Positions 1-64,000 of a DNA stretch of 64,000 nucleotides are shown one piece after another. The stretch is taken from NCBI GenBank assembly GCA_963931925.1, contig OZ007580.1, positions 4,534,629-4,598,628 on the forward strand, given 5' to 3'. The translations under genes and the position numbers were made by a program. The notes beneath the pieces are model-generated. The model was not told the origin of the DNA. It saw only the letters and a program-made list of their open reading frames with translations, and ran no database searches. Within the stretch, counting starts at the first letter, position 1; each line of letters begins with the position of its first letter. The stretch comes from Onchidella celtica (lineage: Eukaryota; Mollusca; Gastropoda; Systellommatophora; Onchidiidae).

Positions 1-535
1 CCAGTCTCATCTTATACAAATTGACAGTCTTATGACATACAGTGTGGCCAGTCTCATTTCACACAGTCTGACCACTCTGTTGTCACACAAACGAAACCTG
101 CACATGCCATAAAAATTGACCAGTCTTACACAAACTGACCAATATCACATCATACAAACTGACCAATCTCATACCATCCAAACTGACCAGTCTCATGTCA
201 CACAAACTGACAGTCTCATGACATACAAACTGACCACTCTTATAATATCATACAAAACGAACGCTCTTGTGCCATAAAAATTTACCACGTCTCACACAAA
301 CTGACCAATCTCATATCGTACCATCTGAACAGGCTCAAATAAATTGACCAATCCTGTATCTTAACAGTGACTAGTTTCATACAAACTGACCAGTCCACAC
401 AAGCTGACCACTCTCAAACAAAACTGACTAATCTCCCAGAAACTGATCACTCTCAAGCCACACAAACTGCTCACTCTCCTATCATAAAAGCTGGCCGGTC
501 TCACGCTAATTGATCAGGGTCGCATACATCCACAA
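1..535. repeat. degenerate ~24 bp minisatellite
   Basis: Back-to-back diverged units of about 24 bp of the form CTGACCAGTCTCATNNCACA followed by AA. Many units are shortened or substituted. It lies just beyond the stop codon of VPS72 (20 bp away), so it probably forms or follows the 3' UTR. No coding signal was seen in it. Confidence 0.8.
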
Positions 536-554
536 GCTCACATAAAACCATTAT

Positions 555-719
555 CTATGTGTTGACAGTCACAGTTTGTGGAGAACCTGCCGACTTCTCT
601 TTCTTCTTCTGACCATTTGACACTGAGGGACTGGCCGGCCGCGCTTTTCTCTCACTCTCCAGCTGTCGGGCATAGGCTTCTCTGATACAGCGAAATGCTT
701 GAGCATTGGCATAGGGGGT
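555..719 (-). CDS. VPS72: VPS72 exon 8 (residues 308-361) with stop
   Basis: Begins TPYANAQAFRCIREAY, which completes the YL1_C domain, then a polar tail ending TVTVNT and TAG at 555-557. Acceptor ttctccag. A piggyBac relic begins 58 nt upstream of the acceptor side. Confidence 0.95.
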   Translation of the reverse strand, partial: TPYANAQAFRCIREAYARQLESERKARPASPSVSNGQKKKEKSAGSPQTVTVNT

Positions 720-3700
720 CTGGAGAACATATAATAATAGTTTACTAATGAAGAAATCCCTGACTGCCAACTCATCATTAACCATTAAGGTGCTGAGGCC
801 TATTTCACTAAGTGAAGTCCCAGTTGCTGAGGGTCTACAGAAAAATCTGCCTGAACAAGGCTACTTATGAAATAAAGCCCTTATGCAAAAAGTTTACATA
901 GTGCAGTCATGAAATTTTCAGGATGCATGCTTATATGAATGGGCTACATAATGGTCTACATTAGAGAGATTCCCAGTCGCCAGAACTGTCCATATCCCCT
1001 CTTGTTCACCCCCAACTGTGCCACGGCCACACCCCTTCTTACTAGACCTTGTGTTGCCCCCCCCCCCCCCAACAGCCCGTTCATTAGAATCATGACTAGA
1101 TCTATAATTGAGTCCCCAGGCCTATTCCTGTGATCTGAGTGATAACTTGACCAGGAATCATCACTATCTGGGTCCCTATCTTCACCTGAGTCACTGTCAT
1201 GAAGGCGTACAAAATCCTCATCTGAACCCATGCTCAGAATGTAAACAAAGACAAAAAGTTCAACAAACAACACGATTTTCACTCCTCGGCCGTTTAAACT
1301 TTCTCACAAGGAGCAGAAGCCATCTTGAACCAAGGGGCATCACTCAATAAATGACCACGGCTTCGTACATTTTTCTAATCGCACCGACAGTTCGTACTAT
1401 AGTGAATTCGACTCTAGTCGAAGGTCGCAAAGAGAATCGCATTTCTACCTTTCGACTGGGGTCGAAATCAGCACCTTAAGGGTTAATACTTGTTCACACT
1501 ACGTAATTGCTGCTTCTGCTGCCTTTGAATTACACGTATTTCACTATCCTGAAATATTATAAGTAGACAACTTTCAAATGCAACAAGTAACAATATTTAC
1601 TGGCATAAGGAAGGTACCATACTAAGCCTGGGACAGCAGTCAGCTGCCCGGATACAAGAAATGCACACCATAGTTTCCTGTATTTTCTTGGTAAATCCGG
1701 AAAGACACTATCCCACTAGGCCCGGTCAAACACAGTCAAGCTTCTGCCATTATTTCTTGGGTGTATATTTTACTGGCAGCGACTGGCTGTGACATTCTAG
1801 GCTTAGTTTGATACCACCCTAAGATCACATCGCAATGAAAACCAATGGTAAAGGCAAAATTCAAAGCCACTAATTTTTAAACATTTGAGAAATTGTTTGA
1901 ATTAAAGTTTCATGTCATATTATCTTCAGCGCAGCCATATCATACCCTAAATGGCTTATTACTGCAAGCTATTTCATATGTTTACTAAACACTACAAAAT
2001 GCAGACTTGTGACTTCAGTCACAGTCAACTGCTGTTTGTAAAGCTGCTACTGTTTACCTGTGTAATGGGATCGAAGTACTTGGCAGGTAATTTTGTCACT
2101 GGACAGATGGACTTGCCAGGTGGCTTGGACTTTCTGTGAATGTAATACAAGTGATCAGTTTAACAAAGTTTCCAGTGAAATGCTTGATACTTGGAGCTTA
2201 AGTGAAATCTCAGTAGTGATGCTCAGTCCAAATGCTGGACAATGAAACAATCAAATTGAGAAGAACCATTGCACCACCAGCATTTGGAAAAAACCCAATG
2301 ATATACAGCCATACTAGTTTAAACAGCTTAACCCTCTGGCCCTGGCATCACCCGCCCACCATTCAACCACCCCCACATCGCCCACTGCCAGCCTTATCCG
2401 ACATGGTTTACCTATTTTTAGACTACGTCACAAGATCATTTCAACTGGCTATACGAGTTAGTTGGCCATATACAAGCATGGCTTCCCCTCATTCTGATAT
2501 AATTTGAGTATGCTATCTTTCAATGCAAATGAAATTACATGCTGTCAAAGCAGAGCTGTCAGAATGGCATTTCAGTTCCTCTCCACCTGGGCTTCGAGAG
2601 GCCCAATCCATGCCAGATCATAATGATATTGAGGACGATAATTCACTTTATGATGGAGCAGAGGGTAAAGAAGATGAAAGTGGCTTAGATGAGGACATTT
2701 TAGGGGCACTGGAGAGTAATTCAGAATTTGAGAGAGAATTTATCAGATATAGATCTAGATCTACACATCTATGAAGGTGAAAGAAGTGGTGTCAGCACTC
2801 ATACTGTAATGAATGGACCTCTCAGCTGTCAGATGTAACTATAAATGACCCTGATAGGTATTAGACTAACATATATCACAATCTTTTTCAAACAAGCATG
2901 TGTTGTGGAAACTGTTAAGAAATACATGAATTTTTTATGAGCACCAATCATTATTTTGACGCAGTTATTTCCCTTAAGTGAAGAAATGGGGGTATCTGTC
3001 CACAGTAATGGGGAGGAAATAGGGGTTAAAGATCATAAACATATCTAATGGCATCATCATATCAGAAATACATAGCTGCCAACTTTCAAAAACCTAAAAA
3101 CAGACTCCTGATATCAGACCAGCACCGACACGCCCCCCCCCCCCCCCACACATTGAAAAATCATCATTTCCTCACTTTGTTACATTATGGAATATTATTC
3201 TCTTTACATAGGCCCAATGTAATACAGCATAAGATTTTAAGAAGCAGAAAACAAATATTTTGCTTCAAATGCTAATACATGTGTTGTTATCACCACTGTT
3301 TCTGTTTCTAAAGAACTGACTATTATGATATGAGTTGTCCTCAGAATTGTATAACTCTTTCATACTAACTTGTTCTGGCAGTGAACAATGTCAGGCTTGC
3401 CTCCATGTGACTTGTGAAACTGGTGAAATTGGAAGTCACGATAACGTGACTTATGACTCACAATGCATTTATTGGACAAGTTTGATGATAATAATGCAAA
3501 AGGAAATTCCTTTGAATATTTTCCACTAAATGTCTCCTCACAGATTCATGACACATGAGTTGGATAGAAAAGACTTCCGATTAAAAATAAAATAAATCTA
3601 CCCATTATCGCAAATCATGTTAGGCATAATATTAAAAGATGACAGATGTAATAGACCTAAAACTGAAGCCACTTCACAAGCCATGTCCATATTGTTCTAG

Positions 3701-6700
3701 TTCTAGAACTTTTTCTAGTGTTTTACCAGCTCATGGGCTCTACATTTCGATTTCTTACGTCGCTGAAGAAACACCCCTACGCCTGAGCCTAGGTCTAGTT
3801 TATCCGTGATCGCCAATTACGTTCAACATTCTAAAAGACGGCCGACCTAGATCTAATGGGAGTTACCACCGCCAAAGATCATTGTAAGCTATGTAAAACT
3901 GAAAAAAAAAAAAAAACACCAAAAAAGACATAACAGCGAAATAAAATGAAACCTCTTCACAAAATGTGTCCACTGTCCTTACTCACTGACCGCCATCGTT
4001 TACGATGCAATATGCGTGATCTACACGACGTGCTTACGTACTCGAGCTCGATGAAAGGCCGAAGAGCGCGGACACTGGCGAAGGTGTATGCCGTGATAAC
4101 TTATTATGCAACATTACTGTTGCTTGGTTGAGTGGGGCCGTAGCGGGGATACAAAAGTTATCGCGAGTTCCGGCATACGCAGTGCGGCAGGATACGGTAC
4201 GGTAGAGCTGCGGTTGCGCCCGTTGAATCGCTAGGTCCAGCGCTACTAGTAGGTAGGCCTCGATACAAAAGTTACGGTTTTGTTTTGTCCTCTAAAGTCT
4301 ATGTGTTTTCTCCGTATAAATTGGGAAATTCTTCAAAAACGTACTTTTCACCACAAAAACGTATTAACGTACCGGAACCCAAAAAACGTAATAAATACGT
4401 ATTTTACGTACTGGTTGGCAGCTATGGAAATACATTTTGGACCACCCCTTCTTCCACACTCTATTTATTACATGTCCCCCAAATCCTGCTTTCTTTTTAC
4501 TAACATGATCTGACTGTATTTTCTGCATGTCCCATCACTACCTCTCTACGCCAAGGGTGTTGTTGTTTTTTCCCCCATAAATTTGTTTCTTAGTCATTTG
4601 AAAATTTCAACCACTGCATGTTCCACTGTTATGTTTAATTACAATATTTCAGTGTTTTCTCCAGGTCATACGTGTTTGGGGGGACATTCCCCCCTTGTCA
4701 TAAATTTTGGGGGGGGGGGGGGGTTTGTAAACTTTGAGGGGGATTTTAGATTTTTAAAATATTCTTTCCAGTTTCGTGTTCATGGAAGAAGATGGTAAAA
4801 GTAAAAAACTGTGCTGTTAAATCCAACAGTGAACTGTTTTGAGGTGTTGTAATGAAACAATCCTTGTCTTTTCTCTTTCTCCCTCCCCGTCTCTCTCATT
4901 CCCTCTCACTTCCCCTCTCTCTTTCATTCCATCATTATTTTGATCTTACTATTCAATGATGATGATTATGATGATGATAGTGGTGACAATAATGACTAGA
5001 TCAAATACTGCTGATGAATGATGATGATGATGATGTGATGATGAAGAAGTGGTATAGTATATGATGATGGTAAAAACTCTGAACATATTGGATTGGAGAG
5101 GCAAAACATGTTTATATTTTTTAAATAATTATGTAACAGTAACAATAAACCCAGTTATATCTTAAAAACAATGCTTGGAAAGGATGTACCTTTGCCTTCC
5201 ATAAAACATACATGTTACTAATACTAATAACTTAAAATTCACTGAAACAAAATAATTTGACCAGTTCAAGACGCTACGCAACATATCCTTTGTTTAGTAG
5301 GTATTAAGAACAATGTACAACCAAACTGATTTCAAGACATACAATAACAAACTAATTTGAAGTGAATTCGTTTTTTCTTTCATCTGTTAACAACAACTAA
5401 AGCAATTTTTATAAAAGTATCCCTTTTGGTCCTTTCAGTTTCATCTGCATAATTTTAAAATTTACAAGAGGTAAAATCTGGACTCACTGGTTAGTTTGTT
5501 CACAAATTTGACTTAGGTCAAATGATGAAAGGTTGTCACTTTGTATTCAAGGCTTGGAGAAAAGTCTGCGCTCCTTCTCAGCCCTCCACAACTTGACTGC
5601 ATCTGCAGGATCATAGTTAGCCAGGGGCACACCATTGATGCTTATGGTCATGAGTCGATTTAGAGCCTTTTCTTTCAGTCGATTTCTAAGTGCTGTTTTG
5701 ATGTTGTTCTGTGCAGAAAATCCTCGTTCACAAGCTGCAGTATGCACTGGTAAGACCAAGGCAATCTTTGCTAGGGCTTTCAAGTTTGGAAAACTGTCAG
5801 GATGATTTGCATGGATGATTGACCATAGCTGAGACAAGCTGTCTCTTGGGTAGTTCTCCTTGTGGACAAGCAGCTTCACTTCCTCCCATTCATCAATGAT
5901 TTGAGTGGCTGAAAGTATGGCCTCGCAGTGCTTCTGATTCACAGCAAAATGGTCTTTGAGAGTTTGGACTTTTTCACATCCATAGTTTTGGAGCTGAGAT
6001 TCTTGATAAAATGACAGGTCCCTCATTGCAAGGATCTGGAATGCTGAGACTAGAGATGTTAGCCTCAGGGAATCTTTCCTCGATGTTCTCAATGAGATTC
6101 TGGATAAAGTTCTTTACTGTGTCCTGGCTTTTTGCTTCCTGCTGATCTTTGCCTTGGATTTGGTGTCCTTTCAGAAACACGCCTTCATCTGTTTGAGTAA
6201 GTTCCCTGGCAAATTCCCCAGAGTAGTGACCAGTGAGATCTCCCGCCTTGAATTTCTGTAACTGTGAGGTAGTTAGCTTCACTTTAGGACCAATCAGAGA
6301 AACATCGAGTGAGTCCTTCTGAAAGATCAAGTTCAGTGCGGTCACAACTGGAATGATGTCCATCAGAACCCATGTCAGATGTACGAAATTGTACTGGGTG
6401 ATCTTTTTCAACAGTCCCTTTGCTTTGAAATCCTTGTCTGACACAGATGAGAAATATGTCACTAATGTATCCCAGCATTCATACACTGCCTTCAGTGCAG
6501 TGTACATGCTGAACCAACGAACATCATGGATTTCCTTCAGCTTCAGTTGTGGACTCTCATGAACTCCCTGAACAGCTTGGAAACGGCCTGTACGCAAGGA
6601 GGATTTCTTGAAATAGTAAAACAGGTCTGACAGAATTTGTTTGTACTTGTTCATGTATTCAACTGATGTCGCGGCCTAACCTGTGGGCTACACAGTGAAT

Positions 6701-9700
6701 GCTCACTAGGAATGGGTTCTTCTCCTTCAGCTGTGTGCAGACACCAGTGACTTTGCCCATCATGACACTTGCTCCATCACTTCCCATCCCAATCACTTTA
6801 GACAGTGGGATTGCCTTAGCTTTGAGCACCTCCAGTATTTTATCTGTGAGAGTCGTCGCATCTTTTTCAACAATTTCGTAGTTACCCATGAAGACGGTGA
6901 GAGGAGAGAAGTTTTCAGAAATTCTGACATAAAAAATCAAACTTTCTGACACAGAAATGTCTGTGCTTTCGTCTATGAGAATGGAGATGTGATCACATTT
7001 CTGGATTTTGTCTAATATTTTCCTATTGATATCATCAGCAATAGCTTGCTGCATTTCCTCTGCAGCAGTATGTGATGTGTATGTTGCGCTTTCCCCAACC
7101 TTGAGGTGTTTGAGTTGCTCACATTCTTGAAGAAGGAGCAGCTCATGTAGGGACGCGTACTTGTTGGTGGCAATGTGTTCTTTCGCCAACCAGTATACAT
7201 TTCTGAATGCAGCATAGGTGGCTCTTTCCTCATGTGTCATCTGTGATGACAAAGCCATCGTGAAGTCAGCACGCAGTGCCTGGTCAGCAATGGCCTGTTT
7301 ATGCTGCGCACACGATGCATGTCTTGCTAGAGACGAAGTACGAAAATTCGTACACCCATTTTTGTCTGTGAATGGGTTCTTCTTTCTTGAAACCTCGCAT
7401 ATGCGACACTTCATACCTCCACCTTCTGCCAAAAACACCCAGGTCCATTCCTTTTTCCATCGTTCCTGGAACCTGCCCTCTTTCTTTCGCCTTTCATCTC
7501 CACCTTCCGTAGACTCACCTTCCAACAGATCTAGATCTACCCGCTCTGATGCCGTTTTCTCTCCCTCTGAGGCCTCTGCGCCCAATTCCATAGCCTCACC
7601 CTTTCCAGGGTCTTCTGGTTCATTACCTGTTTGTTTTGTGGCAAAAAAAGTCGTGATTTTTCGATGTTTGCTCATTTTATTCAATCAGCGCAAGGGGAAT
7701 GAAGAGTCGAGAGAGGGACAGAAGAAAACAGATCGTTCCACATTATTCCATGACTGATAGTGTCCAATCGTTACATTCCTAACACTGCGACCATAGCAAC
7801 ACGGAGCAACTTTGCTATCGTTCACTCTCATTGGCCGGTACTAAAAATAAGCGACCAATCACTAATGCCAGGAGTGACAACATTGCTAGATCGACAGGCT
7901 TGGCTAAACCTAGCCTAGGCCACCGTTCACACTTCACACGCCGGTTTGTCATAAGATTTGTGATTCCACGAAAAATAATGCAAACTCTGAGGGGGCAGCA
8001 AAGAAGGGGGGGGATCGGCGCGCGTTGAACGAATTTTTTGGGGGGATTTTTAAATTTAAGGGGCGAATCGCGCGATCTGGAGAAAATACTGATATTTAAC
8101 AGTTGTGATGATGTGAAAACTTACTTGTGTGAAAAAACATCTCGGAATGTTGTCTCGTCTGTGAAAGTGATGAATGTCCTTTCACATTTCTCATCCGCAG
8201 TGAGTTCTGGTTTCTTGGTCTCAGTCACTCTAGTAGATGGGACAAAGATCTTACTTTATTTTCAACATATCAGAGATCCTCATTTCTCTCCTACTCTGGA
8301 TCTCAAACCTGAATTGCTTTCAATTTCCAGTTTTATAATTGTGTCAAAATAACGTAAAACCTTGCAAAAGAGAAGACACATTTCATGTGAAAAAAGTTTG
8401 TTTTCTAGGTATTTTTGAGCTTAACTGCTTCATAAAACATTCTTTATCATCTATTTTCAATCCCAAAACAGTCTTCAAAAACAAGACAGGTCACATTATT
8501 TTCGTTGTTGAACAAATGCGTTATTCTCGTAATGCGATTTGGCAACAGGAATGAGCCGCCCTGTTTCATTTCTTGAGTTATTACCGTGAAATATTGCATG
8601 AAAGCAGTTCAAAACAAAACATAAGTTTGGTCAGATGGAATTTTTGATAACCTGTAAAGTTTTGAAGAAAATATAACACTTAACAGACTTGGAGGAGAAA
8701 ATTTGGGAAATCTGTGATTTGCTCTTACAGTAATTTTAAACACTGTAAAAAATAAGCTAATAAGGTTATCAAAATTCAAGATGGTGACCCTCGCCATGGC
8801 AGTCATGAGTGGTGTTTTAATTGTTTACCCATTAATTTCCTCTGACTCGACCATGCTGAATTCAGTGGTGACAGATAAAATTGTCTCTCTATAAAAGATT
8901 TCACATATCACTTCCTTCCTTCACTTTCTTCAGTCTAGTATTGACACTTACTCTTCTGAGTCCACATCCACATCTGGTTCATAAGGCAGTTCCTCCAGCA
9001 AAGGCATGGTCAGGGAATGATAACGAATGAGTGGACCTTGATACGCTTGCTTGACCACCCTTGCTCGCTTCTTCTCTAGCTCCAGTTTCTGGTAGTTTTC
9101 TGAGGCATGCAAATAGAAACCACATCTCAATTTACGGGTGATTGGACAGTGTCTCTCATTACCTTATGATATTTAATTCCTAGTTATCCTAGTTTCTTTT
9201 TCTATTCATGCAAAAATTGGTTTCAAGATTGAGTTTTACATCTATCAGATGGCCCACTGACTCCGGGAATACACAGATGTGATTTTTAAAGTTGGATTTC
9301 GATCACCAATTTGTAAATTGAGATGCAGAATGAAATTTCCTGTAATACTTTTTAATTCTGTTCTTTTTTTTTCTGGCTGACAATATCGGGATACTTTCAT
9401 CTGTTCAACTCATTTGTGGCACAAAATCAGTAAAAGTATTTCAAATATAGCAAACTTCAAGACCTATTTAAATATGGCCATGTACATCTTTACGTCCCTC
9501 AATGCCTAGTATATATTTTGCGGAATTTAAGGCTCAGCAGTTGAAAAACCTTTCTTAATTACACTGGAGGCCTTACTTCCTTTATAATACGATATCTTGG
9601 CCTCTGAAACATCATTGACTCATTCCCTACAGTATATTTTTGTGGATGTGGATGGGAACTCTCAATACCATCCAGTCTGAAATTTAGATGCAGATCAAAG

Positions 9701-12700
9701 ATGTCTTTTCTTTCACTCAGTATAAACACAAGACATAATACATTAGACATTAAAGTAAATGAAAATCAATGAACCTGGATGGGATTCAATATTTCGAGAA
9801 GTTGGCTTAGATATTAGTATTGGAAAATTGGTGTCCTCTTGAGCAGAATATTCAGTTTTCTGTAGCGAAGAAAAAATTCGTGAGCCAAATATTCAGCTTA
9901 CCTTAGCAGATGAGTTAATCAAAGAACAAAATCTTCACTTTCCTGGAACCGCTTCCCAAAATTAAATCTGCAGTTTTTGTGGGCACCCAATGTTGTGGCC
10001 AATGGATGTGGCATGTCCAAACTCATTCTGATTATACTTGAATTTTTTCTCCCTACCTAAACTTTTCAGATTCTGTTTTTCAGTAATTTTAGCTTCCTCC
10101 AGCAATTCCTCTTGTGTCATCCGTCGTATATGAGCCACATTCTTCCTGACTGCCATATCCTTCAGCATTTTATCTCGCTGCTGGTCGAGCTTCTGTCTGG
10201 ACAGCGCTGCCTCAGACTTCAGGGCTGTGGATCTCCTGACAGATTTCCTTTCTGCAGTGTTAAAGACAACATTTTATTATCATCCTCCAAAATGTGTTTG
10301 CAGTCTTAGAAAGTGCTTGCGGTTGTTCATATCAGAATATCAATTTTTTGTCACTATTTCATTTACAGCATATATGCATGCACATGTCACAAACAGAATA
10401 GCCTGGGCTTACAAACAGATGCTTTCCTTGACATTTTGATTCCTATCTATGGAAATATTATTATAAAAAAAAATAGTGGCGGGAGTAATTCATTGTGGTG
10501 CAATTTCGCCTCTTTTTTTGCTCGACACTACAGCCTAAATGACAGTTTCAAAAATTATGAAATTAATTTTTTTAAGTGTCAACTAATCAAATTCAATCGC
10601 TTTTGTATCGAATGATTGTGTTGATTCAAGTTTCAGGTATTTTTAAATAAAAGTAGTAAAATGTAAAATATAATGATCTTTGTTTTGGCTCCCTGTAGCA
10701 AGCCCACCGCACCGGAAACGATGTATTAATAGGCATTCAATTTGGTGCACGCAATTTCCCTGTCAGAAATGAGTGCATAGTGCTCTGGTGCGCATGAAAT
10801 CTATAGTAAGGCTGTAGAATATGGGAAGCTTTCTAGACCTAAGAGAGAGAAAGACAGAACGATGGGTCCACAGGTTTATCCCGGGTATTGCCGGGAACTT
10901 CATCTAGTTGTTAAAAAAAAAAAAAAACAATATTTTTTTAGTGCACCACTTGTTTAGTAAGAAAATACGTAAATGAGGTGTCTGCTAGGTCTGCAGTAAT
11001 AAAAAAATTGGTCTCTTGCGCTAATGACTTCTTTCCAGTATCATTAAAAGGCAAAATGGTGGCACTAATACCTGCAAGGTATTCTAACTGCATATCTGCT
11101 ACTAGGGTCAAGTTATGAAGCCTCAAATGTCATGATGATGTGTTTGTGTATAGTACAGTAGTATTATCGCACAAGTGCATTGAAAGTAATCAGTAAGTTA
11201 ACTTCAGGTGCCACATACTATACTTTCAACATTCACTGATAACAACAGATATTATTATTATTATTTTATAAAGCGCATATCCATTTTTAAAATGCTCTAT
11301 GCGCTTTACAGAAGAAACCTGTCAACCACAGAGCAGAATGGAGTGCCGGCGAAGCGCTCAACACACTACACTGTTTCTTTCTCTCTCCCTGTCTCGCTCA
11401 CTCTCTCTCTCTATCTCAGAGCGAATTGTGACGCAGCCAGTTAGGCGCAGTACACAACTCACAACAGTTCACAACTCACAATACAAATAATATTTGAATA
11501 TTTATTAATAATAATATATATTCAATAATGAATAATAAATTTTTGTTGTTGCTGGTGGGGGGATGATATGGATAAAATTTAATCTATTAATTTCAATTTT
11601 GCCCGGGCAGCGGCCTGTTCGGCCTGCTCTTTATGATTTCCAACTGCCAAGGTGTCTTTAACGTGCGCAACGTGCCCTCTGAATTTTTTCGTCCTTATCC
11701 GAGAAGACTAGGTACTCGATCCTACCCCTCAATAGGATCAGGGACTTGAAAATATGAGAAAAATACTGCAACACAAAAGATTAGTTCAAACCTGATCTTT
11801 CAAATATTCAAATTCCACAAACTGAACTAAAATTATTAATAAAAAATATCAAACTATCATAAAACAGTTTTAGCGGGGCCAATCTAATCAATGGCTCAAC
11901 TGATTTACAGAAAAGAAGTACCTGGTGATACATAGATCTGAACAGATGAAGGTGTTTCCTTAGGTTTCTCTTTCTTTGCTTTCTTCACTGGTGGTTTCTT
12001 TTCTTTGTCTCCTTTTGGATCCTGAAATTTCAATAAAAACAGTGAGTAAAATTAATTAACACAAAACTTAAATTACCATGGCTCCATCGCAAGCACTTTA
12101 TATTCAGTAGATGTATTATATCAGCAGCATTAGAAATGGAATTCGCCTGCTTGCATCATAAACCCAATATTGTCTAACCTACTTTCATAATTCCACTTCC
12201 ACCACTCTTCTGCCTAAGCCAGGGGTCACCAAACTACGGCCCGCGACGTCATTCATCCGGCCCGCCATGGTACTTGATTTTGTTTGATAAAACCAGGGAT
12301 ATCTAGAGCTGCGGGATTGCTTATGCGGCCTGCGCTTGTAAGTCTGTCAGTTATCCGGCCCTCTGTGAAAAAAGTTTGGTTACCCCTGGCCTAAGCAAAG
12401 GGGCAACATTTTAATTCCGAAAATTTTCACTTTCTAAATAAAAAATAAATTACTTAGAACAAGAACTCTTTAGTTTTGATTTTCGTTTCTGCATCATTGT
12501 CACTATTTCCATTTAAGTCTTATATCATTTGAAGTCCTTGTTTCATCTCTTAACTCCCAGATAAATTTTGTATTTGGTATACTTCTTCGATTCCATTTGG
12601 GAAATTTGCCTTGGTGTCATTGCAACCCAGTTATAACTGGAGCAGACACATCGTCACCACAGTGCAGCGCTTGTCAGCGTTTTTTTTATTTCTTGGGGTG

Positions 12701-14662
12701 TGTGTGGGTGTTAGGGGAAAAGTTTTCTATTCTTCAATTTTGCCCAGACAGCGGCCTAGTTAGGCCTGCCCTTCTCAACTTCCGACTGCCAAAGTATCTT
12801 TAATGGGCACAAGAGCTATCCGAGTTTTTCGTCCTTATCCGAGAAGACTCGGCGCTCAATCCTACCTGCCATAGGATCAGGGACAGGACAAGAAAAGTTC
12901 CAAAATTCCATACCAAGTGGGAATTGAACCCGGTATCTTCTGTATGAGAGTCAAAACACCTTGCCTCTAGATCAACATGCCCCAGTAAATTGTAAAAGTG
13001 GTCAAAATGCCATGCTTACCAACATTAACTTTTAAAAAAAGCAGAGGGAATTATTCTCTTTACATGAGGAAGAAGATCAAGCTATCATCTACAGTCACAT
13101 ATATGCTAGGAATGCTTGATATTTTGTCAAGTGCTGTGCTTTGCAGCAAACTAGACAGGACGACCCCCCCCCCAACACACGTACACAATTCTGATGGCAC
13201 TTCATAGCTTTCAGTTTGAGTTTGAAGAAAGCTGGTCATCATGACAACAGACACACTGTGCTAGGAAGAAGCAATTCGACAAAAATGACTGTAATAGAAT
13301 GACAGAACTGAAGAAGAGCCTACCAGAAGCACCCACCAACCCACCCCTTGGCGCTTCATGGATCAGTAGGCAGTACTGAGTTAATATTGATCATACATTT
13401 TTATCCATTCAACACAATGATTACCATTTCTTTCTCACTAGAACCTAATTTTTCAGTATGTATGATGGAAAAACTGAAATGGACCACAAATATATGATCT
13501 TCTTACAAAACAGTCAATACCTTATAGGCTTTGGTTACGACTCCTTTCTTTTTTCTCTTGGGTTTCCCTTCATCATCATCATCACTTTTGACTTCATCGT
13601 TCTCGTCGATGCTGAAATCTGAATCAATGAAATCATCTGAATCCGACTGAGATGAGTTGTAGTCCTTGTCTTCTTCCTCCTGTGGACAAGATAACAAAAC
13701 AGGCAAAATGAACTCCCATTTTACAAATTTCAATTCATATGTCAGGTGATATCAAAGTGTCTTCAACAGCTGTGGGGGAAATATGAATCCCATGCAGGCA
13801 CCTCTCAGCACATATTCTATTCTATTGGATAACATCTAAATTCTAAATTAAAAACCTCATCTATACGTGGTTCCCTGGCAGGAAAAAATAAAAGACAAAA
13901 AAACATTTATGCCGGCTTTACGAATGACAAAAGGCTAACATTTTACTCACTTGTCATTTGAAGTATTCAAAGTAAAAACAGTAATTGGAATCATAAAAGG
14001 AGAGATAATTTAACTTTTGCTGGACTCACAACCAACATTCCATCTAATTTTTCCAAATCACTGAGCGGAACTTTTTTTATGCTTTTGAGCATTTTAAATT
14101 CAAAGCTAGTGCACAATATTCCAACTTTTGTGCACCATTTTGATGTGCGCTGCAACATTCTGATAGACGGGATAGTGTGCGGCACCAATACACTGACTGT
14201 GAAGCTGCGCACCCATACAGCTTAGTGGGAACACTGCCCACAACTATCAATGCAGAGCAGTCCCACCTTCCAGTGTCCACAGCACTCACTGACATAAACC
14301 AACAAACTCTACTGGAACACACAGCTGCTCCCAACACTTAAAGCATCTCGAAAAATTGGTTTCGTGCTTCCTACCAAAGTCTAAGCATGATTGGTTCATA
14401 AAAAAATGTATCTCTTTTCTTCTCAGTTTTCCTCCAGATGTGAGTAACTGACATTTCTCAAAAACATAGGTCTGATCAGGAGTTACTCTAACAAAAGTGT
14501 ACACAAAAAACTGCTCTATAAGATGCAATGTAAGGATCAAAGACAAACCTCCTCAAAACCGCCATATGTAGTTTTGTAAAAATCATCTTCATCTTCTGCC
14601 TCCACCAACTTGGACATCTTGTTGCCGGCAGTCGACCGTTTCTCTCTCCCCAGGGCTAACAT
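555..14662 (-). CDS. VPS72: VPS72/YL1 H2A.Z-specific histone chaperone, 8 exons, complete
   Basis: Subunit of the SRCAP (SWR1-type) and TIP60/p400 chromatin remodelling complexes; in known orthologues it binds H2A.Z-H2B dimers in the nucleus and helps deposit H2A.Z. Exons on the minus strand: 14549-14662, 13521-13679, 11922-12021, 10057-10251, 8952-9099, 8125-8253, 2058-2133, 555-719. All introns are GT-AG, phases agree at each junction, and the CDS is 1086 nt (361 aa; the human protein, from memory, is 364 aa). The N-terminal YL1 region (about 1-240) has an FYKTTYGGF motif, an acidic DDFIDSDFSIDE stretch that fits the H2A.Z-binding part, a KRKKKGVVTKAYK basic patch and an EELLEEAKITEKQNL helix. 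The region around 263-270 reads RTFITFTD. The YL1_C domain (about 290-325) reads CPVTKLPAKYFDPITQ then TPYANAQAF. The least certain point is the exon 6 acceptor (an AAG rather than a CAG or TAG site). Confidence 0.95.
782..1482. mobile_element. piggyBac-type relic (701 bp) in VPS72 intron 7
   Basis: Flanked by TTAA at 778-781 and 1483-1486. Left end reads CCATTAAGGTGCTG and the right end, reverse-complemented, reads CCCTTAAGGTGCTG, so the inverted termini match in 13 of 14 bases. TTAA duplication and CCCTT termini are piggyBac hallmarks. A minus-strand reading from 1229 (MGSDEDFVRLHDSDSGED and further DSD repeats) resembles the acidic N-terminus of piggyBac transposases; the rest of the transposase is absent. 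Confidence 0.75.
1487..2057. other. VPS72 intron 7 remainder
   Basis: Unique-looking AT-rich intronic sequence between the piggyBac relic and exon 7. No feature seen. Confidence 0.6.
2058..2133 (-). CDS. VPS72: VPS72 exon 7 (residues 282-307)
   Basis: Encodes KSKPPGKSICPVTKLPAKYF then DPITQ, the first half of the YL1_C domain. Acceptor attcacag, donor ACACAG|gtaaac, 76 nt. The preceding intron (2134-8124) is about 6 kb and holds the hAT element. Confidence 0.95.
2134..4649. other. VPS72 intron 6, part downstream of the hAT element
   Basis: AT-rich intron with poly-C runs near 3130, a short AGATCTAGATCT tract near 2753 and several small open frames without recognisable domains. The plus-strand frame 2523-2774 is acidic (many D/E) but matches nothing I recognise. 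Confidence 0.5.
4650..8091 (-). mobile_element. hAT DNA transposon, full-length with TIRs, in VPS72 intron 6
   Basis: Left end CAGTGTTTTCTCCAGGTC, right end (reverse-complemented) CAGTATTTTCTCCAGATC, 16 of 18 matching. ATATTT lies directly outside both ends, fitting a hAT target duplication with slight decay. Inside is a minus-strand transposase (5547-7684), the same orientation as the host gene. A GAT microsatellite lies near 4955-5045. The element is 3442 bp. Confidence 0.85.
5547..7684 (-). pseudogene. hAT transposase, frameshifted
   Basis: Three minus-strand segments make up one transposase: 6659-7684, 5974-6654 and 5547-6092. Part one has a BED-like/TTF-type zinc segment (CRICEVSRKKNPF, then HASCAQHKQA), then the catalytic-domain stretch ILIDESTDIS, GMGSDGASVMMGK and HCVAHRLG. 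Part three carries the hAT C-terminal dimerisation block (CERGFSAQNNIKTALRNRL). The layout resembles the ZNF862/C17orf113-like hAT group. The frame changes near 6665 and again near 6050, so the product is not made as one chain; no internal stops were seen elsewhere, which suggests modest age. Confidence 0.85.
8125..8253 (-). CDS. VPS72: VPS72 exon 6 (residues 239-281)
   Basis: Encodes CERTFITFTDETTFRDVFSH, matching human CSRTFITFSDDATFEEWF. Donor CACAA|gtaagt is consensus. The acceptor (aataaag|T) was chosen because it restores the reading phase from exon 5; its pyrimidine tract is poor, so the first few residues are less certain. The right end of a hAT transposon lies only 33 nt past the donor side of this exon. 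Confidence 0.85.
8254..8951. other. VPS72 intron 5
   Basis: Intronic AT-rich sequence. Nothing further recognised. Confidence 0.6.
8952..9099 (-). CDS. VPS72: VPS72 exon 5 (residues 190-238)
   Basis: Encodes NYQKLELEKKRARVVKQAYQ, then GPLIRYHSLTMPLLEE and an acidic end. GPxIRYHS corresponds to human GPIITYHSVTVPL. Acceptor gcctcag, consensus donor GAAGA|gtaagt, 148 nt. Confidence 0.95.
9100..10056. other. VPS72 intron 4, with a dispersed repeat
   Basis: About 105 bp at 9248-9352 (GGCCCACTGACTCCGGGAAT onward) recurs at 38498-38610 in the same orientation. The remainder shows nothing recognisable. Confidence 0.6.
10057..10251 (-). CDS. VPS72: VPS72 exon 4 (residues 125-189)
   Basis: Encodes RKSVRRSTALKSEAALSRQK, then a helix with MTQEELLEEAKITEKQNLKS, strongly like vertebrate YL1. 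Acceptor actgcag, donor TTTAG|gtaggg, 195 nt, entering and leaving in phase 1. Confidence 0.95.
10462..10907 (+). mobile_element. non-autonomous Helitron in VPS72 intron 3
   Basis: The 3' end shows CCCGGGTATTGCCGGG, a short GC-rich hairpin, followed 8 nt later by terminal CTAG and then T, the Helitron 3' signature. A second copy at 37120-37570 (opposite strand) has the expected 5' TC (TCTAAAAAAA). Both copies share AATAGTGGCGGGAGTAATTC near the 5' end. No coding sequence. Confidence 0.7.
11251..11772 (-). mobile_element. tRNA-type SINE, 5'-truncated copy
   Basis: Read on the minus strand it runs from a body containing GGATAAGGACGAAAAAATTC to a tail with GCGCATAGAGCATTTT and an (ATT)n end at 11251-11267. 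Same family as 42484-43165 and 12735-12985. The tRNA-like head is missing here. In VPS72 intron 3. Confidence 0.7.
11922..12021 (-). CDS. VPS72: VPS72 exon 3 (residues 92-124)
   Basis: Lysine-rich low-complexity linker (DPKGDKEKKPPVKKAKK and onwards to SSVQIYVSP). Acceptor tttcag, donor CAG|gtactt, 100 nt, ends in phase 1. It sits between a SINE/Helitron-bearing intron 3 and a MITE/SINE-bearing intron 2. Confidence 0.9.
12220..12388. mobile_element. 169 bp hAT MITE in VPS72 intron 2
   Basis: Perfect 8 bp target duplication GCCTAAGC at 12212-12219 and 12389-12396. Termini CAGGGGTCACCAAACTACGG and, from the other end, CAGGGGTAACCAAACTTT. This is the classic hAT CAGGGGTNNNCAAAC terminus. Confidence 0.9.
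12735..12985 (-). mobile_element. tRNA-derived SINE with head, 3'-truncated
   Basis: On the minus strand the head shows TGTTGATCTAGAGGCAAGGT (A-box-like) and GGGTTCAATTCCC (B box), then the shared body with CGGATAAGGACGAAAAACTC. It lacks the GCGC/ATT tail of the full copy at 42484-43165. Confidence 0.75.
13521..13679 (-). CDS. VPS72: VPS72 exon 2 (residues 39-91)
   Basis: Acidic, serine-rich exon followed by KPKRKKKGVVTKAYK. Acceptor ccacag, donor AAG|gtattg, 159 nt, phase 0 at both ends. The acid-then-basic layout matches the H2A.Z-H2B binding part of YL1 proteins. Confidence 0.95.
13680..14548. other. VPS72 intron 1
   Basis: AT-rich intron; open frames here are short and without recognisable domains. 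Confidence 0.6.
14549..14662 (-). CDS. VPS72: VPS72 exon 1 (residues 1-38)
   Basis: Starts at the ATG on the minus strand at 14662 and ends at a GAG|gtttgt donor, phase 0. It encodes MLALGREKRSTAGNK and then KLVEAEDEDDFYKTTYGGF, the conserved YL1 N-terminus. It is the only in-frame start consistent with orthologue length. Confidence 0.95.
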
Positions 14663-16083
14663 GGTGGAGCTGTCAGAATTAACTTCTTCCTGCTATCCAC
14701 GAAAAGATGGTGGCCTTTGGCTGTTGTAATTCTGGAATAATAATTTGCAAGTTGAAAATGACAATACAGTAGTCTCCGTCCAAGAACTCGCCGCCTAAGA
14801 ACCCGATCCGCCTTAGAACCCGCTGTTGCCGCGAAACCGAATTTTTTCACTATAATTTACATGCGTAAGAACCCGCTCTGAAACGAAAAATCCGCCTAAG
14901 AACCCGGCATGTGAGCGTGAGACAAGCACACTTTTACGTAAAATTTCGATATTAAACACAAAATTCTCTTTCAAGTTGACGGAATAGAACAAAGCCACAC
15001 AGTACAGTGAAAGAGAACAGGTGGAGGGAAGGCACGGGGAGGCGAACCGCACAAAGGATATAGCCCAGTTACGTCTTTCGTGTGCAAGCAGGCCACTCCT
15101 AGACTAAATTAGCATAGTCATTACCTAACATCTAATGTTGTCTGACTCGAGGGGCAGAATTTTATACGTAATTGACCACGCGCTTGGTTTGCATGGCACA
15201 TGTACAGTACTGACGGCTGCATGTGGTTATCACACATGGTATCACTGGGCCTCGTGTTGTATCCGCCTAAGAGCCCGGTCCGCCTAAGAACCCGCTTTTT
15301 CTGTCTCCCGTTGACCGGGTTCTTAGGCGGAGACTACTGTAATAATAGCAATAATAAAATTGCTGCATAATACTATGTACTTTTTGAATTTTGTAAGTAA
15401 TGTAACAATTTATCTATATTGATCATTTGATGTGCTACTTTTATACATTTCCCTTATTGAGCCTTTCTACACTTTCAATTATTTTATGTTTCTCCAGTTT
15501 TCTGAAGATTGTAATAATTGACCCACTACATATTTATCAAAATGTTTGTATTTTAATGGTTTATGTTGGAGGAACAATTTCAATATATATTTGTTTGTAG
15601 GAGTATGTGGGACTTTTTCTCACCAACTGTTTTATCACCACACATGACAGTTTTGAGTATAATTATTATGAGTTCAACTGAGTATCAAAATCAACTAACT
15701 GCAGAAAAAAGCCTGTCATTAAGTGAAACAAATGGCTCAGTAAAACATTAGACCTGTAGCATAAAATGGAGAAAACTGGCCTGGCAATGATTCTGACAGA
15801 TCATTATTGATTTGAAAAGTTAAAAAATAATACTTTTAATCCAATCTGTCAGCCAATGCCACTCTTACACACATTCTGTGGTGAAACATTAGATTAAAAT
15901 TAGGCTCCTAAAATTTTCTATAAAAACTATTTCAGTGGAGTTTTCTATTGATTTCACTTTATTTTGGAGATTGACTTACTGATCTTCTTTTATGTTGTCA
16001 AGTTTTGATATACTTGATTTAACAGATCCAGGCTAGACCTTGATCTAAATATCTGGCACTCCTTCCCCAACTGCTACCTAGCC
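14625..16083. repeat. VPS72 promoter/5' segment, duplicated at 42193-43766
   Basis: From the first codons of exon 1 through about 1.4 kb upstream, this aligns in the same direction with 42193-43766, with easily traced identity (for example GGTGGCCTTTGGCTGT and GTTTGTATTTTAATGGTT in both). A pogo-type MITE is inserted only in this copy, and a SINE only in the other. The region should hold the VPS72 promoter; no TATA box stands out. Confidence 0.85.
14767..15339. mobile_element. 573 bp pogo/Tigger-type MITE upstream of VPS72
   Basis: Ends CAGTAGTCTCCG and CGGAGACTACTG with TA on both sides (14765-14766, 15340-15341). CGCCTAAGAACCCG motifs recur near both ends and inside. The duplicated segment at 42193-43766 lacks it, giving an empty site. 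It lies 105 bp upstream of the VPS72 ATG. No transposase inside. Confidence 0.85.
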
Positions 16084-18214
16084 CTTATTAATAAATTCAA
16101 GCGCATTCTGATCAGAGAGAATTGATTTTCTGCCAGTAATAAGGATGCGACTTTAGGAGCAGCAGTGAGTGTGTGTGTTCAGAGGGGTGGGGTCTTATGG
16201 GGCAAGTTAGCCCTCTAGACAGATGTTTTAAAAATTTAAACCTACAGTAAATGCGTGGCTCGACTATTAATGCTCACCCTGCATGCGACGGCTTAGAGCC
16301 TGCAGTCCGGTCAGTGATCTTACTCATGGAGAATCTTATCTGGGTTGCACTGACCCTTGCCGATGTACTATGACCACACTATTGCTGTCCACGTGGTTCG
16401 GTTTGTATTTGATCTTTATGAAAACATTTGCTGCTATGCCTTATCACGCTTGACAATGAATTAACCAACAAAACCTTTGTCTGTCAGTCTCTAACCAATG
16501 ATCTGACTTATGATACCAAACTGACAGCTGTAGTTTTCGTGAGAACGAAGCATGATAACTAGCCACGCCCCCAAGCCCTAAACAAACGGTTTCCTCCTGA
16601 TTGACACATTGTATACTAATGATCAAATGTGGGCATTTGGCTCATTTGCGGCAAAAGTCATTTCAGAGCTTGTTCCTGATTAGTTCTTAGATACAGACAA
16701 CTCTAGATGATAGTCAGCTTGTGAGAAAATGATATTATATTGCAAATTTGTTGAGCAACAGTCCGCATACATGTCAATGTTAAACCTTTTAACAGCGTGG
16801 GGAGAGCCTTTGAAAGCTTAGAATCTAGTCTTTGTCATTCCGACCAGTGGTTCACTGGTTAACATGCCCTAGTCACAATGCCTATGATTTAGAAGAGAAA
16901 GTGAGCAATAAGATGGTAATCTTGTTAGTATCTAAGTCCCAGAGAGGACAGTGACCCGACACGTGAAAATACGGCTGGCGCGCTGAGCTTGATTGTGCCA
17001 GAAATTTGTATGCCCGTGCAGAGTGAATGCATGGAAAGCCGATGCTGTATTTCGACACCCTTCACAGGGTAAGGCCTAAGAGTTAACACTCAGAACATGA
17101 AATACGAGCCCCGCTGAAGTTGTATTATATAAATATATCTCCATTATCATGCTACTCGTGCAGTGTATCAATTAAAACTCATTGCAACTAAGATAGTCCC
17201 CAAGCTGACACAGATCTAGATCTAGATCTAGATCTAGAACTACATCTAGGCTAAATTAGATCTACGCTTGGACGTCTAATCCTAAATACATGAAACATTA
17301 ATATTTGATCAAGAAAAGATTTAGATCTAGATCTAGATCTAGATCCTAGATCTAAAACATCTCGATCCATGAAAAAAGACACAGATTGAGAGACCGTTCC
17401 CACATTTGTTCTCCTGCTCCACAAATACGCCTGATATATCTAGATCTATGTATAAATGCATCTGGAATGTTTGCACTTTAGATAGGAGCATGAAAAATGC
17501 ATTATTTTGTTCACGTTATCCTACCAGGGTGGGTTTCGTAGTCTACCGGTGCTCCTCCGCAGTTACTTTCGTTGCCGATGCCGCTTTCAGTTCTGAACGT
17601 CTTGATCGTTCACTTTGTGCTATTCACTAGCCAGTTTTTTCCGGCAATAGTAGTTCACATCCTCCAAGGGAAAGAGGATTTTAAAAAAGTTATCAATTAA
17701 TTAATTCACAAATTGATCCTAAATAAACATTACTTTCTTCGCATATAATGAAATTAGCGAAATTAAGTTTTGTAGTAATTGTTTTATGTAAAATTTATGA
17801 AGTTTTTAAAATATTTTGTAAACTGCTTTCGTGAATTTGAAAATCAAATCAGCTGTTTAATTAAAAATGATGTTGAACACCGACCTCTAATTACAATGAG
17901 TTCACAGTGGCGCTATAAAGGGAATGGGGGGGGGGGGGAGGGTATTTCAGAACACTGAGCTTAGCGTATACGAAAAAAGAACGTAGAGTTGAAGGAAAAT
18001 CTTGACAGATTATGCAAGAAGCAAGCCTTTTGTTCATGTGACCTCCGTCGGTCAATAAATTACAGAAAAGAGACACGAGGCAGACATGCCAATAGTTCAA
18101 GGAATGAATGATTAATATAAAGACCTAAACTAAATGAATTGTCAAAGAGGGAAAACAAATTGGAGAAAAACTGATTGTAGTCATCTGATATAAAGCAAAC
18201 TAAGAAAGGGTGGT
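16084..18214. other. no gene recognised; AGATCT-rich tracts
   Basis: Unique-looking sequence upstream of VPS72. Two short tandem tracts of AGATCT/CTAGAT occur at 17213-17242 and 17323-17352, and a poly-G run lies at 17927-17938. No exon-like frames were found. Confidence 0.5.
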
Positions 18215-18870
18215 GGTGATGATAGCGACGCCCCACTAGCAGGGGGGACAACTAATAAAATACATTTATAAACTAAAACCAGCATTAGTACCGCCCATAC
18301 CAGGGGGCAGAAACCCTTGATGAAGCTTAAATAATATCTCAACCACCCCTCCCCTCCCCTTCCATTGTAGGGAAGTCTGTCTCATTCTCCCCCTTTCACT
18401 GTGCTATGGCACCAGCCTACAAGGAAACAAAGTAAAAGGAAGAAGCAGCTGATGAGGAGCCCTTTTTGGGAGCTGGAAAGAAAGAAAGAAAAGGGAAGAA
18501 CAAGGCCAAAACCAGGACAAAGGCAACCCACTGGGGAGCCCTTTTCAGGGCTAAGAAAGCAAGGAAAGCCAGAAAGACAACAGTAACTACAACAAAGGGG
18601 AAAAAAGTACAATTAAGAACAAGAAAAAGTGAGGTGTAAATGCCTAGAGCAGCGATCGATCCTCCTAAGACAAAGACTTACAGCTCGGTGGTGGTGGTGT
18701 GAGTACGGGGTGTGAAGGGGAGTGGTGTAATGAGTAGAGGGGTGGGGGTGGCATTAAAATTACAGGTGGGATGGCCCTATCTCTATCTTAATTAGTTGAC
18801 AAAGTGCAAGAATGAAATATTTTACGATGCCAACATCAAAGTGATGGGGAAAGCACACTGCCGTGGCCGT
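18215..18870 (+). repeat. dispersed repeat, copy 1 (shared with palindrome spacer)
   Basis: Aligns with 53760-54440 in the same direction: CCATTGTAGGGAAGTCTGTC, AGCCCTTTTCAGGGCTAAGA and ATGGCCCTATCTCTATCTTA occur in both in order. Related pieces occur at 37600-37905 and 45985-46325. Purine-rich centre; no coding sense. Class unknown. Confidence 0.65.
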
Positions 18871-19554
18871 CTCTGCTGTGATAAAAGCAAAAACTAGCAG
18901 AATTCTTTTTTTTTTTTTTTTAATTGTTCAATTGTTTTATGTTTAATTTTCCGTTTTTTTCCGTTGTTCCCCCCCCCCCTTTTGTTTTCCTTGAAGAAAG
19001 CTGTTACCGAAATATCGATATGTTCTGTCTTTCCTTTAAGTTTGCGTTTCATTGCATCTTTTGGGTATTATTCCTTACGCGGGGCTTTGCTTCATACAAC
19101 TTTTTCTTTACCAACTCGAACTTGTGATTTCATCGCGGGTGGTAAGGTCTCCTTCTGGCCTATCATTCTGCTATATTCTGTCTGTCGTCTGCTTCTTCCT
19201 AGTACGACCTGGCCGTTATCGTGTCCACCTGCTTTCGCCAAACTCAAACTGAAAAGTTTAGGCCTACATTTAAATGTGCATGTTGGAATATATTCCATTC
19301 CTGGTAATATGATTTGTTAGGTTAGGGTGCGCATGCAGTATAAACCATAAAAAGCGTAGAATTCTGTTGTCACCATAATGGCCAGGAATGTCGCTGTAAA
19401 GGTGGATCGATTGTACTCGTTGTAGTGCTTCGTTGAGGAACGTAACTCATCGCTCCAGGGGAGAAGTCAGGAAAAAAAAAAAAAAACACATTGGCTACCA
19501 ACTGATGAGATACAGAAAGTTATCATGTAGTGAAGAAAGAAGGGGGGGGGGCGG
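18871..19554. other. no gene recognised
   Basis: Sequence between the dispersed repeat and duplicated segment A, with T- and C-runs near 18906-18980. Open frames overlap on both strands without domain features. Confidence 0.5.
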
Positions 19555-19750
19555 TGTATTCGTCTCGGTATCCTGTGTCTTGGCACATACTAGCTACACC
19601 ACAATTACACCAAATACACGTACAAAACCTGCATAACTATAGGTAGAATGCGCATGACGCCACAGAGTTTTTGTTTTGTACTTCCGCCAAACAAGATGGC
19701 CGGTGGATCAGCTGATGAGTGTAACTTCGAGATGTGTCTAAGCATTTAAA

Positions 19751-19900
19751 ATGCCTGCTGGTTGCATTGCAGTTGACTGTTGTGACAGGGGTGGAAAGGA
19801 TGTATCCAAACTGGTCCGATTCCCTACCCTCCGTGTAAACAAGAGAAAGGAAGCGAAAGAATTGACCGAACGTCTCCCATGTGCGCATACACACGTGTCA
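19751..19900 (+). pseudogene. THAP-domain fragment of a transposase
   Basis: MPAGCIAVDCC, a short spacer, then VSKLVRFPTL and RKEAKELTERLP: the first two zinc ligand cysteines and the FP motif of a THAP domain are present. The C-x2-H end is not, because the sequence runs into a nested TIR element. Truncated. Confidence 0.5.
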
Positions 19901-20729
19901 TTGTTTACAGTAGTGAACTCGCCGCCGATTGGTTCGCGACGCCTTAGCCTACATATCCTTATGCGCGACGCGACATTCAGTCGCTCGCGATCGTCGCTCG
20001 AGACCAGTCGCGCGAAGTGTATCCTTATGCGCTAAGATTCGCTAGCGAAAATCCGGGGTCAAGCGATGTCGCTCGATCGCTCGAGTCAAAAGTGTCTCCT
20101 TATGCGCGAGCGACGTCTCGTCGCGTGTCAAGTCGCCATGTTTGACTTTTTTCTTTGCGAGGATAGACCCAAGACCCACTACGTCAGGACGGTGCAATTC
20201 AAGCACTTCCGTCCGCCGAATCAGGAGTTTCTAAAAATAGTTCGGCGCGCACAATCATAAACACAGGCATGCTGTCATTACATGCGATTCGTCGTTCGTG
20301 TTGATCTTGGAGAAAATCCTGCACCTTATTTGTAATTACTGCTGATATAGACAATTATCAATCAAGACATTTGACACTAGTGGCTGTAAAAGAATATGAT
20401 GGTAGCACAGGTGAAGGCTGGCAAGACCTAGCACAACCTTGATAGAGACTGTATATTTTTTTCTGAAGCTGTTTTTCCAAACAGACATTGCAAAATGCTA
20501 AAGTCAAGACAACATACGCCACCACTTTCAAAGCAAGTTAAAACATCTACCTCGCACACTCAAGTACAAGTATTCCAAATGCAACTGTTGCACACCGGAT
20601 GATGTTGTTAATTTGTTCCTGACAATTTGACTGCATCACCAGGTCAGGCTAGGAAATAGTACATCAAAACAGAAAATTTCAGGAAAGAAACTTGGAAAAC
20701 TGAAGAAGCTGCAACATAAGTAACACTTT

Positions 20730-21315
20730 CTTCTTCTTCTTTCATTCACCAAATCTAAATCTGCAGATTTGTTCTTTTAAGAAAATCTATGGCTTTCTGC
20801 AGTTGTGACAGAGCACCATAGAGTTTGACATTCAGGTCGGTTGGTTTGGGCCAATATGTTTCCCGTAGTGCTAAGAGGAGTATGCAGTTCTGCAATATAA
20901 TGCTCTGTGTTTTGATGAGACTGACTGCATTCACATTTTTATGGCAGATGTCCCTATTTCAAACTTTGTGGACATATAGTGGTGGAGCCTATTGTGGCCA
21001 GTTCTTAGTCTGAACAATATCACTTGATCCTCTCTGTTCAGGAGATGATATTTATCCTGTTGGTTTATTTTGCTGCCGTCTGTTGTTTTTGATGAGGTTT
21101 TTCTTGTTATATTAGTTTAAGAGGCACTGTGGCTGCTCCAAGCCAGAACCCTCCTTGGCCACTTGGTCTGCTTTCTCAATGCCTGGCACTCCACAATGTG
21201 ATGGTATCCACTGTATGACTATCCTGTTTCGATTTCCAAGGTGCGTAAAACATTTCTTCAAGACGTTAAGCTTGCCAGCTTGAAGGGCGGTAACACTTTC
21301 AAATTTCATTATCAT
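20730..21315 (-). mobile_element. LINE 3' fragment with RNase H
   Basis: Minus-strand frame at 21112-21315 reads IVIQWIPSHCGVPGIEKAD, the RNase H motif typical of I/Jockey-like LINEs. Downstream, 20730-20900 matches the LINE end at 49848-50030 (CTGCAGATTTGTTCTTTTAA shared) and ends in a (CTT)n/(GAA)n tail. 5'-truncated and decayed. Confidence 0.7.
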
Positions 21316-21344
21316 CAGAATATTATGGATGGAATTTGGTGAGT

Positions 21345-21715
21345 TCTTGTTGTTTTTTTAATCGCCTATCTGGTCACTTTTCCTACTTCATTACCCTTTT
21401 TCTGCTACCCTGGTTATCTCTACACTTTTCCGTAAAATTATAAGACGTAAATTTCTGGTCTAATATATGTGAGAACTTCATTCGAAGTTTGCATTTTATA
21501 CCCATTTATTTGTTTTCGTCATTGAAATAATCGCACATCTGGTCTCTTTTCCTACTTCATTACTCTTGTTCGGCTACCTTGGTTATCCCTACACTTTTTC
21601 ATAAGATTAGAAGATGTACAGTTCCCCTATGGTCTTGTGTATGTAAGAACTTCATTCAAAGTTTGCAGTTTATACTCATTTATTTGCTTTAATCATTAAA
21701 TCAATTATTTGAATA
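21345..21715 (+). repeat. two tandem ~185 bp units
   Basis: CTTTTCCTACTTCATTAC, CTACCCTGGTTATC/CTACCTTGGTTATC and AACTTCATTC occur in the same order in two adjacent units (about 21370-21500 and 21545-21680). No coding signal. Confidence 0.7.
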
Positions 21716-22462
21716 GATTATCTATTGTACCGTGGCGTAGTGGGTCTTGGGATAGACGTTCAAGATGTATGTAGTGCAAGGAAAAAGTACTACACATGGT
21801 GCGCACAATGATTCAGCACACGCAAGATATTTCGACCAATGGCTATGCTTTAAATCAGACACACCTCCAGACAGTCTGACGCGACCACCTAGCCGATCGC
21901 GACATGACTTGATCTCACGCGATGGTCGCTCGAGACTAAACGTCGCGTCGCATATAAGGAGATGGCTTCTCACAAATCTTACTCGATTGATTTTGGAGCG
22001 ACAACAATCGCGAGCGACTCAATGTCGCGTCGCGCATAAGGATACGTAGGCTAAGTGGGTCCGGACAGACAAGATGGTGGATATGCGCATTCTACCCATA
22101 GGAGTGTTACCAGACTTTCGCACCCAGATTATACAAAGTTATGTGTGCACCCATGCACACAGAAGCAAATCAACAACTTGTTTTATTGTCTTAAAAAAAA
22201 TACTTTTAATGATGAACAATGTAATGCCAAATAAACCATGCTTAATCTGATGTTACATCACCCATTTCTTTTTCCTTTAGTTCTTTGTAATCATCTTCTA
22301 TAATGAAACGTTTACTTTCGTGTATTAGACCGTGCTTGGTTTTGATGTAAGAACCTGTGGCAAATTCCATGGACTGGAAGCTCCACATTTCTCAAGTAGA
22401 AAATAAAGACAGAAATGCACCGAAGCAATGTTCCCTCAAACTTTCATTTTTAGTGGTCACCT

Positions 22463-23550
22463 CACCTGTCACCTGTCGGCTTCATCGTCATCGATGTTAG
22501 CTGCTACAGTGGATGTCACGACAAAATCTCCTCCACCCAATCCTGTCCTTAGCTTTCCTAGTTAGTTCACTTATTTCCAGCTGGCTGACTTTCTTGATGT
22601 TATCGTGATATGTAATGGGTGGTCTTCCTTGTTTTCTCTTTGTTTCTGTCTTTCCTTGAAGGATTGATATCATAAGGGCCGTGCTTTTGTTTCGGGCCGC
22701 GTGGCCGATGTATGCAAGTCTTCTTTTATTTATTTCAGGTGTTATTCTTCTGGTGGTGGCAAGCTGTTCTAAGATGCTTGTATTTGTTCTCCTTTCTGTC
22801 CAACTTATTCTGAGTAGCCTTCTGTAAAGCCACATTTCAGCTGCCTCCAATCTTGTCATGTCTGCCTTTCCGAGTGTCCAGGCTTCACAACCATATAGTA
22901 GGACTGGCCAGATCAAGCACTTAAGTATGTTCACTTTGAGGTCCGTTGGTGTGCCTCTATCCTTCCAAATGTTGTTTAGTTGAACCATTCCGTGTTCTGC
23001 CATTCCCATCCTTGTTTTTATGTCCTTTGAGCAGCTTCCATCTTGCGACCTATGTGATCCCAGGCATTTGAAATCAGTCACTTTTTCCAGTGCCGTCCTG
23101 TTTACCAGTATCTCCTGGTGCCCATGGTGCCCCGCTCCAGCATGCATGACCCTCGTTTTCCCAGCATTTAGGTGTAGGCCTGCTGTCTTGCCCGCCCCAT
23201 CCACTCTGTGCAACACTCTTTTCATGCTGGTGATGTTATCTGAAATAAGAGCTGTGTCATCAGCGTAGCGAAGGTTTGTGATGTCTCGGCCTCCGATCCC
23301 TATTCCCACATTTTCTATGTCTGCGTTTCTCATGATCTGCTCAGTATAAACACTGAAAAGATGAGGTGAAAGTATGCAACCCTGTCTGACTCCTTTCTCA
23401 ATGTTGAAATATGGACAGTTCTCATTGTTCCATCTAATCGTTGCCTTTTGTTCGTGGTATAGTGCAGCGATGAGGGTCACAAGGTGTTTCGGGAATCCCA
23501 TCTCAACCATTATATCGAACAGGTGATGGTGCCTAACGCCGTCGAACGCA
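22463..23550 (-). mobile_element. 5'-truncated LINE insertion (segment A only)
   Basis: Minus-strand non-LTR retrotransposon; the 5' end is cut off inside the reverse transcriptase at about 23550. The 3' end lies near 22465 after a short GACAGGTGACAGGTGAGGTG-like tail. Segments B and C have continuous sequence here (TTTTTAGTAGTCATCCTG), so the insertion is confirmed by an empty site. Confidence 0.85.
22497..23510 (-). pseudogene. LINE reverse transcriptase C-terminal part
   Basis: 337 codons open from the first Met; coding sense extends a little upstream (FDGVRHHHLF). Motifs in order: GVRQGCILSPHLF, LRYADDTALI (catalytic YADD), LHLNAGKTRVM, FKCLGS, LLYGCEAWTL, LLRISW and RLAYIGHAARNK. The endonuclease and fingers are missing through 5' truncation, so it cannot be autonomous. 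Open across its length, so probably young. Clade not assigned with confidence. Confidence 0.85.
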
Positions 23551-24439
23551 TAAAAATCTTATTTTGAGCAATATTTGTTTTCCTGTGAACGCTTTTTCAT
23601 TTTTCGCCTTTTGAGGAATATTCCAGTGAGCGGCCATTATAGGTAGTTTCGTTATTTGGCGAATGTAAAAACGTAGGTGTAAACAGAAACAATTAGCCAA
23701 GAGATTGTGTTCGTAATTTTCAAAAAGTTGAATTATTAATTACTGCACTATTTTAGGTAACCTTCCTCTTGTAAACTCACTAACTTTATTTCTGCACTAG
23801 TTACAAAAGGTGTGAGTTCGCGCTCTTGTGCAGAAATTAGAGGGAGCATTGCATTCAAGTAACGAATAGGCGTGTAAAAACGTGAAAATGCATTTATGCG
23901 GCCAAAGAGGCAATGAAATTATGAGAATGCGACCAAAGACAATGTCTATTTACGTAAGACAAAAATTTAGCTTGGAAAAGCTCACAAAGTCATCTGCTTT
24001 AAAGACAGACTCTCAACAATATATTATCTACTGCAAATTGTGTTGATGTTTGCTGTCAATAGTAACACAATGAAAAAGTTTGTCTAAGAGCATCTAAGTT
24101 TGCACCGGTGTTTGCATCCATGAATTCAGTATCATTTCTTTTCAAGTTTGTGACCACAGGAAATTATCAACTTGAAAAATAAAACATGTTCACACTTCCA
24201 CGTCATGGAGCAAAATATAAATAAATAAACACAAATTAACTCGGTCTAAAGTTAACAAACATTAATTTTTTTCTTCAGTTTCTATGTAACCACAAGCTAA
24301 AGTACCATTTTTGTTAATGTTAATGTAATGGGATACAACCTGGAAACGGGAATTGGAAAGACAGTTGACCACCATACAGCACAATAATAACTTCAACAAA
24401 TTCACTGTGTTGATAATCATATCATTGTTCCATGGGGAA
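23551..24439. other. segment A sequence, mostly absent from B and C
   Basis: The first ~85 bp align with segments B and C (TTTTCCTGTGAAC). The rest up to about 24430 has no counterpart there and no recognised feature. Confidence 0.5.
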
Positions 24440-24870
24440 ACATAATTTTGTGTTCGATGTAACCAAAGATACTAGAAACGATAAGATGAGACACTCCCTT
24501 CTTTGTACCTCTAAAAATTTGTGCACACAATTTTGCGCATATTGATCGGGGGGCGGGGTCCACGACGCATAGCAGGAAAAGCGTGCTTGATATAATGGTA
24601 AAATAATGATGCAAATTTGTGACAGCGCTACTGCCACTAAAAAAAAAAAAGCCAGTTTTCCCACAGCGATGCCGGTTATATATACAAAATAAGTGACATT
24701 AATAGCTGAGCAGTGAACGAAATACAATATTTTCCCTCTTTGGCGTTGTAAAATACGGCACTATCCACGACTTCCGTGTATTCGCCACTGGGTGGCGTTG
24801 TGAAATCTGTGCACGCCAGACGCGCTGGCTGTCGCATCTTATTGTGTCCAGTATCTTTGATGTTTAACAT
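24440..24870 (+). repeat. dispersed ~430 bp repeat, copy 1
   Basis: Aligns in the same orientation with 39840-40262: AAGATGAGACAC, TGATATAATGGTAAA/CGATATAATGATAAA and GTGAAATCTGTGCACGCCA occur in both. No coding sense. Confidence 0.7.
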
Positions 24871-25623
24871 TTATCGGGTAGAAGTGCCTTCATCACATTT
24901 CCTCTTCATATTACTGAGATAACAAAAGAACTGTACCGGGGTAACTGCCTCTTTACAAAACTTATGATTAAAAAACCAGACCTATGTGATTGTAAACACT
25001 GACTAGCAGAGCATTAGACATTGACTTGCAGAGTATTTTCACGTTATGATTATGTATTAAAGATTTACCATTCAGTGTACAGCAGATAATTTGGTTCCTT
25101 CGATTTGTCTATAAAAATAATGTAATTTGACAGATGAGTCTGTTTAGAAAAACGATTGATGAAAAAAATTTAACAATAATAATAATTAAAAAAATGACAT
25201 GGAAGACAAGTAATTGAAAGTCATTCGGTATGAGAGAAATAGGCTGGTGTTTTTAACTTTACTCAAACACTAAAACAAAATTGCAAATTGTCATCACCAT
25301 CACACATCTAATCATTTCTCTTGGAATAAAGATCATACATGATGTAGTTTGAAATAAATTTGGTTTATAGCACTCCTCTGTACAAAAAAAAAAAAAAAAA
25401 AGTTGAACATGGTATCCAGACTTTTAGATACTGTATTTTCCCGTCCAAATTAGCAGATTCAAGGTATGAAAGACACCGACAGTCCACCGACCCATCGCTC
25501 GAGCAAATAAAATATCTGAAGACGTCTTGATGTTGAAGTCCCACATTCTTCTTTTTGTCAGCTTAAAGTAATCTCCCCGCCCGGCACTCTTCAGTCAAGG
25601 TGCGTCACATCCTGGCTGATGGA
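24871..25623. other. segment A, downstream/3' UTR region of membrane gene A
   Basis: Conserved in B and C beyond the stop codon of the membrane-protein gene (for example GTGCGTCACATCCTGGCTGA near 25600), so it probably holds the 3' UTR. In B and C an AATAAA lies about 380 nt past the stop (51572-51577 in B); copy A has GGTAAA at that place. Confidence 0.45.
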
Positions 25624-25641
25624 TCACTCTTCTGTGATACA
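25624..25641 (-). CDS. membrane gene A exon 4 (residues 117-121) with stop
   Basis: Acceptor attcttttcag, then CITEE and TGA. Copies B and C have CITQD and TAA at the equivalent site with the same acceptor. An 805 bp element is inserted 24 nt upstream of the acceptor side. Confidence 0.8.
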   Translation of the reverse strand, partial: CITEE

Positions 25642-28600
25642 CTGAAAAGAATGATAAACAGCATTTGTGAGGCACCCTAGGAGAACCAGTCATGATGCCA
25701 AAATTTCGCAGTTGGAGTTACTGGCACCACCATGCAGCAGAGGTTTTGCAGAGCATTTTGCTTTTTAAATGTTTGAAATATCTTCACTAGAACCAAAGTT
25801 ATGACATTTTAAAGATACAAAACACCCGGATGTTAGGCTACAAAATGAGAAAATCGCGTCTAAAGTTGACACATTTATTTTCATATATTTTGAGGTGTTT
25901 TTCGCACCAGGAAAGCGAAATAATGTCATTATTTGAGTTTATAATCATCCCAAAACTCAAATATTCAGTAGAGGTAAACATTTCAAGCAACCTGGGACCT
26001 TTTTTGCACAATGTCAAGTCAAAACAGATGTTTTGCTAGACCCAGCTCTATCCACAGACTAATAAAATACCCAGACTGGATGATCCCATTGTGTGACGTC
26101 ACAAAACAGAGAAAGGTCATGAACCATCCGCCACATTAGGTTTACGGTAACGACCGACGCTTCAGCATAGCTACAATTTTGAATGACACCATTTTGACGC
26201 GCCCACTGAACGCGGAAGTTTGGTTCCGCACCAAGAAATTAATACATGTACAACCAGTCTTGACAAATAAAAAGGAAATTTCTATTGCAGATAGAACGAG
26301 AATCGGAATTTCCCGAGTGGCGGCCATGTTGATTATACGGTCGCCGCTCGGGAAATTCCGTAAAAAAACGACACAGCCCGAAGCTCGTGTTTCCGGTCTG
26401 GTTAATTCATTAGTCTGGGCTCAGTACTAAGATTTTTGCAACTAGACGAGTTTTCTCAGGCAGCCTCACATTGGGTAAATAAGACTTAAAGGCTTAGGGT
26501 GTTTTCAAACGCCTCTAACGTAACTTTATCTCTGTGGGTAGGTGAACAAATCCACCTAATTCATTCACTAGCTGACCAGAGGAAGATAAATCTTGCTAAT
26601 TGTTATCTTTCTATCAAGCCTAAACAAGAGGCAAAGAATGAAATTTCAGATTATACTTGTCAAAAATGCGTTGTTTGTTTGTTTGTAGTTGTGTTTTTTT
26701 TTGTTTTTTTTTGCGGCTCAAAAACATTGTAAATAAATAAGATTAAAGACAACATTTTGTCTAAAATGGTCGTATCCACGTAATTTATCGTCAAAATGTG
26801 CGGCAGAACTCAAAGTGGATTTGAAAGGGCATGCGAGTTTCAAGGGCATTTTTTTTTTTTTTCTAATCATGTATGTCATTGTCAACTGTTCATTCATGAT
26901 GCGAGATCGCAACAGGTACAAGTTTAAGATACGCTTGAGTTGAATCCTTTACAGGCTGAGATTCCGGTTACATTTCGACTATCTCCTTTTATCCTTCCCT
27001 CTGCTCCCCTCATCTTAACCTCCAGCACTCCATCTCAGCTTCTACAGGCCTTCTCCATTGTGTGTCAAAATATCAAGCGGGTTCGGTGTGTAATTTGTAA
27101 GTATTACTAAAAAAAAAAAAAAAAAGAAAGTCGTATCTATAAAAGCTATAAGCATATGAAATATCAGTGATAAATATCTCACAAGTTGGGGGAAGGGAGG
27201 TCCTTGGGATTTTAAGAGGCCGAAACGAAGACTCACAAATGGAAGAATGTTCTGAATGTTAGGATTTATAGGAATCGACGTCGTCGTCAGCAAGGGCGGG
27301 GATGGAAGGCGATCCTGCAATGTCACTTGGTAACGCGTTTCTCTCATACTAAAAATGTCCTCCTTCTCCTTGTTTTCAAACTTTCCCCCCCGAGCATTTC
27401 TAACTCTACAAAGAAGCTGCTGCACCATAAGACATTACAGCAACTGGTCAGACACTGAGCTTTCTGGGAGCGAAAACTTCAGAAATTACGGTCTTTGCAT
27501 GTTTGTTTTGATAAGAATTGACAATAGCGATCAGTGGACATATTCGAATTCCACATTGAAACTATCCACTGGACTCATGAGCCCATTAGAATTGCACATA
27601 GAAATACCCAATGGACTCACACAATTTGCTTGAAGAAATATCCAGTGGACTCATATCAACGAGTCTATTAGGGTTACACATAGAAATACCCAATGGACTC
27701 ATACTATTTATTTGCTTGAAGAACTACCCAGTGGACTCATTATCCAATGGGCCCTTTAGAGCTGCGCACGGAGATACCCAATGGACTCATACTATTTGCA
27801 CACTATCCAGTGGACGTATTATCCAATGAGCCCCTTGGACTTACATACAGAAATACCCAATGGACCCATAAGATTTGCGTAGAGAACTATCCAGTGGACC
27901 CATTATCCAACGGAGTCTTCAGAATTACACATAAATATATCCAGAAAACTGTTTGGAATAGCACAGAAATATGGAATGGACTCATTATCCCAAGGCGACA
28001 TCAGAATTACACATAGACATAATATATCCAATGGAATCATTATCCAACGGACTGATTAGATACACACAGAAGTAACCAGTGAACTTATTGGAATAACACA
28101 GAAATATCCAACAGAATCATTGTCCAAGGGACTCATAAGAATTAGACAAGGAAAAATCCAGTGGACCCATTATCCATTATTCAGAAATCTCCAATGGACT
28201 CATCAGAATTTATACATATAAATATGCAATGGACATTGGAAATACACACAGAAATATCCAGCGGACTCATTTAACTTACACAGAAACATATCCAATGAAC
28301 TCATTAAAATTACATACAGACATCCCCGATGCACCTGTTAAAAATTACACAGACAAACATGCAATGAACATTGGAACTAACATACAAATATCTAATGGAC
28401 TCATTGAAATTACACCACAGACATATTGAATGGACTGATTATCCGAAGGACTCATTAACCCTGTAAGTGTCAATGTAAACTAATGCAGTGTCAAGATGTT
28501 CGTGTTGGCAGTGATGCTTCGTGATATTTCAACCATTTTCAAACTTTGATAACAAAAAAAATAAATAAAAAATGGATGTAGTTTCGCTTCGAAATGGAAG

Positions 28601-30887
28601 TTCAGAAGTTAGTTTCAGTAAATGAAAACATGGATTTTATGGTACGGGCGGGTTACACATCCATTTACGGTAACTGAAACAATCAGATCTGCCCAAGCAG
28701 TTAAAGAACCGCCTCTGGCTGATCTCATCAGCCTTCTGACACTTTTAATGTCAAAAGAACACACAGAAATACCCAAATGGACTTACCAGAATGATCCACA
28801 CTATAACCCATGGCCAGAAAAAGAGCGAGATAAGACAGTGGAGGGCGTGGTTAACCCCTCGCCTGGTAGGATGAGATACAACATTTGTTGTAGTCAGTGA
28901 ATACAATGGGTTCAGTTGTGATGTATATATTATATATCATGTATACGTTCATACACCTGAAGTCGGAGAAATAAGATTAAGATGATAACATTTTGACATA
29001 ATATTAATAATAATAGTAATAATAATTAGAAGAAGACTAATGATAGTTAAGTAAAATGTTAGAATACTGTATAAACAGCGATAATTTTAACAACAACAAC
29101 AACAACAACAACAACGACAAGAACAAAAATAAAAATAATAATGACAACAAATGTGCTACTGGTGAATTACCTTTCTACCACAATGGTGGTTGGTGCTACT
29201 GTCGGTGGTCCTCCAACTACCACAACATTATTGCTGGTTGACTGGGGACAAACAAAGTAGCACAATACACATTAGCTGGTGGACAGATACGTGCACTGAC
29301 AGGCTGATGTCACACGGATAAATGGAGCGACCGGGGGGGGGGGGGAGGGAATAGATGGATGGATGGATGGGTGGATGGGTGAATGGACGGATAGATAGAT
29401 CGGTGGGTGGAAAGATACATGGATGGATGGATGGGTGGGTGGATGGGTGAATGGACGGATGGATAGATCGGTGGGTGGAAAGATACATGGATGGATGGAC
29501 GGATGGATGGGTGGATGGGCGGATGGATGGATGGGTGTGTGAATGGACTGATGGATGAATAGGTGGATGGAAAGATGGGTGGATGTATGGATGGATGGGT
29601 GAATGGACGGAAGGATGGGTGGATGGGTGGATAAAAAGATGGGTGGATGGATGGATGGATGGAAACGGAGAGAATGAGTACAATATGTAAAAGAAGATTC
29701 AGATCAGTCCTCCGACTTCATAGTTCACATTGCATAGATTCTTCTTCTCCCCCCCCCCCCTCTCTCCCTTTTACTTCAAGACAAGTTTAACAGGACACTG
29801 ACAAATGGCCACATGTCCCACTTAAGGGGTGATACACACACCAAGGCTGGTGTAGGAGCCAGGCTGATGGCTCGCCGTCAATGAATTATGCATCACACTA
29901 ATACACCAGGCTTAACTTATAGGTGGCGAACCACCAGTCTGGCCCCTACACCAACCTTGGTCCGTTTCACCACCCCCCCCCCCCCAACAGCGCGTGTTCT
30001 ATTAGAAAGTAGCTGTTGCCGGCGATGTCTATTTTCAAGGTATTGTTCGTCTACATATCCATGCGACAATAGCAACAACACTTCGCCACCACCGTTACGG
30101 AGATCACTTTTCTCACCACCATCACTTGTATCACCACCATCAATACCATCAGTATCACCACCGCCATGACTACCGCCCCTACCACCACCGCCATCACCAC
30201 CATCAATACTACCACCACTACTATCATCACTACCGCTATCACCGCCACCCTCATCACCAGCACCACCATCACCATTACCACAATCAATACTACCATCACC
30301 ACTATTACCATTATCACCACCATCAATGCTACTACCACCACCACCATCACAACCATCAATACTGACCCCACCATTACCACCACCATCGTCTTCACCACCA
30401 CTAACATCACCACCACCATCATCACCGTCAAAACTGCCACCGCCATCACCATTACCACTACCAACACCATCATCACCAGTATCGTCTCCACCATCAATAC
30501 TACCACCACCATCACGCCCCCTTGCCATCACCACCACCATCGCTACCACCATCACCACCACCATCATCTTTATTATCATCACCATCACCACCACCACCGC
30601 CACCACAACTTCCATACCGTGTACAAAAACACGATCTAAAATCTAAACAACAAAAGAGAAGACACACAACACACACACAAAATTACCTGTTGTTGTTGGG
30701 AGAAGTTCTGACCAGGGGGAGGGTAGTATCCTCCAGGTGGGGGGCCGTAACCGTATCCTCCTTGAGGTGGGGGGTAACCGCCTTGAGGTGGAGGAAAGCC
30801 GCCCTGTTGTGGGGGGTAGCCCCCCTGAGGTGGAGGATAGCCGCCCTGTTGTGGACTGTATGGTGGTGGATTTCCTTTAGCGTCCAT
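25624..30887 (-). CDS. proline/glycine-rich PPPY single-pass membrane protein, copy A
   Basis: Four coding exons on the minus strand: 30687-30887, 29171-29241, 28787-28862, 25624-25641; 366 nt, 121 aa. All junctions are GT-AG and phase-consistent, and the same four exons occur in copies B and C, which is the main evidence. Residues 1-67 are PPPY (7-10) plus GGYPPPQ-type heptads, disordered and likely cytoplasmic; PPxY is a WW-domain ligand of NEDD4-type ligases. Residues 68-91 are Val-rich (NVVVVGGPP). Residues 94-99 read VNHALH, followed by a hydrophobic helix (about 98-117, with [12 protein letters not shown]). The end is CITEE. No signal peptide. BRI3- and LITAF-type proteins have similar proline-rich N-termini, but I cannot place it in either; function unknown. 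Confidence 0.8.
25666..26470. mobile_element. 805 bp TIR element in intron 3 of membrane gene A
   Basis: Termini TGTGAGGCACCCTAG and (reverse-complemented) TGTGAGGCTGCCTGA; AACCAGTC/AACTCGTC follow a few bases later. Segments B and C are continuous here (AGCATTTTGGGTAAAT). A stretch near 26190-26240 recurs inverted at 47030-47090 (CGGAACCAAACTTC). No coding capacity; superfamily unassigned. Confidence 0.65.
26471..27544. other. intron 3 of membrane gene A, conserved non-coding
   Basis: Aligns with 50200-51150 (inverted) and 57030-58150. Contains poly-T and poly-A runs. No exon-like segment seen. Confidence 0.55.
27545..28470. repeat. ~45-50 bp minisatellite, copy A
   Basis: Diverged units built around CCAATGGACTCAT, ATCCAGTGGAC and AATTACACATAGAAATA. 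The same satellite fills the equivalent intron in B (49480-50180, inverted) and C (58150-61460, split by two LTRs). Confidence 0.85.
28787..28862 (-). CDS. membrane gene A exon 3 (residues 91-116), transmembrane
   Basis: Acceptor catcctaccag, donor ATTCTG|gtaagt, 76 nt, the same size in all copies. Encodes [12 protein letters not shown] then [13 protein letters not shown]. Confidence 0.9.
28980..29145. repeat. AT-rich AAT/AAC microsatellite
   Basis: AATAATAAT and CAACAACAA runs between exons 3 and 2 of copy A; equivalents at 49085-49260 and 62900-63090. Confidence 0.75.
29171..29241 (-). CDS. membrane gene A exon 2 (residues 68-90)
   Basis: Acceptor tttgtccccag, donor GAAAG|gtaatt, 71 nt, leaves 2 nt for the next codon. 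Encodes [13 protein letters not shown] then APTTIVVE. Confidence 0.8.
29345..29665. repeat. GGAT/GGGT tetranucleotide array
   Basis: Tandem TGGA/TGGG tetranucleotides in intron 1 of membrane gene A. It creates a long minus-strand frame rich in HPS that is not a gene. Homologues: 48650-48905 and 63295-63545. Confidence 0.9.
30105..30605. repeat. (CAC/CAT)n trinucleotide array
   Basis: Trinucleotide tract in intron 1 of membrane gene A; open in several frames only because of its composition. Homologues: 48060-48250 and 63925-64000. Confidence 0.9.
30687..30887 (-). CDS. membrane gene A exon 1 coding part (residues 1-67)
   Basis: ATG at 30887; ends QQQQ|gtaatt, phase 0. A pyrimidine-rich acceptor (tttctgcccctag) at 30916-30918, also present upstream of copy B, implies a separate non-coding first exon further upstream and a 28 nt 5' UTR piece here. 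Confidence 0.85.
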
Positions 30888-30918
30888 CTCTTACCTGAAT
30901 GACCTTAATTGAGTACTA

Positions 30919-31440
30919 GGGGCAGAAAGAGAAAAAAGTATGTCAGAAATTTAAGACATTTTCAAATGTGCCTGTTGGTAGCGGACCTCAGTCTAGTTAC
31001 ATAGCTGGATAGAGAAAAAACAAAACAAAACAAAACTGGGTGTGTTCAGTGTTCATCTATACCTTACTATTAGTTCCTCAGCCGATTGACTGTAAGTTAC
31101 ACAGTTGGTTGCTTGGTTAATTTATTCCTCAGTTAGTTGCTTGGTTAGTTCTTCAGTTGGTTGGCTAGTTCATGTGACTGGTTAATCGCTGGGTTGATGT
31201 TTTGCCTGCTTGTCTTGTTTCTTGCGCAATTTTTGTTGCTGAACGATTTGGCTAGATGATAATATGGTATAAGTACCTGATAAACCCAGTCTTCAGTAAT
31301 CTGATAAAGCGATTTATGATAGGAAATAGACATTGTGTAATGAACGATAACTTCTTTTCTTCCCGGGAGAACTATTGCCGCCTTAAGTTTTTTTTTGACT
31401 TCCCAATTGAAATCACAACAATGTACAGTATTCGTTAAGT
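30919..31440. other. upstream region of membrane gene A
   Basis: Aligns inverted with 46676-47653. It likely holds the non-coding first exon and promoter; no TATA box assigned. TTGGTTGGCTAGTT-type repeats lie near 31100-31180. Confidence 0.5.
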
Positions 31441-31985
31441 CTAAAGGTTAGCTGGACTGAGAAATTTGCGTATCTCGATAATTTTGCTGCTAAAAATAAC
31501 TTGGATCAAGGTGTTGTTTACATCAAAGTGTATGCTGACGAACTTCCACAGCAAGTAGGGTGAAACGATTATGATTGGGGCTAGTTTAAAACGTACTTCC
31601 TGGACGATTGGCGAAACTTCTTAGAAAACGGCAAATTAGAATCAGTGAATCAGTAATTGTGATCTCAAGTCTTCGAATTTTTTCTATTGTCAGGGGAGCA
31701 GTCTGGCCTACCGCCGAGCTTATTAAAACATGCTTTCTTCGTTATCTTGGCTGGCATTATTACAGTAATGTAAACCGTGGGAATTTAATGCTGCACCGGA
31801 AAAATGCAGACAAAATACCGAAACATGACACGGGAGACGTTTCTCCAGAGGGCATTTCTTTCGCCAAATCGCGAAATTAGGCGGCTGAGTTAGCAAGAAT
31901 TGAAAGACACCGCCTCAGCCAAAGATAGTGTGCATGTCTGTTTACTGTGGTTTGTCCATATTTCTGGGCTGATTGATACTATTTA
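31441..31985. other. no gene recognised
   Basis: Single-copy-looking sequence between segment A and the Harbinger pair. Confidence 0.5.
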
Positions 31986-34326
31986 GGCCCCTGACAGACG
32001 AGCTGTAAAAACCGCAGCAGTAATTACTGCGCAGTAAGTTTCGCTTACTTTGTATGCCGTCCACACGGGCGATATTTAACGCTACGCAGGTCATTTCAAC
32101 ATGGACGATCGGAGAGTCAGTGTGGCTTTTGTTATAGTGATGAGAAGAATCTTTAAAAAAAAGAAAGGGACAAAGAAGATTTTAGGTTCATCCCATAGTT
32201 TCTCACAGATTACTTAGAGGTCAGTTTTACACCTTATATGAAGAACTTCAAGAAGATGAGTCCAAATTCTTCAATTATTTTCTGTAACGAAATGCCGCGT
32301 AATGACCGTCCACTTGCCTGTTCGACCGGTCCACCTTCCTGATCTATTGTTCCAAGTTATCTCTCGGGCTACCTGCGGGTGGAGCAATTATCTCTGACCC
32401 GTCCACCTAATACCCCAGCGTCCGAGTTTGGCCACCGTAGAATCTTTGTGCAGGTTTTTATGGCTCACGAATTCGAGCTAGCTAGAACCTCCCAGTTTTC
32501 CCCTCTGTAATTTTCTGTAATTTTGAGTTTCTGTATATATATTCCAGAGCAAATCTGGAGTCGTCAGTCCGCTTGCGATAGACTCACTGCGAGGTCCTGC
32601 TCGTGCCAAGCAGTGTACCTGCCTGTAGAACTCAGGCGTGTATTTACAGTGTCTATTAAGGCCTGTATTAAAATTTAGCTCGTAAGGAGCGAGGTCCTGC
32701 TCACGTAGAGTGGTGTACCTGTCTGTCGTTCTTATTGTAAGGCACAGACGTATATTAACATAGACTATACGGTGTGTTAAGTTAGCTCGTGTATAGAGCG
32801 TTTATGACTTTCAAGTTCGCGTAGGACTTAGTCATAGTAAATCACTGTATTTCTTGCTTCGTCAAAGCATGAAATAAGCTCAGTTAGAGCGGCGTGTGAG
32901 TCTAAGCTTAAAGTTAAAGTTAGCTCATGCACGCGGTGCATATATTGCACATATCTTAAGTTCTTAAGGAACTCGTTAATTTCCAGTGTTGTACTCGCTT
33001 CTTGTGGCAGTGTTAGACCTGTAAGTCTTAGCGTGACCAGGCAGGCTTCTGTCCGCGTGTAGGGCATTGTACCCGGCGTTTCTGTGAATTGTGCAGAACA
33101 GCGGGAAGGCTAGAGGCCAAGACCATAAAGTAACCACCTTAAAGTATTTTAAAGTATCCTGTGCATATTGTTAGGACATTTCGATCCTGTTGTGTATCCT
33201 GTGACTGTGACCAGAGCCTTATCAGGAGATTAGTTATATACTAGTAGTCATCTTGTGGATGTGAACAGTGCTTTTTATGTGGAGTAAGGACATATTTGCA
33301 ATTGAGTGTATCCTGTAGTGAATTTAAGAGAACATTATCTTGTGGAGTCCAGTTTCCCAAGAGACCGGACATTCGTCGGTTTAGGACCATCATCGTCAAG
33401 TTTACAGATTCAAGATATAGGACAAGTTTAAGTAACATTTTAGTTAGAGTATTATTGGAAGAGTGTGGATATATCCTGTGTGAAACGTTCTTTAAGTGCA
33501 GAGTCGGTGAGATATACAATTACCTTTTTATCTGTGTTTTAGTGTAACATATTATAATCCATTTCATTGTCATTCTATTGTATTAATCAGAAACCTCTTC
33601 TTTCAGGGTAGTTAGTTTAGGTTATTGTTGTCACATTTATTATCTTTGGATCATTGCCATTTTAATATCTGTATGAAATATTTGTCCATCTCTTCTGACA
33701 CGCTATTTAGACTATTTTACTAACATTAATTAAGCCCCCATCCCACGTGTCCCAATAAATTTATTGTGTGTATAACTGTAAAGCACTTGTTTCCATCGGT
33801 GTGTTATAGTCACTCATAGGCCGGAACATCCCAAGGTTGCAAACCGCATTTGCAGTACCATTGTCTGCACCTGCGCTTTGTGACATTTTCCTATGCCCAG
33901 AGCCACCTTTGAAGAATTAACAACAGTTTAGACACCAAATGTTGTTCGACAGCATACAAAAATATGAACTCGTTGAAATCTTGTCTGACTGCAATGCATA
34001 CATCGATCCAAGCATCATTTTAAAAAAATATATTTTTATATTCTTCACTTGTGCTGTTCCAAATGATGTTTCTTTTCTTCATTTCCAAAATCAAATTCTC
34101 TGTTTCGTGATAAGACCACATGGTCACGCTGGAAATATTGTCGTGGGAAGTGAGGCGAAACGGCTGATGTGTCACGGCGTAGCAGAATGTGAGCGACACA
34201 CATCTGCTATGCCAAGACTGAAATTACTGAGTGTCGCTCGTGTGACCGCACCCGTTTGCAACAGTGTATCTCCTGGGTGCGCTGTAATTACTGCTGTGTT
34301 TTTTTACAGCTCGTCTGTCAAGGGCG
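31986..34326 (+). mobile_element. Harbinger element 1, split by a solo LTR
   Basis: Ends GGCCCCTGACAGACGAGCTG and, at the right, CAGCTCGTCTGTCAAGGGCG, flanked by TTA at 31983-31985 and 34327-34329, the 3 bp duplication typical of PIF/Harbinger. Without the LTR it is about 0.73 kb. The left part carries a degenerate N-terminal transposase region (VHPIVSHRLLRGQFYTLYEE, then DESKFFNYF) that continues after the LTR as MPRATFEEL, matching the start of HARBI1-like nucleases; a stop interrupts the first stretch where Trp is expected. The catalytic part is gone. Confidence 0.85.
32283..33884 (+). mobile_element. solo LTR, 1602 bp (fossil)
   Basis: Begins TGTAACGAAATG and ends GCTTTGTGACA, with a 5 bp target duplication TTTTC at 32278-32282 and 33885-33889. 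TG...CA ends and a 5 bp duplication fit an LTR retrotransposon (Ty3 or BEL type). A TATA-like TGTATATATATTCC lies near 32535 and an AATAAA at 33754-33759, giving plus orientation. A block with GCGAGGTCCTGCTC is repeated near 32590 and 32690. No internal region remains. Confidence 0.85.
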
Positions 34327-34349
34327 TTAGAGACGTTTGCAATCTCTCA

Positions 34350-34995
34350 GGCCCTGGACAGACGAGCTGTAAAAAACGCAACAGTAATTACTGCGCAATC
34401 TGGAGATACACTGTGCCAAATGAGTGCGGTCACACAAGCGACACTCAGTAATTTCAGTCCTGGCGTAGCAGATGTGTGTCGCTCACATTCTGCTACGCCC
34501 CGTCACATCAGCGCATTGGTGAAGCACAGGATTCAATGGACGTGGACACACGAGCTGCATTTACTGCCGGCGCATTTCTACAACAACTGTGTTTTTTCTC
34601 TCTCGTCTCACTCCCCACGACAATATTTCCAGCGTGACCATGTCGTCTTATCACAAAACAGAGAATTTGACTTTGGAATTAAAGAAAAGAAACATCTGTT
34701 GGGACAGCACAAGTGAAGAATATAAAAATAAAATTTAAAAAAATGATGCTTGGATGGATGTATGCAGTAATCTGTGAGAAACTATGGGATGAAACCCAAA
34801 ATCTTCTTTGTCCCTTTCTTTTTTTTAAAGATTCTTCTCATGACTATAACAAAAGCCACACTGACTCTCCGATCGTCCATGTTGAAATGACCTGCGTAGC
34901 GTTAAATATCGCCCGTGTGGACGGCACACGAAGTAAGCGGCACTCACTGAGCAGTAATTACTGCTGAGTTCTTTACAGCTCGTCTGTCCAGGGCC
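34350..34995 (-). mobile_element. Harbinger element 2, internally deleted, inverted relative to element 1
   Basis: Ends GGCCCTGGACAGACGAGCTG and CAGCTCGTCTGTCCAGGGCC; TTA follows at 34996-34998, while the left neighbour reads TCA. The minus strand repeats element 1: 34720-34995 equals the first 230 bp of element 1 and 34350-34740 equals its last ~340 bp. The two lie tail to tail, 23 bp apart. Confidence 0.85.
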
Positions 34996-34998
34996 TTA

Positions 34999-35878
34999 CG
35001 CCCTGTGGAAATGTACGAACGGGTATTGTTTACCGCGGCGGTCTACTTTCCGCTCCATGCTAAGGTTTCGCGGAGCCTCCCGTGTCTCGCAGTGCAAATC
35101 GACCAATAGTGAAACCTCGCTACACACACACATACTCTCTGGTATCTCCTTAATTTCTTGTTCAAAACACGGACAGGAAAAGCTGGGAATGTAGACTATA
35201 AAAACTCACCCCGGAAAAGGCAGGGCTCAACTTTGAGAATTGTTCTCGCTGAGCATTATACGAATATAATGTCCCCACAATTTCATTCGTCCATTAAAAA
35301 GGAAATGTCGGTGAAAACGGCAAGTTTCTAAGTCTTATGGTTGGCTCGGGAGTTGCCGGATTGAGATTTGCAACTCACACTCATTTACATAGCACTGGCC
35401 CAATCATGTAACCGCACAACAGCAGAAGACGCCGGTTTTTGTTTTCTATTTGTATTTTGGCCCAATATTCTGTTACGGACTTAAAAGATATTATTTTGTC
35501 TCTTGATGCACGGATGGTTCAATATTTCAAAGATACACAGATCTATAAAACTTATAAATGAAAATGTATTAAGATAAGAATACAATAAAAGTTTTCTTGC
35601 CTCTCCTGTAAAATTCGATACTTCGCACATGCTTCGTTTCATGATAGGGTCAACGATAGATAAACGAAGCAAACTCAACGTCTGATACAATACCTGATGG
35701 CCGTGCCCGCACGGGCTAAACTGAAGATAACGTGATAAAGGGTGACATGAACGTCACCTTTGCCAGTAGACAGCCTATAATGGTGTGGTTGCGTGTATTC
35801 GATAATTTGCTGTTGGTAAGTTTGAACAGGTCAGAAATTTCAAAGCCAGGCGAAAGGCGCGGGTGGAGAGCTCAGTTA
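34999..35878. other. no gene recognised
   Basis: Sequence between two Harbinger elements. Short frames only. Confidence 0.5.
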
Positions 35879-36942
35879 GACCGCGTGTCCACCAAAACGG
35901 AACCGTCACGACTAAGAATCTTCGGTCTCTCGGAAAATCGGGAGGTGACACAGGACACCGTTTTTTCCCCTTTGCAGTCAACCAGAATCGTCAATAAATG
36001 TATCCAGCAAAACGACCCGACTGCTCCAGACAAACGTCGAGTCGGTTGGAATGCCGCTTGCACCATTTTTGACGGTTAGCTGGGTGAGTCATCAGCGGTA
36101 GGCTCAGCCAGCTCAAAAAAATATGTTTAATTTTTAGCTCAAATAACAAAACTAATGTCATATTCGTAATCAGCACCTCAAAATTAGCAAAATCCACGCG
36201 TAAATCACCTGGTTTAAGTGCGTATTTATCGTTTTATTGAAAATAAATTTAATTCCTATGTTTTCATTCCCGTCTTGTGTGTTTTGACCTATTGACCTGA
36301 CCCGTTCCCTTGTTTCGAGTATCGGTTTATTGAAAAATAAAAAAAGCCCATAGCCTTATATTTCCGCCATGCGTCCTTGGAGTGTTTTGTATGAACCGAC
36401 CCGCTCTATCTGACACATTTGTTGTAGATATAGTAAAAGTGTTTGATTTTGTCACATTCAAGATGGAAGATGAAAAACTTATTGAAGAGGTATTCAAGTG
36501 CAAGTTTATTTATGACAAAAGCGACCCAAAGCACTGCAGCAAAGACTACCTGGGAAGAAGTTCAAACGAAGATTGTGTCATTCTCAAGTACTCTTTAAAT
36601 TTCACAGCATCTTGAGCATTATCAGGAAACCAAATTAAATGGTGGAATTCACCATAATGTTAATCTAGCTCGACCTATAGGATGTATTCAATGTTTATGG
36701 AATCTAAACTTAGCCATTCTGCTTCTTTCAAACCATATCGATACAAAAGGCTAGCCTTCTTTTTTTCTTGCAAGACGTCATCATGCCCCTTCATTCAAGT
36801 TCAACAGTGTTGAGCCTAAAGATCACATACACACATGGAACAGTCGGTCCCTTTTGGTGGACACGTTTGCAGGAAACGACCAGACCAGGCTTTTCACCAC
36901 GAGCGAATAATCGTAACGTTCCGTCTTGGTGGACACGCGGCC
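35879..36942 (+). mobile_element. third Harbinger-type element, 1064 bp
   Basis: Ends GACCGCGTGTCCACCAAAAC and (reverse-complemented) GGCCGCGTGTCCACCAAGAC; TTA flanks both sides (35876-35878, 36943-36945). Termini differ from elements 1 and 2, so it is a different family. It holds a MADF-domain fragment, the usual second gene of Harbinger transposons. Confidence 0.75.
36463..36615 (+). pseudogene. MADF-domain fragment (Harbinger second protein)
   Basis: MEDEKLIEEVFKCKFIYDKS then DPKHCSKD fits the start of a MADF (Adf-1-like) DNA-binding domain. After that a +1 frame reads TTWEEVQTKI, which resembles the next MADF helix, so the frame is shifted and a few residues lost. Truncated. Confidence 0.6.
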
Positions 36943-36965
36943 TTAAACGTTCATAATTATTTTTT

Positions 36966-37110
36966 TTGTGGGTGAACACGTTCGACCAGTGCCGAGAGCA
37001 GGGTACACCACAGTAAGAGCCAGACTTGAAAAATATAACCAAGTCTATGAACGCCTTTCCATACATGAGAAACTGTTATTTATTTGGATATTGTTTTTAA
37101 AGAAACATTT
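36966..37110. repeat. dispersed repeat, inverted relative to 46465-46630
   Basis: GTGAACACGTTCGACCAGTG, CCAGACTTGAAAAA and TTATTTATTTGGATATTG occur in the same order on the opposite strand at 46465-46630. Class unknown. Confidence 0.65.
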
Positions 37111-37119
37111 TGTGTTTGA

Positions 37120-37570
37120 CTAGATGAAGTTCCCGGCATTATCCGGGACAAACTTGTGAACCCACCGTTCCATCTCTGTCTATATTAAATTGGTCTAGAA
37201 AGTTTGCCATATTCTACATTCTTACTACAGATTTCATGCGCACTAGAGCACTGCGCACTCATTTCTGGTAGGGAAATTGCGCACCGAACTGAACGCGTAC
37301 TAATACATCGTTTCCGGTGCTGTGGGCTTACTACAGGGAGCCAAAACAAAAATCATTGTATTTTACATTTTTAAAACTTTTTATTTAAAAATACCTGAAA
37401 CTTGAATGAACACAATCGGTCGATACAAAAGCGATTGTGCTGGATTAGTTGACACTTAGGAAAATTAAATTTACAATTTTTTGAAACTGTCATTTAGGCC
37501 GTAGCGCCGAGGAAAAAAGGAGCCAAAATTGCACCACAATGAATTACTCCCGCCACTATTTTTTTTTAGA
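37120..37570 (-). mobile_element. non-autonomous Helitron, second copy
   Basis: On the minus strand it starts TCTAAAAAAAAATAGTGGCG and ends with the hairpin CCCGGATAATGCCGGG, then AACTTCAT and CTAG at 37120-37123. Homologous end to end with 10462-10907 (451 vs 446 bp). Confidence 0.75.
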
Positions 37571-37599
37571 ATAAGATAAGATTTGGTGTTGAAAGAAAA

Positions 37600-37905
37600 A
37601 GAAAGGGGTGGGGGGTGGGGGGGGGTGGGGCCGGAAAGCGAGGGGGTTGCAGGTTGCCCAAGTCTGCCCTGGGCTTGGAGACTCGTGTTAAAAATTTACC
37701 CTTTACACCCTCTATGGCTGTCTTTTTAGGCGCCAGACCAAAGGGCCCTTTTGAGGCCAAGGAAGAAGCAGAAGAAAAGGCTGAAGAAAAAGCGGAAGAG
37801 GAGCAGGAAATAGAAGAGCGTGACAGAAGAAAGGCACGAAACAAGAAAAACATAGAAAGAAAGAAAAGACAACCAAAAACAAAGGCCTCAAATCCAATAA
37901 AATGC
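37600..37905 (+). repeat. purine-rich dispersed repeat
   Basis: GGTTGCAGGTTGCCCA, GTTAAAAATTTACCCTTTAC and GGCCAAGGAAGAAG recur inverted at 46130-46325. The CCCTTTTGAGGCCAAG part is like 18470 and 54105. The Lys/Glu-rich frame is compositional. Confidence 0.6.
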
Positions 37906-37974
37906 TAAACGCTTAATAATAAAGGACTTACTAGTATAAAAGTGAAATAACACTAATCAGCTCTGTATCCTGTG

Positions 37975-38205
37975 ACACACAGACATATAGACTGATAGAC
38001 ATACAGATTGATAGACGTACAGACTGATAGACAGATAGACATACAGACTGATAGACATATAGACTGATAGACTGATAGACACACAGGCTGATAGATAGAC
38101 ATACAGATTGACAGAGGCACAGACTGATAGACATACAAACCAACAGACACACGGACTGAGAGACTCACAAACTGATAGACCCACACACAGATAGACGCAG
38201 AGCCA
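37975..38205. repeat. AGACTGATAGACATAC minisatellite
   Basis: Imperfect ~14-16 bp units of ACAGACTGATAGACAT. Cys/Ser/Val-rich minus frames are an artefact of the repeat. Confidence 0.9.
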
Positions 38206-38210
38206 TACAC

Positions 38211-38639
38211 CGATGGACACCAATGGAAAACGGAACTTCGAATAATTTACACAAAGTTCCCAGTAAGTGCAAGAGGGCGTAACGTAGCTTGGTAAGTACA
38301 TGACCTAGTTTCATGCCGAACGCACCATACCGGACATGTCTGAATGAAGACACTATAACTAACAACCACATCCTCCCCGAAAACTCATGTCCAAACCGCA
38401 CTCCACAATCTCTCCCACAAGTCAAACACACATGATGCGTATCAAATTAACACCGGCCCGTGCTGTTCCTGTGTTACTTTCATTATTCATACTTGTTGGC
38501 CCACTGACTCAGGGAATACACAGATGTGATTTTTAAAGTTGAATGTGTATCACCAATAATTATAATTATGCAAATTGAGGTGCAGAACGAAATTTCCTGT
38601 CATATTTTTTATGCGTGGACAAGGCGGACAACTGGACGA
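38211..38639. other. no gene; second copy of the 9248 repeat
   Basis: 38498-38610 matches 9248-9352. Remainder unrecognised. Confidence 0.55.
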
Positions 38640-39030
38640 CATCATCAACAACAACAAGGAAAAGGGAAAATGTCCACAAACAACAACGAAATCATCACCG
38701 CGACAACACCAAAACCGGAACAATTGATATAATAATAATAACAACTATAATAGTGAAATTTACGGCAAAAGCTCCTGTCACAGCATCCACAGCTACAACA
38801 AACAATAACAACAACACAAAGTTTTGCGAATCAAATGTGATAATGTTCAAATAATGGCATCCACATCGAGCACAACCACATCAACAACAACAACAACACA
38901 ACAACCACAATTATAACAACAGAAACACAACCACATCAACAACAACAACAACAACACAACAACCACAATTATAACAACAGCAACACAACCACATCAACAA
39001 CAACAACAACAATAACAAAGCTCTGTAAAC
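38640..39030. repeat. AAC-rich minisatellite
   Basis: ACAACAACAACA tracts; around 38870-39010 a ~65 bp unit with ACAACCACAATTATAACAAC is repeated twice. Confidence 0.85.
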
Positions 39031-39199
39031 CAAATGTGATAAGTTTCAAACTTACTGATGAAGCAAAGTGGACAAGGCGGGCTGGTGTATGTATGTAGGT
39101 GTAACTGAAGATAAACTTCAATCTTGCTGGGTGATGTCACGCAAGTTATCGCGAGAGACGGGCTGAAGTGGTAGTGGATAATGTAAAGTGTCTATTATC

Positions 39200-39640
39200 T
39201 GACCGTCTTTAAATCGCTGACACTCGTCGTGTCCATACACGAACAGCTGTCCGTGTGTAAATAGCAAGAGCACACTGTAGCATATTCCAAAGACTAATCC
39301 CCTACACAAATCACTATGGTAGGGATGTGACGCCCTGGAATATCCGCCATTTTATTTAACCCCCCCCCCTCCCCGATAATCTTTGATATCCTAGAACATT
39401 TCCCTCTCCTATAAGGTTTCCCCCTCCCCCCTACCAAGACTATTTAAGTTTAATTCAATTTGCCGCGCACTATGTGTATCTCTGTGTTCTGTTTTGGGAT
39501 GGGGGGGGGGGGGGAGGGGGGCGGTAATACGGATACCACAGGTGCAGTCAGGGAAGTAAATTGACGTCCCCCTAGAATGACAAGGTTCTATCTTCACTTT
39601 TTGGAAAAAACTGAGGTACACACTCCACATCACATACTAC
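39200..39640 (-). repeat. dispersed repeat, copy inverted to 45450-45860
   Basis: Reverse complement shows CAGGGCGTCACATCCCTA, GTGATTTGTGTAGGGGATTA and CACGAGTG-like landmarks in the same order as 45730-45850. Confidence 0.7.
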
Positions 39641-39839
39641 TTCTTCCTTCGTTCACCGCCTGCCATTTAATTTCCAATTTGAGAAGTTAGGTTACATTAT
39701 AATTTTTTTTTTGCACGGAATGACGGGGTCGTCAGTGTCGGTATGGCGCCGAAATGAGAGACACATTCAACTCACCACTCCCATCCTGCTGTCAGATAAT
39801 TCTACAAGTAGAACGTTTCGTCTCCCAGGTCTCCTGGAT

Positions 39840-40262
39840 AGAACCAATGATGCCAGAAACAAAAAGATGAGACACCCCCTTCTTCTGGTCTCTAAAAAAA
39901 TCATGCACACAGTTTGCGCGCTGATTGTGGGCGGCGCCCATGGTGCCTTGCGGGAAAAGAATGCTCGATATAATGATAAATTATTGATGCAGACTGGTTA
40001 CAGAGCTGCTGCAACCAAAACGCAAAATACTAGCCACAGTTTTCCTACAGCAATTGAAGTTATCTTTTCAAAATAAGTGATTTCAATCAAGGCCTACAGC
40101 GATATAGCTGAACAATGAACAGCATTCAATACTTTCTCTATAATGGCTTTGTAAAACACGACATTACTCATGACTTCCTTGCATTCGCCGCAAGGTGGCG
40201 GTGTGAAATCTGTGCACGCCAAACGCGCTAGCCGTCTCATCTCACTGTATCGAGTATCTATC
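39840..40262 (+). repeat. dispersed ~430 bp repeat, copy 2
   Basis: Direct homologue of 24440-24870, outside the duplicated segments; frames here carry no domain. Confidence 0.7.
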
Positions 40263-42192
40263 ATAGAAATGACCGGAAAAAATTTACCGGAGGTAAAATG
40301 GTATTCACAATACGACTTGGCACAGCAATGGTTGTGACCAGACAGAGTATTACAGTACTTGGTAACAATGACCGTGAGAGGTCGCACAGGGAGCCTACAG
40401 AGATAGAGAACTACGTGGTGGTATGTAGCAATAACGGTGTCTTATTATGAAACCGTGAAAGTGAAAACGAAAGCGATGATCAGAACAACACGTTCAATCA
40501 CGACATGGCGTGAAATGGTCGGTAGATCCCGTACGCACTTATGAACTTTGCATGTCTCGCTTGGTTGAGAATAGCCAATCTTTCTACTTTCACTTTCTGT
40601 GCGGGTTGACTCCGAATGAGTACCAGTGATTATGTACTGGGCTGGACACGAGCTGGGAGCTGGAATTAGCTGATAACTGAAACACACATGCCGGGAAGTT
40701 TGGACACATTTCAAAGAAGTAACAGTATGTAAAGTACGATAACCTTTGAACCAGGGACAAACTACTTGTGTAGACAGCATGTAAATTAAATTTTAATCCT
40801 TCACGAGTAAAAACATATAAAATAATAAAGTACATTTATACAGCGGCTCAAGGAGCTTTACAGAGAGAAATAGAAAATAATAACCCATTCTGGTCATAAT
40901 GCATATATGCATACAAATACGTCTGCACAAGCGCACGATGGGATTCACACACAGACAGACACAACACACATCCCATTTACAACATATGTGACAGAAACTC
41001 CATCAGCAGGCAAATTAATTTTTTTAAACTACAGTGTATTTTTAAACTGGGGATGGATTCGAGCTCCTCCTTGTTCAATGGAAGTTGTTTTCCAGATACT
41101 GGGACAAAAAAACTGAAAACAAACGACGACCAAATGTTTTCAGATTACAATTTGGCATTGTGAAAGTACTGTTGGTACTAGATCTGAATACCCTCCTTGG
41201 CTTATGAATAGAAACAAGATCTGAAATGTATGATGCAGAGAGGAAAATTTTGAACGGTGACATGAAACCGAGATTTTATATTCCATTCTAGCTCTAACTG
41301 GTAGCTAATGCAATTGTTTTAAAATAGGTGTTAATCCCAGACGTGGTCATCAACAAAGACGTTTCAAACAAAGACATTTATATGCATTCAAAACGTAGTC
41401 ACATATAATTTCATTTCATTATTTAGCAACTAACATGGAGGACTTTAAGTGATGGTATACACATCTCAAGTTCTTGTCAGACAAGGAACGAAATTTGACA
41501 GAGCATTCCCTCCCCCACCTCCCCGTAATTCGACAGAGGATTATTGTTCCTTAGATTTATAAATGCGTTCACTGCAAAACAACAGTTAACAGAGCCTAGC
41601 AATGCCTCACACAGAATCCAATATCTACTTTAGACAAACTAAAAAAAAACAACAACAATCAAACAAAGGCAATAAGATAAGGGCCCGGTTTGGAAAGGTC
41701 TTCTAGGTATCGGAGGCGTACAAGACAAAGTTCCTTATCGATGGGCAAGACACCTGCCATTTCACTCCACGTCACGATTTCATTCTCTCTCTGTAAATCT
41801 GGAGCGTTGTCTTCAGTTTTATACAATTTTTTGTGAATCTTCTACACACTATTGTCTAAATGTGTACTTTTAGATCTGATTCTGGAGAGACACAGAGAGG
41901 GAGGCACGGGGGGGAGGGCAGTTCTTGGAAATTTGAAATTATCACTCCTAACTTCCTTGTACAAGTTGCCCCTACAGCCCCACAAGCTGGTGGGAATGTG
42001 GATCCGTGTTTTGATAAGGGGGACAAGAGTTAGAGAACCTGTTCCATGTTAATACGTTTAAATACTGTGTGTCATGCTGATAACATTTATCAGTACTAGG
42101 CTCCACACTTGAGTCTTGGTTCATGCAATCCAGGAGTTGGCCCTGGGCATGACCAAACTGTCTATGTCATACACTCCGGGAGTCAAAAGTTT
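40263..42192. other. no gene recognised
   Basis: Mixed sequence; a short SINE-tail-like piece (AAGGAGCTTTACAGAG) lies near 40848-40866. No exon-like frames found. Confidence 0.5.
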
Positions 42193-43766
42193 TCTGCCGG
42201 CAGTCGACATTTCTCTCTCCCAAGGGCTAACATGGAGGAGCTGTCAGAATTAACTTCTTCTTGCTATCCACAAAAGGGTGGTGGCCTTTGGCTGTAATTC
42301 TGGAATGAATGTATAACAATCTGCAAGTTGAAAATAATAACAATAATAATAAATAAATAATAGCAATAACAAAATTGCTGCTTAAGTGAATAACTATGTA
42401 CTCTTTGTAACAATTTATCAATATTGATCATTTGATGCACTATTTTAAAAAATTTCCCTCATTGGACTTTTCTACTTTTTCATAGGGACAAGGTGGTCTA
42501 GAGGCAAGGTGCTCGCCTCTCATGCCAAGGGTCCCGGGTTCTAAACCCGGGCAGTGCAGGCATGTTGGAAATTGGATTTTTCTCATATTTTCAAGTCCCT
42601 GGTCCTATTGGGAGATAGGATCGAGTACCTAGTCTTCTCGGATAAGGACGAAAAATTCGGAGGGCCCGTGTGCACGTTGCGCACGTTAAAGATACCTTGG
42701 CAGTTGGAAATCGTAAAGAGCAGGCCGAAAGGCCGCTGCCCGGGCAAAATTGAAAATTGAAATTAATAGATTAAGATTTATCCATATCATCCCCCCTCCC
42801 CCACCAGCAACAACAAAATTTATTATTATTCATTATTAAACATATATATTGTTATTAATAAATATTCAAATATTATTTGAGTTGTATGTTATGTGAACTG
42901 ATGTGAGTTGTGAACTGCTGTGAGTTGTGAACTGTTGTGAGTTGTGAACTGCGCCTAACAGGCTGCGTTACAATTTGTTCTGAGATAGAGAGAGAGAGTG
43001 AGCGAGACAGGGAGAGAGAAAGAAGCAGTGCAGTGTGTTGAGCGCTTCGCAGGCAGCTCCATTCTGCTCTGTGGTTGACATGTTGTTTCTGTAAAGCGCA
43101 TAGAGCATTTTAAATGGATATGCGCTATATAAATGCTATACATTATTATTATTATTATTATATATTTTATTTCTCTCTAGTTGTCTGAAAATTGCAATAA
43201 TTGGCCCACTACATAATATTTATCAAGAAGTTTGTATTTTAATGGTTTATGTTGGAGGAATAATTTCAATATTAGTTTGTAGGAGGATTTGGGACTTTTC
43301 TCACCAGTTGTGTTATCATCACACATGGCAGTTTTGAGTATAACTGTTATGAGTTCAACCAAACATCAAAATCAACTAACTGCAGAAAAAGGCCCGTCAT
43401 TAAGTGAAACAAATGGCACGGTAAAACATTAGACCTGTAATATAAAATGCAGGAAACTGACCTGGCGATGATCCTGGCTGATCAGATATTGATTTGAATT
43501 TATATAAGTTAAAAATAATACTTTCAATCCAATCAGTCAGCCAGTGTCACTCTTAAGCACATTCTGTGGTGAAACATTAGATTAAAATTTTCTTTAAAAA
43601 CTATTTCAGTGGAGTTTTCTATTTATTTCACTTTATTTTGGTGATTGACTTACTCTTCATCTTCTTTTATGATGTCAAGTTTTGATATATTTGGATTAAT
43701 AGGTCCAGTCTAGATCTTGATCTAAATATCTGGCATCCCTACCGCAACTGCTACCCGGTACCTATT
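42193..43766. repeat. duplicate of VPS72 promoter and first codons (pseudo-exon)
   Basis: Matches 14625-16083 in the same direction. The minus-strand ATG survives at 42232 (MLALGREK) but the reading then departs from VPS72 before the exon 1 donor, so no VPS72 product can be made. Lacks the pogo MITE; carries a SINE (42484-43165). Confidence 0.85.
42484..43165 (+). mobile_element. ~680 bp tRNA-derived SINE, most complete copy
   Basis: Head GTGGTCTAGAGGCAAGGTGC (A-box-like) and GGGTTCTAAACCC (B-box region), body with CTTCTCGGATAAGGACGAAA, a TGAGTTGTGAACTG short tandem, and a 3' end TAAAGCGCATAGAGCATTTT, GATATGCGCTATATAAATGC and (ATT)n. The paralogous site near 15478 is empty. Confidence 0.8.
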
Positions 43767-43920
43767 TACCGCGAAACCCCGCGAAACCCCACGAAACCCC
43801 GCGAAACCCCGCGAAACCCCACGAAACCCCACGAAACCCCGCGAAACCCCACGAAACCCCGCGAAACCCCACGAAACCCCGCGAAACCCCACGAAACCCC
43901 GCGAAACCCCGCAAAACTCC
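43766..43920. repeat. 10 bp tandem array (GCGAAACCCC/ACGAAACCCC)
   Basis: About 15 units in strict 10 bp register, alternating first base G or A in a partly regular pattern. Located exactly where the VPS72-promoter duplication stops. Confidence 0.95.
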
Positions 43921-44373
43921 TCCTAATAATTGGGTCTAACGGAAAATTCCAAAACAATAAAAAGGAAAAACAATGAAAATGAAAGAAAGTACAACATAAA
44001 CTTAATCTGAAATCTAGATTGACTAGAATCTAGATCTAGTAGATTCTCTGCTATAATCTAGATCCAGATTGTAGATCTCGGCTTTCTTGATGTAGGCTCG
44101 GTAGTCAAATTCCTACGCCCGTTGATAAATCTGACGTGACATCCCCCCAAAAAAGTAAATAACGTTATTAAAAGCTTAATTCGTAAATATAATACCGTAA
44201 TAGAAAAGAAGTACAACATATGCTTACCTGCTCTTTAGTTGAGAACCTTAAGATGCGGAATGAAATTCAAAATTGGAAATTTCATCTTTTATTGCAAACG
44301 CGGTTAACAACAGGAGGTGACCATTGAACAATATTGCCAGATGGTCATCGACACAAAATGCCAAATTATTCTT

Positions 44374-44575
44374 TTTAATTTTCATCACCCACAAGATACC
44401 TGGTTCACCATTCTTAATTTTCCCCACCAACAAGGCACCTGGACTACCAGTCTTAATTTTCATCACCAACAATGTACCTGGTTCACCGGTCTTAATTCCC
44501 ACCACCAAGATACCTGGTCTACCAGTCTTAATTTTCATCACCAACAAGATATCTGGTTCACCAGTCTTAATTTGC
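44374..44575. repeat. 39 bp minisatellite
   Basis: Five units starting CTTAATTTTCATCACCAACA; one unit is 36 bp. The period is a multiple of three, so the minus strand reads a 13-residue repeat (IKTGEPG-like), but no gene structure supports translation. Confidence 0.85.
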
Positions 44576-45449
44576 TTGTACGAGGTTTTCTAGGCTCCAG
44601 ATCCTGTTTTGAAGTATACATAATTATGAACTCTTAACAAACAGCCTGGGTAACCAGCGGTGCTGCGGTGTGCTTGAGTGCTTAAAAAAAGAAAAGCATT
44701 TTTAGGCCTGGTCCTATCCTGCTTTGCCCACCTTTTGAAATATTGTGCACTGCGCTTACAGATGGGCCAAGCCTGGGTAAATATTTAACTGCAGATTCAG
44801 GAAGTGCAACTATTCATTCTCCGCAGCCTTTGCTTGCACGGTCACGAACATGCCCCATCAATCCCTGAACATCAGCTGCTGTAGTCATGTGACCGCTGAG
44901 TCAATTTTGGGGCTTCTTTGATGAAAGGCTGTCAAACGTAACGCTAGGCAGAGATTTGCTTTTGAATGATCCGGATTTTTTGGATCACGCACTTCATATT
45001 ATCTGGATATCCGAATCATGATCCAAATTTTAGACAAATTTGAGGTCTGGATCTTCGGTCCGTAAAGGAGTACTTTGTTTCTCAGAGAACAAAAATTCAA
45101 ATCTATATATATCTGGACTATCTCCCAGCATTAGTTGAAAGTTCCAAGAATATCGGTGTCTTCAAGACAACAGTTTCTCAAATTTCCATGTCATTGTAGT
45201 TTCAATACATGATTATTTTTCCTCTTCTTAGTTCAGTATTTGTTATGGTCATAGTTAAAATCTCTGACATTTCATCCCCTAAGAATGGACAGGTTCCAGC
45301 GCCCTATCATCAACTTTTGAGAAATTGATGGTTGAAGTTCCATGTGCTCATAGCTGTTAGAGACAGCTTTTTTTTTTCCTTCTCTTCATAATACAAATTA
45401 CACACCGATTCCGCTTGATACTTTGAAACACAATGAAGAAAGCTTGTAG
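44576..45449. other. no gene recognised
   Basis: The part from 45290 (TTCCATGTGCTCATAGCT) is related to 50400-50450 in the duplicated segments. Confidence 0.5.
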
Positions 45450-45860
45450 AAGTAGTGTGTAGTGTGTAACTCAGTATGGCCAAAAAGTCAAGATAGAACC
45501 TTGTCATTTTAGGGGGATGACGATTTATTTCCCTGACTGCGCCTGTGGTATCCCAGATTACGCCCCTTCCACTAAATATAGTGATACACATAGTGAGCGG
45601 CAAATTCAATTAGAATTAAATTTAACTTGAGCCTTGGTTGGGGAGGGGGGGGGGATACTTTACAGGAGAGGGGAGTGTTTTAGGATATCCTAGATTATCG
45701 GGGGGGTTAAAATTGAATGGCAGAGGCTCCAGGGCGTCACATCCCTATCACAGTGATTTGTGTAAGGGATTATTTATTGGATTATGTTACAGTGTGCCCT
45801 TGCTACTCACATACAGACAGCTGTTCCTGTATGGACAGGAAGAGTGTCAGAAACTTTACA
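45450..45860 (+). repeat. dispersed repeat, copy inverted to 39200-39640
   Basis: Contains the same ordered landmarks as 39200-39640 on the other strand; its first part overlaps the family seen near 50460. Confidence 0.7.
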
Positions 45861-45984
45861 AGTAGTCAAACTTATCTCTCCTGCCTATGATAGGGGCGAC
45901 AACCAATAAATAAACCAAACCAACTTAAAATCAACAATAATTACCGCTCATGCCATGGGACGTAATTCATTACATAATATTGTA

Positions 45985-46325
45985 AGGATTTCCCACTATT
46001 TGCTCCCTCCACGGTAGGGAAGTCTGTCCTACTCTCCTCAAGCTTCTCTGTGGTGCCAACACAAAACGAAAGAAGGAAGCAGCCCAATGGGAAGCTCTTT
46101 TGAGGGCTAGAAGCAAAGAACGTGCACGGAACTAGGTTTTCTTGTTTCTTGCCCTTCTTCTGCGACGGTCCTCTATTTCCGCCTCCTCTTCCTCTCTTTT
46201 TTTCTTCCTTTAGTTCTACTTCTTCCTTGGCCTCACAGCCGTGGAGATGTAAAGGGTAAACTTTTAACACGAGGTCTCTAAGTCTTATATAGCCCAGGTC
46301 AGACATGGGCAACCTGCAGCCCGCC
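45985..46325. repeat. fold-back of dispersed-repeat pieces
   Basis: 45985-46125 resembles 18360-18570 in direct orientation (GGTAGGGAAGTCTGTC, AGCTCTTTTGAGGGCTAG), while 46130-46325 resembles 37640-37800 inverted. Composite. Confidence 0.55.
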
Positions 46326-47680
46326 AAGCCAATACGGCCGCCCCCGACATTGACTGTACATTACTTTACACACCGGTAACTGATGATAACAAAAATTAAG
46401 GTATTTCGACACCCCCAGCCCCTTTCCGCCCCTTTTCCTCCCTTCAACCACCAAATCAAACAAAAAATGTTTCTTTAAAAATCAATATCCAAATAAATAA
46501 CCAGTTCTCATGCATTGAAAGACGTTCATAGATTTTGTTATGTTTTTCAAGTCTGGCCCTTACTACAGTATAGTTTGCCCTTTACTGGCTTAGGGTCTTA
46601 CCGGCACTGGTCGAACGTGTTCACAAAAATTTGATGTAAGCGACACCCCCGATTCAAGTTTATTTTAACGGCTTGACTTAACGAATACTGTACATTGTTG
46701 TGATTTCAATTGGCAAGTCAAAAATAGATAAGGCGACAATAGTTCTCCCGAGAAGGAAACAAGTTATCGTTCATTACACAATGTCTATTTCCTATCATGA
46801 ACCGTTCGATCAGTTCACTGAAGAGTGGGTTTATCAGGTATTTATACCATACCAGCCGACCCGCGCAAGATACATCTTGCACATTTTCCATGTACTAAGC
46901 GCAACCCTATAGGCTACATTAAAACGGCATTTGAATTCCATGCTATGACTAATAGAACTTACTGTTACACCACAATTTCACACAGAATTATTTTATTTAA
47001 TTACCCGTTCTACGAACGGTTTCAGTCCTTGGTGCGGAACCAAACTTCGGCGTTCAGTCGGCGCGTCAAAATGGTATCATTCTTCCGGTTCACTCAAAAT
47101 GGTGAATTAAAATAGAAAGACCGAAAAAATCTATTTGGATAAATTCGGGGACAGGAGTTTTGGTATGTTTTATGTGACGGAAACCTGGGTATGTAGATAT
47201 TGTGGACGTCTGTAAAATTTGAAGCGTGTGGGCTAAGTATTAACGGTGGAGTATAATAACCTAGCCTCCAAAGTTCACTTTTATAATAATAGAATATCAT
47301 GCAGCAAAATCGTTAGCAACAAACGTTGCGCAAGAAACAAGACAAGCAGGCGAAACATTAACCCAGCGATTAACCAATCACATGAACTAGCCAACCGATG
47401 GAAGAACTAACTAACCAAAGGAAGAACTAACGAACCCACTAGGTGAGAAATTAACCAAACACCAACTGCGGAACCAGCCAATCAACTGTGTAACTTACAG
47501 TCAACTGGCTGAGGAACTAATTATGAGCTATTAGGTAGATGAACACTGAGCACACACAGTTTTTTCTCTATTCACCTGAGTCCGCTAAAAAAAGCCACAT
47601 TTGAAAATGTCTTAAATTTCTGACACATTCTTTGTTTTCTTTTTGCTCCTAGTACCCAGTTAAGGTCATTCAGGTAAGAG

Positions 47681-47980
47681 ATGGACGCTCAAGGAAATCC
47701 ACCACCATACAGTCCACAACAGGGCGGCTATCCTCCACCTCAGGGGGGCCAGCCCCCACCCCAGGCCGGCTATCCTCCACCTCAGGGGGGCCACCCCCCA
47801 CCCCAGACCGGCTATCCTCCTCCTCAAGGCGGTTACCCCCCACCTCAAGGCGGTTACGCCCCACCCCAGGCCGAGTACCCCCCACCTCAAGGCGATTACC
47901 CCCCACCTCAAGCAGGATACGGTTATGGCCCCCCACCTGGAGGATACTACACTCCCTCTGGTCAGAACACCCCCCAACAG
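47681..47980 (+). CDS. membrane gene B exon 1 coding part (residues 1-100)
   Basis: ATG at 47681; acceptor tttgctcctag at 47643-47653 marks a 27 nt 5' UTR piece. Ends CAACAG|gtaagt. Confidence 0.9.
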
Positions 47981-50900
47981 GTAAGTTTTTGGGTGTTGTG
48001 TTTCTGGTTTTTGTTAGCTAGGTCAGTTGTCAGCTGGAGGATAAGAAACCGTGCGTGTGTACACAATATGGAAGTAGTGGTGGCGGTGATGGTGGTGATG
48101 GTAGTACTGATGGTGGTAATGGTGGTTATGATGGTAGTGATGATGGTAGTGGTGGTAGTATCGATGGTGGTGATGGCGAGTGTGATACTGCTGGTATTGA
48201 TGGTGGTGATACATGTGATGATGGTGATACATGTGATGGTGGTGAGAAAGGTGATCTTCGTAATGGTGTTGTTGCTGTTGTCCCATGGATATGCAGACAA
48301 ACAAGACCTTGAAACTAGGCACTGCAGGCATCGGCTACGTTCTAATAGAACACGTGGTTGTTGGGGATGGAACAGACCAATTGAAACAGGCAATAAATGC
48401 CTAGTGTATTAGTGTGATGCATAATTCATGGATGGCGAGCTACCAGACTGGCTCCTACACCAGCCTTGGGGTGTTTCACACCTTACGTGAGACAATCGGC
48501 CATTTGCTCGTGTCGTGTTTTGTCTTGAAGTAAAGGGATGGGGGTAGGTGGACGATTTGGGGAGGGGGGAAAAGGAGAATCTATGCAATATGAACTATGG
48601 AGACCGAGGAATGGCCTGAATCTTCTATAATATAATGCACTCACTCTCTCCATTCGTCCATCCATCCACCCATCGCTTCACCCATCCTTCCATCCACCCA
48701 TCCCTTCACCCATCTATCCGCCCACCCATCATCCATCCACCCGTCCGTTCACCCACCCACCCATCCATCCATCCATCCATCTTTCCAACCATCTATCCAT
48801 CAATCCATCCACCCGATCCATACACCCATCTATTCACCCACCCACCCATCCGTCAATCCATCCATCAATCAATCCATCCATCTATTTTTTTCCTCTCCAC
48901 CTCCCCCTCTCTGTCGCTCCATTTATCCGTGTAACATCAGCCTGTCAGTGCATGTGTATGTCCATCAGTTGATGTGTAGTGTGCTACTTTCTGTGTCCTC
49001 CAGGATAGCACCAGTAATGCTGCGGCGGGCGGACAACAGGCAGCAGCACCAACCACCGTTGTGGTAAAAAAGTAATTGACCGTAGCACATTATTTGTTGT
49101 CATTATTATGTTTATTATTATTGTCGTTGTTGTTGTTGTTATCAAAATTACTGCTCTTTATACAATATTATAACATTTGGCTTTACTATCATTATTAATA
49201 ATAATAATATTATTATTAATGTTATTATAATGATGATGATTATTATCATTATATCAAAATCATAATTATTATTGTTACCATCTTAATCTCAATTCTCCGA
49301 CTTTGGATGTATGAAATAATATATATATCACAATTGAACCTGTTGCATCCACTGGCTACAATAAATGTTGTATCTGATCCTACCAGGCGAGGCGTTAACC
49401 ATATCCTCCACTGTATTATCACGTTCTTGTTCTTTCCATGGGTTATAGTGTGGATCATTCTGGTAAGTCCATGAGGTATTTCTTAGTGTTCTTTTAATGA
49501 GTCCTTCGGATAATGAGTTCACTGGATATGTCTGTGGTGTAATTTCAATGAGTCCATTAGATATTTCTATATTAGTTCCAATGTTCATTGCATGTTTGTG
49601 TGTGTAGTTTCTAATAGGTGCATTTGGCATTTCTATGTAATTTTAGTGAGTTCATTTGACATGTTTGTGTGTGATTTTAATGGGTCCACTGGATATTTCT
49701 GTGTGTATTTCCAATGTCCATTGAATATTTATTGGACTTTTCAGTGTGTAATTTTACTGACTCCGTTAGATATTTTTGAAGTCTAATGAGTTCTTTGGAT
49801 GATGAGTCCAATGGATTTTTCTGTCTTATTCATATTCTTCTTCTTCTTTCGTTCACCAATCTAAATCTGCAGATTTGTTCTTTTAATAAAATCTACGGTT
49901 TTCTGCAGTTCTGGCAGAGCACCATAGAGTTTGATATTCAGGTCGGTGGGTTGGGGCCAATATGTTTCTCGCAGTGCTGAGAGGAGTGTGCAGTTCTGCA
50001 ATATATGCTCCGTGTTTTTATTCATATGAGGCCTTTGGACAACGAGTCTATGGGATATTTCTGTGTATTTCAAATAAGTTCACTGGATACTTCTATGTGT
50101 AATTTTAACAAGACCGTTGGAGAACGATTCCATTGGATATATGTTTATATGTAATTCTAATGTGGCCTTTGGATAATGAGAAATTGAAATATTTGGTTGA
50201 AAAGTTTGAAGGAAAGGGGACATTTTTAGTATGAGAGAAGCAGTTTACCAAGTTACACGACAGTGTCGCCCTCCACTCCCACCCCTGCTGACGAGGTCGA
50301 TTCCGAGAAATATTAACATCCAGAATGTCAGTAAATCAGTCTTGGTTTCCTCTCCTTAGAATAAAAAGGTTCTAACTCCCTTCCCTCAACTTTTGAGATA
50401 TTGATGACTGAAGTTTCATGTGCTCATAGCTTTTAGAGATAGGACTCTTTTTTAGTAATACTTACACGGTACACACCCAGCCCACTTGATACTTTAACAC
50501 ACAGTAGAGACGGCCTGTAGAAGTTGAGATGGAGTGCTGGAGATTAGGAAGAGGGGACGAGAGGGAAAGAAAATGTGGCTGGAATCTCACCCAGAAAACT
50601 ATACAATCCAGGTGTATCATAAAATTGTACCTGACGCTATGTAGCATAATGAATGAAAAGTTGACAATGAAATACACGATTAGAAAAAATAATGCCCATG
50701 AAAGTCTCATGCCCTTTCAAGTCCACCTCTCAATTCCCTTCCCCTTGATACTCTAACGTAGCTAGAGGGTGAACATGTAAGAACCTAAGACTCACGGAGC
50801 ACCTGACCAAAAATTATGAAGCTTTGCGTTCTGCCACAGTTTTTGACGATAAATTAGGTCGACAGGTCCATTGTTGACAAAATGTAGTTTTTAATATTAT

Positions 50901-51193
50901 TTATTTATAATGTTTTTGAGCCTCATCGCCCCCCCCCCCTCCATTTTCGTATATGGAAATCGAAAAGTATAATCTGAAATTTCATTCTTTGCTTCTCTTT
51001 ATTCTTGATAGAACGATAAGAATTTAAAAGATTTATCTTGCTCTGGTCAGCTAGTGATCATGAATGACTTAAATGGATTTGTTTCACGTACCTCAGAGAT
51101 AAAGTTAAAGACGTTTGAAACGCCTTCAGGCTTTAGGCCATATTTACCAAAAATGTTCCTTATTATTCTTTTCAGTGTATCACACAAGATTAA
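47681..51193 (+). CDS. proline/glycine-rich PPPY single-pass membrane protein, copy B
   Basis: Exons 47681-47980, 49004-49071, 49387-49462, 51176-51193; 462 nt, 153 aa. Same four-exon plan and intron phases as copy A. Residues 1-100: PPPY at 7-10, then more GYPPPQ-type heptads than copy A (100 vs 67 residues). Residues 101-123 are Ala-rich where A has Val-rich sequence. Then [10 protein letters not shown]-like [10 protein letters not shown] and a helix ([13 protein letters not shown], about 130-148). C-terminus CITQD, TAA. The frame that stays open from 47681 to 48412 runs on into intron 1 and should not be used as the product. Role unknown; the PPPY motif suggests a WW-domain partner. Confidence 0.8.
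48060..48250. repeat. GGTGAT/GGTAGT trinucleotide-type array
   Basis: Intron 1 of membrane gene B; homologue of 30105-30605. Frames here are compositional. Confidence 0.85.
48650..48905. repeat. CCAT/CCAC tetranucleotide array
   Basis: Intron 1 of membrane gene B; inverted homologue of 29345-29665 and 63295-63545. Confidence 0.9.
49004..49071 (+). CDS. membrane gene B exon 2 (residues 101-122)
   Basis: Acceptor tgtcctccag, donor AAAAA|gtaatt. Encodes [12 protein letters not shown] then [10 protein letters not shown]. Confidence 0.8.
49387..49462 (+). CDS. membrane gene B exon 3 (residues 123-148), transmembrane
   Basis: Acceptor gatcctaccag, donor ATTCTG|gtaagt. Differs from copy C at one codon (Ile vs Cys after VNH). 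Confidence 0.9.
49480..50180. repeat. ~45-50 bp minisatellite, copy B
   Basis: Inverted homologue of 27545-28470; shorter, and interrupted by a LINE end at 49848-50030. Confidence 0.8.
49848..50030 (-). mobile_element. severely 5'-truncated LINE 3' end
   Basis: Minus strand reads [20 protein letters not shown] and then [17 protein letters not shown] with a stop near 49861, followed by a (GAA)n tail: the C-terminal end of the RNase H-type LINE also seen at 20730-21315. Absent from the matching minisatellite in A and C. Confidence 0.75.
51176..51193 (+). CDS. membrane gene B exon 4 (residues 149-153) with stop
   Basis: Acceptor tattcttttcag, CITQD, TAA. An AATAAA at 51572-51577, conserved in copy C, may be its polyadenylation signal. 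Confidence 0.8.
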   Translation, partial: CITQD

Positions 51194-52829
51194 TCCATCA
51201 GCCAGGATGTGACGCACCTTGACTGAAGAGTGCCAGGGGATGATTACTCTAAACTGACAAAGAGAAGAATGTGGGACTACAGTATCGAAACGTCTTCAGA
51301 TATTTTATTTTCTCAAGCAATGAATCGGTGGACTGTCGTGTCTTTAGTACCTTGACCTGCTAATTCAATGGGGAAAATACTGTATCGAAAAGTCTGGATA
51401 CCATTTCAAGATTATTTTTTTTAGTACAGACGAAATTTACTTCAAGAGGCATTAAATATCTTTATTCCAAGACAAATGATTAAATGTGTGATGATGATGA
51501 CACTTTGCAATGTTTTTCTCTTTGAGTAAAGTATAAAAAACACGAGCCTATTTCTCTGCAGTACACTGAATAATAAATCTACATAATCATAAACTGAAAA
51601 TACTCTGTTAGTCAATATTTAATACTCTGCGAGTCAGTATTTAAAATCATATAGGTCAGCTTTTTTAAATCATAAATTTTGTAAAGAGGCAGTTACGCCA
51701 GTACAGCTCTTTTGTTATCTCAGTAATATGAAGAGGAAATGTGAGGAAGGCACTTCTACCCGATAAATGTTAAATTCTCTTATCGAGGAACATCAAAGAT
51801 ACTAGATACAATAAGATGCGACAGCTGGCGCATCTAGATTTGCATTTCCAACACCGTTGGTAGGACACAGTAATTCTTTATTGACAGTAATGGGGTTAAT
51901 GGCAACTCACTGGAATATTCCAAAAAAGGCGAAAAATGAATAAACGTTCACAGGAAAACAAAAATTGCGCCAAATAAGATTTTTATACAGGATGTCTACT
52001 AAAAATGAAAGTTAGAGGGAACATTACTTGAATGCATTTTTGTCTTCGTTTTCTACCTGAGAAATGTGGAGCTTCCAGTGCATGGAATTTGCCACAGGTT
52101 CTTACATCAAAACCAAGCACGGTCTAATACACGAATGTAAACGTTTCATTACAGAAGACAATTACAAAGAACTAAAGGAAAAAGACATGGGTGATGTAAC
52201 ATCAGATTAAGAATGGTTTATTTGGCATTAAACTGCTTATCATTAAAATGTTTTTTTTAAGACAATAGAGCAAGTTGTTGACTTGATTCTGTGTGCATAG
52301 GTGTGCACATAACTTTGTATAGCTGGGTGCGAAAGTCTGGTAACACTCCGTTAGTTATGCGGGTTTTGTACGTGTGTTTTTGGTGTGATTGTGGTGCAGC
52401 TAGTCTGTGTCGAGACAGAGGGTATACCGAGACGAATCAACTCGCCAAATTCCATCCAAGGATTTGCACCCGTCAAAGATGGAACAATGCGCACCATACC
52501 CCTTTATAGCTGAACTAAAAACACCAGGACACACCTTATTAACACTATATACGCGCGCAATTTTGTGGACATTATAGAGGGAGAAGGATGGTTCGTCTCG
52601 GTATTGTGTCTCCGGTGGGTGTGGACTGTCCAGTATTGTAGGTGTAATGTGTGTGTGTTTCTATCTCTTCTATCTCTCAGCCCTGTTACATGTAAGTTCA
52701 ATGAGATTGTGTTTTCATTAACAGTCAAAGCAGGTCGTCAGTTCTTATTTTATAAAAGTGGGTCATTTCAAGACAAAATTAAAAAAAAAATTACTTGAGA
52801 TCATTCACGGGTGTAAACCGGCAACATTT

Positions 52830-53345
<516 letters not shown>

Positions 53346-53686
53346 CATTTTTAACTTTTTCTTTTAATTATTTTGTATGCTGATTAGTTTGCAATCTTTT
53401 TTTTTTTCTTAACCATAACGACCAGCAAAATGATCATTCTGCATGTAGTTCTTTTAGAGCATTTGAAGACAACAGAAATAACATTTGCCGTGTAACAGCT
53501 GAGAAAATTTAAGAATTTGGAAGCCAAAAGGGAGAAAAAGAAGAAAATGGTATTCTAGATACCCGATAGACAGAGATTTCGTATTTCAATTCTTCGATGT
53601 CCGCACAATGTTTGCATATTTAGTGTAGTTGTCCTGTGGGACAGACGCGGTCAAAAAAATTGTCTATAAGGCTGTTCAGTGTTTCC

Positions 53687-54571
53687 TCATACTACCTTTT
53701 TCATTTTAAGAAGAACCAAGGGTAGCCCATTGGTGTTAATATTAACTCCAGCAGATTCTTTTCATGCCGGTGGTGGTGGTGAGTCCCCCACCAGCAGGGG
53801 TGACAACTAATAGATAAAATACATAAAATTAAAAAAGCATAGATTTAGTCACCGCCCATACCATGGGACAGAAACCAAAATAAAGCTTAAAGAACATCTC
53901 AGCCACCCCTTGCCTCCCCTTCCATTGTAGGGAAGTCTGTCTCATCGCCCCCCCCCCCCTCTCTCACTATGCTACTGCGCCAGCCTATAAGAAACAAAAG
54001 AAAAGAAAAGAAAGAAACAGCCTAATGGGGAGCAGTTTGGGAAGCTGGAAAGAAAGAAAGAAAAAGGAAGAACAAGGCCAAAGCCAGGACAAAAGCAACC
54101 CTCTGGTGAGCCCTTTTCAGGGCTAAGAAAGCCAGAAAGACAACAGTAACAACAACAAAGAAACAAAACAACAACAACAGAAAAAAAAGCACAAACAAGA
54201 ACGAAAAAAAAGTGAGGTGTAAATGCCTAGAGCATCGATCCTAAAACAAAGACCTACAGCTCATTGATGATGATGGTGTGTGTGTGGGATAGAATGAATA
54301 AGGGGGGGGGGGTGGCATTAAAATTACAGGTATGATGGCCCTATCTCTATCTTAATTAGTTGACAAAGTGCACGAATGAAATATTTTACGATGATAACAT
54401 CAAAGTGATGGGAAAAACACACTGCCGTGGTCGTCTCTGCTGCAATACAAACAAGAATTCGGAGCTAAGTAAACGCATTCACTTAATATTCTATTTAGAA
54501 ACCCCACACTGAGTTGGAAATAAACAACCAGTAGACTTAAGTAAACAATAGAATTTAAAAAAAATTATTTT
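53687..54571. repeat. palindrome spacer holding a dispersed repeat
   Basis: The 885 bp between the two arms. 53760-54440 is a direct homologue of 18215-18870. Contains a poly-C run near 53948 and A-rich purine tracts. No gene. Confidence 0.75.
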
Positions 54572-54919
54572 AAACACTGAACAGCCTTATAGACAGTTTT
54601 TTTGACCGCGTCTGTCCCACAGGACAACTAAACTAAATATGCAAACATTGTGCGGACATCGAAGAATTGAAATACGAAATCTCTGTCTATCGGGTATCTA
54701 GAATACCATTTTCTTCTTTTTCTCCCTTTTGGCTTCCAAATTCTTAAATTTTCTCAGCTGTTACACGGCAAATGTTATTTCTGTTGTCTTCAAATGCTCT
54801 GAAAGAACCATATGCAGAATGATCATTTTGCTGGTGGTGAAGGTTTAGGATTTCTCTAAAAAAAAAAAAAAAGATAGCAAACTAATCAGCATACAAAATA
54901 ATTAAAAGAAACAGTTAAA

Positions 54920-55101
54920 GGTGGCTAAACAGACAGACAGACAGACTGATGGACAGACAGACGGACGGACAGACAGATAGAAAGAAAGACAGACAGATAG
55001 ATTGGATACATAGATCGGCAGACAGACAGACAGACAGACGGATAGATAAATAGATAGATAGATAGTCAGACAGATAGATAGACAGATAGATAGGTAGATA
55101 G

Positions 55102-55132
<31 letters not shown>

Positions 55133-55191
55133 GATAGATAGATTGACAAATAGAGAGATAAATAGATAGATAGATAGATAGATAGATAGAC

Positions 55192-55245
<54 letters not shown>

Positions 55246-55345
55246 GTAGGTAGATAGATTCTGTGTGTGTGTGTTTGAGAGAGAGAAAAAGAGTGAGAGA
55301 AAGAGAGTGAGAGAAAGAGAGAAGGAGAGAATGAGAGAAAGAGAG
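54920..55345. repeat. AGAC / AGAT / AG microsatellite, right arm
   Basis: Mirror of 52830-53345 but with a different mix: more GATA, fewer GACA units. Confidence 0.95.
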
Positions 55346-56997
55346 ATAATTCACAAATGTTGCCGGTTTACACCCGTGAATGATCTTAAGTAATTTTTTT
55401 TTTAATTTTGTCTGGAAATGACCCACTTTTATAAAATAAGAACTGACGACCGGCTTTGACTATTAATGAAAACACAATCTCATTGAACTTACATGTAACA
55501 GGGCTGAGAGATAGAAGAGATAGAAACACACACACATTACACCTACAATACTGGACAGTCCACACCCACCGGAGACACAATACCAAGACGAACCATCCTT
55601 CTCCCTCTATAATGTCCACAAAATTGCGCGCGTATATAGTGTTAATAAGGTGTGTCCTGGTGTTTTTAATTCAGCTATAAAGGGGTGTGGTGCGCATTGT
55701 TCCATCTTTGACGGGTGCAAATCCATGGATGGAATTTGGTGAGTTGATTTGTCTCGGTACCATCTGTCTCGACTCAGACTAGCTGCACCACAATCACACC
55801 AAAAACACACGTACAAAACCCGCATAACTAAAGGAGCGTTACCAGACTTTCGCACCCAGGTTATACAAAGTTAGGTGCACATCCATGCACACAGAATCAA
55901 GTCAACAACTTGCTCTATTGTCTTAAAAAATAACATTTTAATGATAAACAGTGTAATGCCAAATAAAGAATGCTTAATCTGATGTTACACCACCCATTTC
56001 TTTTTCCTTTAGTTCTTTGTAATCATCTTCTGTAATGAAACGTTTACTTTCGTGTATTAGACCGTGCTTCGTTTTGATGTAAGAATCTGTGGCAAATTCC
56101 ATGCACTGGAAGCTCCACATTTCTCAGGTAGAAAACGGAGACAAAAATGCACCCAAGTAATGTTCCCTCTAACTTTCATTTTTAGTAGTCATCCTGTATA
56201 AAAAATCTTATTTGGCGCAATTTTTATTTTCCTGTGAACATCAATTCATTTTTCGTCTTTTGGGGAATATTCCAGTGAGTTGCCATTAACCACATTACTG
56301 TCAAGAAAGAGCTATTGTGTCCTACCAACGGTGTTGGAACTGCAAGTCTAGATGCGCTAGCTGTCGCATCTTATTGTGTCTAGTATCTTTGATGTTCCTC
56401 GATAAGAGAATTTAACATTTATCGGGTAGAAGTGCCTTCCTCACATTTCCTCTTCATATTACTGAGATAACAAAAGAGCTGTACTGGCGTAACTGCCTCT
56501 TTACAAAACTTATGATTAAAAAAAGCTGACCTATGTGATTTTAAATACTGACTCGCAGAGTATTAAATATTGACTAACAGAGTATTTTCAGTTTATGATT
56601 ATGTAGATTTATTATTCAGTGTACTGCAGAGAAATAGGCTGGTGTTTTTTATACTTTACTCAAAGACAATAACATAATTGCAAAGTGTCATCATCATCAC
56701 ACATTTAATCATTTGTCTTGGAATAAAGATATTTAATGCCTCTTGAAGTAAATTTCGTCTGTACTAAAAAAAAAATAATCTTGAAATGGTACCCAGACTT
56801 TTAGATACAGTATTTTCGCCATTAAATTAGCAGAGTCAAGGTATGAAAGACACGACAGTCCACCGACTCATCGCTTGAGAAAATAAAATATCTGAAGACG
56901 TTTTGATGTTGTAGTCCCACATTCTTCTTTTTGTCAGTTTAGAGTAATCATCCCCCGGCACTCTTCAGTCAAGGTGCGTCATATCCTGGCTGATGGA

Positions 56998-57015
56998 TTA
57001 ATCTTGTGTGATACA
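56998..57015 (-). CDS. membrane gene C exon 4 with stop
   Basis: Acceptor tattcttttcag, CITQD, TAA; identical to copy B. Confidence 0.8.
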   Translation of the reverse strand, partial: CITQD

Positions 57016-60000
57016 CTGAAAAGAATAATAAGCAGCATTTTGGGTAAATATGGCCTAAAGCCTGAATGTGTTTCAAACGTCTTTAACTTTATGGTGCGTG
57101 AAACAAATCCATTTAATTCATTCATGATCACTAGCTGACCAGAGCAAGATAAATCTTGTAAATTCTTATCGTTCTATCAAGGATAAAGAGAATGAAATTT
57201 CAGATTATACTTTTCGATTTCTATATACGAAAATGGAGGGTGGAGGGGGGGGGGGGGGGGACGATGAGACTCAAAAACATTATAAATAAATAATATTAAA
57301 AACTACATTTTGTCCAAAAATGAACATGTCGACCTAATTTATCGTCAAAAACTGTGGCAGAACGCAAAGTTTCATAATTTTTGGTCAGGTGCTCCGTGAG
57401 TCTTAGGTTCTTACATGTTCACCCTCTAGCTACGTTAAAGTATCAAGGGGAAGGGAATTGAGAGGTGGACTTGAAAGGGCATGAGACTTTCATGGGCATT
57501 TTTTTTTCTAATCGTGTATTTCATTGTCAACTTTTCATTCATTATGCTACATCGCGACAGGTACAATTTTATGATACACCTGGATTGTATAGTTTTTTGG
57601 GTGAGATTCCAGCCACATTTTCTTTCCCTCTCGTCCCCTCTTCCTAATCTCCAGCACTCCATCTCAACCTCTACAGGCCGACTCCACTGTGTGTTAAAGT
57701 ATCAAGCGAGTTCGGTGTGTAATTTGAAAGTATTACTAAAAAAAAAAAAGTCCTATCTCTAAAAGCTACGAGCACATGAAACTTCAGTCATCAGTATCTC
57801 AAAAGTTGAGGGAAGGGAGTTAGAACTTTGTCATTCTAAGCTGACGAAACGAAGACTAATTTACTAATATTCGGATATTAGGATTTTTCGGAATCGACCT
57901 CGTCAGCAGGGGTGGGAGTGGAGAGCGACACTGTCATGTAACTTGGTAAACTGCTTCTCTCATACTAAAAATGTCCCCTTTCCTTCAAACTCCCCCCCCC
58001 CCCCCCCCAAATATTTCAATTTCTATAAAGAAGTTGGTACGCCACAAGATCCAACAGCAAAAATGCTCAGAAATTGAAATATTCTTGGAGCCAAAACTTT
58101 AAAACTTTAGAAATTACGGTCTTTGAACATTTGGTTTGGTAAGGACAGACAATGATGATCAGTGGACCAATTCGAATTCCATATAGAACTATCCGGTGGA
58201 CTCATGATCAAATGGGCCCATTAGGGTTACACACGGAAATACCTAATGGACTCTAATGTCATGATTCGAGTGTTATTAAAACTCACGCAGAGCGTGAGTG
58301 GTTTTTTTTCCAGGGCCATGAGAAATTGGCTGGTGGCCTTGAACGGTCCTCGCGAATTATAGTTGGTGAGTAAATAAATGTAAAGTTAAACTGTTAGGCT
58401 CACGCTTGTCGGTTTTAATGTTCGTGATTAATAAGTAATGGAGTAGGGGTGAAACAAGGTGGGGATAGTTGACATTGTTAAGTATGACTAGACAAGTTTT
58501 GCACGTTAACTGGCTGGTAGAATAGTGCAGAGGTATTACTACAATTAAAATGGTGGGAGGTTTCGGCCAATGAGATTGCTGAACTAATTGGGCCAGCGGA
58601 CTAGCACTGCTGGGTAGTTGGATAGTATAAAACATCGTGTAACGTTCAGATTCAGAGAGTACAGACGAGAAGCCAAGCATCGTTCCGTGAAGTATCTCCG
58701 GTTGGCCAGTACCTGAACTGTGTGCTTTGAAGACTAGAGTCCTTGCTAACGGACTGACTGAGCTCTAGAAAGAAAGGTCTGAGTGGGCTGACCTTTGAAA
58801 GCCCACGCTGCGCTATATTGATGTTCGCGCCTACCAGTAGGCGTGACCAATGGTAATATACCTTATTTTGTCAAGCATAATAGATCAGAGATAGAGAGAG
58901 AACCACAGCCTCATAGGAAGTCTAAGGAAACCCCAGCTGGCACTCGACGACGAGTGGCCTGTGTTATAGAATTATTTCCATAGTATGATTGAAGTAATAT
59001 GGCACATTGTTGATGAATTGAATAGTGATTGTGCAGAAATATATATATATATAGTCTTTTGCCACTGCTGAATTACCTACAAGCCGAAGTGTGCTTCTGT
59101 AGGCTTTGAACGTACTGGGCTCTCCTAACATTCAAGCCCATATGATTTATGGAGAGTTTGCCTGGCGACTGGCCAGTGGCGACTCAACTGTCACTTTAAA
59201 TTGATATCTAGTTTCGTATAATATACCTATTTGATATTGATTGCAGTACATCCAATAAGGAACCGTAGTTACATGAATATCATAGATTTAGTAATTAGAA
59301 TTTATTGCTTTGAATATACCTCTATTGTCTTTTGTTTTGTTTATTAATATTTATGTAACTAAAATATGGCCTGACCGGCCTGACATATATAGATAGTCTA
59401 GTTGTTTAATACTTTTCTTGTGTGGTTGTGTCCGAGTGTGAGTTAGCTGCCTCTCGTGCAGTCGAATGCTCCCCAAGACCCTAACTCTGCTCGTGACATC
59501 TAAGATTAGCATACAGAACTATCCAGTGGACTTATTATCCAATGAGCCAATTAGAGTTACACACAGAAATACCCAATGGTTTTATAGGATCTGCGCACAG
59601 GACTATCCAGTGGACCCACTATCCAACGGACTCCTCAGAATTACACACAAATATATCCAGAGAACATTTTGGAATTGCACTGTGTCAGGAACAGATTAGT
59701 ATCATAAATGCCGTGCTAGGTCACGACTTCAGTGAGTTAATTTTTACGATCTTGTTAATTATAACCAGCGTAATTTGTCCTTGAGCTGTTCTCGTGAACA
59801 GTTTGTTTTGAAACACTTTTTTCTTATAGATGGAGAGAAGGTGGGGCGAGACAGACTAAATGTATAACTAGGAATGACAGAGCAGTTCTCGACCCCGTGA
59901 TTTTGATTAACACAGAGAAGGGGCGAGTAAGGGTAGTTTTATTGAGACGCTTAGTTGGGGTTCAGAAATTCGTGCATAAGAGTAGAAGCACGGGGTTTAA

Positions 60001-63000
60001 AGATTTTAGTAGTTAATTTTTCAGTTTTTAAATTTTATTGTCTAGGTAAAATTGACCTTGATTTTGGCGCAAAGGCCGTGACGAGAATAAATTAATACTG
60101 CAGGCTGAGCCCGAGTGGCTGCACCAATCAGATGTAGGAATCTAGACGGAAGGTTGCAGATGTGACTTTAGTATTTAAACACGTACAGAACTTAGATAGT
60201 GGCCACATGTAGACCATCCATCTGCGAAGTGGACGGCCATAGTCCTCAGCCAGATGAGAGACACAGAGACGCAGTTAAGCAGTCCATGTTTTGAGGAGCG
60301 TTGTGTAGATTGAAGCTCCAGAGCCTAAGCATACTTGATTTGGCATATGAACCCACAGCGAGTATATCCAGCGCTCTCACTCTTAGTGAGGGCCGTATGG
60401 TGAGAGTCAATTACTAATTTGTCATAATGCAATTGAAACGTTCCAGCTACTTTGAAGACTGTTGAGGAGCTACCGCCAGACAACGCACTGGTGTACAAGC
60501 ATGTGTGATTGGGATTCTCCATGGCGTGTACTGAGGAACTTTAATATTATAACATGTCTCATTGGAAATAAGAAATAATAGAATTTAAATTGTATTATCC
60601 GACGCCACGTGCGCGGTTTCTTTTTTTTGGTATTTAAACTTCATATGAGCTGCAAATAATGAGATTAAGTTACCAGTATTATCGAAATTTTTAGTTCCAC
60701 AGCTTAGTTAGAAATTCAGTTGCCTTTGAATTGATATTTATATTTATATTTATCATTGTTACATACTGTAATTAAACTGCCCTACAGTTCTGCCGAAATT
60801 CAAATCAATTGATTTATTTAGTTTTTAGAATGAAAGTATTTTTTTTTGTGTGTTAGTCGATTGTGGGAGCGGACCTCGTAAGAGTGTAAGTCGAATTCCC
60901 CCTAAACCCACATCGCGACACACAGAAATATCGAAGGGACTCATTATCCAAAGGCCACATTAGAATTACACATAAACATATATCCAATTAAATCATTCTC
61001 CAACGGACTGATTAAAAGTACACATAGAAGTATCCAGTGAACTTATTTGATTAACACAGAAATATCCCATAGACTCGTTGTCCAAAGGACTCATATGAAT
61101 AAGACACAGAAAAATCCATTGGACTCATCATCCAAAGGACTCATTAGACTTCAGAAATATCTAACGGAGTCAGTAAAATTACACACAGAAAAGTCCAATA
61201 GACTCATCAGAATTTATACACATAAATATACAATGGATATTGGAAATACACACAGAAATATCCAGTGGACTCATTAAAATCACACACAAACATGTCAAAT
61301 GAACTCATTAAAATTAGATAGAAATGCCAAATGCACCTATTAGAAATTACACACCCAAACATGCAATGAACATTGGAACTAACATAGAAATATCTAATGG
61401 ACTCATTGAAATTACACCACAGACATATCCAGTGAACTCATTATCCGAAGGACTCATTAAAAGAACACTAAGAAATACCTCATGGACTTACCAGAATGAT
61501 CCACACTATAACCCATGGAAAGAACAAGAACGTGATAATACAGTGGAGGCAATGGTTAACGCCTCGCCTGGTAGGATCAGATACAACATTTATTGTAGCC
61601 AGTGAATGCAACAGGTTTAATTGTGATGTATATGTCACAGTGGGAATTAGAATCCAGGGGAATTTTGAATTCCACTAGTGGGGAATAGAATTCCAATCTG
61701 TCCTAGGGCAAATTAGAATTCTCATTTGCTCTGAATAAATCCAAGTGGAGAATGGAATTCTAATCTCTCCTAGGGTAGATTGGAATCCAAATTCTAGTTG
61801 AGATTAGAATCATGGTTTCAATTCACCAGTATTTTGTTTTATAAAAATTATTTTTATTTACTTATAAGATCATGCCTTACCAATCATTATGTGTGAAACA
61901 CAGAAAAACAGCTTTGAACATGGGCTTCAGTCTTTAAAAAATGGTAATAGACCACTAACTTTAGAAAAAAACTATTACAAGCATCTGGTGTATTGAGAAA
62001 AACGGTGTATTTTAAAAAATGTTAATAAAACATTAACTTTAGAATAAATTGTTATTTTTAAAATGTTAATGAACCACTAATTTGAGAAAAACTATTGTTT
62101 GTTTATGATACTTTAATGTCAATTATTTATTTTAAAATGTTAATAAACCTCTAACTTTAGAAAAAAAACTATTATTTTCAAAAAATGTTAATAAATCACC
62201 AACTTTAGAAAAACTATTGTTTGTTTATGATACTTAAATGTTAATTATTTGTGCAAGAACTACTGCCTGGGTGGCACTTTGTGCTACATAGAAATTCCTG
62301 CTTTGCGGCAACAACATCGTTTCATATTGCATGAGCTCTTGCATTCGCACATGGTTTTTCTCGATACACCGGATCGAGGCCCAGATGCTTGCCCGCCTGT
62401 TGCTTGGCGTGAAGCTTGAATGAGAGTTACTTCACATAGGTCCTTCACTGCTAAGTCGTTTAATTCAGGGAATTCCACGGATTTCATATCAACTAAGGCC
62501 ACTCATGTAAACCAGTTTTTAATCATCCCGGCTGTACTGTACAGTTTAAACATTTGGCAGTCTGGGTCTCGCAACTTCTTCTCCATTACTTTGCATGGCA
62601 GAAGACGTGCGTCAGTGTTTGTTCTATCGGTCACCAACAGAGTATGATGCTTGGGGTTCTTGAATTGAAACCATGATTCTAATCTCAACTAGAATTTGGA
62701 TTCCAATCTTCCCTAGGAGAGATTAGAATTCCATTCTCCACTTGGATTTATTCAGTGCAAATGAGAATTCTAATTTATCCTAGGAAAGATTGGAATTCTA
62801 ATCTCCACTAGTGGAATTCAAAAATCCCCTGGATTCTAATTCCCACTGTGACATATATATTACATGTATACTTTCATACATCCGAAGTCGGGGAATTGAG
62901 ATTAAGATGGTAACAATAATAATTATGATTTTGATATAATGATAATAATCATCATCATTATAATAACATTAATAATAATATTATTATAAATAATGATAGT

Positions 63001-63182
63001 AAAGCCAAATGTTATAATATTGTATAAACAGCAGTAATTTTGATAACAACAACAACGATAATAACAATAATAATAAACATAACATTGACAACAAATGTGC
63101 TACTGGTGAATTACTTTTCTACCACAACGATGGTTTGTACTGCTGGCTGTTGTCCGACTACCACAACATGACTGCTGCCATG
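56998..63182 (-). CDS. proline/glycine-rich membrane protein, copy C, 3' three exons
   Basis: Exons 63115-63182, 61492-61567, 56998-57015 on the minus strand; the first coding exon should lie beyond 64000. Exon 2 reads HGSSHVVVVGQQ then QTIVVVE; exon 3 KRGVNHCLHC and then [13 protein letters not shown]; exon 4 CITQD and TAA. Sites and phases equal those of A and B. Intron 2 holds a Ginger-like transposon and intron 3 two solo LTRs, yet all splice sites are intact. Confidence 0.75.
58257..59498 (+). mobile_element. solo LTR, 1242 bp (fossil)
   Basis: TGTCATGATTCGAG to GCTCGTGACA with 5 bp duplication TCTAA at 58252-58256 and 59499-59503. A TATAAAA lies near 58627, favouring plus orientation. 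No internal region. Absent at the matching place in segments A and B. Confidence 0.9.
59683..60920 (+). mobile_element. second solo LTR, 1238 bp (fossil)
   Basis: TGTCAGGAACAG to CACATCGCGACA; flanks CACTG (59678-59682) and CACAG (60921-60925). Segment A reads AGCACAGAAATA at the empty site, confirming the boundary. TATTTAAA near 60172 could be a promoter TATA. Sequence differs from the first LTR, though length and ends (TGTCA/GACA) are alike. Confidence 0.85.
61492..61567 (-). CDS. membrane gene C exon 3, transmembrane
   Basis: Acceptor gatcctaccag, donor ATTCTG|gtaagt, 76 nt. Two bases differ from copy B. Confidence 0.85.
61633..62853 (-). mobile_element. Ginger-like DNA transposon remnant, 1221 bp
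   Basis: Terminal inverted repeats of about 190 bp starting TGTCACAGTGGGAATTAGAA, with TATA on both sides (61629-61632, 62854-62857). TGTNR ends, long TIRs and a 4 bp duplication match Ginger transposons. The minus strand (62284-62688) reads VTDRTNTDARLLPCKVMEKK, then CECKSSCNMKRCCCRKAG, resembling the C-terminus of the integrase-like KRBA2-type proteins tied to Ginger elements. The integrase core is absent. Confidence 0.65.
62900..63090. repeat. AT-rich AAT/AAC microsatellite
   Basis: Homologue of 28980-29145 in segment A; between the Ginger-like element and exon 2 of copy C. Confidence 0.75.
63115..63182 (-). CDS. membrane gene C exon 2
   Basis: Acceptor tttgtcctcag, donor GAAAA|gtaatt, 68 nt. 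Differs from copy B at 14 positions, almost all changing the residue. Confidence 0.75.
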
Positions 63183-63294
63183 CTGAGGACAAACAAAGTA
63201 GCACAATACACATTAACTGGTGGACATACACATGCGCTGACAGGCTGATGTTACACGGATAAATGGAGCGACAGAGAGGGGGAGGTGGGGAGGA

Positions 63295-63545
63295 AAAAAT
63301 AGATGGATGGATGGGTGGGTGGGTGAATAGATGGGTGTATGGATCGGGTGGATAGATTGATGGATGGGTGGTTGGAAAGATAGATGGATGGATGGATAGG
63401 TGGTTGGGTGAATGGACGGATGGATGGATGATGGGTGGACGGATAGATGGGTGAACGGATGGGTGGATGGAAGGATGGGTGAAGGGATGGGTGGATGGAT
63501 GGATGGGTGAAGCGATGGGTGGATGGATGGACGAATGGAGAGAGT
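63295..63545. repeat. GGAT/GGGT tetranucleotide array, copy C
   Basis: Intron 1 of membrane gene C; mirror of 48650-48905. Confidence 0.9.
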
Positions 63546-63924
63546 GAGTGCATTATGTTATAGAAGATTCAGGCCATTCCTCGGTCTTCATAGTTCACAG
63601 CGCATCGATTCTCCTTTTTCCCCCTCCCCAAATCGTCCACCTACCCCCATCCTTTTACTTCAAGACAAAACACGACACGAGCAAATGGCCAATTGTCCCA
63701 CGTAAGGTGTGAAACACTCCAAGGCTGGTGTAGGAGCCAGTCTGGTGGCTCGCCGTCCATGAATTATGCATCACACTAATACACTAGGCATTTATTGCCT
63801 GTTTCAATCGGTCTGTTCCATCCCCAACAAAGACATGTTCTATTAGAAAGTTGCCGATGCCTGCAGTGCCTAGTTTCAAGGTATTGTTTGTCTGCATATC
63901 CATGCGACAACAGCAACAACACCA

Positions 63925-64000
63925 TTACGAAGATCACCTTTCTCACCACCATCATATGTATCACCACCAGCAATACCACCAGTATCACAATCGCCATCAC
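63925..64000. repeat. CAC/CAT trinucleotide tract, cut by window end
   Basis: Homologue of 30105-30605 and 48060-48250. Confidence 0.8.

Follow-up and report, generated by a model that had tools for sequence, protein, structure and literature searches.

A clustered gene family of Onchidella celtica encoding small PPPY proteins whose C-terminal module resembles phage and bacterial proteins

We find that a 64,000-nt stretch of the genome of Onchidella celtica (the window) carries members of what, judged from sequence, is an intact family of small protein-coding genes clustered in one eukaryotic genome of 1.14 Gb. The proteins join a PPPY-bearing, proline-rich N-terminus to a putative membrane module, and this tail resembles an unnamed module family common to phages and some bacteria. 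The original prediction, made on the window's letters, had described three copies of a four-exon gene, a count that proved too low: there are four complete close copies (copies 1-4) and a deeply diverged paralog (p5) among seven copies of exon 3, all within ~190 kb. Overall, that interpretation is partly supported. The features of copies 1-3 are listed below; coordinates are positions in the window unless prefixed C14.

30687..30887, minus strand: copy 1 coding exon 1 (201 nt, 67 codons), PPPY-bearing start and GGYPPPQ-type heptads, donor CAG/gtaattt
29171..29241, minus strand: copy 1 exon 2 (71 nt)
28787..28862, minus strand: copy 1 exon 3 (76 nt), putative NHxLHC membrane module
25624..25641, minus strand: copy 1 exon 4, coding part (18 nt), CITEE-stop
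25403..25669, minus strand: copy 1 terminal exon, conserved 3'UTR and acceptor
47681..47980, plus strand: copy 2 coding exon 1 (300 nt, 100 codons), PPPY and heptads
49004..49071, plus strand: copy 2 exon 2 (68 nt), NAAA in place of NVVVV
49387..49462, plus strand: copy 2 exon 3 (76 nt), putative NHxLHC membrane module
51176..51193, plus strand: copy 2 exon 4, coding part (18 nt), CITQD-stop
51148..51409, plus strand: copy 2 terminal exon/3'UTR block conserved with copy 1
C14:4602796-4602539, minus strand: copy 3 exon 1, outside the window, ~4 kb past its end
63115..63182, minus strand: copy 3 exon 2 (68 nt)
61492..61567, minus strand: copy 3 exon 3 (76 nt), putative NHxLHC membrane module
56998..57015, minus strand: copy 3 exon 4, coding part, CITQD-stop
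56781..57040, minus strand: copy 3 terminal exon/3'UTR block conserved with copy 1
48216..63972, no strand: large inverted duplication whose arms carry copies 2 and 3, their 3' ends facing each other

The exons as first placed are in phase with GT-AG borders, and the models of copies 1 and 2 exactly reproduce the predicted products of 121 and 153 aa. With its added exon 1, copy 3 yields an open frame of 139 aa from four exons, and copy 4, which adjoins the window, is complete with the same four exons (124 aa). The five full copies (copies 1-4 and p5) have 15 introns between them, every one with GT-AG borders. Across copies 1-4 the exon lengths are 201/300/258/216 nt for exon 1, 71/68/68/65 nt for exon 2, 76 nt throughout for exon 3 and 18 nt throughout for exon 4; the differences are all multiples of 3, and the aligned introns are gap-rich. 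The claim that agreement across copies exceeds chance is thus strengthened by copy 4, by p5, by the multiple-of-3 exon lengths and by a phage family, PHROG_2697, whose alignment runs across the exon joins (see below). Exon 4 had been described as an exon of 18 nt; on the sequence comparison these 18 nt are instead the coding start of a terminal exon whose 3'UTR is conserved, so that no fragile 18-nt microexon is called for. The terminal-exon block of copy 1 is 85-90% alike to those of copies 2-4, and the 150 nt of intron 3 directly upstream of it are 45-55% alike to their counterparts.

The deeper members of the cluster retain the same design to differing extents. Exon order and phases in p5 are as in copies 1-4, and PPPY, NVVVVG, VER, VNHxLHC and PW..VW are all kept; its exon 4 is a candidate, the sole one returned by one restrictive pattern, and with that tentative exon five of the seven exon-3 copies have all four exons. 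In the remaining two, p6 and p7, exon 3 alone was recognised: exons 1 and 2 were not found by pattern, by tblastn or by comparing p6 with p7, and the strongest tblastn match (E=0.013), being on the wrong strand, was rejected. A match on C6 (E=0.049) was likewise discarded as a further copy, its translation being without NHxLH. The borders and phase of exon 3, the module exon, are identical in all seven copies. At exon 3, silent sites between copies 1-4 and p5-p7 are saturated or nearly so, and despite this NHxLHC and PWxxVW stay. Between copy 1 and p5, for example, 12.0 of 15.7 synonymous sites have changed as against 12.0 of 59.3 non-synonymous sites, with 9, 4 and 11 differences at codon positions 1, 2 and 3, respectively.

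Both halves of the protein that had been described, a PPPY/heptad N-terminus and a C-terminal hydrophobic helix, are upheld. Each of the five full copies has one PPPY, near the N-terminus at residue 7 or 8, followed by a repeat linker of variable length, the repeat number in exon 1 differing between copies; in p5 the linker repeat is changed and PPPY is kept. The module is preceded by K/R residues and has one hydrophobic stretch of ~20 residues with Pro-Trp in its middle. In the five full copies the best 19-residue mean hydropathy is 2.5-2.75 and the next best non-overlapping stretch reaches 0.4-1.34, and the best stretch ends no more than 3 residues before the C-terminus (for p5, given its tentative exon 4). 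Such a lone hydrophobic segment at the very C-terminus is the layout of a tail anchor, with the same proviso for p5. None of the five has a P(S/T)AP motif, and CxxC is absent from copies 1, 2, 4 and p5 and occurs once in copy 3, as the CLHC inside the motif.

The tail matches three PHROG families of phage proteins of unknown function in which NHxLH precedes a hydrophobic stretch containing W...W: PHROG_36892 (E=2.5e-8 with copy 3, E=5.3e-5 with copy 1), PHROG_2697 (E=1.3e-4 with copy 3) and PHROG_34413 (E=7.5e-5 with copy 3). For p5, PHROG matches range from E=6.5e-4 to 8.4e-4, and PHROG_36892 gives E=8.3e-4 without exon 4. The alignment of PHROG_2697 to the copy 1 tail is a single stretch, residues 12-52 of 54, that crosses both predicted exon joins, 2/3 and 3/4. 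As controls, the reversed copy 3 tail and a hand-scrambled one (composition one residue off) each matched 0 families, and a 40-aa copy 1 variant with N, both H and Pro replaced fell to E=0.05. When five sequences of this genome and five phage proteins are aligned, both H and both W are present in 10 of 10 rows and N in 9 of 10. The five phage proteins examined are 51-106 aa long and, unlike the copies here, are without PPPY or a proline-rich arm. By tblastn, matches to phages are weak, the best reaching E ~0.1 with copy 1 and E=0.005 with copy 3; at least one of those listed, in a Rhodococcus phage, runs antisense to the annotated genes and is probably due to chance.

The module is also matched in viral and Flavobacterium proteins. 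A profile of six copies (1, 3, 4, p5, p6 and p7, copy 2 being left out) gives 97.8% probability against a viral/Flavobacterium profile and 98.7% against a viral form flanked by CxxC. This latter form comes from two viral contigs, L037 and L041, whose proteins hold the module between CxxC pairs and have no proline-rich arm; their module core is nevertheless near-identical to that of copy 3 (RRKGTNHILHLIISILFFPWIIIWI in L037). Another viral protein, which matches DUF2510 below threshold, has a tail of the form TVIV-xxR-xVNHxLH-hydrophobic, as in the copies of this genome. Among 148 genomes of the Flavobacterium phylum five have the module, one of which had supplied a profile row. Plasmids gave no module match, and a scan of viral sequences with the six-copy profile left 0 of 24 stretches confirmed. 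For another viral form, L042, the one with a confident model, the predicted fold (pLDDT 80.8, pTM 0.37) would place two strands on each side of a helix, and a fold search with it gave no match at E<=0.001; the model of the CxxC form of L037 is poor (pLDDT 58.5) and offers a hint only. The copy 1 tail has no match among solved structures, and the prokaryotic profile has one, at chance level (E=0.88). In Pfam-A and NCBIfam we found no family for the module as far as they were scanned, NCBIfam with the tails of copies 1 and 3 and with p5. The statement that the family cannot be named therefore holds for these databases, although the module is recognisable in the PHROG families. We made no use of matches to DUF4234 (below cut-off, in a phage, a viral-contig and a Flavobacterium form), to BRI3 (E=0.21, in a single viral form) or to SGP (E=0.25, in p5). 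There was no Rfam match in the window, and a literature search on this family in animals found nothing relevant among the papers listed.

We consider that these proteins may be membrane-anchored PPxY adaptors that recruit WW-domain ubiquitin ligases, working in a LITAF-like manner without being members of LITAF, and we give this reading a probability of about one half. Each protein would be a small cytosolic adaptor whose C-terminus holds it to the membrane: the proline-rich arm would be flexible and cytosolic, its PPPY would bind WW domains of Nedd4/Itch-type ubiquitin ligases, and the module would serve as a tail anchor or a shallow re-entrant hairpin. A ubiquitin ligase brought to endomembranes in this way could cause membrane cargo to be sorted or degraded, as proposed for LITAF. 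The PPxY of LITAF is reported to bind NEDD4 and LITAF to insert into the membrane (PMC5142333, PMC5095921), and LITAF itself did not pass a test for a lumenal position of the C-terminus (PMC5095921). The likeness to LITAF/SIMPLE and CDIP1 lies in a proline-rich, presumably flexible N-terminus with PPxY followed by a putative C-terminal membrane module with a hydrophobic stretch of ~20 residues; the copies, however, are without the bilateral zinc-binding CxxC pair, P(S/T)AP or a significant profile match, and end within 3 residues of the hydrophobic stretch.

Could the copies instead be derived LITAF proteins that have lost both zinc half-knuckles, the NHxLHC helix being the LITAF membrane helix? 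A gene of the same genome that reads as LITAF has a PPPY exon, GGYPPPQ heptads and TVVV in its N-terminus, copy 2 has a sub-threshold match to the LITAF domain PF10601 (13.2 bits, E=0.11, cut-off 23.8), and L037 and L041 have this helix with a CxxC pair on either side, an arrangement known from LITAF. We nevertheless regard this derivation as unlikely. PF10601 has no match to copy 1, the last 53 aa of copy 3, copy 4 or p5. Comparison by hhalign with five LITAF domains of the same genome (drawn from 19 exon matches and the L028 exon, hand-joined from neighbouring exons, with join residues trimmed by eye) gave 1.3% probability (0.9-5.1% in other comparisons), as against the 97.8-98.7% for the viral and bacterial modules. 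None of the five full copies has two CxxC half-knuckles around the hydrophobic region, the one CLHC of copy 3 lying within the motif, and PPPY and heptads are on separate exons in the LITAF gene but on a single exon here. On the Pfam search and the profile-profile comparison, we reject LITAF membership. The proteins also resemble CYSTM proteins, which are described as small tail-anchored membrane proteins (PMC10217909). This layout is common to human CYSTM1, plant and yeast members. Human CYSTM1 is, moreover, like the copies in being proline-rich. A CYSTM1-like protein of stress or the secretory pathway would have the tail as its working part and the repeats as a spacer, which would fit the variable repeat number of exon 1. 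Yet the tail here is not cysteine-rich, no Pfam CYSTM match was listed at E<=10 (HMMER filters drop most above ~0.1), and PPPY is present in 5 of 5 full copies though the linker repeat of p5 has changed, and we think such a role quite unlikely.

It is improbable, in our estimate, that horizontal transfer from a phage or bacterium supplied the module and that a proline-rich arm of eukaryotic origin was fused to it. The relatives we found in other genomes are all from prokaryotes or viruses, and the distribution in the Flavobacterium phylum is patchy; but the search space was almost wholly prokaryotic, and so these relatives are biased evidence. The shared borders and phase of the module exon and the deep divergence within the genome further imply that any transfer would be old. 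Finally, copies 1-4 might be decaying or neutral duplicates, p5 alone being functional. Consistent with decay, NVVVV has been lost from exon 2 of copy 2, and in all three pairs among copies 2-4 exons 2+4 have changed more at non-synonymous sites than the introns have (p=0.005, 0.021 and 0.002, uncorrected, this grouping having been picked from seven after seeing the data). The corresponding values for the three pairs are 0.0005, 0.30 and 0.04 for exon 2 alone, 1.0, 0.014 and 0.004 for exon 4 alone, 0.14, 0.12 and 0.011 for exons 2-4, and 0.82, 0.39 and 0.053 for all exons. Pairs with copy 1 were left out of the intron comparison, as was the flank upstream of exon 3 in pairs 2-3 and 3-4, because an insertion in copy 3 falls there. 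Against decay, all four frames and all 12 introns of copies 1-4 are intact, exon 1 has pN < pS in 6 of 6 pairs, and no direct N>S test gave p<0.05 (lowest 0.087). We hold it very unlikely that p5 alone is functional; the faster change of exons 2+4 than of introns in copies 2-4 suggests that these protein parts may be weakly constrained or diversifying.

We also put forward, more tentatively than the adaptor reading itself, that NHxLH might mark an uncatalogued membrane-insertion module found across domains of life, here anchoring PPxY ubiquitin-ligase adaptors and elsewhere, in viral and bacterial proteins, occurring with CxxC pairs to either side, within plain scaffolds of four strands or as the end of DUF2510-like proteins. 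This genome would then have solved the same task twice, with a LITAF-type and an NHxLH-type anchor, and the young copies would be diversifying in their linker and tail. The short module, for which we found no entry in Pfam-A or NCBIfam, links an unnamed eukaryotic gene family that annotation easily overlooks to phage families of unknown function. Membrane insertion by NHxLH is a testable hypothesis for both the eukaryotic and the phage sides, and the genome itself offers a natural comparison in LITAF, a PPxY adaptor linked to disease and anchored in a different way.

We note, lastly, that a donor-like CAG/GTAAGAG stands directly before the ATG in copies 1-3. There may be a 5'UTR intron before coding exon 1, and if this donor is used the translation start would differ from that modelled here.

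After translation of the three segments reported in the original prediction, we located exons by sequence and splice context in a genome of 1.14 Gb (43 contigs), in which the window is placed at C14:4534629-4598628. The joined frames of copies 1 and 2 give 121 and 153 aa, the lengths originally proposed, and copy 3, which lacks only exon 1 within the window, has it in the 8 kb that follow on the contig, its four exons together encoding 139 aa:

C14:4602796-4602539, copy 3 exon 1, outside the window

These three copies are real, but a count of three was too low. A nearby copy 4 has all four exons (124 aa, ending in CIMDN), a deeply diverged paralog (p5) lies further along, and two places (p6 and p7) retain a 76-nt exon 3 with splice sites on both sides; exon 1 or 2 was looked for at p6 and p7 and none was recognised. 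The exons of p5 are:

4766399-4766139, p5 exon 1, encoding MAEKEAQPPPY... and GYGPPA-type repeats
4760060-4759993, p5 exon 2
4752835-4752760, p5 exon 3
from 4748367, candidate p5 exon 4, giving CVC-stop

Querying the whole genome with the last 54 aa of copy 1 (E<=10) gave nine matches: seven copies of exon 3, exon 2 of copy 1 itself and a weak hit on C6, rejected because the motif is absent. When a divergent exon 3 served as query, eight matches came back, namely those seven and another at E=0.86. Each search scores just its top candidates, so that there are at least seven copies of exon 3, and all seven found lie within C14 4.563-4.753 Mb. We note that tandem repeat DNA adjoins exon 3 of p6 and p7 (C14:4665957-4667518 and C14:4741972-4743102) where intron 3 would be, with open frames of 189 and 377 aa through the repeats, and that window 48216-63972 is a large inverted duplication holding copies 2 and 3 (longest arms 515 nt, 94% complementarity).

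Every one of the 15 introns in copies 1-4 and p5 has GT-AG borders (the last p5 intron being tentative), exon lengths in copies 1-4 differ by multiples of three only, and between exon 3 of copies 1-4 and of p5-p7 synonymous sites are saturated or nearly so at a dN of 0.24-0.44; together these make the exon models believable. Exon 3 of p5, p6 and p7 also has fewest changes at second codon positions. The 18 coding nucleotides proposed as exon 4 are present, but not as an isolated microexon: over exon 4 and the sequence behind it, copy 1 resembles the other copies at 85-90%, against 45-55% over the 150 nt of intron directly upstream, which identifies exon 4 as a terminal exon whose 3'UTR is conserved. 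Copies 1 and 2 and, less distinctly, p5 have a pyrimidine-rich stretch and an AG a little upstream of their ATG, suggesting a 5'UTR intron before coding exon 1, although a donor-like CAG|GTAAGAG directly before the ATG of copies 1-3 speaks against it.

For exon 1, all six pairs show a lower proportion of replacement than of silent changes. In exons 2 and 4 taken together, replacement change exceeds flanking-intron change in the three pairs tested (p=0.005, 0.021 and 0.002, uncorrected, for non-independent pairs and a grouping picked after the alignment comparison had been viewed). Neither direct tests of replacement over silent change nor all exons pooled against introns gave an excess at p<0.05. 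The sharpest case is exon 4 with its upstream flank in copy 3 (window 56998-57164) and copy 4: the 149 aligned bases directly upstream are identical, whereas 6 of the 18 bases of the exon differ, turning TQD into MDN with the stop retained. This contrast may reflect diversification or conversion from another copy.

The C-terminal half in combination with a PPPY/heptad N-terminus had been described as no nameable family. This held for Pfam-A (nothing over the curated cut-off for copies 1, 2, 4, p5 or the copy 3 tail) and NCBIfam (nothing over cut-off for p5 or for the copy 1 and copy 3 tails), but the module is recognised in PHROG phage protein families of unknown function: copy 3 matches phrog_36892 (E=2.5e-8), phrog_34413 (7.5e-5) and phrog_2697 (1.3e-4), copy 1 matches 2697 (1.5e-5) and 36892 (5.3e-5), and four families match p5 when its exon 4 is left out (6.5e-4 to 8.4e-4). 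Reversed and hand-scrambled copy 3 tails gave no PHROG match, and a shortened copy 1 with N, both H and Pro replaced gave E=0.05. With tblastn against 50,697 phage records (E<=10), where counts include many near-identical records, copy 1 found 39 (35 from Pseudomonas phages; best among the matches listed about 0.1) and copy 3 found 63 (35 Pseudomonas, 23 Streptomyces; best 0.005); a Rhodococcus phage match runs opposite in orientation to the annotated genes, and one Pseudomonas phage protein carries the module in a 28-residue stretch. Relatives came from 9 IMG/VR loci out of 123 pattern matches and from 5 of 32 Flavobacterium-type genomes, and the module was matched in 5 of 148 genomes of the Flavobacterium phylum. 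A six-copy profile from this genome matches the viral/Flavobacterium profile at 97.8% probability and a CxxC-flanked viral form at 98.7%. One plain viral form is predicted to fold as a helix, two strands, the NHxLH helix and two strands (pLDDT 80.8, pTM 0.37), and a fold search with it found no solved structure at E<=0.001. A limited literature search listed no paper on the family.

LITAF invites comparison. The genome holds 19 matches to LITAF exons at E<=0.001, with clusters of LITAF-domain exons at C9:38.97-39.11 Mb and C2:28.08-28.12 Mb, apparently a LITAF expansion. One gene on C2, read as LITAF, runs from a PPPY exon through GGYPPPQ heptads and TVVV to a zinc ribbon, an order that makes its front half look like that of the PPPY family. 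The tails, in contrast, fail to align (1.3% probability for a profile of five LITAF domains from this genome), and the family copies lack the LITAF cysteine pairs and, unlike LITAF, P(S/T)AP. In two viral contigs (L037:1947-2153 and L041:1950-2561), whose proteins match no Pfam family over cut-off, NHxLH is flanked by CxxC pairs, the order of parts known for LITAF. According to passages of two papers, the hydrophobic region of LITAF is bracketed by zinc-binding cysteines and enters the membrane without spanning it (PMC5095921, PMC5142333). We read the likeness between the NHxLH family and LITAF as one of working principle, not of membership.

Our analysis establishes, at the level of sequence, the coding structure, the PPPY motif, a variable linker and, at the C-terminus, a hydrophobic module whose family is shared with phages and bacteria. 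In such a protein PPPY would recruit a WW domain, with the proline-rich arm in the cytosol and the C-terminal module inserted into the membrane, where the putative anchor would either span it or dip in and out at Pro-Trp; the protein might thereby take part in ubiquitin-dependent sorting.

Lastly, the window holds two other elements, the second probably derived from a non-LTR element:

window 5550-7684 (- strand), hAT-type transposase pieces, each in its own frame (hAT dimerisation region, DUF4371 below cut-off, C17orf113-type zinc finger)
window 22500-23558 (- strand), fragment of a reverse transcriptase (RVT_1, E=2.4e-20)
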